Positions 1 to 43,441 of a DNA stretch of 43,441 bases are shown here, piece by piece. The notes below the pieces were generated by a model. That model did not search any database. It was not told where the DNA came from and was given only the letters and a program-made list of their open reading frames with translations. This DNA is from Blastococcus sp. CT_GayMR16 (GTDB lineage: Bacteria > Actinomycetota > Actinomycetes > Mycobacteriales > Geodermatophilaceae). Position 1 is the stretch's first letter. The number at the start of each line of letters is the position of its first letter. The stretch is taken from assembly GCF_004570875.1 (NCBI RefSeq), contig NZ_SPQK01000027.1, forward strand, positions 1 to 43,441, in the 5' to 3' direction. A program made the translations under genes and the position numbers.

Positions 1-1
1 G

Positions 2-637
2 GTCGCGCAGCCAGTCGAGCACGGTCGCCGCGTCGATACGGTCAGCGTGCGCGACCCCGGCGTCACCACCGCCGGGGACGCCATCGTCGGCGGGCTGAAC
101 GCCACCGACGAGGGCCGGCCGCGCGCGCTGGCGGCGGCCGATGCGATCCGGCGGGTCAGCCCGCTGACCGATCTGCGCCCGCAGTCGGAGGAGACCGCCG
201 ATCTCGTCGTCCTGGCCCGCCCGTGGGCCGCCTCGGACCCGCTGGCCGCCGCCGCCCACCGCGTGCACGTGCCGCACCTGGTGGCGACCGTCCGCGGCGA
301 GGTCGGCATCGTCGGGCCGCTGGTCGTGCCCGGTGTGACCAGCTGCCTGCGGTGCGCCGATCTGCACCGGCGCGACGCCGACCCGCGCTGGCCCCGCCTC
401 GCCGCGCAGCTCACGGCCACCGAACCGCCGCCCAGCGGCGCCACCGTCACCTGCCTGCTCACCGCCGCCACGGCGGCCCTCGAGGTGCTGGCCTACCTGG
501 ACGGCGCCGCGGCCCCGGCCGTGCTGGACGCGACCGTGGAACTTCGGCCACCGGACCTGCGACCGCGGCTCCGGAGGTGGCCGCCGCACCCCGCCTGCGG
601 CTGTGGTGCAGGGTGCGAGGAACACTCCGCTGGATGA
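2..637 (+). CDS. TOMM-type cyclodehydratase-like protein (5' end outside window)
   Basis: The frame is open to the window edge, so only the C-terminal ~211 residues are present; a GTG at 47 is probably internal because the family is usually well over 300 residues. The sequence resembles the ThiF/E1-like proteins annotated as bacteriocin (TOMM) cyclodehydratase domain proteins. It has a CLRC pair followed by ADLHRRDADPRWP, and a terminal Cys cluster (ACGCGAGC), together suggesting a structural zinc site. No E1 nucleotide-binding GxGGxG is visible in this part. No precursor peptide or YcaO partner is seen, so this is probably the orphan version often found beside ABC1 kinases in actinobacteria. 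Substrate unknown. The family call is fairly firm; function is inference. Confidence 0.7.
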   Translation, partial: VAQPVEHGRRVDTVSVRDPGVTTAGDAIVGGLNATDEGRPRALAAADAIRRVSPLTDLRPQSEETADLVVLARPWAASDPLAAAAHRVHVPHLVATVRGEVGIVGPLVVPGVTSCLRCADLHRRDADPRWPRLAAQLTATEPPPSGATVTCLLTAATAALEVLAYLDGAAAPAVLDATVELRPPDLRPRLRRWPPHPACGCGAGCEEHSAG

Positions 638-785
638 AATCAGCCCGTCGCGCCGGGCCCGGAGCACCGTCTCCGGGCGCAACCGCCTCCCGACAGGGAA
701 CAATGGGCGGCTGACCGAGCTCACCAGCTCACCCGAGACGACACGGCAACGCCCTTCCGGGCGCGGGGGCCGGCGAGGAGGACGC

Positions 786-2108
786 GTGAGTGACGACGGA
801 CCGGCGATGCCGCGAGGCTCGGTCTCCCGGACCGCACGCCTGGCATCGCTCCCCCTGGGGGCGGCCGGCCGTGCCACGCTCGGGCTGGGCAAGCGGCTCT
901 CCGGCCGGGACGCGGACGCCGTCACCGCCGAGCTCCAGCAGCGGACGGCGGAGCAGCTGTTCGCTGTCCTCGGGCAGCTCAAGGGCGGAGCGATGAAGCT
1001 CGGCCAGACACTGTCGGTCTTCGAGGCCGCGGTGCCCGACGAGGTCGCCGCCCCCTACCGCGAGGCCCTGGTGAAGCTCCAGGAGGAGGCGCCGCCGATG
1101 CCGGTGCGCACCGTGCACGCGGTGCTCGCCCAGCAGCTCGGTGGCACCTGGCGGCAGCGGTTCGCCGACTTCGACGACGCACCGGCGGCTGCGGCGAGCA
1201 TCGGTCAGGTCCACCGCGCCACGTGGCGGGACGGCCGCGACGTCGCCGTCAAGATCCAGTACCCGGGCGCCGGGACGGCACTGATGGCCGATCTCAACCA
1301 GCTCGCCCGGTTCGCGCGACTCTTCTCCGCCCTCTTCCCCGGCATGGACGTCAAGCCGCTGATCGCCGAGCTCAAGGCCCGGGTGGTCGAGGAGCTGGAC
1401 TACGGGCTGGAGGCCGACGCGCAGCGGGCGTTCGCCGCCGCCTACGCCGGGGACGAGCAGATCATCGTCCCGAGGGTGGTCGCCAGCGCGCCCAAGGTGA
1501 TCGTCTCCGAGTGGCTCGAGGGCACCCCCCTGTCGCGGATCATCGCCGACGGCACCCAGGAGCAGCGGGACCACGCCGGGCACCTGCTGGCGGTGCTGCA
1601 CTTCTCCGGCCCGCAGCGTGCCGGCCTGCTGCACGCCGACCCGCACCCGGGCAACTTCCGCCTGCTGGACGACGGCCGGCTCGGCGTCATCGACTTCGGG
1701 GCGACCGCGCGGCTGCCCGACGGGCATCCCGAGCCGATCGGCCGGCTGTTGCGCTGGGCGCTGGCCGGGAAGGCCGACGAGGTGCTCACCGACCTGCGCA
1801 CCGAGGGGTTCGTGCGGCCGAACATGGAGGTCGACGCGCAGGGCGTGCTCGACTACCTGCGGCCGCTGCTGGAGCCGCTCGAGGGAGACCACTTCCACTT
1901 CACCCGCGCGTGGATGCAGGAGCAGGCGGCACGGATCGCCGACCCGCGGACCGAGATCAGCAAGCTCGGCCGCCAACTGAACCTCCCGCCGGCCTACCTG
2001 CTGATCCACCGGGTGACGATCGGCTCGATCGGGGTCCTCTGCCAGCTCGGCGCGGCCGGCAACTTCCGCAGCGTCCTCGAGGAATGGCTCCCCGGCTTCG
2101 TGGAGTGA
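786..2108 (+). CDS. ABC1/UbiB (AarF) family atypical kinase
   Basis: 440 residues from a GTG start chosen because GAGGAGG lies just upstream and an earlier ATG at 603 would run back into the preceding gene. ABC1 hallmarks are in order: KLGQ (71-74, the KxGQ motif), an alanine-rich AAAAS (134-138) in place of a Gly-rich loop, VAVK (Lys ~156), HADPHPGNF (283-291) as the catalytic-loop equivalent and DFG (303). The family is atypical kinases/ATPases that act on lipid or quinone metabolism; the actinobacterial substrate is not established. It lies in the same position as the ABC1 kinase next to whiB7/uvrD2 in mycobacteria. It is followed by a repeat element and a strong convergent terminator. Confidence 0.92.
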   Translation: MSDDGPAMPRGSVSRTARLASLPLGAAGRATLGLGKRLSGRDADAVTAELQQRTAEQLFAVLGQLKGGAMKLGQTLSVFEAAVPDEVAAPYREALVKLQEEAPPMPVRTVHAVLAQQLGGTWRQRFADFDDAPAAAASIGQVHRATWRDGRDVAVKIQYPGAGTALMADLNQLARFARLFSALFPGMDVKPLIAELKARVVEELDYGLEADAQRAFAAAYAGDEQIIVPRVVASAPKVIVSEWLEGTPLSRIIADGTQEQRDHAGHLLAVLHFSGPQRAGLLHADPHPGNFRLLDDGRLGVIDFGATARLPDGHPEPIGRLLRWALAGKADEVLTDLRTEGFVRPNMEVDAQGVLDYLRPLLEPLEGDHFHFTRAWMQEQAARIADPRTEISKLGRQLNLPPAYLLIHRVTIGSIGVLCQLGAAGNFRSVLEEWLPGFVE

Positions 2109-2118
2109 GCGATGACAT

Positions 2119-2159
2119 TGCGGTCCTCCGGACCGCACCGCGGCCAGGAGCCGTCCCCA
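2119..2159 (+). repeat. Post-stop repeat element, copy 1
   Basis: Starting 10 bases after the ABC1 kinase stop is the perfect hairpin TGCGGTCCTCCGGACCGCA (2119-2137), followed at once by the core CCGCGGCCAGGAGCCGTCCC (2138-2157). The same hairpin-plus-core arrangement follows the stop codons at 11305, 27751 and 30945 (minus strand), always with the hairpin nearest the stop. The 19-base hairpin recurs, inverted, at 2239-2257, directly after the stop of the facing 54-residue ORF, without the core. See findings for the family. Confidence 0.8.
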
Positions 2160-2185
2160 CTCAGGGCGACACCCCCCACCAGTCA

Positions 2186-2231
2186 CGAGGCCGGTTCCGA
2201 ACGCTCCCGGTGAGCGTCGGAACCGGCCTCG
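2186..2231. terminator. Bidirectional terminator-like hairpin between convergent genes
   Basis: A long inverted repeat: arms 2186-2206 and 2212-2231 pair over ~20 bp with one unpaired base (arm begins CGAGGCCGGTTCCG). It sits between the ABC1 kinase and the facing minus-strand 54-residue ORF and is itself flanked by the two inverted copies of the 19-base hairpin. There is no U tract, which is common for high-GC actinobacterial terminators. Confidence 0.75.
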
Positions 2232-2238
2232 CAGGCAG

Positions 2239-2257
2239 TGCGGTCCGGAGGACCGCA
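2239..2257 (-). repeat. Post-stop hairpin without core (half copy)
   Basis: TGCGGTCCGGAGGACCGCA is the exact reverse complement of 2119-2137. It begins 3 bases past the TAG stop of the minus-strand small ORF (stop 2261-2263), so each of the two convergent genes carries the same hairpin after its stop. Confidence 0.75.
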
Positions 2258-2260
2258 GTT

Positions 2261-2425
2261 CTAATAGACGGCGGCGCTGGCGCGCGCCGCACGGCGGACG
2301 GCGCGCTCGGCGCGCCGGGCCGCACGGCGGGCCACGTAGAGCCGGCGGGCGCGCGAGGCAGCCTCGGCGTGAGCCTGGTCCTCGTGCATCCGGCTCTGGG
2401 CCAGATCGTGTTCGATCAGGTACAT
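2261..2425 (-). CDS. Small hypothetical basic protein (54 aa) downstream of whiB7
   Basis: 54 residues from ATG at 2425, with an AGAAGGA ribosome site just upstream. The first half is acidic/polar (MYLIEHDLAQSRMHEDQ); the second half is a run of Arg and Ala (RRAARRAERAVRRAARAS), predicted helical and strongly basic. No Cys, no membrane segment, no recognised family. It follows whiB7 on the same strand after a 74-base gap holding a hairpin, so it may be co-transcribed. The good ribosome site and post-stop hairpin support a real gene; the function is unknown. RNA or DNA binding is only a guess from charge. Confidence 0.6.
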   Translation of the reverse strand: MYLIEHDLAQSRMHEDQAHAEAASRARRLYVARRAARRAERAVRRAARASAAVY

Positions 2426-2453
2426 GGCGGTTCCTTCTGGATGAGTACTCGAT

Positions 2454-2473
2454 CCCCCGCTGCTGAGCGGGGG
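2454..2473 (-). terminator. Hairpin between whiB7 and the 54-residue ORF
   Basis: Reads CCCCCGCTCAGCAGCGGGGG on the minus strand: an 8-bp perfect stem with a CAGC loop, 27 bases after the whiB7 stop. With no U tract it could be a partial terminator or an mRNA 3'-end stabiliser. Confidence 0.6.
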
Positions 2474-2499
2474 CATGGCGATGGTGTTGCGGTCGGGGC

Positions 2500-2844
2500 T
2501 CACGCGGCGGCCACCTTGCGGGGACGTCCCCGCGGCCGCTTGCGGGCGATCACCGAGCCGCGCTCGAAGATCTCGCCGCCCCAGACACCCCAGGGCTCTG
2601 CCCTGTCGAGGGCGCCCGCGAGGCAGGCGTCCCGGACCGGGCAGTCGGCGCAGAAGCTCTTGGCGAGCTCGAGCTGTGCCGGCGTCTCGGCGAACCACAG
2701 GTCCGGGTCCTCGACCCGGCACGGCAGTGGGCGCCGTACCGGGGCCGGGGCCGCCGGGGTGTGGGGTCGCCTCGGTGGGAATCCCCCGGTCCAGGGGAGC
2801 CCGGGTCGGCGGTGGGACGACGGTCGATCGATCGTCTGCTGCAC
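2500..2844 (-). CDS. whiB7: WhiB7-type transcriptional regulator
   Basis: 114 residues from GTG at 2844, six bases after AGGAGGAG. It has the four WhiB iron-sulfur cysteines (LPC, then FCADCPVRDAC), the GVWGGE turn, and a C-terminal RGRPRK AT-hook that marks the WhiB7 subfamily. WhiB7 binds the primary sigma factor and AT-rich DNA just upstream of -35 elements, and activates intrinsic antibiotic-resistance genes after ribosome stress. The ~500-base leader with an upstream ORF and terminator, and the AT-rich box at the promoter (see separate entries), match the autoregulated, attenuated whiB7/wblC genes of mycobacteria and streptomycetes. The neighbouring uvrD2 and ABC1 kinase are the conserved partners. 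Confidence 0.95.
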   Translation of the reverse strand: MQQTIDRPSSHRRPGLPWTGGFPPRRPHTPAAPAPVRRPLPCRVEDPDLWFAETPAQLELAKSFCADCPVRDACLAGALDRAEPWGVWGGEIFERGSVIARKRPRGRPRKVAAA

Positions 2845-2920
2845 TGCCGCTCCTCCTTGTTCCTCGTCTGCGACGGCCGGCGGAGTCCCGCCGACCGGTG
2901 GTCGGTGCCGGGTGTCGCGG

Positions 2921-2965
2921 ACAAAGAGAAAGGCCGCGGATCCCGGGGTTCGGGTTCCGCGGCCT
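2921..2965 (-). terminator. whiB7 leader attenuator (intrinsic terminator)
   Basis: On the minus strand AGGCCGCGGA (2965-2956) pairs with TCCGCGGCCT (2940-2931), with inner CCC/GGG pairing, followed by TTCTCTTTGT. It starts 21 bases after the stop codon of the leader ORF and ends 77 bases before whiB7. A clear U-rich tract is rare in this window, which supports a true attenuator. A CCTCG near the end of the leader ORF could pair with CGAGG at the foot of this stem and act as antiterminator; that pairing is inference. Confidence 0.85.
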
Positions 2966-2985
2966 CGTGGAGGACCGGTCGAGCG

Positions 2986-3264
2986 TTAGCTCGTCGGTCT
3001 CCTCGAGGAACAGATCCCGAGGGTGGTGCCGATGGAGTTGTGAGCGACGGTCTGCGTCTGGATCGGGCCGGTCGCCTGGAAGGCGGGGCGCAGCCGGACA
3101 GCGGCGCCGCCTGCGGGCACACCGGTCCCCAGGACCGGAGCGACACGCGGCGCAGGGCTGACGGCGATGCCGGTGCGGGCGTCGTAGCCCATGCAGCGGC
3201 GCACGTCGGAGCTGCCCGGGCCGAAGAGATCGGCGGGGGCCTTCGTCCACGTCGTGGTGATCAT
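2986..3264 (-). CDS. whiB7 leader ORF (upstream ORF, 92 aa)
   Basis: 92 residues (begins MITTTWTKAPADLFG, ends GICSSRRPTS) starting at ATG 3264 behind the strong ribosome site GGAGAGGAGGGGG, ~70 bases after the predicted transcription start. It ends 21 bases before the attenuator stem. No domain is recognised. Position matches the upstream ORF of the whiB7/wblC leaders, where ribosome stalling prevents terminator formation; that mechanism is known from relatives, not shown here. It is longer than the short upstream ORFs I recall from mycobacteria. It might also be a functional small protein. Confidence 0.7.
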   Translation of the reverse strand: MITTTWTKAPADLFGPGSSDVRRCMGYDARTGIAVSPAPRVAPVLGTGVPAGGAAVRLRPAFQATGPIQTQTVAHNSIGTTLGICSSRRPTS

Positions 3265-3340
3265 CAGGTGCCCCCTCCTCTCCGGACTCGTTCCCGGCCA
3301 GGGCGGCCGGGATCGCGGGGTGCAGTTCGTGTGTGCAGGG

Positions 3341-3379
3341 ACATTAAGACCGCAGCCGTTGCGGGGTCAATCGAATTAA
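3341..3379 (-). promoter_or_regulatory. whiB7 promoter with WhiB7 AT-rich box
   Basis: Minus strand: TTAATT (3379-3374), 3 bp, -35 TTGACC (3370-3365), 18 bp, -10 TAATGT (3346-3341). WhiB7 is known to act at an AT-rich element about 3 bp upstream of the -35, exactly this geometry, so autoactivation is likely. The AATTAA stands out in DNA this GC-rich. Transcription should start near 3334, giving a ~490-base leader. Confidence 0.8.
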
Positions 3380-3442
3380 CGAGAACATCCTCCGGACGTG
3401 TCCTGATCGGTGCCGGAACCCGCCCGCCGTGCCGTTCGGGAG

Positions 3443-5461
3443 TCAGCCGCTGACGGTCGCGAGCACGTCCTCGCCGTAGAGATCGAGCTTGCGCGCCCCG
3501 ATCCCCGGCAGGGACGACAGCTCCATCAGGTTCGCCGGTCGGGTCTCCGCGATCGCCTGCAGGGTGGCGTCGGTGAACACCACGTACGCGGGGACGGACG
3601 CCGACTGCGCCGCCTGACTGCGCCACGCCCGCAGCCGCTCGAAGAGCTCGCCGGCGGCGCCTTCGAGGACGACCTTCTGCTTCTTCCCCGGACGGCGGGG
3701 GCCCGGCGCGTTCGGCGACGACTCCGGGGCGATGCCGGTCAGGAACCGGCTCCGCGGCCGGGCCCTCTTGGCCCCCGGGTTGCGCGCCAGCGACCACGAC
3801 AGCGTCAGCACCTCGCGCGCGCGGGTCACGGCGACGTAGAGCAGCCGCCGCTCCTCCTCGACCGCCTCCGGCCGTGCCAGCGACTGGGCGATCGGGACGA
3901 CGCCGTCGACCAGGCCCACCACGAAGACGGCGTCCCATTCCAGGCCCTTGGCGGCATGCATGGACGCGAGGGTGACGCCCTGCACGGTCGGTGCGTGCTG
4001 GGCGTTCGCGCGCTCGGCCAGATGTCCGACGAAGCCCGCGAGGTCGAGCGTCGGGGTCTCGGCGACCAGGTCGACAGCCAGGTCCACGAGGGCGGACAGG
4101 GACTGCCACCGGTCGCGCGCCGCCCCGCCGGCCGGCGGACGGTGCTCCGCCCAGCCGGTCGAGGCCAGGACGTCGCGGACCGTCGGCACAAGGGCTCCGG
4201 GGTCGCTGCCCCCCGCCGCCGCACCGCGCAGCAGCAGCACTGCTTCACGGACCTCGGGCCGCTCGAAGAACCGCTCGCCGCCCTTGAGCACGTACGGCAC
4301 GCCGACGTCGGTCAGGGCCGCCTCGTAGACCTCGGACTGGGCGTTGATGCGGAACAGCACCGCGATCTCCGCCGCCGGGGTGCCGGAGTCGATCAGCGAC
4401 TTGCACCGGGCCGCGACGGCCGCCGCCTCGGTGGGCTCGTCCGGGTACTCCGCGAAGGTCGGCTCCGGCCCGTCGGGACGCTGGCCGAGCAGGCGCAGCC
4501 CGGGCAGGCCCTTGCGCCGGGTCGCCTGGCCGATCAACCGGTTCGCCAGCGCGACGACCTGCGGCGTCGACCGGTAGTCGCGCTCCAGCTTGACCACTGC
4601 GGCGTCGGCATAGCGGTCGGCGAAGCCGAGCAGGTAGTCGGGATCGGCCCCGGTGAAGGAGTAGATCGTCTGGTTGGGGTCGCCGACGACGCAGATCTCG
4701 GCCCGCCCCCCGAGCCAGGCGTCGAGCAACCGCTGCTGGAGCGGGTTGACGTCCTGGTACTCGTCGACGACGAAGTGCCGGTACTGGCCACGCACCTCGC
4801 GTGCGACGGCGGGGTGCTCCTCCAGCGCGTAGGCGGTGACCAGCAGCAGGTCCTCGAAGTCGAGTGCGCCGTCCCGCTGCTTCGCGGACTCGTAGCTGGC
4901 GTACACGGCGGCGACCGCGGCCGCCTCGAACGGCGGCTCCCGGCCCGCGGCCTTCGCGCGGGCCGGGTAGTCCTCCGGAGTGGCCAGCGTCGTCTTCGCC
5001 CATTCGATCTCGCTCGCCAGGTCACGCAGGCTTGCCCGGTCGGTGGACAGGCGGGAGCGCGAGGCCGCCGTCGCCACCAGCCGCAGCTTGTTCTCGACGA
5101 GCGACGGCATCGGACCACCGAGCACGCGGGGGGCGAAGTAGCGCAGCTGGCGCATCGCCGCCGCGTGGAAGGTGCGCGCCTGCACCCCGCCGACGTCGAG
5201 GGCGGCCAACCGGCCACGCAGCTCCCCCGCTGCGCGGGCGGTGAACGTCACCGCCAGCACCTGCTCCGGCACGTAGACGCCGGTGTGCACGCCGTAGGCG
5301 ATGCGGTGGGTGATCGTGCGGGTCTTGCCCGTCCCGGCGCCGGCGAGGATGCAGACGGGGCCGGACACGGCCTGCGCCGCGGTCCGCTGTTCCTCGTCGA
5401 GGGCGGCGAGCACGGTCTCCGCACGGGACATGGTTCCGGTCTGCGCACCGATCAACGACAT
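3443..5461 (-). CDS. uvrD2: UvrD2-like superfamily 1 DNA helicase with HRDC domain
   Basis: 672 residues from ATG 5461, which follows GGGAGGGAGCC; the 22 codons upstream are Arg-rich and have no ribosome site. Walker A GAGTGKT is at 41-47, DEYQD at 233-237, QTIYSFTGADP and later the superfamily 1 motifs SMHAAKGLEWD and YVAVTRAR. The last ~75 residues form an HRDC domain (PAYVVFTDATLQAIAETRP). UvrD2 is a 3'-5' helicase/translocase, essential in M. tuberculosis. Between helicase and HRDC, mycobacterial UvrD2 has a tetracysteine module; here that linker (PESSPNAPGPRRPGKKQK) contains no cysteine. It is divergent from mrx1 and next to whiB7, as in other actinobacteria. Confidence 0.93.
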   Translation of the reverse strand: MSLIGAQTGTMSRAETVLAALDEEQRTAAQAVSGPVCILAGAGTGKTRTITHRIAYGVHTGVYVPEQVLAVTFTARAAGELRGRLAALDVGGVQARTFHAAAMRQLRYFAPRVLGGPMPSLVENKLRLVATAASRSRLSTDRASLRDLASEIEWAKTTLATPEDYPARAKAAGREPPFEAAAVAAVYASYESAKQRDGALDFEDLLLVTAYALEEHPAVAREVRGQYRHFVVDEYQDVNPLQQRLLDAWLGGRAEICVVGDPNQTIYSFTGADPDYLLGFADRYADAAVVKLERDYRSTPQVVALANRLIGQATRRKGLPGLRLLGQRPDGPEPTFAEYPDEPTEAAAVAARCKSLIDSGTPAAEIAVLFRINAQSEVYEAALTDVGVPYVLKGGERFFERPEVREAVLLLRGAAAGGSDPGALVPTVRDVLASTGWAEHRPPAGGAARDRWQSLSALVDLAVDLVAETPTLDLAGFVGHLAERANAQHAPTVQGVTLASMHAAKGLEWDAVFVVGLVDGVVPIAQSLARPEAVEEERRLLYVAVTRAREVLTLSWSLARNPGAKRARPRSRFLTGIAPESSPNAPGPRRPGKKQKVVLEGAAGELFERLRAWRSQAAQSASVPAYVVFTDATLQAIAETRPANLMELSSLPGIGARKLDLYGEDVLATVSG

Positions 5462-5552
5462 CGCCGGCTCCCTCCCTTGGTCCGCGCGGGGGCCGGCGCT
5501 GCGTCCGCGGCGTGCCCGTCGCCCCATCCTCTCAGCAGTTACGGACGATCCG

Positions 5553-5579
5553 GGGAAGCATCCCCAGGATGCCCGCGTT
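5553..5579 (+). promoter_or_regulatory. SigR/SigH-type promoter of mycoredoxin gene
   Basis: GGGAAG (5553-5558), 18 bp, GTT (5577-5579). Disulfide-stress ECF sigma factors of the SigR/SigH group recognise GGGAAT/C-N18-GTT; only the sixth base differs. The site lies 70 bases before the mrx1 start, and mycoredoxin is a known member of these regulons. The boxes also form the ends of a dyad (GGGGAA...TTCCCC). Confidence 0.6.
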
Positions 5580-5649
5580 CCCCTGTAGACCGCGGTTCCA
5601 CCCTCCCGGGGGTGGACCGTCCCGGCACGACCATGGAGGATCTCAACCG

Positions 5650-5916
5650 ATGACTGCGACTCCCGGCGCCCCCGTGACCATGTTCACCACCCAGTGGTGC
5701 GGCTATTGCGTGCGCCTGAAGAAGCTCATGCAGCGTGAGGGGATCGAGTTCGCCGAGGTCGACATCGAGAACGATCCCGCAGCTGCCGAGCTGGTCATGC
5801 AGGCCAACGGCGGCAACCGCACGGTCCCCACGCTGCTGTTCACCGACGGCACCGCCCTCACCAATCCGAGCATCGACCAGGTGAAGTCCCAGCTCGGTCA
5901 ACTCTCGGAGGCGTGA
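5650..5916 (+). CDS. mrx1: Mycoredoxin (mycothiol-dependent glutaredoxin-like)
   Basis: 88 residues from ATG 5650, with GGAGG 11 bases before it. The glutaredoxin fold signature is complete: MFTTQWCGYC with redox cysteines C17 and C20, VDIENDPAAA, cis-Pro in RTVPTLLFTDG, and a final helix. Mycoredoxin reduces mixed disulfides between proteins and mycothiol in the cytoplasm, so the organism should make mycothiol. Its position divergent from uvrD2 is as in M. tuberculosis (Rv3198A), and a SigR-like promoter precedes it. Confidence 0.95.
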   Translation: MTATPGAPVTMFTTQWCGYCVRLKKLMQREGIEFAEVDIENDPAAAELVMQANGGNRTVPTLLFTDGTALTNPSIDQVKSQLGQLSEA

Positions 5917-6037
5917 GAATCACGTGATCCCCGGTCCCCGGCCCTCGAAGGGGCATGATCGCCCCTCAGCGGGCCGCGACCGCGGCCATGAGACCGTCCG
6001 GCCCCTGCGGCCGGCTCTGCCACCGGAGGTCGCCGCC

Positions 6038-6688
6038 GTGACCTCGGACGTACCGCGCCCCGGACCCGCGGACGCCTTTCCCGCCCAGGGCATCCCGGTG
6101 TCGCTCACCCGCACGTCACGTGGCTGGTCGGTGCGCTCGCCCGCCGGCAGCGAGGACGCCGACGATCTGGTCGAGGGCCTCTCGCTGGCCGACCTGGTCG
6201 CCGAAGAGCTCGGCGCGCTGGCCGAGCCCGATCGCACCGCCCGCCGCTCGGCGCGGGGCCCCTCCGGCGCTCCCGAGGAGGCGGTCGACCCGGTGGACGC
6301 CCGCGTGGCCGCGCTGGAGCGCACCGTCGCCCAGCTCGAGCACGCCCTGGCCGCCCGCGTCTCCACCGAGCGCGCGATCGGGGTGCTGGCCGAGCGACAC
6401 GGGATCAGCGCCCGCGCCGCCTTCGAATCCCTGCGGGGTGATGCGCGGTCGCAGGGCCGCCCCGTTGCCGATCTCGCCCGGGAGGTCCTCGACGGCCTCG
6501 GCGGCGAGACGCAGGCCGCGCCCGAGGCCGACGTCCCGGCGCCCGCCGGTGGGCCCTCCGCCGATACCCGTTCGCTGCCTGCGCCCGGCCAGCGCCGGCC
6601 CGGCGCCATCGTCGCCCCGGTCGCGGCCCCGACCCCCCGCGCGCCCGCGGCGGCGCCGTCCGTCATCACGACGGACGGCCGGTCCTGA
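6038..6688 (+). CDS. ANTAR-domain protein
   Basis: 216 residues from GTG 6038, 8 bases after GGAGG. The N-terminal ~80 residues are of unrecognised type. The segment from RVAALERTVAQLEHALAAR through STERAIGVLAERHGISARAA to VADLAREVLDGL has the three-helix ANTAR pattern (RNA-binding antitermination domain). The last ~70 residues are Pro/Ala-rich and look disordered. There is no GAF, PAS or receiver domain, so how it would sense a signal is unclear. It overlaps the next gene's proposed start by 4 bases, suggesting translational coupling. The domain call rests on pattern only. Confidence 0.65.
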   Translation: MTSDVPRPGPADAFPAQGIPVSLTRTSRGWSVRSPAGSEDADDLVEGLSLADLVAEELGALAEPDRTARRSARGPSGAPEEAVDPVDARVAALERTVAQLEHALAARVSTERAIGVLAERHGISARAAFESLRGDARSQGRPVADLAREVLDGLGGETQAAPEADVPAPAGGPSADTRSLPAPGQRRPGAIVAPVAAPTPRAPAAAPSVITTDGRS

Positions 6689-7335
6689 CCCGTCCCGAAC
6701 CGCTCACCCCGTCGGCCCTGGCCGACCGCCTCGCCGGACTCCTGGCCGGGCTGCGCCCCGATCCGGGTGCCGCGGCGCTGCGCGTCGCCGTCGACGGTCC
6801 GGAGCCCGCCGGACCCGACGCGCTCGCAGACGCCATCGCCGCGCGCCTGCCGGCCCTGGGCAGGCCCGCGGTGGTGGTGCCCGCGAGCGGCTTCTACCGC
6901 CCCGCGTCCCTGCGCCTGGAACACGGCCGGACCGATCCGATGGCGCGGTACACCGACTGGCTGGACGTCGGCGCGCTGGCCCGCGAGGTGCTGAACCCGG
7001 TCGGCCCCGGCGGCTCGGCCACCTACCTGCCGGTGCTGTGGGACCTCGAACGGGACCGCGCCGCCCGCGCCCGGCCGCAGCCGATGCCGGCCGACGGCGT
7101 CCTGCTGGTGCCGGGCGCGCTGCTGCAGGGGGTCGGTCTGGCTTTCGACGTCGTCGTCCACCTGCGGGTCGGCCCGGCGGCCCGGCGGCGACTGACGGCG
7201 CCCGAACAGGCCTGGGAGCTGCCCGCCTTCGACCGCTACGACGACGAGGTGGACCCGGTGGTGCTGGCCGACGCCGTCGTCCTGGCCGACCATCCCGACC
7301 GCCCGGCGCTGGTGCTGGCCGGCCGGTTCAGCTGA
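6685..7335 (+). CDS. Uridine-kinase-like protein with degenerate P-loop; probable CTG start
   Basis: The frame continues from the ANTAR gene junction to 7335 (~216 residues). The fold resembles actinobacterial uridine kinase-like NTPases: a beta strand leading to VAVDGPEPAGPDALAD where GxxxxGKT would be, then FYRPASLRLEHGRTDP and YLPVLWDLERDR. The P-loop Lys and Ser/Thr are replaced (GPEPAGPDAL), so ordinary ATP hydrolysis is doubtful. No ATG, GTG or TTG lies between the ANTAR stop and GTG 6871, and a start there would delete the P-loop region. CTG 6685, overlapping the TGA as CTGA, is the best candidate. It converges on nudC with an 8-base overlap. Confidence 0.6.
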   Translation: MTRPEPLTPSALADRLAGLLAGLRPDPGAAALRVAVDGPEPAGPDALADAIAARLPALGRPAVVVPASGFYRPASLRLEHGRTDPMARYTDWLDVGALAREVLNPVGPGGSATYLPVLWDLERDRAARARPQPMPADGVLLVPGALLQGVGLAFDVVVHLRVGPAARRRLTAPEQAWELPAFDRYDDEVDPVVLADAVVLADHPDRPALVLAGRFS

Positions 7336-8305
7336 AGTCGCCGGCGAGCCAGCGGTCGAGGATGTTGCGCGCGATCGACACCGGGGGCGGGAGGGCACGC
7401 GGCCCCTCCCCCGCGAGCAGCTCCGCACGGGTGAACCAGCGGGCCTCCTCGATCTCGTCGGGGTCAAGCCGGAGCGGCTCGTCGCCGTCGGCCCGGGCCA
7501 CGAAGCCGAGCATCAGCGACTGCGGGAACGGCCACGGCTGACTGGCCACGTACCGGATGTCGCTGACCTGCAGCCCGACCTCCTCGGCCACCTCACGGGC
7601 GACGGCCGCCTCGGCGGACTCCCCGGGCTCGACGAAGCCGGCCAGGATCGAGAACCGGCCGGGAGGCCAGACCGCCTGGCGACCGAGGACGACCCGGTCG
7701 GCGCCGTCGTGGACGAGCATGATCACGGCGGGGTCGGTGCGGGGGAAGACCTCGGTGCCGGTGGTGGGGTCCCGCTGCACCCATCCGTGACGCTCGATGG
7801 TCGTGGCGGCCCCGGTCGACGGACTGAACCGGTTTCGCTCGTGCCATTCGAGGATGCCGATGGCCTGGACGAGCAGGCCCGCGTCGAGGTCGGCGAGGTC
7901 GGCGCCCACCTCGCGCAGCCCGGTCCACGTGTCGACCGGCCGCCCGCTGACGGTGAGCGAACGCTCGCCCCGGACGGCGGCATAGGGGACGCCGTCGGCC
8001 TCCCCGAGGTAGATCGCGCCGAGCGGTAGTTCGGGCTGCTCGTCCCAGACCAACGCCGGCCCAACGGGGCCTTCGACCACCGGAACCGTCCGCTTGCCGT
8101 CGACGGTGAGCACCCGCACGGAGCGGCCGCCGGTCGGGTCGGGCAGCGACCGGGCCAGGTGCCCGCGGTCGTGGGCCACCCGCGACAGCACCGGCACGCC
8201 GCCGTCGGAGTCACGGGTCTTCTCCGGCCAGGCCGACTCGGCGGCGGAACGCTCCGCCGGGGGCGGGTTGTCCGCCCGGGTGCTGCCCCCCGCGGGAACG
8301 CTCAT
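7328..8305 (-). CDS. nudC: NAD(+) diphosphatase / RNA NAD-decapping Nudix hydrolase
   Basis: 325 residues from ATG 8305, overlapping the upstream M16 gene as ATGA. It carries the Nudix box (GFVEPGESAEAAV then REVAEEVGL) and the NudC-specific SQPWPFPQS motif that separates NADH pyrophosphatases from other Nudix enzymes. It should cleave NAD(H), and possibly NAD caps on RNA. The zinc-ribbon segment between N- and C-terminal domains, normally with four cysteines, here reads RFSPSTGAATTIERHGW and then DPTTGTEVFPRTD, with no cysteine at all. The N-terminal ~40 residues are variable. Last gene of an operon with the two M16 peptidases. Confidence 0.92.
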   Translation of the reverse strand: MSVPAGGSTRADNPPPAERSAAESAWPEKTRDSDGGVPVLSRVAHDRGHLARSLPDPTGGRSVRVLTVDGKRTVPVVEGPVGPALVWDEQPELPLGAIYLGEADGVPYAAVRGERSLTVSGRPVDTWTGLREVGADLADLDAGLLVQAIGILEWHERNRFSPSTGAATTIERHGWVQRDPTTGTEVFPRTDPAVIMLVHDGADRVVLGRQAVWPPGRFSILAGFVEPGESAEAAVAREVAEEVGLQVSDIRYVASQPWPFPQSLMLGFVARADGDEPLRLDPDEIEEARWFTRAELLAGEGPRALPPPVSIARNILDRWLAGDFS

Positions 8306-9666
8306 GAGGCGGCACCGTCGCCGGTGACGCTCACCGGGCCGAGGGCCTGCAGCGGCCCGGAGACGCGGCCGGAGTCACCGACGACGACCGCCGTCAGCGC
8401 CTCGGCGGCCAGATAGCGCAGCGAGACGTCCTGGACCTCCTCGACGGTGACCGCGCCCAGCGCCCGCTGATGATCGGCGAGCCACTCCGCCGGCAAGCCG
8501 GCTCCGATCAGCGCGGACAGGGTGCTGGCCAGACCCGCGTGCGTGGCCGTGGAGAGGGCCATGCTGCCGAGGATGTACCGGCGGGCACCGTCGAGCTCGG
8601 CGTCGGTGACGGCGGTCAGTGCCATGCGGCCGAGCTCGTACCAGGTCTCCAGCAGCGCCGGCCCGGTCACCTCGGTGGCGACGTCGGCCTCGACGAGGAA
8701 CGACGAGCCGGCCGCCTGGTGGTCCACCGAGCTGCGCGGGCTGTAGGTGTAGCCACGCCGTTCGCGGATGTTCTCTACCAACCGCGAGGAGAAGTACCCA
8801 CCGAAGATCATGTTGGCCAGCCGGACGGCGGGCAGGGCGGGATCGGTGCGGCCGGGAGCGGGACCGCCGAGCCGGACGTTGGACTGCACCGCACCTGGGC
8901 GGTCGACGAGCGCGATTCCCGGCACCCGCAACTCCGGCGCCGGCGGGGCCTCGACGGCGTGGCCGGTCGCCGCCCAGGCCGCCAGGGCACCGGCGACCAC
9001 GTCGGTCGCCCCCTTCGGGTCCAGGTCGCCGACGAGGACCAGGCTGCTGCCGGCGGGCAGCACGCGCTCCTGGTGCAGCGTGCGCAGCGCGTCGCCGTCG
9101 ACGGCCGCCACGAGCTCGTCGTCGGGGAGCTGGATGGCGTAGGGATGGTCGCCGAAACGGCGGGCCGCCAGCGCCGTCCGGGCGATCACGCCCGGCTGCG
9201 AGCGGGCGATCGCGATCCGCTCGGCCACCCGGTCGCGCTCCCCCTCGACCTTGTCGTCGGGATAGGCGGCGTCGGTGAGCAGCTCGGCCAGCAGCCCGAG
9301 GACCGGCGCCAGGCCACCCGGGAGCATGGTCGTGCCGAACAGCAGGCGGTCGGGGTCGGTGGAGACCGACAGCTCGGCGCCGTGGCTCTGCAGCAGCTCG
9401 GCGATGCCGGTCTGGTCGTGCGCGCCCGTCCCCAGCAGGACGGCGCCGGACAGCACGGCACCTCGGGCGGTGTGCTCACCCGCGGCGACCGCCGTCCGGG
9501 CGGCGAAGGGCACCCGCAGACGCAGCTCGATCAGCGGGACGCCGGGGCGGGGCACGACCACCAGTCGGAGCCCGTTGGGCAGCGTGGTCTCGTGCGCCTC
9601 CGGTACCGGCTGGGGCCGAGGTTCACCCAACGGCGGGATCAGCGAGTAGTCCAGCGTGGCCGTCAC
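8302..9666 (-). CDS. M16 peptidase family protein, non-catalytic (alpha-type) subunit
   Basis: 454 residues from GTG 9666, overlapping the upstream M16 gene by 4 bases (GTGA). It has the paired M16 fold (first half ETTLPNGLRLVVVPRPGVP, second half from VRLGGPAPG) but no HxxEH zinc motif. The segment ENIRERRGYTYSPRS contains the Arg/Tyr pair typical of the alpha subunit of bacterial heterodimeric M16B peptidases. The likely role is substrate binding in a dimer with the next gene's product. Cytoplasmic; no signal peptide. Confidence 0.88.
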   Translation of the reverse strand: MTATLDYSLIPPLGEPRPQPVPEAHETTLPNGLRLVVVPRPGVPLIELRLRVPFAARTAVAAGEHTARGAVLSGAVLLGTGAHDQTGIAELLQSHGAELSVSTDPDRLLFGTTMLPGGLAPVLGLLAELLTDAAYPDDKVEGERDRVAERIAIARSQPGVIARTALAARRFGDHPYAIQLPDDELVAAVDGDALRTLHQERVLPAGSSLVLVGDLDPKGATDVVAGALAAWAATGHAVEAPPAPELRVPGIALVDRPGAVQSNVRLGGPAPGRTDPALPAVRLANMIFGGYFSSRLVENIRERRGYTYSPRSSVDHQAAGSSFLVEADVATEVTGPALLETWYELGRMALTAVTDAELDGARRYILGSMALSTATHAGLASTLSALIGAGLPAEWLADHQRALGAVTVEEVQDVSLRYLAAEALTAVVVGDSGRVSGPLQALGPVSVTGDGAAS

Positions 9667-10973
9667 CGTCGTCCCCCCGTGGCCCGCAGCTCCAGGACGG
9701 CGGCGGTGTCGGGATCCAGCCGCCGGGCGGCGTCGCGCACCTGGTCGGGCGTAACCGCGGCCAGCCGGGCGGCGAGCTCGCCGGCCAGCTCGGCGCGGCC
9801 GTGGATGAGTTCCGCGGCCGCGAAGCCGAGGGTGCGGCCGAGGACGGAGTCGGCCTGCCGCAGCAGTTGCGCCTCCGTCCGCGCCTGCACGCGGCCGAGC
9901 TCGTCAGCACCCACGCCGTCGTCGGCGATCCGCCGGATCTCCTCGTTGACGGCGGCCTGCACCCGATCGGCCTGCACGCCCACGGGGTGGTGCACCTGCG
10001 TCGTCAGCAGGGTGGCGTCACGCACGTCGAAGGGGTCACCGAAGAGACCGACGTAGCTGCTCTGGGCGATGGCGATCCGGTCGTCGTGCACCAGCCGGCG
10101 CTCCAGCCGGGAGGCGTCGCCCTCGCTGAGCAGCTCGGCCAGCAGGACGGTGCCCAGGTAGCCGTCGAAGTCGCCGATCGGATCGGGCACGCGCCAGCCG
10201 AGCGCGAGGGCGGGCGCCGGGGCCAGGGCGTCCTCGACGACCGCCGTCCGCGCGGTCGCCGGCAGCGGCTCACCGGTCGCCGGGATCGGCAGCACGGGAC
10301 GCGCCTCGACGGGTGCGAACCAGCGCTGGATCAGCCGCTCGGTCTCGGCCACGTCGACATCGCCCCCGATGCACAGGACGGCGTTGCCCGGGGCGTAGTA
10401 GCGGGAGAAGAAGTCGGTCGCGTCGTCCACGGTGGAGGACTCGAGGTCGACGAACGAGCCGTAGCCGTCGTGGGTGTTGGCGAAGCTCTCGAAGGCGATC
10501 TGCGGCAGCTGCAGCCAGGGGAAGGCGCCGTAGGGCCGGTTGAGCACGTTGACCCGGATCTCCTCCTTCACCACGTCGATCTGGTTGCGGAGGTTCTCCT
10601 CGGTGATCGCCGGGGCGGCCATCCGGTCGGCCTCGAGGAAGAGGGCGCGCTCCAGCGCCTCGGCCGGGAGCGCCTCGAAGTAGTTCGTGTAGTCCTGGTG
10701 GGTAGAGCCGTTGAACGTGCCGCCCGCCGCCTGGACCAGCCGGGCGTGCTCCATCTTCGGGACGTTCGCCGACCCCTGGAACATCATGTGCTCGAAGAGG
10801 TGGGCGAACCCGGTGCGCCCCTCCGGTTCGTTGCGCATCCCGACGTCGTAGAAGACGCTCACCGCCACGACGGGCATGCTGCGATCCGGGGCGAGGACGA
10901 CGCGCAAGCCGTTGTCCAGCGTGAAGCGCTCCACCGGGTGCCGCAGGGTCAGTTCGGCCCCAGCTGTTGTCAC
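9663..10973 (-). CDS. M16 zinc metallopeptidase, catalytic (beta-type) subunit
   Basis: 436 residues from GTG 10973. The inverted zinc motif HLFEH is at 58-62 (catalytic Glu 61), with the distal ligand in VVKEEIR near 138. It starts FTLDNGLRVVLAPD, like mitochondrial processing peptidase beta and PqqL relatives. It should form the active half of a heterodimer with the downstream protein and degrade peptides in the cytoplasm; substrates are unknown. First gene of the operon M16 beta - M16 alpha - nudC. ACAGTA at 10981-10986 (TACTGT on the minus strand) lies exactly 7 bases upstream, suggesting a leaderless mRNA. Confidence 0.92.
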   Translation of the reverse strand: MTTAGAELTLRHPVERFTLDNGLRVVLAPDRSMPVVAVSVFYDVGMRNEPEGRTGFAHLFEHMMFQGSANVPKMEHARLVQAAGGTFNGSTHQDYTNYFEALPAEALERALFLEADRMAAPAITEENLRNQIDVVKEEIRVNVLNRPYGAFPWLQLPQIAFESFANTHDGYGSFVDLESSTVDDATDFFSRYYAPGNAVLCIGGDVDVAETERLIQRWFAPVEARPVLPIPATGEPLPATARTAVVEDALAPAPALALGWRVPDPIGDFDGYLGTVLLAELLSEGDASRLERRLVHDDRIAIAQSSYVGLFGDPFDVRDATLLTTQVHHPVGVQADRVQAAVNEEIRRIADDGVGADELGRVQARTEAQLLRQADSVLGRTLGFAAAELIHGRAELAGELAARLAAVTPDQVRDAARRLDPDTAAVLELRATGGRR

Positions 10974-10980
10974 GGAGGCG

Positions 10981-10986
10981 ACAGTA
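10981..10986 (-). promoter_or_regulatory. -10 box, leaderless promoter of the M16/nudC operon
   Basis: TACTGT (fits TANNNT) ends 7 bases before the GTG start at 10973, so transcription would begin at or next to the start codon. No Shine-Dalgarno sequence is present. Confidence 0.55.
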
Positions 10987-11021
10987 ACCGCGGATCGTCG
11001 GCGAGCGCCGACCGCACCACC

Positions 11022-11282
11022 GGTGGATCGGTCGCGAGGGCCCGGAGGGTCCTCGACCGGGACACGGGAACCGGCTCAGCCCAGCAGGGGCACGGCTCCT
11101 GGCCGCGGTGGTGGACCGGTCGCCGGGGCCCGCAGGGTCCCCGACCGGGACACGGGGACGCGCTCAACGCAGATGGGGACGGCTCCTGGCCGCGGTGGTG
11201 GACCGGTCGCCGGGGCCCGCAGGGTCCCCGACCGGGACACGGGGACGCGCTCAACGCAGATGGGGACGGCTCCTGGCCGCGG
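11022..11282. repeat. 87-bp tandem repeat, three copies
   Basis: Units at 11022-11108 (diverged), 11109-11195 and 11196-11282; I see no difference between the last two. Each unit runs from GGTGGACCGGTCGCC through GCAGGGTCCCCGACCGGGAC to GACGGCTCCTGGCCGCG. The end of each unit is the reverse complement of the post-stop repeat core found at 2138, so this is a local amplification of that element. The array fills the 331-base gap between the DUF2510 gene and the M16 operon. Open frames crossing it are chance products of the repeat. Confidence 0.88.
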
Positions 11283-11301
11283 TGCGATCCGGAGGATCGC
11301 A
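11261..11301 (-). repeat. Post-stop repeat element, copy 2
   Basis: Read on the minus strand after the DUF2510 stop: hairpin TGCGATCCTCCGGATCGCA (11301-11283), then CCGCGGCCAGGAGCCGTCCC. This differs from the 2119 copy by a compensated pair in the stem (G to A and C to T), so the pairing is kept. Confidence 0.8.
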
Positions 11302-11304
11302 GTG

Positions 11305-12183
11305 TCAGAGCACTTCGACGGCCTCGAGCACGCGGTCGATGACGCCGTAGAGCTCGGCGTGGGTGTTCGGGATCGAGATGTACACCAGCGCCGGCGCCGG
11401 GCGGCCGACGTCGATCAGCAGCAGCGCCGCTCGTTCCCCGCTGGCGTTGTAGCCGGGCACGTCCCAGGCGAGCTGGAACTCGTACAGGTGGGCCTCGTGC
11501 CCGTCGACGGTGCGGGCCTCGTCGCGCAGCACCTCGCGCTCGTTGGGGCGCGGGTAGTAGTTCTGGCGCACGCTGTCGGCGACCGCCGCCAGCGTCGTCT
11601 GCAGCGTCGACGGGCCGGCGTACCCGAAGCGGTCGATCAGCGGCCCCGACGAACACTGCGAGATGAAGGTCTTGCCGTCGGGGGTGAGCTCCTGGGTGGT
11701 GAAGTACTGCCCCGCGGTGTCGGTGGTCTCCTCCTGGTCCCAGAGCGCCCACTCGTACCAGCCATCGCCGAGGAACGGGTAGGAGACGCCGGAGACCTCG
11801 TCGATGATCCGCACCGTGCCCGGCGGGAACGTGGGCCCGGCCGGGGGCGCCTGAGCCGTCGGCGCCGCGTCCTCCACGGCCGGCTCATCGCTGCCCTGGC
11901 CGACGAAGAGCGCCGCACCCACCACGGCGAAGATCACCAGCAGTGAGATGCCGACGATCCACGGCGTGCGGTTCCCCGCGGCGGGGGGCAGAGGCTCGGG
12001 CCAGGCGGCGGGCCCCGACGGCGGAGCCGGGGGCGCGAGAACGGGCGAGGACTGGACGGCGACGCCCGGCCCGGCGGGGGTGGCGACATCGGACCAGCTG
12101 ATCCCGTTCCACCACCGCACCATGCCGTGGGCGCCGTCCGGGTCGGGGTACCAACCGGGAGCCGGCTGCGCTGGTCCGGTCAC
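11305..12183 (-). CDS. DUF2510 membrane-anchored protein
   Basis: 292 residues from GTG 12183. PGWYPDPDG (9-17) and RWWNGISW form a DUF2510 domain, followed by a Pro/Ala linker, one membrane segment (WIVGISLLVIFAVVGAALFV, ~75-94), and an ~190-residue C-terminal domain that should lie outside the cell. That part has a single Cys (ISQCSSG) and no family I recognise. A TAGGCT box 6 bases upstream suggests leaderless expression, divergent from the methyltransferase gene. The function is unknown; DUF2510 proteins are common small membrane-associated proteins of actinobacteria. Confidence 0.85.
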   Translation of the reverse strand: MTGPAQPAPGWYPDPDGAHGMVRWWNGISWSDVATPAGPGVAVQSSPVLAPPAPPSGPAAWPEPLPPAAGNRTPWIVGISLLVIFAVVGAALFVGQGSDEPAVEDAAPTAQAPPAGPTFPPGTVRIIDEVSGVSYPFLGDGWYEWALWDQEETTDTAGQYFTTQELTPDGKTFISQCSSGPLIDRFGYAGPSTLQTTLAAVADSVRQNYYPRPNEREVLRDEARTVDGHEAHLYEFQLAWDVPGYNASGERAALLLIDVGRPAPALVYISIPNTHAELYGVIDRVLEAVEVL

Positions 12184-12189
12184 GGCCCC

Positions 12190-12215
12190 AGCCTAGGACG
12201 GCGGGCGGGTAGCGT
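12190..12215. promoter_or_regulatory. Divergent -10 boxes for DUF2510 and PrmC-like genes
   Basis: Minus strand TAGGCT (12195-12190) ends 6 bases before the GTG at 12183; plus strand TAGCGT (12210-12215) ends 9 bases before the GTG at 12225. Both starts lack a ribosome site, so both mRNAs are probably leaderless or nearly so. Confidence 0.5.
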
Positions 12216-12224
12216 CCCGGCCTC

Positions 12225-13001
12225 GTGGTCGGCATCAGCGAGGAATCCGTCGTCCGGCGGCTGCGCGCCGCGGGCTGCGTGTTCGCCGAGGACGAGGCAC
12301 GCCTGCTGCTCGCGGAGGCCGGGACAGGGGCCGCCCTGGGCGCCCTCGTGGACCGCCGGGTGGCCGGCGAGCCGCTCGAACACCTCCTCGGCTGGGCGGA
12401 GTTCGGCGGTCTCCGGATCGCCGTGGCGCCCGGGGTGTTCGTCCCGCGCCGCCGTACCGAACTCCTCGTCGAGGAGGCGGTCGGCCTGGCGCGGCGAGGC
12501 GCCGTGGTCGTGGACCTCTGCTGCGGCTCGGGTGCCCTGGGCGTCGCCGTCGCGACGGCCGTGGACGGCGTGGAACTCCACGCGGCCGACGTCGACCCCA
12601 CCGCGGTCGCGTGCGCGCGGAGCAACGTCGCCGAGCTGGGCGGCCTGGCCTACGACGGCGACCTCTACGAGGCCCTGCCGCCGGCCCTGCGCGGGCGGGT
12701 GGACCTGCTGCTGGCCAACGTGCCGTACGTGCCCACCGACGCGATCGCGCTGATGCCCCCGGAGGCCCGGCTGCACGAGGCCCGCGTCGCACTCGACGGC
12801 GGCGCCGACGGCCTGGACGTCGCCCGACGCGTGATCGCGGCGGCACCCGAGTGGCTGGCCCCGGGCGGATCGCTGCTCTTCGAGACCAGCGAGGACCAGG
12901 TGCCGGCGGCGGTCGCGACGGTGGCCGCTGCCGGGCTGCGCGCCCGCGTGGTCACCGACGACGAGCGGGGCGCCACCGTCGTCGTCGGCACGCGACGCTG
13001 A
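12225..13001 (+). CDS. PrmC/HemK-related protein N5-glutamine methyltransferase-like
   Basis: 258 residues from GTG 12225. The N-terminal helical domain is followed by the SAM-binding strand VVVDLCCGSGALGVAVA, an acidic ADVDPTAVACA, and ANVPYVP where PrmC has NPPY. NVPY in place of NPPY is typical of the PrmC-related subfamily annotated as putative protein-(glutamine-N5) methyltransferase of unknown substrate. It is probably not the release-factor methyltransferase itself, whose gene normally follows prfA. Convergent with the kinase gene with a 2-base gap. Confidence 0.85.
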   Translation: MVGISEESVVRRLRAAGCVFAEDEARLLLAEAGTGAALGALVDRRVAGEPLEHLLGWAEFGGLRIAVAPGVFVPRRRTELLVEEAVGLARRGAVVVDLCCGSGALGVAVATAVDGVELHAADVDPTAVACARSNVAELGGLAYDGDLYEALPPALRGRVDLLLANVPYVPTDAIALMPPEARLHEARVALDGGADGLDVARRVIAAAPEWLAPGGSLLFETSEDQVPAAVATVAAAGLRARVVTDDERGATVVVGTRR

Positions 13002-13003
13002 CG

Positions 13004-14605
13004 TCAGCTCCGGTCGGCCTCGCTCGACCACCACGACCGGAGCGAGGAGAGCCCGTCCTCGCCGCCGCCGCGCTGCTCGACGAAGCCGAGGGTGCCCAGG
13101 TCGTCCCAGACCCACCGCAGCTCGGCGTCCCCGTCGTCGTCGACGGCGCACGACAGCCGGCCGAGGACCCGGTCGTCGGCGTCCGTCACCTCGGCCCAGC
13201 CCTGTGGGGTGTCGCTGCTGCCGCAGTCGCCGGGTTCCTGGAGCTGCCGCAGGTCGTTCGCCTCGACGTGCGCGGCGAACTCCTCGGCGGCGCCCGCTCC
13301 CCCCAGTGCGGTGTACCGGCCGGTGGGGACGCCCTCCGGCTGGGAGTCGGAGGGACAGCTCAGCCGGCGCAGCTCCCCCTCGGCCGGGGGCTCGACGTTG
13401 CAGCCCGCAGGGTCCACGCCCGCGGGCAGCGACAGCGCGACGAGACGCGCCCCCGCCTCCGAGGCGTCCGCCGTGGCGTCGTCGGCCCGTCCGTCGATCA
13501 CCACCAGGAGGGCGGTGAGGAGCAGGACGGCGAGCACCGCGATCGCCGCGACGGCCCAGGTGAGCCGCGTCAGCCACGGCTTCCGGTCCGGTGCTTGGGC
13601 CGGAGGCCGCTCACTCGGAGCATCGCCGAGGTGTTCCCTCCGGGTGGGCGTCCGGACCCCGGCACCGCCGTCCGGCCCGACGGTCGCGGCGGCGGCGTCC
13701 GGCCGGGGTACGGGTACCCCGCTCGCCGCGAGGGCGGCACGGGCGGCTGCGGAGAGCTCGCCGGCCGTCTGCCAGCGACGGCCGGGATCCTTGGCCATGC
13801 CGCGCCGGACGACGTCGTCCAGGCCGGGGGGCAGGGAGGACCGCAGCGTCGACGCCGGCGGTGGCTCCTCGTGCAGGTGGGCGTACATCAGCGCCAGCGG
13901 GTCCCCCGGGGCGAACGGACGACGGCCGGTCAGGACCTCGTAGAGGACGCACGCGAGCGAGTAGACGTCCGACCGGGCGTCCGGTGCTCCTGGGCCGAAT
14001 CTCTCCGGTGCCATGTACTCGGTGCTGCCGACCGCCGTACCGGTCGCGGTCAGCCCTGGGCCGGTCCCCTCGTCGCCCCCACGGGCGATGCCGAAGTCCG
14101 CGAGGTAGGCGAAGTCCTCACCGGCCGCCGACGTCACCAGGTCCCCGCCGTCGGACCGGGCGACCAGCAGCACGTTGGACGGCTTCACGTCCCGGTGGAC
14201 CAGGCCCATGGCGTGCGCGGCGTCCAGGGCGTGCGCGACCTGCCCGATCAGGTCGACGGCCCGCGCCGGGTCCACCGGGCCGCCGCGCCGCAGGAGCGAG
14301 TCGAGGTCCTCCCCCTCGACCAGCCGCATGTCGAGGAACAGCTGCCCGTCGATCTCCCCGTACCGGTGGATCGGGATGACGTGCGGCTCGTTGAGGCGGG
14401 CGACGATCCGCGCCTCCCGCCGGAACCTCCCCCGGTAGCCCTCGTCCTGCGCCCACTGTGGATGCAGGACCTTGAGTGCGACCTCGCGTTCGTGCTCGGC
14501 GTCGTGGGCGCGCAGCACCCGGCCCATCCCGCCACTGCCGAGCACCCCCAGGACCCGGTACGGACCGAAATGCTCGGGGTCGGGCGCCGGGGGCTCCGCG
14601 GACAT
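13004..14605 (-). CDS. Transmembrane Ser/Thr protein kinase (PknB-type)
   Basis: 533 residues from ATG 14605, one base after the M20 peptidase stop, so co-translated with it. Kinase motifs: GSGGMGRV (23-30), VALK (Lys 45), HRDVKPSN (137-144), DFG (170-172), APE, with several Thr in the activation segment. A Pro/Ala juxtamembrane linker leads to one membrane helix (~350-372), and an extracellular domain of ~160 residues with four cysteines (GCN, LSCPSD, GDCGSS, LSCAVD), probably two disulfides. There are no PASTA repeats, so it is not PknB itself. The extracellular ligand is unknown. Confidence 0.93.
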   Translation of the reverse strand: MSAEPPAPDPEHFGPYRVLGVLGSGGMGRVLRAHDAEHEREVALKVLHPQWAQDEGYRGRFRREARIVARLNEPHVIPIHRYGEIDGQLFLDMRLVEGEDLDSLLRRGGPVDPARAVDLIGQVAHALDAAHAMGLVHRDVKPSNVLLVARSDGGDLVTSAAGEDFAYLADFGIARGGDEGTGPGLTATGTAVGSTEYMAPERFGPGAPDARSDVYSLACVLYEVLTGRRPFAPGDPLALMYAHLHEEPPPASTLRSSLPPGLDDVVRRGMAKDPGRRWQTAGELSAAARAALAASGVPVPRPDAAAATVGPDGGAGVRTPTRREHLGDAPSERPPAQAPDRKPWLTRLTWAVAAIAVLAVLLLTALLVVIDGRADDATADASEAGARLVALSLPAGVDPAGCNVEPPAEGELRRLSCPSDSQPEGVPTGRYTALGGAGAAEEFAAHVEANDLRQLQEPGDCGSSDTPQGWAEVTDADDRVLGRLSCAVDDDGDAELRWVWDDLGTLGFVEQRGGGEDGLSSLRSWWSSEADRS

Positions 14606-14606
14606 G

Positions 14607-16052
14607 TCAGCGGTTCCCGACCGGCACCGCCGCGAGCTCACGCCACAGGTGGGCGGTCGCCTCGGCGCCGCGGTGGAGCATCGACAGCAGGACCCGCTCG
14701 TTGGGCGAGTGGATGCGGTCGGTGGGCAACCCGGCGCCGAGGAACAGCAGCGGCGCCCCGAGCGCCTCGACGAGGTCGGCCTCCGGCCCGCTGCCGCCCT
14801 CGCGCAGGTAGAGCACCTCGCCGGGATCGCTGTCCCAGGCCTGCGCGATGGCGGCGAGCAGCGCACTCATGGCCGGCGAGTCGAGATCGCTGGAGCAGGG
14901 CGAGACGCCGCCCGGCGGGGTGTGCACGTCGGCCTCGATGCCGGCGGGGACGTTCGCCTCCACCCACTCCCGCAACTGCGGACCGACGTCCTCGGGTGCC
15001 TGCTCGGAGACCAGCCGGAAGGTGAGCTTGGCGTGCGCCTCCGCCGGGATGATCGTCTTGTGCCCGGGGCCGGTGTAGCCGCCCCACATGCCGTTGACCT
15101 CGGCCGTGGGCCGGGCGCCGACCCGCTCGAGGGTGCTGTAGCCCTCCTCGCCGGCCGCCACCCGGGACGCGGCCGGACCGTCGAGCCACTCCTGCTCGTC
15201 GAAGGGCACCCGGGCCATCAGCTCGCGCTCCCGGTCCGACAGCGGACGCACCTTGTCGTAGAACCCGGGCAGGGTCACCCGGCCGTGCTCGTCGTGCAGG
15301 CCGGCGAGCAGCTGCGCCATCGCGTGCAGGGGGTTGGGGACGCCGCCGCCGAAGGAACCGGAGTGCAGGTCGATGTCGGGTCCGCGCAGGGTGATCTCGG
15401 CGTCGGCGAGGCCGCGCATGGCGACGACGGCGCTGGGCAGGTCGGGGGCGGCCATGCCGGTGTCGCTGACGACGACGACGTCGCAGGCCAGTCGGTCCGC
15501 ACGCTCGCGGAGCAGCGCGGGAAAGTTCGGGGACCCCGACTCCTCCTCGCCCTCGATGAGCAGCTTCACCGTGACCGCGGGGGTGTCCCGGCCTGTCGCC
15601 GCCAGGTGGGCCCGCATCCCGAGCAGGTGGAAGGCGACGTTGCCCTTGTCGTCGATGGCGCCCCGGGCGTGCACCTCCGGCCCGTCGGGACCCTCGACCA
15701 CGGTCGGTTCGAAGGGCGGGTGCTCCCACAGATCCGGGGGGTCGACCGGCTGGACGTCGTGGTGGCCGTAGACGAGGGCGACCGGCGCGTCCGCGTCGGC
15801 CGACGGCCATTCGGCGAACACCGCGGGTGCGCCAGGGGTCGGCCAGATCTCGACGGTCGGGAAGCCGGTGCGCCGCAGGGCCTCGGCCAGCCAGGCGGCG
15901 CTGTCGGCCACGTCGGGGGCGTGCGCGGGGTCCGCGGAGATCGACGGGATGCGCAGCCAGGCGTCGAGATCGGCGTGCAGGTCGTCGAGGTGGGCGAGGA
16001 CATAGGTCCGTTCGGCGCTGTCGCGCTCTGCGCTGGGCCGGCTGCTGCTCAC
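14607..16052 (-). CDS. M20 family metallopeptidase (dipeptidase-like)
   Basis: 481 residues from GTG 16052. Metal-site motifs are in order: YGHHDVQPVDP, GAIDDKGN, EGEEESGS (catalytic Glu-Glu), DTGM, and DLHSGSFGGGVPNP before the dimerisation domain. The pattern matches di-zinc exopeptidases of the ArgE/DapE/CNDP dipeptidase group. No signal peptide, so cytoplasmic hydrolysis of dipeptides or related amides is likely. A minus-strand TACCGT box ends 8 bases before the start; a second GTG at 16058 is too close to that box. It overlaps nothing upstream but is coupled to the kinase gene downstream. Confidence 0.9.
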   Translation of the reverse strand: MSSSRPSAERDSAERTYVLAHLDDLHADLDAWLRIPSISADPAHAPDVADSAAWLAEALRRTGFPTVEIWPTPGAPAVFAEWPSADADAPVALVYGHHDVQPVDPPDLWEHPPFEPTVVEGPDGPEVHARGAIDDKGNVAFHLLGMRAHLAATGRDTPAVTVKLLIEGEEESGSPNFPALLRERADRLACDVVVVSDTGMAAPDLPSAVVAMRGLADAEITLRGPDIDLHSGSFGGGVPNPLHAMAQLLAGLHDEHGRVTLPGFYDKVRPLSDRERELMARVPFDEQEWLDGPAASRVAAGEEGYSTLERVGARPTAEVNGMWGGYTGPGHKTIIPAEAHAKLTFRLVSEQAPEDVGPQLREWVEANVPAGIEADVHTPPGGVSPCSSDLDSPAMSALLAAIAQAWDSDPGEVLYLREGGSGPEADLVEALGAPLLFLGAGLPTDRIHSPNERVLLSMLHRGAEATAHLWRELAAVPVGNR

Positions 16053-16075
16053 GGGCACCGACGGTAATGCCGGGT

Positions 16076-16081
16076 TAGGTT
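16076..16081 (+). promoter_or_regulatory. -10 box, leaderless promoter of the hydrolase gene
   Basis: TAGGTT ends exactly 7 bases before ATG 16089. The divergent M20 gene has TACCGT on the other strand within the same 36-base gap, so the two promoters overlap head to head. Confidence 0.55.
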
Positions 16082-16088
16082 CCACCCC

Positions 16089-16940
16089 ATGCCGGGACAG
16101 CTGCTGCACGTCGACGTCGGCGATCTGACCTTCGATGTGCGGGCCGACGGTCCCGAGGACGGGCGGCCGGTGCTGCTGCTGCACGGCTTCCCCGAGACGT
16201 CCGCGTGCTGGGCCGCGGTCACGCCCCTGCTCACGAAGGCCGGGCTGCGCACCTACGCCCCGGACCAGCTCGGCTACTCCCCCGGCGCCCGGCCGGAGGA
16301 GGTCGGCGCCTACTCCACCCCGAACCTCACCCAGGTGACCGCGGACCTGATGACGGCGCTGGACCTGGAGCAGGCCGACGTCGTCGGCCACGACTGGGGC
16401 GCCAACGTGGCCTGGGCGCTGGCGGCCTGGCACCCCGACCGCGTGCGGACGCTGACGGCCGTCTCCGTGCCGCATCCGGCGGCGTACACGGTCGCCTACC
16501 GGACGGACCCGGAGCAGAAGGAGCGGTCGGGCTACATCCGGCTGTTCTGGCAGGAGGGCAAGGCGGAGGAGGTCCTGCTCGCCGACGACGCCCGCCGGCT
16601 CCGGCGGATGCTGTCCGGGGGTGAGGGCCACTCCGGGGTGCCGGCCGAGGCGATCGAGGAGTACGTGGCCGTGCTGTCGGCGCCGGGCGCGCTCACCGCG
16701 GCCCTCAACTGGTACCGGGCGATGAGCTCCAGCGAGCGGGTCGACCCGGTCACGGTGCCGACGACGTACGTGTGGAGCGACGGCGACGTCGCGATCGGCC
16801 GGACCGCCGCCGAGGCGTGCGCCAACTACGTGACCGGCGACTACCGGTTCGTGGAACTGTCGGGGATCACGCACTGGATCCCCGAGCAGGCCCCCGACGG
16901 GCTGGCGATGGCGATCCTGGAGCGCATCAGGTCGTCCTGA
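16089..16940 (+). CDS. Alpha/beta hydrolase, epoxide-hydrolase-like
   Basis: 283 residues from ATG 16089. HGFPE (oxyanion), GHDWGA with Asp as nucleophile, and a late GITHWIPEQAP His give the catalytic set of epoxide hydrolases and haloalkane dehalogenases rather than esterases, which would have Ser. Lid tyrosines (YIRLFW, NWYRAM) fit an epoxide hydrolase. The substrate is unknown. It converges on adnB. In M. tuberculosis a lipase-like gene (lipV) lies beside adnAB, but on the other side. Confidence 0.87.
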   Translation: MPGQLLHVDVGDLTFDVRADGPEDGRPVLLLHGFPETSACWAAVTPLLTKAGLRTYAPDQLGYSPGARPEEVGAYSTPNLTQVTADLMTALDLEQADVVGHDWGANVAWALAAWHPDRVRTLTAVSVPHPAAYTVAYRTDPEQKERSGYIRLFWQEGKAEEVLLADDARRLRRMLSGGEGHSGVPAEAIEEYVAVLSAPGALTAALNWYRAMSSSERVDPVTVPTTYVWSDGDVAIGRTAAEACANYVTGDYRFVELSGITHWIPEQAPDGLAMAILERIRSS

Positions 16941-16997
16941 GGGACGGTGCCCGCCGCGGGTCCGGCCCCGCCGGCCGGTCCAGGTCGCGCTCGCCGC

Positions 16998-19900
16998 TCA
17001 TCCGGTGCCGGTGACCAGGTTCAGCAGGCCGGCCTCGTCCATGAGATCGACCGGGCGCAGGGTCTCCTTCGCCGCGACGTGGTGGAAGCCCGCGCTGACC
17101 CGCTCCACCGGGACGCCGGTCAGCCGCGACCAGCCGAGCCGGTAGGCGGCCAACTGGACGGCGGCCGCGGCCAGCTCCGCGCCGAACGGCGGCGGGCCGG
17201 TCTTCCAGTCGATGACCTCGTAGCGGCCGTCCCCGTCGGCGTAGACGGCGTCGATCCGCCCCCGCAGCGTCAGCGGGCCGAGCGGGGTCTCGAACGGCAC
17301 CTCGACCTCGGCGGGCTGCCGGTCGGCCCACTCGCTGGCCAGGAACGCGTCCTGCAGGTCGGCCAGGGCGCCGTCGGGTGCGGCGAACTCGTCGCCGGAG
17401 CCCGGCAGCTCGTCCAGGTCGACCAGCTTCGCCGCTCCGAACCGCTCCTCCAGCCAGGCGTGGAAGGCGGTGCCGCGCCGGGCCTGCGGCGCGGGGGCCG
17501 CAGGCATCGGCCGCCGCAGCCGCCGGGCCAGCTCGGCCGGGTCGCGGCGCAGGGTGACCAGCGCCGACACCGACAGGTGCGAGGGCAGCGGGACGTCGAC
17601 GGTCGGGCTGGCGTGCCGGGCCCGCTCCCGCAGCAGCAGGTCGGTGTCCCGCACCCACTGCTCGAGCTGCGGATCGCCCCCGTCAAGGACGAGCGAGGGG
17701 TCGAGCGGGTGGGGCGCGGCCGCGGTGACCAGGTCGGCGGCGGCGCTCAGCGCGCGGCGCCGTCCGGAGGTCAGCGGATCGGCGGGCCACTGCCCGACCG
17801 GCCACTCCTCCAGTGCGGGGTTGGTCGCGTCGTCGGCCGGCGCCTCGGCCCAGTGCACGATCTCCCCCGCGCCGTCCTCGCAGGCGGCCCGGACGGTGGC
17901 CAGCAGTGACGAGGGGCCGCACACCGTCTTCCCGTCCCGCCACCAGCTGCCCGAGCAGATCAGGACGTGCCGGGCACGGGTGACGGCGACGTAGCCGAGG
18001 CGGATTTCCTCGGCCAACCCGAAGTCCTTCCACTCCTGGACGTAGTCCTCCAGCGCCTGCTTCACCACGGCCTGGTCACCGGAGCCGGGCACCGGCAGGT
18101 GCAGCCGGGGCAGCTCCTCGCGGTCGGTCAGCCGCAGCTCGGCGGGTACGGCCCCCGGGTCCTTGATCCACGAGTCGCTGGTGTCGGCCTTGGCCGGGAA
18201 CTGGTCCTTGGTCATCCCCGGGACGGCGACGACGTCCCACTCGAGCCCCTTGCTCGAGTGCCCGGTCAGCAGCTGCACCGCCTCCGGGTTCACCGCCACC
18301 TCGCCGGGCTCGAGTCCCCGCTCGCGCTCCTCGGCGTCGCGCAGATAGCCGAGGAAGGCGGGCAGCGACGGCAGCTCGGCCAGCTCGGTGAACTCCGCGG
18401 CGACCCCGTGCAGCGCATCCAGGTGCGCCCGGGCCCCCGCCGGACTGGCACCCGGGGCGCTGGCCAGCTCGGTCTCCAGGCCCAGGGTGCGGGCCACCTC
18501 GTCGACCAGGTCGGGCAGCGACTCGCTCAGGCGGGTGCGCAGGTGGCCGAGCTCCGCGCCGAGCCGGCGGAGCCGCCGGTAGCCCGCGGCCGAGTAGGCG
18601 TCCGGCCCGCCGAGGTCGTCGAGCGCCTCGACGATGCTGCCGCGCTCGCTGGGCCGCTCGGTCGCCGGTGCGCCATCGGAGTCGTCGGGACGGGCTGGGC
18701 GGCGCGTGCGCACGAGGGTCGAGGCGCGCTTCTCCAGGGCCGCGAGGTCCCGCGGCCCGATCCGCCAGCGGGCGCCGGTGACCAGCCGACCGAGCGCGTC
18801 CCCGGCGGTGGGGTCGACGAGCACGGTCAGCGTGGCGACCACGTCGGAGACCTCGGGCACCTCGAGCAGGCCGCCGAGCCCCACGACCTCCACCGGCAGG
18901 CCGCGCTCGCGGAGCGCCGCGGCGATGCCCGCCAGCTGCTTCCGTGCGCGGACCAGCACCGCGACGGTCGGCGGGCGGCCGTCGGGGCGGTGGTTCCAGC
19001 ACTCCGCGAGGCGATCCGCCAGCGCCTCGGTCTCCTCGGCCACCGTGCCGTAGAGGCCCACGCTCACCGCGCCCTTCGCGGCCGTGGGCGCCGGCGCGAG
19101 GTCGGGCAGCGGCTGGTCGGGCGCCGGCAGCATCCCCGACACCGCGTTGGCGACGGCCAGGACGGCGTCGTCGTTGCGCCAGCTGGTGGCCAGGGTGAGC
19201 CGCTGGGCAGGCCGCTCGGGCAGGCCCGGGAAGGTGCGGGCGAACCGCTCGATGGTGCCGGCCGACGCGCCCCGCCATCCGTAGATCGACTGGCGCGGGT
19301 CGCCGACGGCGAGCACCGGGTGTCCGGTGTCGCGGCCGAACAGGGCTTCGAGCATGCGGAGCTGGCCGACGCTGGTGTCCTGGTACTCGTCCAGCAGGAC
19401 GACCTGCCACCGAGCCCGCTCGCGGCGGCCGACCTCGGCGGAGGCGACCGCGATCCGCGCCGCGTAGGCGACCTGGTCGGCGTAGTCGATCGCCCCGGCG
19501 GCCCGCTTGCGCGCCTCGAAGGCCTCGACCAGCGGCAGCAGCGCCACCCGGGACCGCTGGCGGGTGAGCATCTCGGTGACGGCCGCATACGGGCCCCGTT
19601 TCTTCGGGGCGTCCGCATACCCGGCGATCTGCGCCTCCAGCTGGGCGGTCCAGGCGCGCAGAGCGGCCGGACTGATGTCGTGCTCGCCGAGCTCGGCGGC
19701 CAGCGCCAGCACGTCCTCGACGGTGGTGAGCAGGGTCAGCGGCACGTCGCTCATGTCGCCCGTCCAGGACGTCACGACCGTGGCGGCCTGTCCCCAGCAC
19801 ATCGCCGGGCCGAGCACCCCGGCGCCGGGCTCGACGCCGATCCGCAGGCCGTGCTCGGCGACCAGCGCCGCCGCGTACCCGTGGTAGGTCGAGACCGTGG

Positions 19901-20357
19901 GCTGGGCGATGTCGAGCCGGCGGCGGAGGTCGTCGTCGGTGTCGGGGTGACGGGCGAGCGCACCCAGGCGCAGCCGCACGCGCTCGTTGAGCTCGCTGGC
20001 GGCCTTGCGCGTGAACGTGAGGCCGAGGATGGCCTCGGGGTCCACCAGCCGGTTGGCCACGAGCCAGGACACCCGCGCGGCCATCGTCTCGGTCTTGCCC
20101 GAGCCGGCGCCGGCGACGACCACGAGCGGCCGGTCCGGTGGCGCGGAGACCACCCGGGCCTGCTCCGGGGAGGGGGCGTAGGACAGCCCGCACCGGGCGG
20201 CCACCTCGGCGGGGTCGAGCAGCCGGACCGGGACCACCGGCTCGGCGGGGGCATCGCCGAAGAGATCGTCGAAGGAGAGCTGTTGAAGGACCCCGTTCTC
20301 CCCTCCGCTCGCAAGCTCGCGAGGGAACCCGGAACGGGGCCGATCGCGCCGGCTCAT
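16998..20357 (-). CDS. adnB: AdnB-type helicase-nuclease subunit
   Basis: 1119 residues from ATG 20357, which overlaps the adnA stop as ATGA. N-terminal superfamily 1 helicase: GAGSGKT (83-89), LLDEYQDTS, GDPRQSIYGWRG, HSSKGLEWD, GYVAVTRARH. The C-terminal RecB-like nuclease has GRIDAVY, then VIDWKTG (~1045-1052) and VQLAAY. AdnAB is the mycobacterial-type double-strand-break resection motor-nuclease, with both subunits carrying both activities. No Fe-S cysteines flank this nuclease. Residues ~9-25 (SGFPRELASGGENGVLQ) are encoded by a palindromic repeat; a start at the GTG of VVPVRLLDPAE (~residue 41) would avoid it. Confidence 0.92.
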   Translation of the reverse strand: MSRRDRPRSGFPRELASGGENGVLQQLSFDDLFGDAPAEPVVPVRLLDPAEVAARCGLSYAPSPEQARVVSAPPDRPLVVVAGAGSGKTETMAARVSWLVANRLVDPEAILGLTFTRKAASELNERVRLRLGALARHPDTDDDLRRRLDIAQPTVSTYHGYAAALVAEHGLRIGVEPGAGVLGPAMCWGQAATVVTSWTGDMSDVPLTLLTTVEDVLALAAELGEHDISPAALRAWTAQLEAQIAGYADAPKKRGPYAAVTEMLTRQRSRVALLPLVEAFEARKRAAGAIDYADQVAYAARIAVASAEVGRRERARWQVVLLDEYQDTSVGQLRMLEALFGRDTGHPVLAVGDPRQSIYGWRGASAGTIERFARTFPGLPERPAQRLTLATSWRNDDAVLAVANAVSGMLPAPDQPLPDLAPAPTAAKGAVSVGLYGTVAEETEALADRLAECWNHRPDGRPPTVAVLVRARKQLAGIAAALRERGLPVEVVGLGGLLEVPEVSDVVATLTVLVDPTAGDALGRLVTGARWRIGPRDLAALEKRASTLVRTRRPARPDDSDGAPATERPSERGSIVEALDDLGGPDAYSAAGYRRLRRLGAELGHLRTRLSESLPDLVDEVARTLGLETELASAPGASPAGARAHLDALHGVAAEFTELAELPSLPAFLGYLRDAEERERGLEPGEVAVNPEAVQLLTGHSSKGLEWDVVAVPGMTKDQFPAKADTSDSWIKDPGAVPAELRLTDREELPRLHLPVPGSGDQAVVKQALEDYVQEWKDFGLAEEIRLGYVAVTRARHVLICSGSWWRDGKTVCGPSSLLATVRAACEDGAGEIVHWAEAPADDATNPALEEWPVGQWPADPLTSGRRRALSAAADLVTAAAPHPLDPSLVLDGGDPQLEQWVRDTDLLLRERARHASPTVDVPLPSHLSVSALVTLRRDPAELARRLRRPMPAAPAPQARRGTAFHAWLEERFGAAKLVDLDELPGSGDEFAAPDGALADLQDAFLASEWADRQPAEVEVPFETPLGPLTLRGRIDAVYADGDGRYEVIDWKTGPPPFGAELAAAAVQLAAYRLGWSRLTGVPVERVSAGFHHVAAKETLRPVDLMDEAGLLNLVTGTG
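20285..20341. repeat. GAAGGACCC palindromic element, copy A
   Basis: Plus strand begins GAAGGACCCCGTTC and ends GAACGGGGCC, with an inner hairpin CTCGCAAGCTCGCGAG-like sequence. Outer arms CCCCGTTC/GAACGGGG enclose the inner stem. It starts 13 bases past the adnA stop and lies inside the N-terminal coding part of adnB. Copy B (33697-33756) has the same design with different arm sequences. Confidence 0.8.
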
Positions 20358-23300
20358 CCGGTCACCTGCCGGCCCGGCTCCTGCAGCGGGCAGCTGCGGC
20401 GGGCGGGGCACCGCTGACAGTGCGTGCCGGTGCGCACCTCGAAGGAGGCCGCGCCCATTCCTTCCCCGACCTCGGCGAGGAGCTCCCCCGCCCAGGTCTC
20501 CGCGAGCGGGACGTCTGCGGGCAGGGGCTCCTGGTGCTGCTCCTTGGCCTTGGCCCCGGTGCCGACCTGGAGAAGCGCCGCGCCGCCCGGGGTGCTGCCG
20601 TGATCCCCGAACCCGCCCGCGGCCACGGCCACCTGGTAGGCGGCCAGCTGCCCGTGCTCCTCGGTGTTCCTGGCCGGCGTCTTCCCGGTCTTGAGGTCGA
20701 CGACCACCAGCCGACCGTCGGCATCGCGCTCCAGCCGGTCGACCTTGCCCCGGATGAGCGCCCGGCCGACGGTCGCGTCGAACTCGATCTCGACGCCGAC
20801 GAGTTCCCGGCCGGCAGCGGTGTGCCACGCGAGGAACCGCGCCAGCATGTCCTGCGCCGACTGACGCTGACGCTGGTCCGACCAGCCGGGCCCGAGGTCG
20901 AGCTGGTCGAGCTCCGCGGCGAGCACCGCGGAGGCGTCGGCCGGCGGCAGTCCCTCGGCGACCTGCTGGGCGACGGCGTGCACGGCCGTACCGACCGTGC
21001 GCGTCGTGTCCGGCGACGCCTCGGCCCCGACGGCGCTCAGCACCCACCTCAACGGGCAGCGCTGGAACGTCTCGATGCCCGACGGGCGCACGCGTACCGG
21101 GTCCTCCTCCGGGACGAGCGGGGCGTCGTCGGAGAGGGGGGCCAGGCCCCACCAGCTGGACGGCGCCGCCCCGGAGACCCCCTCGTCGGCCAGCCGGCGC
21201 AGCACCGAGGCGGCCGCGGACCGCCGGTCCGGCGGGGTCTGCGGGTCGGTCAGGGCACGCCGCAGGTCGGCCACGAGGGCCGGGAGCGTGAGGGACCGGG
21301 GCAGCTCGGTGAGCGGCCGCCCGTCCTCCGGCGGCGGGGACACGAGGTCGAGGAAGCGGGACGCCGTCGCGCCCGCGTCGGCGCCGTCCAGGGCGCCCTC
21401 CACGGCCGTGACGACGAGCCGGCGCCGGGCACGGGTGCAGGCGACGTAGAACAGGCGCCGCTCCTCCGCGAGGGCGAGGGTCCGCCGGTCGACGCTCGTG
21501 CCGTCGATACCGGTGACCCGCTCGACCAGTTCCTCGGTGCCGAGCAGAGAGGTGCGCTCGCGCAGGTCGGGCCACACGCCCTCCTGCACCCCGGCGACGC
21601 AGACCAGGTCCCACTCCAGGCCCTTCGACGCGTGCGCCGTCAGCAGCCGGACCGTCTCCCCCGCGACCGCCCGGGCCGCACCGCTGTCCCCGGGCAGCTC
21701 CTGGGCGGACAGGTGGGCGACGAAGGCCCGCACATCGGCGGACGGCAGCCGGTCGACGAAGCCGGCCGCGGCGTCGAAGAGCGAGACGACGGCGTCCAGG
21801 TCACGGTCGGCGACCGCCCCGGACGGGCCGCCCGCGGCGCTGGCCCGCGCCCAGCGCTGAGCCAGACCGCTGCGCTGCCACATGGCCCACAGCACGTCCT
21901 CCGCCGTCCCGTCTTTCGCCAGCGCCATCCGCCCGGCGTCGAGCACGCCGGCCACCCGGCGCGCGGGGCGGGACACGTGCTCGGGCAGGGACTCCAGGAG
22001 CGCCTCGTCGGTCAGGACGGCGGCCAGCGGCGCGCCCCGCTCGGCCGGGTCGATGCCCCGGGTCGCGAAGGAGACGCGGACTGCCCGGCGGAGCCGGCGC
22101 AGGTCGAGGACGGTGGCTCCCCCGAGCGGCGAGGCGAGCAGGGCCTCCGCCGCGGGCTCGTCGAGCCCGACCGCGGCGCCGTCGGCCTCGGGGCCGGCGG
22201 CGGACGACGGCAGCAGTGCCGTGAGGGCGCTCAGCAGCGGCGCCACGGCCGGCTGACCGGCCAGCGGCAGGTCGTCGGCGGAGACCGCCACCGGGACGCC
22301 GGCCGACGACAGTGCGCGGCGCAGGGGACCGAGCGCGCCGGCCGTGCGGACGACGACGGCCATCTGCGACCAGGGCAGGCGGTCGAGCAGGTGCGCCCGG
22401 CGGAGGACGTCGGCGAGATAGGCCGCCTCCACCGCCGCGGAACCGAAGACGTGCACCTCGGCGGCGCCCGGATCGGCGTCGTCGACCGGGGACAGGCGGC
22501 GGTGCTCCCAGGGGCCCGGCAGGCCCTCGGCGACCTTCCGGCTGATCCGCAGCAGCTCCGCGCCGGACCGGCGGCAGACGCCCAACGACACGCGCTGGGC
22601 CGGCCGGTTGTCGGTGTGCCGGAAGCGTTCGGGGAACTCGACGATGCCCCGGGGCTCGGCACCGCGGAAGGCGTAGATCGCCTGGTCGGGATCGCCCACG
22701 GCGACCAGGTTCCCGCCCCCTCCGGCGAGCAGTTCCAGCAGCTCCACCTGGGCGGGGTCGGTGTCCTGGTACTCGTCGACGAAGAGCCAGCGCGCACGCT
22801 CGCGTTCCTGGCGCAGCAGCTCCGGGTCGCTGTCGAGCTCGGCGATCGCCTGACGCACCAGCTCGGCGGGGTCGTAGCCGGAGGCGTCACCGCGGCCCGC
22901 GGTGGAGAAGGCCGTGACCGCCTCGTACTGCTCCTGGAAGGCGGCGGCGTGCACCCAGTGGTCGCGGCCGGACTCCCGGCCCCACGCGGCGAGCTGCGCC
23001 GAGCCGACACCGCGCTCGGTCGCCCGCAGGAGCAGCTCGCGCAGTTCGGTGCGGAAGCCCGCCGTCCCGAGTGCCGGCGCCAGCCCGGCCGGCCAGCGGA
23101 CGGCGCCCTCCTCCTCCGCGTCGCCACGCAGGAGCTCCGCTACCACGGCGTCCTGTTCCGCGGAGGTGAGCAGGCGCGGCGGGGCGTCACCGCGCAGCAG
23201 CGCAGCCCGGCGGAGGACGCCGTAGGCGTAGGAGTGGAACGTGCGGGCCAGCGGCTCGCGGATGGTCCTCGCCACGCGACCGGTGATGCGGCCCCGCAGC

Positions 23301-23554
23301 TCGGCCGCGGCCTTGCGGCTGAAGGTCAGGACGAGGATCTGCTCGGGATCGATGCCGGCCTGGATCCGCGCCGCGACCGCCTCGACGATCGTCGTCGTCT
23401 TTCCCGTGCCCGGTCCGGCGAGAACCAGCAACGGGCCGCTCGGATGATCGACGACGGCCTGCTGGGTCGGGTCGAGCAGCGGCGGAGAGGCGGCGACCGA
23501 GCCCGACTGCACGAGCCGGTAGACCGGCCCGGCCTCACTCCCCCGCTGTGCCAC
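20354..23554 (-). CDS. adnA: AdnA-type helicase-nuclease subunit
   Basis: 1066 residues from GTG 23554. Helicase motifs: GPGTGKTTT (47-55), FVDEYQDTDPAQ, GDPDQAIYAFRG, HASKGLEWD, YVACTRARRR. The C-terminal nuclease has IRGKVDRLE, VVDLKTGK (~950) and GQLAAYQ. One Cys in FQRCPLRW (~832) and three in THCQRCPARRSCPLQ near the C-terminus form the four-cysteine frame of an AddB/RecB-type iron-sulfur nuclease. It pairs with AdnB to unwind and trim DNA ends for recombination. No clear ribosome site is seen before the GTG. The only gap in the pair is the translational overlap with adnB. Confidence 0.92.
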   Translation of the reverse strand: MAQRGSEAGPVYRLVQSGSVAASPPLLDPTQQAVVDHPSGPLLVLAGPGTGKTTTIVEAVAARIQAGIDPEQILVLTFSRKAAAELRGRITGRVARTIREPLARTFHSYAYGVLRRAALLRGDAPPRLLTSAEQDAVVAELLRGDAEEEGAVRWPAGLAPALGTAGFRTELRELLLRATERGVGSAQLAAWGRESGRDHWVHAAAFQEQYEAVTAFSTAGRGDASGYDPAELVRQAIAELDSDPELLRQERERARWLFVDEYQDTDPAQVELLELLAGGGGNLVAVGDPDQAIYAFRGAEPRGIVEFPERFRHTDNRPAQRVSLGVCRRSGAELLRISRKVAEGLPGPWEHRRLSPVDDADPGAAEVHVFGSAAVEAAYLADVLRRAHLLDRLPWSQMAVVVRTAGALGPLRRALSSAGVPVAVSADDLPLAGQPAVAPLLSALTALLPSSAAGPEADGAAVGLDEPAAEALLASPLGGATVLDLRRLRRAVRVSFATRGIDPAERGAPLAAVLTDEALLESLPEHVSRPARRVAGVLDAGRMALAKDGTAEDVLWAMWQRSGLAQRWARASAAGGPSGAVADRDLDAVVSLFDAAAGFVDRLPSADVRAFVAHLSAQELPGDSGAARAVAGETVRLLTAHASKGLEWDLVCVAGVQEGVWPDLRERTSLLGTEELVERVTGIDGTSVDRRTLALAEERRLFYVACTRARRRLVVTAVEGALDGADAGATASRFLDLVSPPPEDGRPLTELPRSLTLPALVADLRRALTDPQTPPDRRSAAASVLRRLADEGVSGAAPSSWWGLAPLSDDAPLVPEEDPVRVRPSGIETFQRCPLRWVLSAVGAEASPDTTRTVGTAVHAVAQQVAEGLPPADASAVLAAELDQLDLGPGWSDQRQRQSAQDMLARFLAWHTAAGRELVGVEIEFDATVGRALIRGKVDRLERDADGRLVVVDLKTGKTPARNTEEHGQLAAYQVAVAAGGFGDHGSTPGGAALLQVGTGAKAKEQHQEPLPADVPLAETWAGELLAEVGEGMGAASFEVRTGTHCQRCPARRSCPLQEPGRQVTG

Positions 23555-23628
23555 CTGTCGATGGAATCACGGACCAGGGACAGTTCCGGGACGCCTGGGA
23601 CAGATGGGAGGCACGCCTCAGGTCGGCG

Positions 23629-23799
23629 TCAGCTGAGGGCGAGCGCGGCCTCCCGCAGCTCGGCCTCAAGCATCAGGTCCGCCGCCGTCGTCAGCCACCC
23701 GGCGACGAAGAGCAGGGACTGCGCCCTCTCGTCGTCGAGCGACGCCGTCGCGGCGCAGAGACCTGCTTCGGCGACTGCACTGCACGCCAAGCTGTTCAT
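23629..23799 (-). CDS. Possible small protein (56 aa)
   Basis: 56 residues from ATG 23799 (MNSLACSAVAEAG ... AELREAALALS), acidic and Ala/Leu-rich, probably helical, with two cysteines. The ribosome site is weak (AAGGGC directly before ATG), and the region upstream has lower GC. It lies in the 336-base gap between adnA and the alkyltransferase-like gene. No family recognised; if it is not real, the gap holds nothing else I can name. Confidence 0.35.
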   Translation of the reverse strand: MNSLACSAVAEAGLCAATASLDDERAQSLLFVAGWLTTAADLMLEAELREAALALS

Positions 23800-23890
23800 G
23801 CCCTTGTGGTCGGCAGAATCCGGGGCCGGCTGAAGGCGATGCGACGAACTGGTCCGCACGGGGTAGACGGTCACACCCCGGCAACACGCC

Positions 23891-24190
23891 TCAGTCGGGC
23901 CACCCCACCGCGGAAACATCCACCCGGCCGTTGCGCACCGGCACGCCCTCGGCGGCCAGCAGCTCGAGCTGCCGCACGCGCACCGGTTCTGCGGCGGAGC
24001 CGTCGGCGCGCACCACGCGGTACCAGGGCACTGCCCCGCCCCCGGCGGACAGCGCCCGCGCCACCCGGCGGGGCCCGACGCCGATCAGCCGGCCGATCGC
24101 GCCGTACGTGCTCACCCGGCCGGCCGGGATGCGCTCGACGACGTCGAACACCGCCTCGTCGACGTCGAGAACCGGATCGCTCACGCTCAC
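23891..24190 (-). CDS. Alkyltransferase-like protein (ATL, MGMT fold)
   Basis: 99 residues from GTG 24190. The MGMT DNA-binding domain is present (VFDVVERIPAGRVSTYGAIGR, GPRRVARALS), but the acceptor motif reads PWYRVV instead of PCHRV, so the methyl-accepting cysteine is absent. ATL proteins bind O6-alkylguanine and pass the lesion to nucleotide excision repair rather than removing it. It has the position of Rv3204 beside adnA. Family call firm; role by analogy. Confidence 0.88.
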   Translation of the reverse strand: MSVSDPVLDVDEAVFDVVERIPAGRVSTYGAIGRLIGVGPRRVARALSAGGGAVPWYRVVRADGSAAEPVRVRQLELLAAEGVPVRNGRVDVSAVGWPD

Positions 24191-24215
24191 ATCGTCGTAC
24201 AGGTGCCGGGAGTGG

Positions 24216-24800
24216 TCAGGGACGGCGGCCGTAGCGCGCCAGCAGCCGCACCAGGGGCGGGGCCGAGGCGGAGACCTCCAGCGGCGGGTCGAACAGCCCG
24301 GGGACGCCGTCCGCCGGGAGCCGTTCGGCGAAGACGAGACCCGCGGTGACGAGTTCGCCGTCCAGCTCGGTGTCGCCGTCGGTCGCCGACGCGAGGTCGT
24401 AGGAGTGGACGACCAGGTCTGCGGTCATCTCGAAGATGTACTCGGTGGCCGGCGTCGGCCCGCGCTCCAGGTGCACGGTGCGCATCAGTGCGTCGTCCTC
24501 GGCGAAGGCCGACAGCGCACCGTCGGCGGCGGTCTCCCAGCCGGTGAACGGGTCGTCGCCGAGCAGGTCGTCGGTGTCCTCGGGGAAGCGGCCGTCGATC
24601 AGGTCGAAGGGCTCCCCGGCGAGCAGCGGCGGCACCCACAGGGCCTCGTCCACCAGGTGCGCGACGAGGTCGGCGACGGTCCAGCCGGGGAGCGACTCGT
24701 CGTCCCACTGGTCCGGAGCCACGGCGTCCACCCGGTCGGTGAACTGCGCCTGGGCCCGCTGGAAGAGTTCGAGCAGCTCCACGGGTGAGAAGTCGGCCAT
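24216..24800 (-). CDS. DinB/maleylpyruvate-isomerase-fold protein (TIGR03083/03086-like)
   Basis: 194 residues from ATG 24800. It shows the four-helix pattern of mycothiol-dependent maleylpyruvate isomerase relatives: LPGWTVADLVAHLVDEALW, EMTADLVVHSYDLA and a C-terminal VFAERLPADG segment. His in VAHL and VVHSYDLA could bind a metal. Members are often thiol-dependent enzymes of unknown substrate. No signal or membrane segment. It is divergent from ltrA, with 135 bases between them. Confidence 0.75.
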   Translation of the reverse strand: MADFSPVELLELFQRAQAQFTDRVDAVAPDQWDDESLPGWTVADLVAHLVDEALWVPPLLAGEPFDLIDGRFPEDTDDLLGDDPFTGWETAADGALSAFAEDDALMRTVHLERGPTPATEYIFEMTADLVVHSYDLASATDGDTELDGELVTAGLVFAERLPADGVPGLFDPPLEVSASAPPLVRLLARYGRRP

Positions 24801-24935
24801 GCCCGTCAGTGAACAGGGCGAGGGCCCGGCCCGCCTCCCTCGTCGCCGGTCCTCTTGCCGAACGGCGCCGGCAGGCCCTGAGATGACGGTCGTCGAGCAG
24901 CGGGGCAGCCCCGCCGGACCCGGAGAGGTGCATCC

Positions 24936-26258
24936 GTGACGGACACCGACGCAGTCAAGTCCCAACTGCGCGACGACCTCCGGCACCGCCTCCGACCGAT
25001 GAGGGGGCGGGATCCTGACGAGCGGGGCCGGTCGGCGACCCCGCTCGAGCTGTTCTACGACCTGACCTACGTGGTCGCCTTCGGAGCCGCGGCGGCGCAG
25101 CTCGCCCACCACGTCATAGACGGCGAGGTGGGCCCGGCGATCGGCGCCTTTGCCTTCGCGATCTGGGCGGTGAGCTGGGCGTGGATGAACTTCACCTGGT
25201 TCGCCTCCGCCTATGGCAACGACGACGCCCTGTTCCGGATCGCGACCATCGTGCAGATGATCGGCGTCGTCATCCTGGCGCTGGGGCTGCCAGTGAGCTT
25301 CGACGCCGCCGCAGAGGGACACAGTCCCAACAATGCCTTGATGGTCGTCGGCTACGTGATCATGCGGGTCCCGCTCATCGGGCTGTGGCTCCGCGCTGCG
25401 CAGGAGGACCCGGCTCATCGGCGAACCGCTGTCGCGTACGCGATCATCATCGCGATCGCGCAAGTCGGTTGGGTGTTGACCACGGTGGTGCACCTGCCGG
25501 TGGGAGTCACCGTCGGCGCGCTGGTGGCACTGGCGCTGGCGGAGATGGTGGCCCCGGTCGTGGCGGAGCGGCGACTCGGGCCGGTGCCGTGGAACGCGGG
25601 GCACATCGCAGAGCGCTTCGCCCTGCTCACCCTCATCTGCCTGGGCGAGGTCGTCGCTGCGACGACGGGAGCGGTCGCCACTCTCACCGGCGCGCAGGGC
25701 TGGTCGGTCGCGGCCGCGGTGATCGCCGCGTCCGGGCTTCTGCTCGCCGCGGCGCTGTGGTGGGCCTACTTCCTGATCCCCTCGCGAGCGATCCTGGAGG
25801 AGTGGCCTGGTCGCACCGTCGCCTGGCGGTATGCCCACCTGCCGATCTTCGGCGCCATCGTCGCGGTAGGAGCAGGGCTCGAGGTCGCCGCGGCCGCCGT
25901 GGAGGAGGCGGACCTGTCGCTGCTGACGGTCTCCCTCGCCCTCGTCGTGCCCGTGGGCGCAGTCATCGTGACGATCTTCGCGACGTGGAGCGTGCTGATG
26001 CACTCCTACGACCTGACGCACGTGCCGCTGTTCCTGCTGTCGCTGGTGCCCTTGGCTGCGGCGCTCGCGGTCGGCCTCGCGGCAGGTCCCGACGACCCCG
26101 TCGGCTTCCATGGGTCGCCGGGGGACACCACCGCCCTGGTGGCGGTGATCGCGCTCGTCATGCTGTCGGCCGTGGTCGAGGTGGTCGGCCACGAGAAGGT
26201 GGGATACCCCCACACGATCCGGGTCATCGAGGCCAAGGCCTCAGCCCGACCGGGCTGA
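24936..26258 (+). CDS. LtrA family (low temperature requirement protein A) membrane protein
   Basis: 440 residues from GTG 24936, behind GAGAGG. The conserved N-terminal TPLELFYDLTYVVAFG and WAWMNFTWFAS segments mark the LtrA family, followed by about ten to twelve hydrophobic helices. It is an inner-membrane protein; the family's biochemical role is unsettled. Codons look slightly less GC-rich than those of flanking genes, and it interrupts the order seen in mycobacteria, so it may have been inserted here. A perfect terminator hairpin follows. Confidence 0.9.
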   Translation: MTDTDAVKSQLRDDLRHRLRPMRGRDPDERGRSATPLELFYDLTYVVAFGAAAAQLAHHVIDGEVGPAIGAFAFAIWAVSWAWMNFTWFASAYGNDDALFRIATIVQMIGVVILALGLPVSFDAAAEGHSPNNALMVVGYVIMRVPLIGLWLRAAQEDPAHRRTAVAYAIIIAIAQVGWVLTTVVHLPVGVTVGALVALALAEMVAPVVAERRLGPVPWNAGHIAERFALLTLICLGEVVAATTGAVATLTGAQGWSVAAAVIAASGLLLAAALWWAYFLIPSRAILEEWPGRTVAWRYAHLPIFGAIVAVGAGLEVAAAAVEEADLSLLTVSLALVVPVGAVIVTIFATWSVLMHSYDLTHVPLFLLSLVPLAAALAVGLAAGPDDPVGFHGSPGDTTALVAVIALVMLSAVVEVVGHEKVGYPHTIRVIEAKASARPG

Positions 26259-26280
26259 GCCGCCGGCGGCCGTTGACGAC

Positions 26281-26318
26281 GACGGCCAGGTCGCCCCCGA
26301 GGGAGCGACCTGGCCGTC
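26281..26318. terminator. Bidirectional terminator between ltrA and moeZ
   Basis: Perfect 14-bp arms GACGGCCAGGTCGC (26281-26294) and GCGACCTGGCCGTC (26305-26318) with a 10-base loop, 22 bases after the ltrA stop and 7 bases after the moeZ stop. Confidence 0.85.
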
Positions 26319-26325
26319 GGTCGTG

Positions 26326-27486
26326 TCAGTAGGTCGGGAGCGCCTTGTCGATGCGGGTGGCCCACGCCGTCACGCCGCCCTGGACGTGCACGGCGTCCTT
26401 GAAGCCGGCCTGCTTGACCGCGGCCAGCACCTCGGCCGAGCGGACGCCGGTCTTGCAGTGCAGCACGATCGGACGGTCCTGCGGCAGCTGCGCCAGCGCC
26501 CGGCCGGAGAGCAGCTCGTCCTTGGGGATGAGCTTGGCGCCGGGGATCGACACGATCTCGTACTCGTTGGGCTCACGGACGTCGATCAGCTCGAAGTCCT
26601 TGCCGGCGTCCATCATGTCCTTCAGCTCGTCGACGGTGATCGTCGAGCCCGCGGCGGCCTCCTGGGCCTCGACCGACACGACGCCGCAGAAGGCGTCGTA
26701 GTCGATGAGTTCGGTGATCGGCTCACCCTCGGGGTCCTTGCGCACCTTGATCGTGCGGAAGGTCATCTCGAGGGCGTCGTAGACCATGAGCCGACCGAGC
26801 AGCGTGTCACCGATGCCGGTGATCAGCTTGACCGCCTCGGTGGCCTGGATCGCGCCGATGGTCGCGCAGAGGACGCCGAGCACGCCGCCCTCGGCGCAGC
26901 TCGGGACCATGCCGGGCGGCGGGGGCACCGGGTAGAGGTCGCGGTAGTTCGGGCCGTGCTCGTTCCAGAAGACCGAGACCTGGCCGTCGAAGCGGTAGAT
27001 CGAGCCCCAGACGTAGGGCTTGTCCAGCAGCACGCACGCGTCGTTGACCAGGTAGCGCGTGGCGAAGTTGTCGGTGCCGTCGACGATCAGGTCGTAGTCG
27101 GCGAAGATCTCCAGCACGTTCTCGCTGTCGAGCCGCGTCTCGTGCAGCCGGACGTCGATCAGCGGGTTGATCTCCTTGATGGAGTCGCGCGCGCTCTCGG
27201 CCTTGGACCGGCCGACGTCGGACTGCCCGTGGATGATCTGGCGCTGCAGGTTCGACTCGTCGACGGTGTCGAACTCGACGATGCCCAGCGTGCCGACGCC
27301 GGCCGCGGCGAGGTACATGAGGACGGGCGAGCCGAGCCCACCGGCGCCCACGGCGAGCACCTTGGCGTTCTTGAGCCGCTTCTGCCCGTCCATGCCGACG
27401 TCGGGGATGATCAGGTGGCGGCTGTAGCGGCGGACCTCCTCGATCGAGAGGTCGGCGGCGGGCTCCACCAGGGGTGGCAGGGACAC
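26326..27486 (-). CDS. moeZ: MoeZ/MoeB-type sulfur-carrier adenylyltransferase-sulfurtransferase
   Basis: 386 residues from GTG 27486, 7 bases after AGAGGAG. N-terminal E1 domain: GAGGLGSP (47-54), DESNLQRQ, DGTDNFATRYLVND, PSCAEGGVLG. C-terminal rhodanese domain with active-site HCKTGVRS (Cys ~345). It lacks the CxxC zinc pairs of E. coli MoeB, as do other actinobacterial MoeZ proteins. It adenylates and thiolates the C-terminal glycine of ubiquitin-like sulfur carriers for molybdopterin, thioamino acid or siderophore synthesis. A SigR-type promoter upstream links it to thiol stress. Confidence 0.95.
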   Translation of the reverse strand: MSLPPLVEPAADLSIEEVRRYSRHLIIPDVGMDGQKRLKNAKVLAVGAGGLGSPVLMYLAAAGVGTLGIVEFDTVDESNLQRQIIHGQSDVGRSKAESARDSIKEINPLIDVRLHETRLDSENVLEIFADYDLIVDGTDNFATRYLVNDACVLLDKPYVWGSIYRFDGQVSVFWNEHGPNYRDLYPVPPPPGMVPSCAEGGVLGVLCATIGAIQATEAVKLITGIGDTLLGRLMVYDALEMTFRTIKVRKDPEGEPITELIDYDAFCGVVSVEAQEAAAGSTITVDELKDMMDAGKDFELIDVREPNEYEIVSIPGAKLIPKDELLSGRALAQLPQDRPIVLHCKTGVRSAEVLAAVKQAGFKDAVHVQGGVTAWATRIDKALPTY

Positions 27487-27542
27487 GGGTTGCTCCTCTT
27501 GGATCCGACTACGGCCCACGCGGAGCCGTCGTTCACGCGAGT

Positions 27543-27569
27543 AACAGCGTCCCACCCGCACGGATTCCC
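27543..27569 (-). promoter_or_regulatory. SigR/SigH-type promoter of moeZ
   Basis: Minus strand GGGAAT (27569-27564), exactly 18 bp, GTT (27545-27543). This matches the disulfide-stress sigma consensus fully; the start codon is 57 bases downstream. Confidence 0.7.
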
Positions 27570-27597
27570 GACTCGACCCGGTGTGGCCGAGGTGTGA

Positions 27598-27750
27598 GGG
27601 CCCGGAGGGTCCTCCCGCCGAGGCCACGTGGGCCGCCCTGCGAGGTGCGGTTCACGAGCGGAGGCCGAAGGCCTCCCTAGAGAACCGCAGAACGGGCTCA
27701 GCGCAGGTGGGGACGGCACCTGGCCGCGATCGGGAGCGCGGAGCGCGACC
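27598..27750 (-). repeat. Post-stop repeat element, copy 3, with nested cruciform
   Basis: Directly after the DUF3152 stop (27751) is an imperfect GC hairpin, then CGCGGCCAGGTGCCGTCCCC and CTGCGCTGAGCCCG. Beyond these, 27646-27689 is a two-level palindrome: outer arms TGCGGTTC/GAACCGCA, inner arms GGAGGCC/GGCCTCC around GAA. The far end, GGGCCCGGAGGGTCCTC, also occurs at the outer end of the 11-kb array. The rest of the 264-base gap holds the moeZ promoter. Confidence 0.75.
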
Positions 27751-28704
27751 TCAAGGATAGGGCCACGCATTCTTCACGCAGCCGTCGAGGCCGAGGGTCT
27801 GCTGCTGCATGACCGGGGCGATCTCCCCGGTTCCCGGGCACGGCTCGTGGCCGTTGCCGAGCACGTGCCCGACCTCGTGGTTGATCACGTAGAGGCGGTA
27901 GGTCGCGATGTCGCCCTGGTAGTCCGGCACGGCCGTGGCCCAGCGGGCGAGGTTGATGGTGGCGCGGTCGCCGTAGCGGCAGGACGTGTATCCGCCAGTG
28001 CCGACGCCCGGGCAGTAGGTCTCCATGTTGCCGGGGCTGACCAGGCTCACCTTGAAGTCGAACTGCCCGGCGGCGGCCTCGGTGGCCCCGACCCGCTGGA
28101 AGGACATCCGGCCCTCGTTGCCCCAGGAGCGCGGGTCTCCGAGGGTCGACTCCACGGCGGCGGCGAACGCGGAGCCGTCGACGTCGATGCCGTCCTCCAC
28201 CTCCACGATGAAGCGCTGCACCGGGCCACTGCCGTAGACCTGGGACGAGCCGTCGACCACGGACAGTGAGCCCTCCCCGACCTCGACGTAGGTCTCCTCG
28301 CCCACCACCTGGGGGGCCTGGCTCGGCCCGACGTCGCCCTGGGCCGGGGCGGTCGGCACGCTCTCGACCGTCGGCACGGGTACGGAGGTGGCCGCGGTCG
28401 GCGCGGCGGCGCCGGCGGTCTGGGTGCCGGGTGAGCTGAGCGCGAGGTCCACGAGGACGGCGATCGTGGCGATCGTCAGCAGCGGGACGGCGTATGCGCG
28501 CCAGCCGTACCGGAGGACGAAGCGGCGTACCCGCCCCGGGCGGCTGCGGTTCGCCCCGCGCTCGCGCGGGGGCGCCGGGAGCGCGGGGCGGGCGACGAGC
28601 GGACCGGGGCGTGCCGGTCGCGGACTGCCGGGCCTGGGGTCTGCACGGCGACCATCCGCCGGGCGTCCTCCCACTGGCCGCACTCCTGGTCCTCGTTCGT
28701 GCAC
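27751..28704 (-). CDS. DUF3152 metzincin-like membrane-anchored protein
   Basis: 317 residues from GTG 28704; the N-terminal ~65 residues are Arg/Pro-rich and the start is uncertain. One membrane segment (YAVPLLTIATIAVLVDLAL, ~70-90) anchors an extracellular domain ending in NHEVGHVLGNGHEPCP. This is an HExxHxxGxxH zinc motif like that of metzincins, here HEVGHVLGNGH. Cysteines (ETYCPG, YTSCRY, EPCP, DGCV) could form two disulfides. It is orthologous by position to Rv3207c beside moeZ. A secreted or surface protease is inferred; the substrate is unknown. Confidence 0.87.
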   Translation of the reverse strand: MHERGPGVRPVGGRPADGRRADPRPGSPRPARPGPLVARPALPAPPRERGANRSRPGRVRRFVLRYGWRAYAVPLLTIATIAVLVDLALSSPGTQTAGAAAPTAATSVPVPTVESVPTAPAQGDVGPSQAPQVVGEETYVEVGEGSLSVVDGSSQVYGSGPVQRFIVEVEDGIDVDGSAFAAAVESTLGDPRSWGNEGRMSFQRVGATEAAAGQFDFKVSLVSPGNMETYCPGVGTGGYTSCRYGDRATINLARWATAVPDYQGDIATYRLYVINHEVGHVLGNGHEPCPGTGEIAPVMQQQTLGLDGCVKNAWPYP

Positions 28705-28717
28705 GGGCGTCAGCGGG

Positions 28718-29767
28718 TCAGCGTCTCACGCTCCGTGGCGTGTCGACTGCAGCCTGGGGTTCCCGGCACGTTGCCTCGTCCATGGCCTCGACCATGCCCA
28801 GCACCGCCCGGGCGGTCGGCTCCGGCGCCTCGAGCATCGCCACGTGTCCCACGCCGTCGAGCACGAGCAGGCGGGAATCCGGGACGACATCGGCGAGCCG
28901 CGGCGCGAGGGCCGGGTCGACCAGCCGGTCCTTGCCGCCCCAGATCACCAGCGTCGGCCGGCTGATCACTCGCGCCGCCCGCCAGGCGTTGGCCGCGCCG
29001 ACCCGCAGGTAGGACGTGATCAGCCCACGCATGCTGCGGGTGAGCGCGCGGTCGGCCCACGGCTGCTCGGACCGCTCGCGCATCTCCTGGACCGCCTGCT
29101 CCAGTCGCTCCGGCGGGACCCGGGACGGCTCGCCGAAGCACATCCGGACCATGGCCCGGACGCTTTGCTCCGGAGTGATGGCACCGATGCGGCGGGCGGC
29201 CAGGGAGGGGATTCCCGGAACCAGGAGCAGCAGCAGCGCCCGGTTGAAGGCCGGCGGAACCCGGTAGACGGGCATGGCCGGCGAGATCAGGGTCAACGAC
29301 GCGACCAGGTCCGGACGGCGGCTCGCCACCAGCAGGCTCACCAGCCCGCCGAGGGAGTTGCCCAGGAGGTGCACCGGCCGGCCTTCGCCGTCCCCCGGCT
29401 GCCGCCGGACGTGCTCCAGGACGTCGATGACGGCGTGCACGTGCCCTCGGATCGAGTAGCGCCCGCGCGGCGGCGGCTGCGAGCGGCCGAAGCCGGGCAG
29501 GTCGACCGCCCAGCCGTCGAACCGAACGGCCAGCAGCGCGGCGAGGTCGGTCCAGTTCGTCGATGCCCCACCCAGTCCGTGCACGTACAGAGCGCGCTCC
29601 CGCGGGCCCGCGGTGCCGTCGACCTGCCCCGTCCACGGGGTCGCGCGGACGAACACCTCACCGCCGCGTACGGCGATCTGCTCTCCCGGCCACGGCGGGA
29701 GCACGGACTTCAGCGGCGGCAACGGCGTGGTGGAGGCGGCGGCCTGCGCTGCGAGAACTTCGGACAT
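28718..29767 (-). CDS. Alpha/beta hydrolase (serine)
   Basis: 349 residues from ATG 29767. HGLGGAST (oxyanion), GNSLGG nucleophile elbow (Ser), WGGKDRLVDP (Asp) and GVGHVAMLE (His) give a complete triad, with a lid between the elbow and the Asp. It resembles lysophospholipase/esterase-type hydrolases. The gene precedes DUF3152 by 13 bases on the same strand, so they form an operon. TACCTT on the minus strand, 7 bases before the ATG, suggests leaderless transcription. Confidence 0.88.
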   Translation of the reverse strand: MSEVLAAQAAASTTPLPPLKSVLPPWPGEQIAVRGGEVFVRATPWTGQVDGTAGPRERALYVHGLGGASTNWTDLAALLAVRFDGWAVDLPGFGRSQPPPRGRYSIRGHVHAVIDVLEHVRRQPGDGEGRPVHLLGNSLGGLVSLLVASRRPDLVASLTLISPAMPVYRVPPAFNRALLLLLVPGIPSLAARRIGAITPEQSVRAMVRMCFGEPSRVPPERLEQAVQEMRERSEQPWADRALTRSMRGLITSYLRVGAANAWRAARVISRPTLVIWGGKDRLVDPALAPRLADVVPDSRLLVLDGVGHVAMLEAPEPTARAVLGMVEAMDEATCREPQAAVDTPRSVRR

Positions 29768-29774
29768 CCATTCG

Positions 29775-29810
29775 AAGGTAATCCCCGACCGGACGACGTG
29801 CGGTTGGGGA
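29775..29810. promoter_or_regulatory. Leaderless -10 box and possible TetR operator
   Basis: AAGGTA (29775-29780) is TACCTT on the minus strand, 7 bases before the hydrolase ATG. TCCCCGACC (29782-29790) and GGTTGGGGA (29802-29810) form a dyad with 8 of 9 bases paired and an 11-base spacer, between the hydrolase and the divergent tetR; this is a candidate operator. TAACAT at 29820-29825 is a likely -10 for tetR. Confidence 0.45.
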
Positions 29811-29835
29811 ACCCGCCGGTAACATCCCTTCCGTC

Positions 29836-30483
29836 ATGCAGCCGCCACGTCCCGCCGCCGTGAACAGCCGGCGCACCTCCCGCCTGCCGAGGGGTGCGCG
29901 CCGGCTGCAGCTGCTGCGTGCTGCACAGGACGTCTTCGTCGCCCAGGGCTTCCACGCCGCCGCGATGGACGACATCGCCGACCGCGCCGGGGTGAGCAAG
30001 CCGGTCCTCTACCAGCATTTCCCGGGCAAGCGGGAGCTGTACCTGGCGCTGCTCGAGGAGCACGTCTCCGAACTGGCCGCCCGCGTCGCCGAGGCCATGG
30101 GCAAGACCGACGACAACCGCGAGCGCGTGGACGGCGCCGTCGGTGCCTACTTCGACTTCATCGACGCCGAGGGCGAGGCCTTCCGCCTGGTCTTCGAGTC
30201 CGACCTGCGCAACGACGACGACGTCCGCGCCATCGTCGACCGCGGCACGCGCGTCTGCGTCGAGGCGATCGCCGGGGTGATCGCCGCCGACACCGGGGCC
30301 GACCCCGAGCGGGCGCTGCTGCTCGCCTCCGGGCTGACCGGGCTGGCCGAGACCAGCGCCCGGTGGTGGCTGCCGCGCAAGGGCACCGTGTCCCGGGACG
30401 AGGCGGTGTCCCTGATGTCGGCGCTGGCCTGGCGCGGCATCTCCGGCTTCCCCCGCGTCGACGGCGACCACACGTCGCACTGA
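29836..30483 (+). CDS. TetR family transcriptional regulator
   Basis: 215 residues from ATG 29836. The DNA-binding domain is clear: LLRAAQDVFVAQGFHAAAMDD then GVSKPVLYQHFPGKRELYLALL. The remainder is an all-helical ligand-binding domain with a single Cys (RVCVEA). It stands where Rv3208 stands in M. tuberculosis, before DUF3107, and is divergent from the hydrolase-DUF3152 operon, which it may regulate. Ligand unknown. Confidence 0.92.
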   Translation: MQPPRPAAVNSRRTSRLPRGARRLQLLRAAQDVFVAQGFHAAAMDDIADRAGVSKPVLYQHFPGKRELYLALLEEHVSELAARVAEAMGKTDDNRERVDGAVGAYFDFIDAEGEAFRLVFESDLRNDDDVRAIVDRGTRVCVEAIAGVIAADTGADPERALLLASGLTGLAETSARWWLPRKGTVSRDEAVSLMSALAWRGISGFPRVDGDHTSH

Positions 30484-30581
30484 CCCTCGTTCGCTGACGG
30501 CGCACCCGTTCGACGGGTCCCGGCCGCGAGGCCTGGACTAGCGTTGGGGTCAGTCGCGCGAACCGAGGAGGCATCGCTTAC

Positions 30582-30818
30582 GTGGAAGTCAAGATCGGTG
30601 TTCAGCACTCCCCCAGGGAGCTGGTCATCGACAGTCCCAAGACCCCTGAAGAGATCGCAGCCGATGTGTCGGCAGCCATGGCCGGCGGCACCAAGGACGG
30701 CCTGCTGACCCTGGTCGACGAGCGGGGTCGTCGCGTCGTCGTCCCTGTCGACCGGATCGCCTACGTCGAGATCGCGCAGCCCGACCAGCGCCGCGTGGGC
30801 TTCATCGCCGGCGCCTGA
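30582..30818 (+). CDS. DUF3107 small protein
   Basis: 78 residues from GTG 30582, with GAGGAGG upstream. The sequence MEVKIGVQHSPRELVID ... IAYVEIAQPDQRRVGFIAGA fits the DUF3107 family (Rv3208A/TB9.4 in M. tuberculosis), a compact mostly beta protein of unknown function. Cytoplasmic; no cysteines. A TAGCGT -10-like box at 30539-30544 suggests its own promoter. Confidence 0.9.
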   Translation: MEVKIGVQHSPRELVIDSPKTPEEIAADVSAAMAGGTKDGLLTLVDERGRRVVVPVDRIAYVEIAQPDQRRVGFIAGA

Positions 30819-30836
30819 CACAGAAACCAGCTCCAC

Positions 30837-30944
30837 CGGGCCCTCCGGTGTGGGGGCCGGAGGCCTCCCGCCGGGGGGCCCTGTCACGCTCGGCGCAAGG
30901 GCGGAGGGCACCTGGCCGCGGTGTCGGCCTGGAGGCCGACGATG
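30837..30944 (-). repeat. Post-stop repeat element, copy 4
   Basis: After the ferritin-like stop (30945), hairpin GTCGGCCTCCAGGCCGAC (30940-30923), then ACCGCGGCCAGGTGCCCTCC and GCGCCGAGCG. Further on are GC-rich palindromes (GGGCCC, GGAGGCCTCC). The stem sequence is entirely different from the 2119 copy but keeps the shape and the central CCTCC. It fills the 126-base convergent gap with DUF3107. Confidence 0.75.
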
Positions 30945-31601
30945 TTAGGGGTTCAGCCCGAGCGCCTTCATCCGCTTCGTGTGCGCGTCGGTGATCCGCT
31001 TGATCAGGCGGGCGACGCCGCCGAGGTCGCCGGTGCCGCTGATGATCAGCTCGGCCAGCCCGTCGTGCTCGGCGATGACCGCCTGCGACTGGGTCATCGC
31101 CTCCCCCACGAGGCGCCGTCCCCACAGGGACAGCCGTCCCGGCACCCGGCGGTCCGCCTTGATGGCGGCCCGGACCTCGCGGACGGCGAAGTCCGCGTGG
31201 CCGGTGTCGGCGAGCACCTCGAGGACCAGCGCGCGGTCGGGCTCGGGCAGGAACCCGGCGATCTCGCGGTAGAAGTCCGAGGCCAGTCCGTCACCGACGT
31301 AGGCCTTGACGAGTCCTTCCAGCCAGTTGCTCGGCTTGGTGCCCTCGTGGAACGAGTCGAGGGCGGAGACGAACGGGGCCATCGCCTGCTGCGGATCGAC
31401 GCCGAGCTCGGTCAGCCGGTCGGTCAGCCGGCCGTGGTGGGTGATCTCCGCGGCCGCCATGCGCGCCAGAGCGGCCCGACCCCCGAGCGTCGGGGCCAGC
31501 CGGGCATCCTCGGCGAGCCGGTCGAAGGCGGTCAGCTCCGCGTACGCCAGCACCGCCAGCAGGTCGACGACCGCAGGACTGTCGACCGGGGGCACAGGCA
31601 T
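30945..31601 (-). CDS. Ferritin-like fold protein
   Basis: 218 residues from ATG 31601. Helices carry AELTAFDRLAED, AAEITHHGRLTDRL, YREIAGFLPEPD and VLADTGHADFAVREV, a ferritin-like di-iron layout of Glu and His ligands, related to the MiaE/ferritin-like family. It matches Rv3210c by position between DUF3107 and the DEAD-box helicase. Whether it is an oxygenase or an iron-binding protein cannot be told. It converges on DUF3107, with a repeat element between, and is divergent from the helicase. Confidence 0.82.
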   Translation of the reverse strand: MPVPPVDSPAVVDLLAVLAYAELTAFDRLAEDARLAPTLGGRAALARMAAAEITHHGRLTDRLTELGVDPQQAMAPFVSALDSFHEGTKPSNWLEGLVKAYVGDGLASDFYREIAGFLPEPDRALVLEVLADTGHADFAVREVRAAIKADRRVPGRLSLWGRRLVGEAMTQSQAVIAEHDGLAELIISGTGDLGGVARLIKRITDAHTKRMKALGLNP

Positions 31602-31692
31602 CTCCAGGGAATCGGTGGGGCGGGCGCCGAGTGGACGGGGTGGCGTAGGTCACCCGGGAGCGCGGCGCGCAGAGGCTAACCGGTGGCCGCGC

Positions 31693-31916
31693 TAGGATGG
31701 GAATCGGCGAGCCGTCAGGCTCGCTGTGTATCTGTGCGCTGACGACCGCTGGACGACGCCCCGCTGGGGCTGTCTCCCGGGCCGATGTTCCTGACGCCCG
31801 GTTCTGCTGGCTGCGTTGGCGCTGGAACTGATCCCGCGACAACCGACCGGGACAGGTCCGCCGCAGCGGATCCCCGCCGCCGGACCCGGTCCCCCAGCAG
31901 ACCAGAGGCGAGAGCA
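31693..31916 (+). promoter_or_regulatory. Long 5' leader of the DEAD-box helicase mRNA
   Basis: A -10-like TAGGAT (31693-31698) is followed almost at once by hairpin GCGAGCC-GTCA-GGCTCGC (31707-31724), so the mRNA would begin with a stem-loop, then run ~190 bases before the proposed start. A 22-codon GTG-initiated frame (31726-31794, Cys/Trp-rich) lies in it without a ribosome site. Long structured leaders are usual for RNA helicase genes. An ATG at 31785 would turn part of this into an N-terminal extension. Confidence 0.45.
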
Positions 31917-33695
31917 CTGACCTCCAACGAGAACTTCCCCACGTCCACCGACGAAGCTCCCGCGACCGAAGCCGTCGCGCTCGAGCACGCGGAGACCGGC
32001 GCCCCCGCTCCCGAGGAGCTCGAGTCGCAGGTCGAGGAGCTCGGCGGCGCCCCCGTCGCGCCCGACAGCCCGCTGTTCAGCGACTTCGACGTGCACCCCG
32101 ACATCGTCGCGGCACTGACCGACGCCGGGATCACCCGCACGTTCGCCATCCAGGAGCTCACGCTCCCGCTCGCCCTCGCCGGCCACGACCTCATCGGTCA
32201 GGCCCGCACCGGCACCGGCAAGACCCTCGGCTTCGGCGTCCCGATGCTGCAGCGGGTCGTGCCCCCGGCGGAGGGTGGCGACGGCGTCCCGCAGGCGCTG
32301 GTCGTCGTCCCCACCCGTGAGCTGTGCGTCCAGGTCTCCCGCGACCTCGCGACCGCCGGCGTCAAGCGCGGCATCCGCGTGCAGGCCATCTACGGCGGCC
32401 GGGCCTTCGAGCCGCAGGTGCAGTCGCTGCAGAACGGTGTCGAGATCGTCGTCGGCACCCCGGGCCGACTGCTCGACCTGGCTCAGCGGGGCGACCTGAT
32501 CCTGGGCAAGGTCAAGGTCCTCGTCCTCGACGAGGCCGACGAGATGCTCGACCTGGGCTTCCTGCCCGACATCGAGCGGATCCTCGCGATGGTCCCCGAC
32601 AAGCGTCAGACCATGCTGTTCTCGGCGACGATGCCCGGCCCGATCGTGACCCTGTCGCGGTCGTTCATGACCCAGCCGACGCACATCCGGGCCCACGGCA
32701 ACGACGAGGGCTCGACCGTCCCGCAGACGACGCAGTTCATCTACCGGGCGCACAACCTGGACAAGCCCGAGCTGCTGTCCCGCGTGCTGCAGTCGCGGGA
32801 CCGCGGCCTGGTGATGGTCTTCTGCCGCACCAAGCGCACCGCGCAGAAGGTCGCCGACGAGCTCGTCGACCGCGGGTTCGCCGCGGCCGCCGTGCACGGC
32901 GACCTCGGCCAGGGCGCCCGCGAGCAGGCGCTGCGCGCCTTCCGCAGCGGCAAGGTCGACGTCCTCGTCGCCACCGACGTCGCCGCCCGTGGCATCGACG
33001 TCACCGGCGTCAGCCACGTCGTGAACTACCAGTGCCCCGAGGACGAGAAGACCTACCTGCACCGGATCGGCCGCACGGGCCGGGCCGGCAGCGAGGGCGT
33101 CGCCGTCACGCTGGTGGACTGGGACGACATCCCCCGGTGGCAGCTGATCAACAAGGCGCTCGACCTGGACTTCGCCGAGCCGCCGGAGACCTACTCCACG
33201 TCGCCGTGGGTCTACACCGACCTGGACGTGCCGACGACGGCCACCGGCCGCCTGCCGCGTTCGCAGCGGACCCGCGAGGGTCTGGACGCCGAGACGCTCG
33301 AGGACCTGGGCGAGACCGGCAAGCGCAACCGCCCGACGCAGTCCGGCGGCCGCGACTCCGGCGGCCGCGACTCCGGTGGCCGCGACTCCGGTGGCCGCGA
33401 CTCCGGTGGCCGCGACTCCGGTGGCCGCGACTCCGGCGGACGCGGCGACTCGCGTGGCCCGTCCGGCGGCCGGACCGGCGAGCGCTCCAGCGACTCCGAG
33501 GCCGGCGGCAAGAGCCGTCCGCGCCGCCGCACCCGGGGCACCGGGACGCCGTCCGCCGACGGCGAGACCTCCCCGGCTGCGTCCACCGGCGACGCGCCGT
33601 CCGAGGGTTCTGCGGAGGGTGGGGCTGCCAAGCCGCGCCGCCGTCGTCGTCGCGGGGGCGCCAACCGCGGTGGCGGCTCCGAGTCCGCCGCCTGA
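31917..33695 (+). CDS. DEAD-box RNA helicase (RhlE-like)
   Basis: 592 residues if started at CTG 31917 (behind AGAGGCGAGAG); the nearest ATG in frame, 31785, has no ribosome site and adds 44 low-complexity residues. Motifs: Q motif TRTFAIQE, ARTGTGKT (96-103), PTREL, GTPGRL, DEAD (205-208), SAT, VATDVAARGID, HRIGRTGRAG. The C-terminal tail has seven RDSGG-type units and then a basic RRRRRGG region, suited to RNA binding. It should unwind structured RNA in ribosome assembly or decay, particularly in the cold. Position equals Rv3211. Next gene overlaps by 1 base (TGATG). Confidence 0.92.
   Translation: MTSNENFPTSTDEAPATEAVALEHAETGAPAPEELESQVEELGGAPVAPDSPLFSDFDVHPDIVAALTDAGITRTFAIQELTLPLALAGHDLIGQARTGTGKTLGFGVPMLQRVVPPAEGGDGVPQALVVVPTRELCVQVSRDLATAGVKRGIRVQAIYGGRAFEPQVQSLQNGVEIVVGTPGRLLDLAQRGDLILGKVKVLVLDEADEMLDLGFLPDIERILAMVPDKRQTMLFSATMPGPIVTLSRSFMTQPTHIRAHGNDEGSTVPQTTQFIYRAHNLDKPELLSRVLQSRDRGLVMVFCRTKRTAQKVADELVDRGFAAAAVHGDLGQGAREQALRAFRSGKVDVLVATDVAARGIDVTGVSHVVNYQCPEDEKTYLHRIGRTGRAGSEGVAVTLVDWDDIPRWQLINKALDLDFAEPPETYSTSPWVYTDLDVPTTATGRLPRSQRTREGLDAETLEDLGETGKRNRPTQSGGRDSGGRDSGGRDSGGRDSGGRDSGGRDSGGRGDSRGPSGGRTGERSSDSEAGGKSRPRRRTRGTGTPSADGETSPAASTGDAPSEGSAEGGAAKPRRRRRRGGANRGGGSESAA
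33342..33450 (+). repeat. 15-bp coding minisatellite (RDSGG units)
   Basis: About seven tandem copies of a 15-base unit like TCCGGCGGCCGCGAC, encoding SGGRD repeats in the helicase tail. Copies differ only by third-base GGC/GGT changes, so copy number may vary by slippage without shifting the frame. Confidence 0.85.
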
Positions 33696-34900
33696 TGAAG
33701 GACCCGCCTTCCCCCCACCCCTCGCTTCGCTCGGGGCGGGACCCTGAAGGCGGGCCGTTCCATCACCTCACCAGCCCACCCTTGCGGGTGCTCGTCTGGG
33801 CTGCGGCCACCGTCGTCCTGCTCCTCGTCGCGGTCCTGCTCTGGCGGGGCTCGGACGCGGCGGCGACGGAGAGCACGACCGCACCACCGGCCGACGTCCC
33901 CTCGGGGACGCCGGCCGGTGCCGTCTCCGAGACCTGGTCCGCCGACGGCGAGCTGCCGACCGGGACCGTCGTCCAGAGCGGCCGGGTCCTGGTCGGCTCG
34001 GCGCACGGGGTCCGCGCCCTCGACCCGCTCACCGGCGAGGAGGCGTGGCACTACACGCGCAGCAACGCGCGATTGTGCGGACTGACCGCCACCAACGGCC
34101 TCGCCGTGGCGGTGTTCGCCACCGCCGACCGCTGTGACGAGGCCGTCGCACTGAACGCCGGCACCGGTGTGCGCGCCTGGACCCGCAGCGTCCGCTTCGC
34201 CGACGACGCCACGCTGACCTCGACCGACCGCATCGTCCTGGCGAGCAACCCCACGGGGATCGTCACGATCGACCCGACCGGCGACAACATCCGCTGGCGG
34301 TACGCCGCGCCGGCCGGGTGCCGCTTCCTGGGAACGGCGGCGGGCAGCGCGGGGATCGCCGTCCTGCAGCGCTGCGCCGGAGCCACGCTGGCGCAGGTAC
34401 GCCTGTTCGACGGCTTCAGCGGCGAGGCCCACTGGAGCCGCGACGTCGCGCTGCCCGAGGGCGGCGAGATCCGGCTGCTCGGGGCCGATGCTCTGCCGAC
34501 ACTGCTCGTGGACGGCGAGGTGCAGGCGCTCACCCCCGCGGACGGCACCGTCCTCGCCCGGCTGCCGGTGCCCGAGGGAGCCGACGTGCAGGTCGGGCCG
34601 GCCGGCACGGTCACGCTCGTCCGGGTGGACGGCCGACTGCTCGGGCTGGATGCCACCGGCGCAACGCTCTGGGACCTCCCCGCGCTCGGCCTGCCCGCTG
34701 CCCCGGGCATCGACAAGGACACCCGCGGCCCGGCCGCGTTGCTGGTGCCGGAGGACGGTGCGTTCGTGCAGCGCGATCCGACGACGGGGGCCGCACTCGG
34801 CCGCTCCGAGGCGGCGGACCTGCCGGAGGACGGCGTGGCGACGTCGATCGGACCGGTCGTCGTCCTCCGGCTTCCCGACCGGGTGCTCGGCTACCGCTGA
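33695..34900 (+). CDS. PQQ-like beta-propeller membrane-anchored protein
   Basis: 401 residues from ATG 33695, overlapping the helicase stop. A membrane helix (VLVWAAATVVLLLVAVLLW, ~31-49) precedes repeated strands of the PQQ-binding-like beta-propeller type (VRALDPLTGEEAWHY, ALNAGTGVRAWTRS, TIDPTGDNIRWRY, GLDATGATLWDL). Positional match to Rv3212. The first ~25 residues (KDPPSPHPSLRSGRDPEGGP) are encoded by a palindromic repeat, so the real start may be TTG or GTG near 33782-33790, just before the helix. Function unknown; perhaps an extracytoplasmic scaffold. Confidence 0.85.
   Translation: MKDPPSPHPSLRSGRDPEGGPFHHLTSPPLRVLVWAAATVVLLLVAVLLWRGSDAAATESTTAPPADVPSGTPAGAVSETWSADGELPTGTVVQSGRVLVGSAHGVRALDPLTGEEAWHYTRSNARLCGLTATNGLAVAVFATADRCDEAVALNAGTGVRAWTRSVRFADDATLTSTDRIVLASNPTGIVTIDPTGDNIRWRYAAPAGCRFLGTAAGSAGIAVLQRCAGATLAQVRLFDGFSGEAHWSRDVALPEGGEIRLLGADALPTLLVDGEVQALTPADGTVLARLPVPEGADVQVGPAGTVTLVRVDGRLLGLDATGATLWDLPALGLPAAPGIDKDTRGPAALLVPEDGAFVQRDPTTGAALGRSEAADLPEDGVATSIGPVVVLRLPDRVLGYR
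33697..33756. repeat. GAAGGACCC palindromic element, copy B
   Basis: GAAGGACCCGCCTTC ... CTCGCTTCGCTCGG ... CCCTGAAGGCGGGCC. The outer arms CCCGCCTTC/GAAGGCGGG pair, and an inner hairpin CTCGCTTCGCTCGGGG-like sits inside. It begins 2 bases after the helicase stop and spans the N-terminal codons of the next gene. Compare copy A at 20285. Confidence 0.82.
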
Positions 34901-34990
34901 CCCCGGCCGCGCGCATGAGGGCTGGTGGCCGTTGTCACCACCTGGCCGGCACCGGATGTGCGACCGTAGGAATGGGTCTGAGACAGGACT

Positions 34991-35033
34991 CGCGGACGAG
35001 TGCGCCGTACCCGGACAGCGACAAGACGGCGTT
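34991..35033 (+). ncRNA. Guanidine-III riboswitch (ykkC-III)
   Basis: The segment GGACGAG-TGCGCCGTACCCGG-ACAG-CGACAAGACGGCG follows the ykkC-III consensus almost base for base: compare the Thermobifida fusca aptamer (GGACGAGG, GCGCCGUACCCGG, GGACAAGACGGCG). GCGCCGT and ACGGCG(T) form the pseudoknot. CCAGGAG, the ribosome site of the SMR gene, begins right after it, so guanidine binding should control translation. The downstream gene is of the guanidinium-exporter family, which supports the call. Confidence 0.85.
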
Positions 35034-35046
35034 CCAGGAGACCACC

Positions 35047-35361
35047 GTGTACTGGCTCGTCCTCATCCTCTCCGGCGTCCTCGAAGCTGTCTGGGCGACT
35101 GCCCTGAGCCGTTCGGAGGGCTTCACCCGCGTGGCGCCGACCATCGTCTTCGCGGTGAGCCTCGCCGCCAGCATGGCCGGTCTCGCCTACGCCATGCTCG
35201 GCCTGCCGATCGGCACGGCCTATGCCGTCTGGGTGGGCATCGGCGCCGTCCTGACCACCGGCTACGCCATGTGGGCAGGACAGGAGCCGGTGTCGGCCCT
35301 GCGGGTGCTGTTGCTCGCCGGCATCGTCGGCTGTGTCCTCGGGCTCGAGCTCACGCACTAG
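35047..35361 (+). CDS. gdx: SMR family guanidinium exporter (Gdx/SugE-like)
   Basis: 104 residues from GTG 35047, 7 bases after AGGAG. Four membrane helices; the conserved proton/substrate Glu is in SGVLEAVWA (Glu ~13), followed by ALSRSEGFT and AYAVWVGIGAV, as in the SugE/Gdx branch rather than EmrE. Gdx proteins exchange guanidinium for protons as a dual-topology dimer; being a single gene fits that. The guanidine-III riboswitch directly upstream supports the substrate assignment. Confidence 0.9.
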   Translation: MYWLVLILSGVLEAVWATALSRSEGFTRVAPTIVFAVSLAASMAGLAYAMLGLPIGTAYAVWVGIGAVLTTGYAMWAGQEPVSALRVLLLAGIVGCVLGLELTH

Positions 35362-35425
35362 ACCCAGCACCGGGTTCCGCACCCCGCCACGGCGCGACCG
35401 GCCGGAGCGAGGTTCACTGGGGCCC

Positions 35426-36343
35426 ATGGTCCTGCCCGGTGGCCCCGACTACACCGTTCCCCTCGCGATCGCGCCCGACGACCTGCGGCAGCTCGCCGAC
35501 CACGACGCCGAGCACCGCACCTTTTCCGGTCGCGCCGGCCCGCTGATCGGCCTGGACACCGGCGGGGAGGCCGTCCGCGGCACGGTGCTCATGGTGGCCG
35601 GGTACACGGGCAGCAAGGAGGACTTCGCTCCCCTGTTGGCGCCGCTGGCCGAGGCCGGGTACCGGGTGGTCGCCATCGACCAGCGCGGGCAGTACGAGTC
35701 CCCGGGCCCCGACGACCCCGCCGCCTACTCGGTCACCGAGCTCGGGGCCGACGTCCTCGAGGTGGCCCGCGTGCTGCGCGAGGAGACCGGCGATCCGCTG
35801 CACCTGCTCGGCCACAGCTTCGGGGGCCTGGTCACGCGTGCGTCGGTGCTCGCCGAACCCGGCTGGTTCACCTCGTTCACCCTGCTGGGCTCCGGACCCG
35901 CCCACCTCACCGGCCGCCGGGCGGACCTGCTCGACCATCTCGGCCCGCTCCTGGACGCCGGTGGCGTCCACCTGGTGCACGAGACACTCGAGCAGGTGGC
36001 GATGACCGACCCCAAGGCCCAGGCGGTGCCCGCGCCGACCCGCGAGTTCTACACCCGCCGCTTCCTGGCCAACTCCGAGGCGGGGCTGCGTGGCATGGCC
36101 GAGGCGATGCTGACCGAGCCGGACCGGGTGGCCGAGCTCGCGGCGACGGGCGTGCCGGTGCTGGTGGCGCACGGCGAGGCGGACGACGCCTGGCTGCCGC
36201 ACGTGCAGGCCGACATGGCGGAGCGGCTCGGGGCCCGGCACGAGGTCATCAACAACTCGATCCACTCCCCCGCCGTCGAGAACCCGTCCCGGACGCTGGA
36301 GGTGCTGCTCGACTTCTGGGCCGGCGCCTCGGCCCGCTCATGA
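35426..36343 (+). CDS. Alpha/beta hydrolase (serine, lysophospholipase-like)
   Basis: 305 residues from ATG 35426. MVAGYTGSKEDF gives the oxyanion loop, GHSFGG the nucleophile Ser, VLVAHGEADDAW the Asp, and HSPAVENP the His. The fold is monoglyceride lipase/lysophospholipase-like. Its stop overlaps the MpaB-like start (ATGA), so the two are translated together and may act on the same lipid or terpenoid-like substrate; that link is inference. No clear ribosome site. Confidence 0.88.
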   Translation: MVLPGGPDYTVPLAIAPDDLRQLADHDAEHRTFSGRAGPLIGLDTGGEAVRGTVLMVAGYTGSKEDFAPLLAPLAEAGYRVVAIDQRGQYESPGPDDPAAYSVTELGADVLEVARVLREETGDPLHLLGHSFGGLVTRASVLAEPGWFTSFTLLGSGPAHLTGRRADLLDHLGPLLDAGGVHLVHETLEQVAMTDPKAQAVPAPTREFYTRRFLANSEAGLRGMAEAMLTEPDRVAELAATGVPVLVAHGEADDAWLPHVQADMAERLGARHEVINNSIHSPAVENPSRTLEVLLDFWAGASARS

Positions 36344-37191
36344 CGTCGGACTGGACGCCCGAGGAAGACCGGCTCGGCTTCTTCGGCCCGGACAGCGTCA
36401 CCTGGCGGATCCACTCCGACCCCACGTTCTCCGTCGGCGGCCTGCGCGCCCTGCTGCTGCAGGCGCTGCACCCGGTCGCGATGGACGGCGTGGCCCGGTT
36501 CTCCGGGGGCTTCCGGGACGAGCCGTGGCCACGGCTGATCCGCACCGCCACCTACGTCGACACGCTGACCTTCGGCACGCGCACCGAGGCCGCGCAGGCC
36601 GTGGCCCGGGTGCGCGGCATCCACCGCCGGCTGGGCGCGAAGGAGGAGACGACGGGCCGGACGTACCGTGTCGACGATCCCGACCTGCTGCTCTGGGTGC
36701 ACTGCTGCGAGGTCGACTCGCTGCTGTCGGTCGCCCGCCGGGGCGGTCTGCCGCTGACCGACGAAGAGGCCGATCGGTACGTGGCCGAGCAGGTGTCGTC
36801 GGCGGCGCTGATCGGGGTCGCGGCCGAGGACGTGCCGGACTCCGTCGCCGCGCTCGCGACCTACTTCGAGACGGTGCAGCCCGCGCTGGCGGTGACGCCC
36901 GCCGCGCGGGACGCCTACCGGCTCATCCTGCTGCCGCCGATGCCGACCTGGGTGCGCTACCTGACGCCCGCGCAGCCGGCGTGGGGCGGGCTCGCGACGC
37001 TGGCGGTGGCCCTGCTGCCGCCGTGGGCGCGCCGGATGGTCTCGCTCCCCGGGCTCGGCCTGACCGACACCGCGGCAACGGGCGCGCTGAAGGCGTTCCG
37101 GCAGACGATGCTGCGGCTTCCCCAGCGCGCGCGTCGCTCGCCGATCGTCTGGGCCGGCTACGAGCGCGTGGCTCCGACACAGGCCGCCTGA
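36340..37191 (+). CDS. Oxygenase MpaB-like (DUF2236) protein
   Basis: 283 residues from ATG 36340. WRIHSDPTFSVGGLRALLLQALHPVAM and LRLPQRAR-type segments, with GIHRRLGAKEE and YRVDDPDLLLWVHC, match the DUF2236/MpaB family related to the haem-dependent latex-clearing protein. Conserved His (ALHPVAM, GIHRR, WVHC) are candidates for haem or metal binding. Actinobacteria carry many paralogues of unknown substrate. Translationally coupled to the hydrolase before it; convergent with the nuclease gene, 3 bases between. Confidence 0.87.
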   Translation: MTSDWTPEEDRLGFFGPDSVTWRIHSDPTFSVGGLRALLLQALHPVAMDGVARFSGGFRDEPWPRLIRTATYVDTLTFGTRTEAAQAVARVRGIHRRLGAKEETTGRTYRVDDPDLLLWVHCCEVDSLLSVARRGGLPLTDEEADRYVAEQVSSAALIGVAAEDVPDSVAALATYFETVQPALAVTPAARDAYRLILLPPMPTWVRYLTPAQPAWGGLATLAVALLPPWARRMVSLPGLGLTDTAATGALKAFRQTMLRLPQRARRSPIVWAGYERVAPTQAA

Positions 37192-37194
37192 ACG

Positions 37195-38067
37195 TCAGCC
37201 CCGCGCGTCGTCGTCCTCGGCGAGGAAGCTCCAGGTCTCCCGCGCGGGGGTGGCGGCCTGGCCGGTCGGGCAGCTGGGACGGAAGTCGCACCAGCCGCAC
37301 TGCCTGCCCGGGATCGCCGGGAAGGCGTCGTCGGGGTCTGCGCCCGCGGCCGCCCTCTCGGTGGCCGCGGTGATGTCGGTGGCGATGTCCTCGGCCCGGC
37401 GCACGTGGTTGGCCAGCGACCGGTCGGTGTGCTCGAAGGAGGCGACGGTGCCGCTGGGCAGGTGGTGCAGTTCCACGCGCGAGCACGGACGGCGCAGCGT
37501 GCGCCGGACGCCGAGCACGTACGCCGCGAGCGCCGGTGATCCGCGGGCCTCGTCGTCGGTGGAGGGCACGCGACCGGTCTTGTAGTCGACGATCACCAGT
37601 TCGTCGCCGCGCTGGTCGATCCGGTCGATCCGGCCCGACAGGGCCAGCCGCTCGGTGGTGGCGCCGACCGTCCGCTCGTTCCCGACCGGCTCGTCGGTGG
37701 GGTCGAGGGTGGCGACGTAGTCGGTGAGCCAGCCTGCCGCGCGGGCGCGCCACCGTTCGGACTGCTCGGCGTCGCGGAAGCCGTTCTGCGACCACCCGGC
37801 GTAGAGCAGCTGACGGGCGGCGCCGGTCGTGCGGCGCTCCACCGGGAGGTCCCACCAGGAGCGCAGGGCGGCGTGGACCGCGGATCCCACCGTGTTGTGG
37901 GCCCATGGCGGCCCCTTGGGCGGGGACGGCCGGTCGACGTAGGCGAACCGGTAGCGCCGCGGGCAGTCGGAGAACGCGGCGAGCTTGCTCGGCGTCGCGG
38001 AGAAGAGCCGCCGCGGCATGCCCGGCATCTCCAGCTGGGCGCTCGCCGTGCCTGTCCCGCCGTCCAT
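37195..38067 (-). CDS. RecB-like PD-(D/E)XK nuclease with Fe-S cysteines
   Basis: 290 residues from ATG 38067, preferred over GTG 38076 because TACGGT ends exactly 7 bases before it. Motifs: SDCPRRYRFAYV (first Cys), SGRIDRID, IVDYKTGR (PD-(D/E)XK core Asp and Lys), ALAAYVLG, and CGWCDFRPSC near the C-terminus, completing a four-cysteine iron-sulfur staple as in AddB/Cas4/RecB nucleases. No helicase domain. It is a stand-alone DNA nuclease of the kind often annotated RecB family exonuclease; partner unknown. Confidence 0.9.
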   Translation of the reverse strand: MDGGTGTASAQLEMPGMPRRLFSATPSKLAAFSDCPRRYRFAYVDRPSPPKGPPWAHNTVGSAVHAALRSWWDLPVERRTTGAARQLLYAGWSQNGFRDAEQSERWRARAAGWLTDYVATLDPTDEPVGNERTVGATTERLALSGRIDRIDQRGDELVIVDYKTGRVPSTDDEARGSPALAAYVLGVRRTLRRPCSRVELHHLPSGTVASFEHTDRSLANHVRRAEDIATDITAATERAAAGADPDDAFPAIPGRQCGWCDFRPSCPTGQAATPARETWSFLAEDDDARG

Positions 38068-38074
38068 ACCGGTC

Positions 38075-38080
38075 ACCGTA
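38075..38080 (-). promoter_or_regulatory. -10 box, leaderless promoter of the nuclease gene
   Basis: ACCGTA on the plus strand is TACGGT on the minus strand; 7 bases separate it from ATG 38067, fixing that start. Confidence 0.5.
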
Positions 38081-38104
38081 ACGACGACGTCCGACAGTTC
38101 TCGG

Positions 38105-38962
38105 TCAGTCGCCGAACGGCACGCTGCCCGTGCCGGCCGACAGCAGAGCCTCGTACTGCTCCGGGTCGGTGGTGCAGACGCCGATCGACGTCGTCTTGTT
38201 GGTGCCGTGGTAGTCGCTGGAGCCGGTGGTGATCAACCCCAGCCTCCCCGCCAGGTCGCGCAGGTGCTCGCGCTGCTCGGCGGAGTGGTCCGGGTGGTCG
38301 ACCTCGAGGCCGAGCAGCCCGGCGTCGGTCATGGCGGCGATCGCGTCGTCTCCGACCGTGCGCCCGCGCTTGGTGGCCAGCCCGTGAGCGAACACCGGCA
38401 CACCGCCCGCGGCCCGGACCAGGCCGATGCCCTCGCGGACGTCGGTGTCGATCTTGGTGACGTAGTAAGGGCTGCGCGGGTGCAGGAGGGTGGCGAACGC
38501 ATGGTCCACGGAGTCGACCACCCCGGCCTCGACCAGGGCCCGCGCGATGTGCGGGCGCCCCACGACACCGCCGTCCACGCGCTCGACGATCGAGTCCCAG
38601 CGGATGGGATAGCCCTCGGCCTCCAGCCGCAGGACGATCCGCTCCGCGCGCTCGAGCCGCTCGTCGCGCAGCCGGGCCCGCTCGGCGGCGAACGCCGGAT
38701 GCGTGGGATCGAAGAGGTAGGCCAGCAGGTGCACGCTGATCGGATAGTCGCTGTCGGAGTACCAGCGGCAGGACATCTCCATCCCCGGCACGACCGTGAG
38801 CCCGCGCGGCCGGACGGCCTCGGCGATCGACCAGCCCGCGGTCGTGTCGTGGTCGGTCAGGGCGACGACGTCCAGACCCGCGGCCTGCGCGGTGGCGAGC
38901 AGGTCGGCGGGGCTCTCGGTGCCGTCGGAGACCGAGGAGTGGGTGTGCAGGTCGATCCGCAT
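38105..38962 (-). CDS. PHP-domain phosphoesterase (RNase AM/YciV-like)
   Basis: 285 residues from ATG 38962 (a GTG lies one codon earlier). PHP metal motifs: DLHTHSSVSDGT, LTDHDTTAGW, VVPGMEMSC, HLLAYLFDP, VFAHGLATKRG, and GSSDYHGTNKTT. This full set is typical of 3',5'-nucleoside bisphosphate phosphatase / 5'-3' exoribonuclease YciV homologues. It acts on small phosphoesters or RNA ends in the cytoplasm. Same strand as the PH-domain gene upstream of it in the window's minus-strand order, but a terminator hairpin falls after the PH gene's stop. Confidence 0.9.
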   Translation of the reverse strand: MRIDLHTHSSVSDGTESPADLLATAQAAGLDVVALTDHDTTAGWSIAEAVRPRGLTVVPGMEMSCRWYSDSDYPISVHLLAYLFDPTHPAFAAERARLRDERLERAERIVLRLEAEGYPIRWDSIVERVDGGVVGRPHIARALVEAGVVDSVDHAFATLLHPRSPYYVTKIDTDVREGIGLVRAAGGVPVFAHGLATKRGRTVGDDAIAAMTDAGLLGLEVDHPDHSAEQREHLRDLAGRLGLITTGSSDYHGTNKTTSIGVCTTDPEQYEALLSAGTGSVPFGD

Positions 38963-38989
38963 CACCGCTCAGACTGCCCCACCGGGCGT

Positions 38990-39022
38990 CCCGCCACCCG
39001 TCCGGACCGGGCGGGTGGCGGG
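38990..39022 (-). terminator. Terminator-like hairpin after the PH-domain gene
   Basis: Perfect 11-bp arms CCCGCCACCCG (38990-39000) and CGGGTGGCGGG (39012-39022), 2 bases beyond the PH gene's stop and 27 bases before the PHP gene start. Confidence 0.75.
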
Positions 39023-39024
39023 GC

Positions 39025-39675
39025 TCACGCCTGTGGGGGCGGCAGCCCGGGGATCGGTTCGGTGTCGCGACGTTCGACGCCCGGTCCGCCGCGGCGTGCG
39101 CGCGGCGGCGGCGGATCGAGGTTGCCCTCGTCGTCCCCGGTCGAGGCGGACCCGCCCCAGTCGGTGCTGAACAGCAGGCCGCTCACCCGGCGGTAGAGGT
39201 CGTCGGCTCCTGGCAGGAACGTGATCTCCGAGAGTGCCTGCTGCTGGCCCGCCGACTCGAACCGGAACGTGCCGTAGCCCAGCACCTGCCCCAGCAGGGT
39301 CTCCTTCCAGGTGAGGTCGGTGATCCGGCGCAGTGGCAGCAAGGTGACCGTCCGGACGATGACGCCCGAGGTGAGCAGCACCCGCCGCGTGCTGACGATG
39401 AAGTGGCGCATCCACCACTCGCCCACCCGCAGCCCGTAGTAGACGAGCGCCCCGACCAGGACGATCAGTCCGGCCGAACTGCTGACCCGGTTGTCGGGGT
39501 CGAGCAGGAGCAGCCAGCCGCCGATCAGGAAGACGGGCAGGAACTTGAGGGTCGGCTCGATGAGCACCGCCCAGTGCCGGCGGGTGGCGACGACGGCCCG
39601 CTCCTCCGGGAGCAGGTACTTCTCCACGTCCTTGCGGGCGCGGGTGGGCAGCCCGGCCGGCTCGAGGACCGACAC
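39025..39675 (-). CDS. PH-domain (bPH2/DUF304-like) membrane protein
   Basis: 216 residues from GTG 39675, 6 bases after the stop of the small membrane protein. Two membrane segments (LKFLPVFLIGGWLLLL and SAGLIVLVGALVYYGL) are followed by a bacterial PH domain (HFIVSTRRVLLTSGVIVRTV, LPLRRITDLTWKETLLG, LGYGTFRFESAG). The tail is Pro/Arg-rich. Such proteins are inner-membrane proteins of unknown role. A hairpin ends the unit. Confidence 0.88.
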   Translation of the reverse strand: MSVLEPAGLPTRARKDVEKYLLPEERAVVATRRHWAVLIEPTLKFLPVFLIGGWLLLLDPDNRVSSSAGLIVLVGALVYYGLRVGEWWMRHFIVSTRRVLLTSGVIVRTVTLLPLRRITDLTWKETLLGQVLGYGTFRFESAGQQQALSEITFLPGADDLYRRVSGLLFSTDWGGSASTGDDEGNLDPPPPRARRGGPGVERRDTEPIPGLPPPQA

Positions 39676-39681
39676 GACGGG

Positions 39682-39840
39682 TCAGACGAGCGAGCCGACG
39701 AAGTTCGCCAGGGACGACGCAGCGTCTCCGAGGGCCTCGCCGGCGTTCTTGACGATCTGGGCCGACTGCTCCGGCGCCTGGATGACGTAGAAGACGACGA
39801 ATGCGACGACCAACCAGGTGACGACCTTCTTGAGGTTCAC
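39682..39840 (-). CDS. Small single-span membrane protein (52 aa)
   Basis: 52 residues from GTG 39840, 5 bases after GGAGGTGGCG. It begins VNLKKVVTWLVVAFVVFYVI, one membrane helix with two Lys inside, followed by an amphipathic ~30-residue tail (VKNAGEALGDAASSLANFVG). No named family. Its stop is 6 bases before the PH-domain gene start, so the two are likely co-translated and may work together at the membrane. Confidence 0.78.
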   Translation of the reverse strand: MNLKKVVTWLVVAFVVFYVIQAPEQSAQIVKNAGEALGDAASSLANFVGSLV

Positions 39841-39869
39841 CGCCACCTCCACAGGTGCGCTCGAGCGGG

Positions 39870-39894
39870 GCAGGCTCCGATGATTCGAGCCTGC
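39870..39894. terminator. Hairpin upstream of the small membrane protein gene
   Basis: GCAGGCTC (39870-39877) and GAGCCTGC (39887-39894) with a 9-base loop. It lies between the DUF6758 stop and the small membrane gene on the minus strand and could end the DUF6758 transcript. Confidence 0.5.
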
Positions 39895-40003
39895 GAGTAC
39901 AGGGTCCACCCGGTGGGGCGGACGGCTTCGTCCCATGGGTAACACAGGTCCCAGCCGCCTCATCGGCGACGCGCCGAGCACGAGAGAGCCCGTCGGGTTC
40001 CGG

Positions 40004-40627
40004 TTAGGACCCCGGCAGCAGGTGCTCGCTGGGTGGGCCCAGCGGCAGGTCGGGATAGATGCGGTCCCGCAGGTCGATCAGCTCCAGTTGCTCCGCCAGC
40101 AGCCAGGCGGCATTCATCGGCCACATGACGAGCCAGAGCCACACCCCGTAGGCCTCGCCGACGAACGCCGCCCGGTCGTCGGAGGTCGGGATGGCCCACA
40201 GCGGCGCGTGCTGGCCGGCCGCCTTGACGTCGACCGAGGACGGGCCGTCGATGACGTCGCCGGGGTCGAGGCCGGGGAGTCCGGCGTACCCGCAGCCCAC
40301 GCCCGTGCCCGGTTCCTCGGCGACCAGCACGAGTTCCGCCGAGCCGCCCAGCGGCGCGGGGCCGGCGCAGTCGACGACGATCGCCCGGGCGCCGGGCTCT
40401 CCGCCCCAGGCCAGGCCGGTCACCGACCAGCCGGCCGGCATGGGGTCGGGCACCCACGCCGGGACCCGGGCGTCCGCGGTCACCGCGGACAGGGCGTCGT
40501 GGGCGACCAGGACCGTGTGATGCAGCGGCGTGACCGCGCCGTGCAGGTGGCACCACGCCTGCGCCGTCGCGCCCGGCCGCACCACCAGTTGCTCGCCGCA
40601 ACGGGGGCAGACCGGCGACACGCTCAT
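40004..40627 (-). CDS. DUF6758-like protein
   Basis: 207 residues from ATG 40627. The N-terminus has a treble-clef or ribbon-like CPRCGEQL with a second site AWCHLHG, probably zinc-bound. The middle is beta-rich (SVTGLAWGGEPGARAIVVDC, SAELVLVAEEPGTGVGCGYAG). The C-terminus (GVWLWLVMWPMNAAWLLAEQLELIDLRDRIY) is aromatic-rich and may associate with the membrane. It appears to be the actinobacterial DUF6758 family that often sits near PHP phosphoesterase genes. Function unknown. Confidence 0.72.
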   Translation of the reverse strand: MSVSPVCPRCGEQLVVRPGATAQAWCHLHGAVTPLHHTVLVAHDALSAVTADARVPAWVPDPMPAGWSVTGLAWGGEPGARAIVVDCAGPAPLGGSAELVLVAEEPGTGVGCGYAGLPGLDPGDVIDGPSSVDVKAAGQHAPLWAIPTSDDRAAFVGEAYGVWLWLVMWPMNAAWLLAEQLELIDLRDRIYPDLPLGPPSEHLLPGS

Positions 40628-40725
40628 CGGGTGACACCGTCCTGTGACCGCACGAAATCGTCAAGCGGGACGCCCCGGGGCGCGTGCTTTTCGGAGGCGC
40701 GGCGTGGCTGAAGGCGTGGGATCCG

Positions 40726-40731
40726 TAGCGT
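40726..40731 (+). promoter_or_regulatory. -10 box, leaderless promoter of the Nudix gene
   Basis: TAGCGT ends exactly 7 bases before ATG 40739. The upstream GTG (40730) falls inside the box, so it cannot be the start if this promoter is used. Confidence 0.55.
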
Positions 40732-40738
40732 GTCGCGC

Positions 40739-41197
40739 ATGCCTCCCCCCGGCGCGGACCACCGTGCTGAGGACGCCGGTGAGGACACCGCGCCGCCGGT
40801 CGTCGTGCGGTGCGTCGGAGCGGTGGTGCACGACGCCGCCGGCCGCCTGCTGCTCATCCAGCGGGGCCACGACCCGCACCGGGGCCTCTGGTCGCTGCCC
40901 GGAGGGCGGATCGAGCCCGGAGAGTCGCCGGAGGAGGCCGTGGTGCGGGAAGTGCGCGAGGAGACCGGCCTGGAGGTGGTGCCCCGGCGACCGGTCGGAC
41001 GCGTGACGATCCCCGGCGACCGCGTCGTGTTCGACGTCGTCGACTTCGCCTGCACGCTCACCGGCGCAGGGCAGAGCCCGGTCCCGGGTGACGACGCCGC
41101 CGCCAGCCTGTTCGCCGACGCCGCGACGCTCCAGGGGCTCCCCTGCACGCCGGGGCTCGTCGAGACCCTGCGCGGCTGGGGCGTCCTTCCCGGCTGA
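40739..41197 (+). CDS. Nudix hydrolase (MutT-like)
   Basis: 152 residues from ATG 40739. Nudix box: GGRIEPGESPEEAVVREV then REETGLEV, with LLLIQRGHDPHRGLWSLP before it, as in MutT/ADP-ribose pyrophosphatase-like enzymes. The N-terminal ~20 residues are acidic and disordered. It hydrolyses a nucleoside diphosphate linked to another moiety; substrate not determined by the sequence. It converges on the MaoC gene with 31 bases between. Confidence 0.92.
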   Translation: MPPPGADHRAEDAGEDTAPPVVVRCVGAVVHDAAGRLLLIQRGHDPHRGLWSLPGGRIEPGESPEEAVVREVREETGLEVVPRRPVGRVTIPGDRVVFDVVDFACTLTGAGQSPVPGDDAAASLFADAATLQGLPCTPGLVETLRGWGVLPG

Positions 41198-41228
41198 CCG
41201 TCGCCGGACATGCCCGCCGGGCCGCGGC

Positions 41229-41735
41229 TCAGCGACGCGTGGGTTCCGGACGGCCCGGCTGCTCGCCGCCCCGGGCGTCGCCGTAGGAGCGCTTGGGCAC
41301 CATCACCTTCCGGCGGAAGATGCAGACGATCGTGCCGTCCTGGTTGTAGCCGATGGTCTCGACGTAGACCACTCCGCGGTCGTCCTTGGACTTCGACTCG
41401 GTCTTGTCGAGGACGGTGGTCTCGCCATAGATCGTGTCGCCGTGGAAGGTCGGCGCGACGTGCCGCAGCGACTCGACCTCGAGGTTGGCGATCGCCTTGC
41501 CCGACACATCGGGGACGCTCATGCCGAGCAGCAGCGAGTAGATGTAGTTGCCCACCACCACGTTCTTGCCGAAGTCGGTGGTCTTCTCTGCGTAGTTCAC
41601 ATCCAGGTGCAGCGGGTGGTGGTTCATCGTGAGCAGGCAGAACAGGTGGTCGTCGTACTCGGTGACGGTCTTGCCGGGCCAGTGCTTGTAGACGGCCCCG
41701 ACCTCGAACTCCTCGTAGTACCGACCGAACTGCAT
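41229..41735 (-). CDS. MaoC-like hotdog-fold dehydratase
   Basis: 168 residues from ATG 41735, behind GGGAG. The hydratase-2 region reads LTMNHHPLHLDVNYAEK, with NPLHxD changed to HPLHLD but the His and Asp positions kept, then FGKNVVVGNYIYSLL. It resembles MaoC/mesaconyl-CoA hydratase-like enzymes that hydrate enoyl-CoA thioesters. The C-terminal ~20 residues are polar and disordered. No acyl-CoA genes are adjacent, so the substrate cannot be inferred. Confidence 0.88.
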   Translation of the reverse strand: MQFGRYYEEFEVGAVYKHWPGKTVTEYDDHLFCLLTMNHHPLHLDVNYAEKTTDFGKNVVVGNYIYSLLLGMSVPDVSGKAIANLEVESLRHVAPTFHGDTIYGETTVLDKTESKSKDDRGVVYVETIGYNQDGTIVCIFRRKVMVPKRSYGDARGGEQPGRPEPTRR

Positions 41736-41875
41736 GTGCTCGCTCCCGACCTCGGCGCAGAAGACGGCTCACCGACGTACCTGAGCAGCCCGCCCCCAAC
41801 CGCGGGGCCGACCGCCCACGACGAAGCGGCGGTGACCCGTCTGGACGGGCGTTGATCTTACGGACGGCCCGCGCG

Positions 41876-41948
41876 GACGCTTCCCGAGGCGTCCGAGCGA
41901 CGACGCCGGCCCTCCCCGCGAGCCGCCCCGCGGTCCGCGGGGCGGCTC
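41876..41948. terminator. Two terminator-like hairpins after the WXG100 gene
   Basis: Arms 41920-41933 (GAGCCGCCCCGCGG) and 41935-41948 pair perfectly, 6 bases after the WXG100 stop. A second hairpin GGACGC...GCGTCC spans 41876-41895. The rest of the 219-base gap to MaoC (41736-41875) shows only promoter-sized sequence and nothing I can name. Confidence 0.7.
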
Positions 41949-41954
41949 CCCGGG

Positions 41955-42248
41955 TCAGATCATCGAGCCGATGCGCGCCGCCATGTCCGCCTCGTGCTGC
42001 TGGTACGAGCTCGCCACGCTCGTGAGCAGCGTGCCCATGCCGGTCAGCGCGTCACTGACACCCTGCGCCGAGAGCCGCCACTGCTCGTAGAGCTCGGTGA
42101 ACTGCACCGCGGCCTGGCTGTCGGTCCAGCCGTCGAGCACCGAGGTGTTGATGCCGCTGGACAGGCTGGCGTGCCGGGCTGCTGTGTCGGCAGCCTCGCT
42201 GCGGCACTGCCCGGCCATCATCTGCAGGGTTGCGATATCGACCTTCAC
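41955..42248 (-). CDS. WXG100 (ESX/type VII secretion) protein with WTD turn
   Basis: 97 residues from GTG 42248, behind GGAGGAGG. Two helices with a central turn GWTDSQAAVQF, in which the usual WxG is WTD, and a C-terminal SYQQHEADMAA containing the YxxxD/E secretion signal (YQQHE). Size and helical pattern are those of EsxA/B-like secreted proteins, usually exported as helical-hairpin dimers; no partner gene is visible here. Divergent from an FHA-FtsK/EccC-like gene, which would supply the motor. Confidence 0.85.
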   Translation of the reverse strand: MKVDIATLQMMAGQCRSEAADTAARHASLSSGINTSVLDGWTDSQAAVQFTELYEQWRLSAQGVSDALTGMGTLLTSVASSYQQHEADMAARIGSMI

Positions 42249-42287
42249 GGGTCCTCCTCCGATCCGGGTCCCTCCCGGTCGCGGCGA

Positions 42288-42293
42288 ACGCTA
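42288..42293 (-). promoter_or_regulatory. Likely -10 box of the WXG100 gene
   Basis: TAGCGT on the minus strand, ~40 bases before the GTG start; no convincing -35 is seen. Confidence 0.4.
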
Positions 42294-42320
42294 GGACGCC
42301 CCGCCCGGGTCGTCCCGGAG

Positions 42321-42347
42321 TTGTCCACAGGCTCCCGGTTGTCCACA
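42321..42347 (+). promoter_or_regulatory. Pair of DnaA-box-like sequences
   Basis: TTGTCCACA at 42321-42329 and again at 42339-42347, each followed by GG, as direct repeats 18 bases apart. TTGTCCACA is the preferred DnaA box of high-GC actinobacteria. They lie in the WXG100/FHA-FtsK intergenic region. There is no dnaA, dnaN or AT-rich unwinding region near, so this is not the origin. Confidence 0.6.
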
Positions 42348-42399
42348 GGTTCGCGGCTCGTGCCCTCCGGCCCCCGGCCTCGCCAGCCACGATGCCCCG

Positions 42400-43441
42400 G
42401 TGACCCACCCCCAGGTGACCGATGCGTCGCCGCCCGACACGGCGTCGCCGCACGCCCGGCGGACCTGGACGCTGTCCACCGGCGCACGGAGCGTCGACGT
42501 CGAGGTGAGCGCGGCAGACCGCGACCGGCTGTGCGACGTCCTGCCCTCGCTCGGGGCAGCGCTCGGGCGTCCGCCGGCGGGGCTGTGGTCCGCGTCGACC
42601 CGCCTGCCCGACGACCTCCCGCTGAGCGCCCCCCAACTGGCACACGGGGTGGTCCTCGGAGTCGACGGCCCCGTACCGGGGGCCGACCGGCGGGCTCGGT
42701 CGAGCGCTCTGGAGCTGCGCGTCGTCGGCGGTCCGGACGCGGGGCGGGCCGTCCCGCTCGGCCAGGGCCGGCACGTGGTGGGCCGTGGCAGCGACGTGAA
42801 CGTGCGTCTCGACGACCCCGACGTGTCCCGGCGACACGTGGTGGTCCAGGTGGGCGGCGGGTCGATCACCGTCGCCGATCTCGGGTCCACCAACGGCAGC
42901 CGCCTCGACGACGACGAACTCGACGAGCAGCCGCGGAACTGGGCCACCGGAGCGATCCTGCGTCTGGGCGCGAGCTCGGTGACCGTCACCGGCCCCGGCG
43001 GCGCCGCCGCGGCGCTCGAACCCGGCCCGGCGGGCCGGATGCGGCTGCGCCCCACCCCGCGCATGAGCAGTCCCGCCCCGGAGATCGAGATCCCGTTCCC
43101 GCGCCCACCGGCTGCCCCGCCGCGCCGCCGCCTGGCCTGGGTGGCAGTGGCGCTTCCGGCGGTCGGCGGAGTGCTCATGGCGTGGTTGCTGCACACGCCC
43201 ACGTTCCTGTTCTTCGCGCTGCTCAGTCCGATCGTCGCACTGGGCACCTGGCTCTCCGAGCGCTTCTCGGGCCGCCGGAGCGGGCGCCGGGACGCCGCCA
43301 CCCACGCCGTCGAGGTGCTGGCCGCGGAGCGTGCGCTGGCCGACGCGGTGGCCACCGACGTCCGTGCGACGGAGACAGCCCGGCCCGACCTCGCCGCGCT
43401 CGCCGCCGCGGCGCGGCGGCGGACCCAGCTGTTGTGGAGCC
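42400..43441 (+). CDS. FHA-domain FtsK/EccC-like type VII secretion protein (3' end outside window)
   Basis: An open frame from GTG 42400 runs off the window (347 complete codons seen). Residues 1-100 are variable. Residues ~105-198 form an FHA domain: HVVGRGSDVNVRLDD, VSRRHVVVQ, DLGSTNGSRL. Two membrane helices follow (~246-285: WVAVALPAVGGVLMAWLL and FLFFALLSPIVALGTWL). After these begins an Arg/Ala-rich segment (SGRRSGRRDAATHAVEVLAAE), as in FtsK/SpoIIIE and EccC proteins before their ATPase domains. FHA domains bind phosphothreonine, so kinase control of export is likely. The ATPase part is inferred, not seen. No ribosome site precedes the GTG. Confidence 0.75.
   Translation, partial: MTHPQVTDASPPDTASPHARRTWTLSTGARSVDVEVSAADRDRLCDVLPSLGAALGRPPAGLWSASTRLPDDLPLSAPQLAHGVVLGVDGPVPGADRRARSSALELRVVGGPDAGRAVPLGQGRHVVGRGSDVNVRLDDPDVSRRHVVVQVGGGSITVADLGSTNGSRLDDDELDEQPRNWATGAILRLGASSVTVTGPGGAAAALEPGPAGRMRLRPTPRMSSPAPEIEIPFPRPPAAPPRRRLAWVAVALPAVGGVLMAWLLHTPTFLFFALLSPIVALGTWLSERFSGRRSGRRDAATHAVEVLAAERALADAVATDVRATETARPDLAALAAAARRRTQLLWS

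Follow-up and report, generated by a model that had tools for sequence, protein, structure and literature searches.

A modular mobile repeat with a stop-codon anchor in the Geodermatophilaceae

Short repeats of comparable placement or build

The described repeats that come closest in placement to the element discussed here are the MIRUs, which, according to a review (PMC12548453), insert at start codons and contain an ORF coupled with a -4 spacing. Like them, the element is a short mobile repeat of actinobacteria that inserts at overlapping stop and start sites; its left end carries RTGA, and the -4 start is kept in two of the genomes in which it fills the gap between accD and accE. Insertion at RTGA/DTGA stop sites, part of the MIRU definition, is found for the element as well. 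The differences lie in its strong hairpins and in the location of half of its arrays in convergent gaps; MIRUs are not known to have dyad symmetry. A MIRU-like internal in-phase ORF is unsupported, with the frame open in 32 of the 56 copies (among 121 arrays) that were caught by an NTG-frame regular expression, compared with 67% in shuffles. The distances from NTG to the GAGC box are distributed over the three phases as 25/13/13, a mild skew.

BOX elements are built of modules A, B and C, and the element is also modular, with tandem modules. In Streptococcus pneumoniae, BOX, RUP and SPRITE are intergenic repeats, some of them terminator-like, that nest in one another, according to passages of a review (PMC10969869). 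They belong to another lineage, and stop-codon anchoring is absent from those passages; "stop codon" occurs 0 times in the review (PMC10969869). The first hairpin of the element (H1) would qualify as a ribosome termination structure (RTS), but RTSs are a positional tendency across bacteria, and neither a common sequence nor a mobile family. REP/BIME repeats with a RAYT are, like the element, short, dispersed, intergenic palindromes; however, 76 genomes of the family contain no Y1 transposase, and the sequence is unlike that of REP.

The element is best read as MIRU-like in placement and BOX/SPRITE/REP-like in build, with some of the defining features of each and without others. It is a lineage-specific structured mobile repeat with an unusual stop-codon anchor, and as a family apparently new. 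The first-pass annotation of this DNA knew of no named element of this kind, and the literature searched, which mostly excluded subscription journals, likewise gave no description of the repeat. When 4227 Rfam covariance models were compared with the window (the whole stretch of 43,441 nucleotides from Blastococcus sp. CT_GayMR16 that was analysed), the only match at E up to 1 was Guanidine-III, away from the element.

Architecture, distribution and stem covariation

The window contains five exact copies of the core CCGCGGCCAGGWGCC (at 2138, 11094, 11181, 11268 and 30907) and one with a single mismatch (27715). With up to three mismatches, 39 matches are observed versus 26 expected, and such loose matches are therefore mostly noise. 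The six copies occupy four sites, A to D, behind the genes for an ABC1 kinase, a DUF2510-like protein (a weak assignment, at 19.6 bits versus a Pfam cut-off of 24), a DUF3152 protein and a MiaE-like protein, previously labelled ferritin-like. The distance from stop to core is 22-30 nt, with a hairpin in the gap. This arrangement of stop, hairpin and core had been proposed from the window alone and holds at all four sites, although the repeating unit is longer than was described, the right half at site A is degenerate and H1 at site C is irregular.

In aligned copies the unit measures about 110 nt. It begins with the left end GCNRTGACAYTG, followed by H1, a hairpin of 7-8 bp with a tip that is mostly CTCCGG; 3' of H1 lies the nearly invariant core ACCGCGGCCAGGWGCCGTCCCC, then a spacer and a CTGAGC box, and finally a second hairpin, H3, which is longer than H1 and ends in CGAC. 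At site A, the plus-strand copy (2109..2174; core match, covariance model score of 59 bits) directly follows the ABC1 gene stop (2106-2108), and comprises the left end GCGATGACATTG (2109-2120), H1 (2119-2137), the core (2138-2152) and the degenerate right half. Nearby, a solitary H1 without a core (2239..2257, minus strand; pattern match and gene call) lies 3' of a small minus-strand gene (2261-2425). At site C, a minus-strand copy (27644..27753; 76.4 bits) follows the DUF3152 gene (stop 27751-27753) and has the irregular H1, the single-mismatch core (27715-27729), H3 and a CTCGCAGGGCGGC tail. At site D, in a convergent gap, another minus-strand copy (30836..30946; 67.3 bits) follows the MiaE-like gene (stop 30945-30947) and consists of H1, core (30907-30921) and H3.

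The modules also multiply separately. The minus-strand array at site B (11022..11306; core, model and pattern matches), behind the DUF2510-like gene (stop 11305-11307), has one H1 (11283-11301) and three core+H3 units, with cores at 11268-11282, 11181-11195 and 11094-11108. Elsewhere, five H1 hairpins occur at a 34-bp spacing (G000:C22:316924-317078).

For genome-wide detection, a covariance model (R1) was built from an alignment of 20 copies (A3). Left out of the 24 core loci were four tandem copies (L003, L009, L010 and L015), L008 with its degenerate right half, and L018, where no element was seen around the core by eye and the match was judged to be due to chance; other members of arrays, among them L030 and L042 (core+TGAGC loci), were also omitted. 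Across the genome, 4.52 Mb in 47 contigs, there are 24 exact matches to the core versus 2 to a reversed control pattern, and the core with the TGAGC box gives 21 rows versus 0, two of these rows being second readings of one copy. R1 has at least 62 matches at E up to 0.1, grouped as 52 arrays; the count comes from 150 scored candidates and hence may be a lower bound.

Among relatives, R1 is positive in 32 of 61 genomes, all Geodermatophilaceae (up to 62 candidates scored per genome). Matches are present in all 16 genomes of the genus, including the source genome, and in 16 of 21 other genomes of the family, covering eight other genera; the five g6, g9 and g11 genomes of the family gave 0 matches. 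None of 24 genomes from other families of the order was positive (again with up to 62 candidates scored per genome), and in a class-wide sample with 15 candidates scored per genome the only match in 246 was the source genome itself. On present evidence, the element is confined to Geodermatophilaceae, which bears out the earlier suggestion of a lineage-specific element. The family name follows from the asd gene next to one copy, which has Geodermatophilus siccatus, G. obscurus and Candidatus Blastococcus massiliensis among its closest named relatives.

The H1 stem differs between copies and keeps its pairing. In the window, copy 2 (GCGGTCC/GGACCGC) has a compensated pair relative to copy 1 (GCGATCC/GGATCGC), as had been noticed before, and a simple finder detects 34 distinct 7-nt H1 arms in 121 arrays. 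Standard pairs make up 94.2% of cells in the relatives' alignment (76 rows) and 90.3% in that of the source genome (58 distinct rows). The respective covariation scores of 0.241 and 0.244 exceed those of all 500 shuffles and of every slid version of the structure, although this structure guided the alignments and biases them in its favour. The covariation expected from the window copies is thus present. Five H1 pairs in the relatives' alignment show two-sided changes, with no one-sided change at any of the five; apparently the two arms of H1 vary in concert, or a small number of stem types are exchanged as modules. Among H1 mismatches there are 7 G-T and 16 A-C, without enrichment of wobble pairs, and in H3 there are 29 G-T and 83 A-C, the latter figure being raised by one fixed A-C mismatch. 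Selection on H1 as RNA only is unsupported by the H1 counts, and slow RNA compensation explains the stem covariation no better than a DNA palindrome does.

Placement at genes and alleles at orthologous sites

Placement was analysed for 121 arrays, 52 from the source genome and 69 from relatives sampled by best score, with genes called by a gene finder that had been trained on the codon usage of these loci. After removal of 7 arrays flagged as lying inside a predicted gene, 114 were cleanly placed: 57 in convergent gaps, 42 sense-tandem, 12 antisense-tandem and 3 divergent, with a preference for sense orientation in tandem gaps (42 vs 12, p 5e-5). The orientation relative to the gene had been thought constant, with copies only at gene ends. 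Constant orientation does describe the four window sites, but neither claim is supported more widely: 12 arrays are antisense-tandem and 3 divergent, and reversed alleles occur at sites A (seven congeners) and B (two).

The preference for positions just behind stop codons, in contrast, is borne out, far beyond chance, across the genome and its relatives. Among the arrays that have a sense stop upstream and at least 20 nt of empty gap, 46 of 73 have a left end that overlaps that stop or lies within 5 nt of it, versus 5.9 expected under uniform placement. By the same 5-nt criterion, 8 of 35 right ends adjoin an antisense stop (3.1 expected, p 0.008), a mild enrichment that could be explained by purifying selection alone; 0 of 38 right ends adjoin a sense start (2.8 expected), and 3 of 14 left ends adjoin an antisense start (1.0 expected). 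Because any ORF reading into the element necessarily finds its stop there, the test was repeated for copies wholly 3' of the stop, where 16 of 43 remain anchored versus 3.75 expected (12 of 29 versus 2.41 in relatives; 4 of 14 versus 1.33, p 0.03, in the source genome, which is weak by itself). Anchoring at the stop is mainly a property of the left end, and relatives show it too.

The element itself sometimes provides the stop codon of the gene. Stop-to-element distances in 99 arrays cluster at -2 (26 arrays), -10 (7) and -22/-23 (4), which correspond to stops in the left end, the H1 5' arm and the H1 3' arm. In G010, both the asd product, ending in ATTL, and a cystathionine gamma-synthase-like protein (identified by eye), ending in AMTL, are read into a stop from the element. 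At sites A-D and in accD, genomes that have the element and genomes that lack it encode identical or nearly identical C-termini, and at array C1:75637 two codons are missing relative to four empty relatives. The base before the left-end TGA is A or G in 35 of 36 cases in which this TGA is not the stop, versus 68 of 174 ordinary TGA stops, and RTGA is therefore part of the element. Where the gene stops 10 nt into the element, 7 of 7 copies have a GTGA 5' arm, as do 3 of 114 others, the 7 of 7 following in part from how the group was defined.

Comparison of orthologous sites demonstrates that the element is mobile, since congeners hold the same sites forward, reversed or empty; the spread proposed by the first-pass annotation is thus apparent from presence and absence at sites A, B and accD-accE. 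Among 16 genomes of the genus, site A is forward in three (G000, G004, G014), reversed in seven (G001, G002, G007, G008, G010, G011, G012), reduced to H1 in G015 and without the element in five (G003, G005, G006, G009, G013). Site B was compared in 15 genomes, G007 being visible at its gene end only; the element is forward in G000, G003, G008, G010 and G013 and reversed in G004 and G014, with empty gaps of 24-50 bp in G002, G005, G006 and G015, an H3 remnant in G009 and other sequence in G001, G011 and G012. Sites C and D, compared in 8 and 2 relatives, respectively, have no clean empty-site junctions because the downstream DNA differs. Behind asd, the element is forward in G000, G010 and G031 and reversed in G. 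siccatus, and Ca. Blastococcus massiliensis, strain AZ43 and G. obscurus DSM 43161 have no copy closer than 150 nt to the stop; this comparison covers 23 of 80 loci read row by row, in 4 of which the C-terminal motif was not found.

The gap between accD (identified by Carboxyl_trans) and the small gene that follows it, for which the name accE is inferred, holds the element in 5 of 14 genomes and is empty in 9. In all nine empty genomes the stop of accD and the start of the next gene overlap, by -4 in eight and by -1 in G005. Start positions were read in four of the five filled genomes, the fifth being G002: in G000 and G008 the -4 start is kept and the frame is open through the element, in G015 a start lies beyond the element, and in G009 only TTG codons are found beyond it. 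The five filled sites could represent a single old insertion.

Alternative readings and the proposed stop-codon insertion

Conceivably, the main role of the element is that of a transcription terminator or an mRNA 3'-end signal, retained behind genes by selection, with dispersal secondary. The position of a hairpin straight after the stop, the strong stem pairing and the 57 of 114 arrays in convergent gaps are what such a signal would look like, as are the CTNCG tips in 108 of 134 H1 and 85 of 132 H3 hairpins, since UNCG-type loops of this class are stable in RNA. However, no T-run follows H1 or H3 in the aligned copies read by eye, and on this ground a canonical intrinsic terminator was rejected. 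The presence of the element between the coupled accD and accE in 5 of 14 species makes a strong terminator unlikely, and 42 of 114 arrays lie between codirectional genes. The same sites also hold reversed copies, G-T mismatches in H1 do not outnumber A-C ones, and only one of two folded copies is more stable than shuffles (z -2.77; the other, at z -0.86, is not). A terminator or RNA-signal role, as first suggested, is thus unproven, and as the main explanation of the element it is rated unlikely.

A MITE of a DDE-type insertion sequence, with an autonomous partner that is rare or lost, would account for a short, multicopy, polymorphic repeat, and a preference for TGAC targets together with purifying selection would then explain the stops; TGAC is indeed the native stop context in several empty sites, and several copies pair a CTGTCG close to their left end with a right-end CGACAG. 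Against this, aligned copies read by eye have no terminal inverted repeat common to all, no target duplication was seen by eye in the copies or in comparisons of filled and empty sites (the empty ones at least 7% diverged), and the H1 stems vary between copies. A MITE appears quite improbable. Movement of a REP-like element by a Y1 (RAYT/IS200) transposase, which short palindromic intergenic repeats in many copies might call to mind, is very improbable: Y1_Tnp (PF01797) was found in 0 of 76 family genomes, whereas a control search was positive in 5 of 14 known genomes. For present-day genomes this origin is rejected, which leaves room for a past, since-lost Y1 enzyme as the mover.

The explanation that best fits these observations, to which we assign a probability of roughly 0.6, is a non-autonomous, modular mobile repeat of about 110 nt that is either aimed at stop codons or retained there. 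Either a trans-acting machine of a kind other than the Y1/REP transposases or a homology-guided event at RTGAC would join the left end to a stop codon; a non-systematic look at the sequences analysed encountered no autonomous partner or moving enzyme. Insertion at such a site would be tolerated because the left end brings its own TGA, leaving the coding sequence nearly intact. Once inserted, the element would set a stable hairpin a few nucleotides 3' of the stop, and this hairpin may, in the least certain step, insulate against translational re-initiation or protect the 3' side of the mRNA. A more specific version can be offered only tentatively, and we would sooner expect it to be wrong: a mobile stop-codon cassette, its insertion aimed at stop codons and perhaps coupled to transcription or translation termination, that brings its own stop and hairpin and has its stem refitted in both arms so that the stop falls in the frame of the host gene.

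A repeat with one defined end at stop codons, a stop of its own and a placement between coupled genes illustrates how a gene-dense genome may be colonised with little harm. The filled, empty and reversed alleles in related species constitute a natural test set for the effects of a post-stop hairpin on re-initiation and mRNA 3' ends.

Variation in the build of the element

Hairpin H1 of the element occurs as five tandem units with a spacing of 34 bp at one locus in the strain's own genome (L106, G000:C22:316924-317078), where the units are joined at GCCA/TGACATTG. Several copies of the element share an additional tail of about CTCGCAGGGCGGC, which is placed after hairpin H3. This tail is found at four loci (L072, L112, L115 and L206) and in the window at 27630-27645 (-), and may represent a subfamily module of the element.

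Other structured sequences in the window

The convergent gap of site A, behind the ABC1 gene, contains a long inverted repeat (GAGGCCGGTTCC...GGAACCGGCCTC, window 2187-2231). In the site A comparison, most congeners have a similar hairpin in this gap, with or without the element, which makes the inverted repeat, rather than the element, the likelier terminator there.

A Guanidine-III riboswitch match is present at window 34971-35035 (+) (54.1 bits, E 1.4e-8), overlapping the start of a predicted ORF (34972-35361).

Hairpin repeats behind stop codons in congeners

In one congener genome (G011, loci L155 and L166), the stop codons of the DUF2510-like gene (site B) and the DUF3152 gene (site C) are followed by a second hairpin repeat, which has GGTGGGGGAGGACG units and is unrelated to the element. 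In another (G012, locus L151), a hairpin-rich stretch containing GGGAGGAC lies behind site B. The G011 repeat and the G012 stretch possibly represent another post-stop repeat family.
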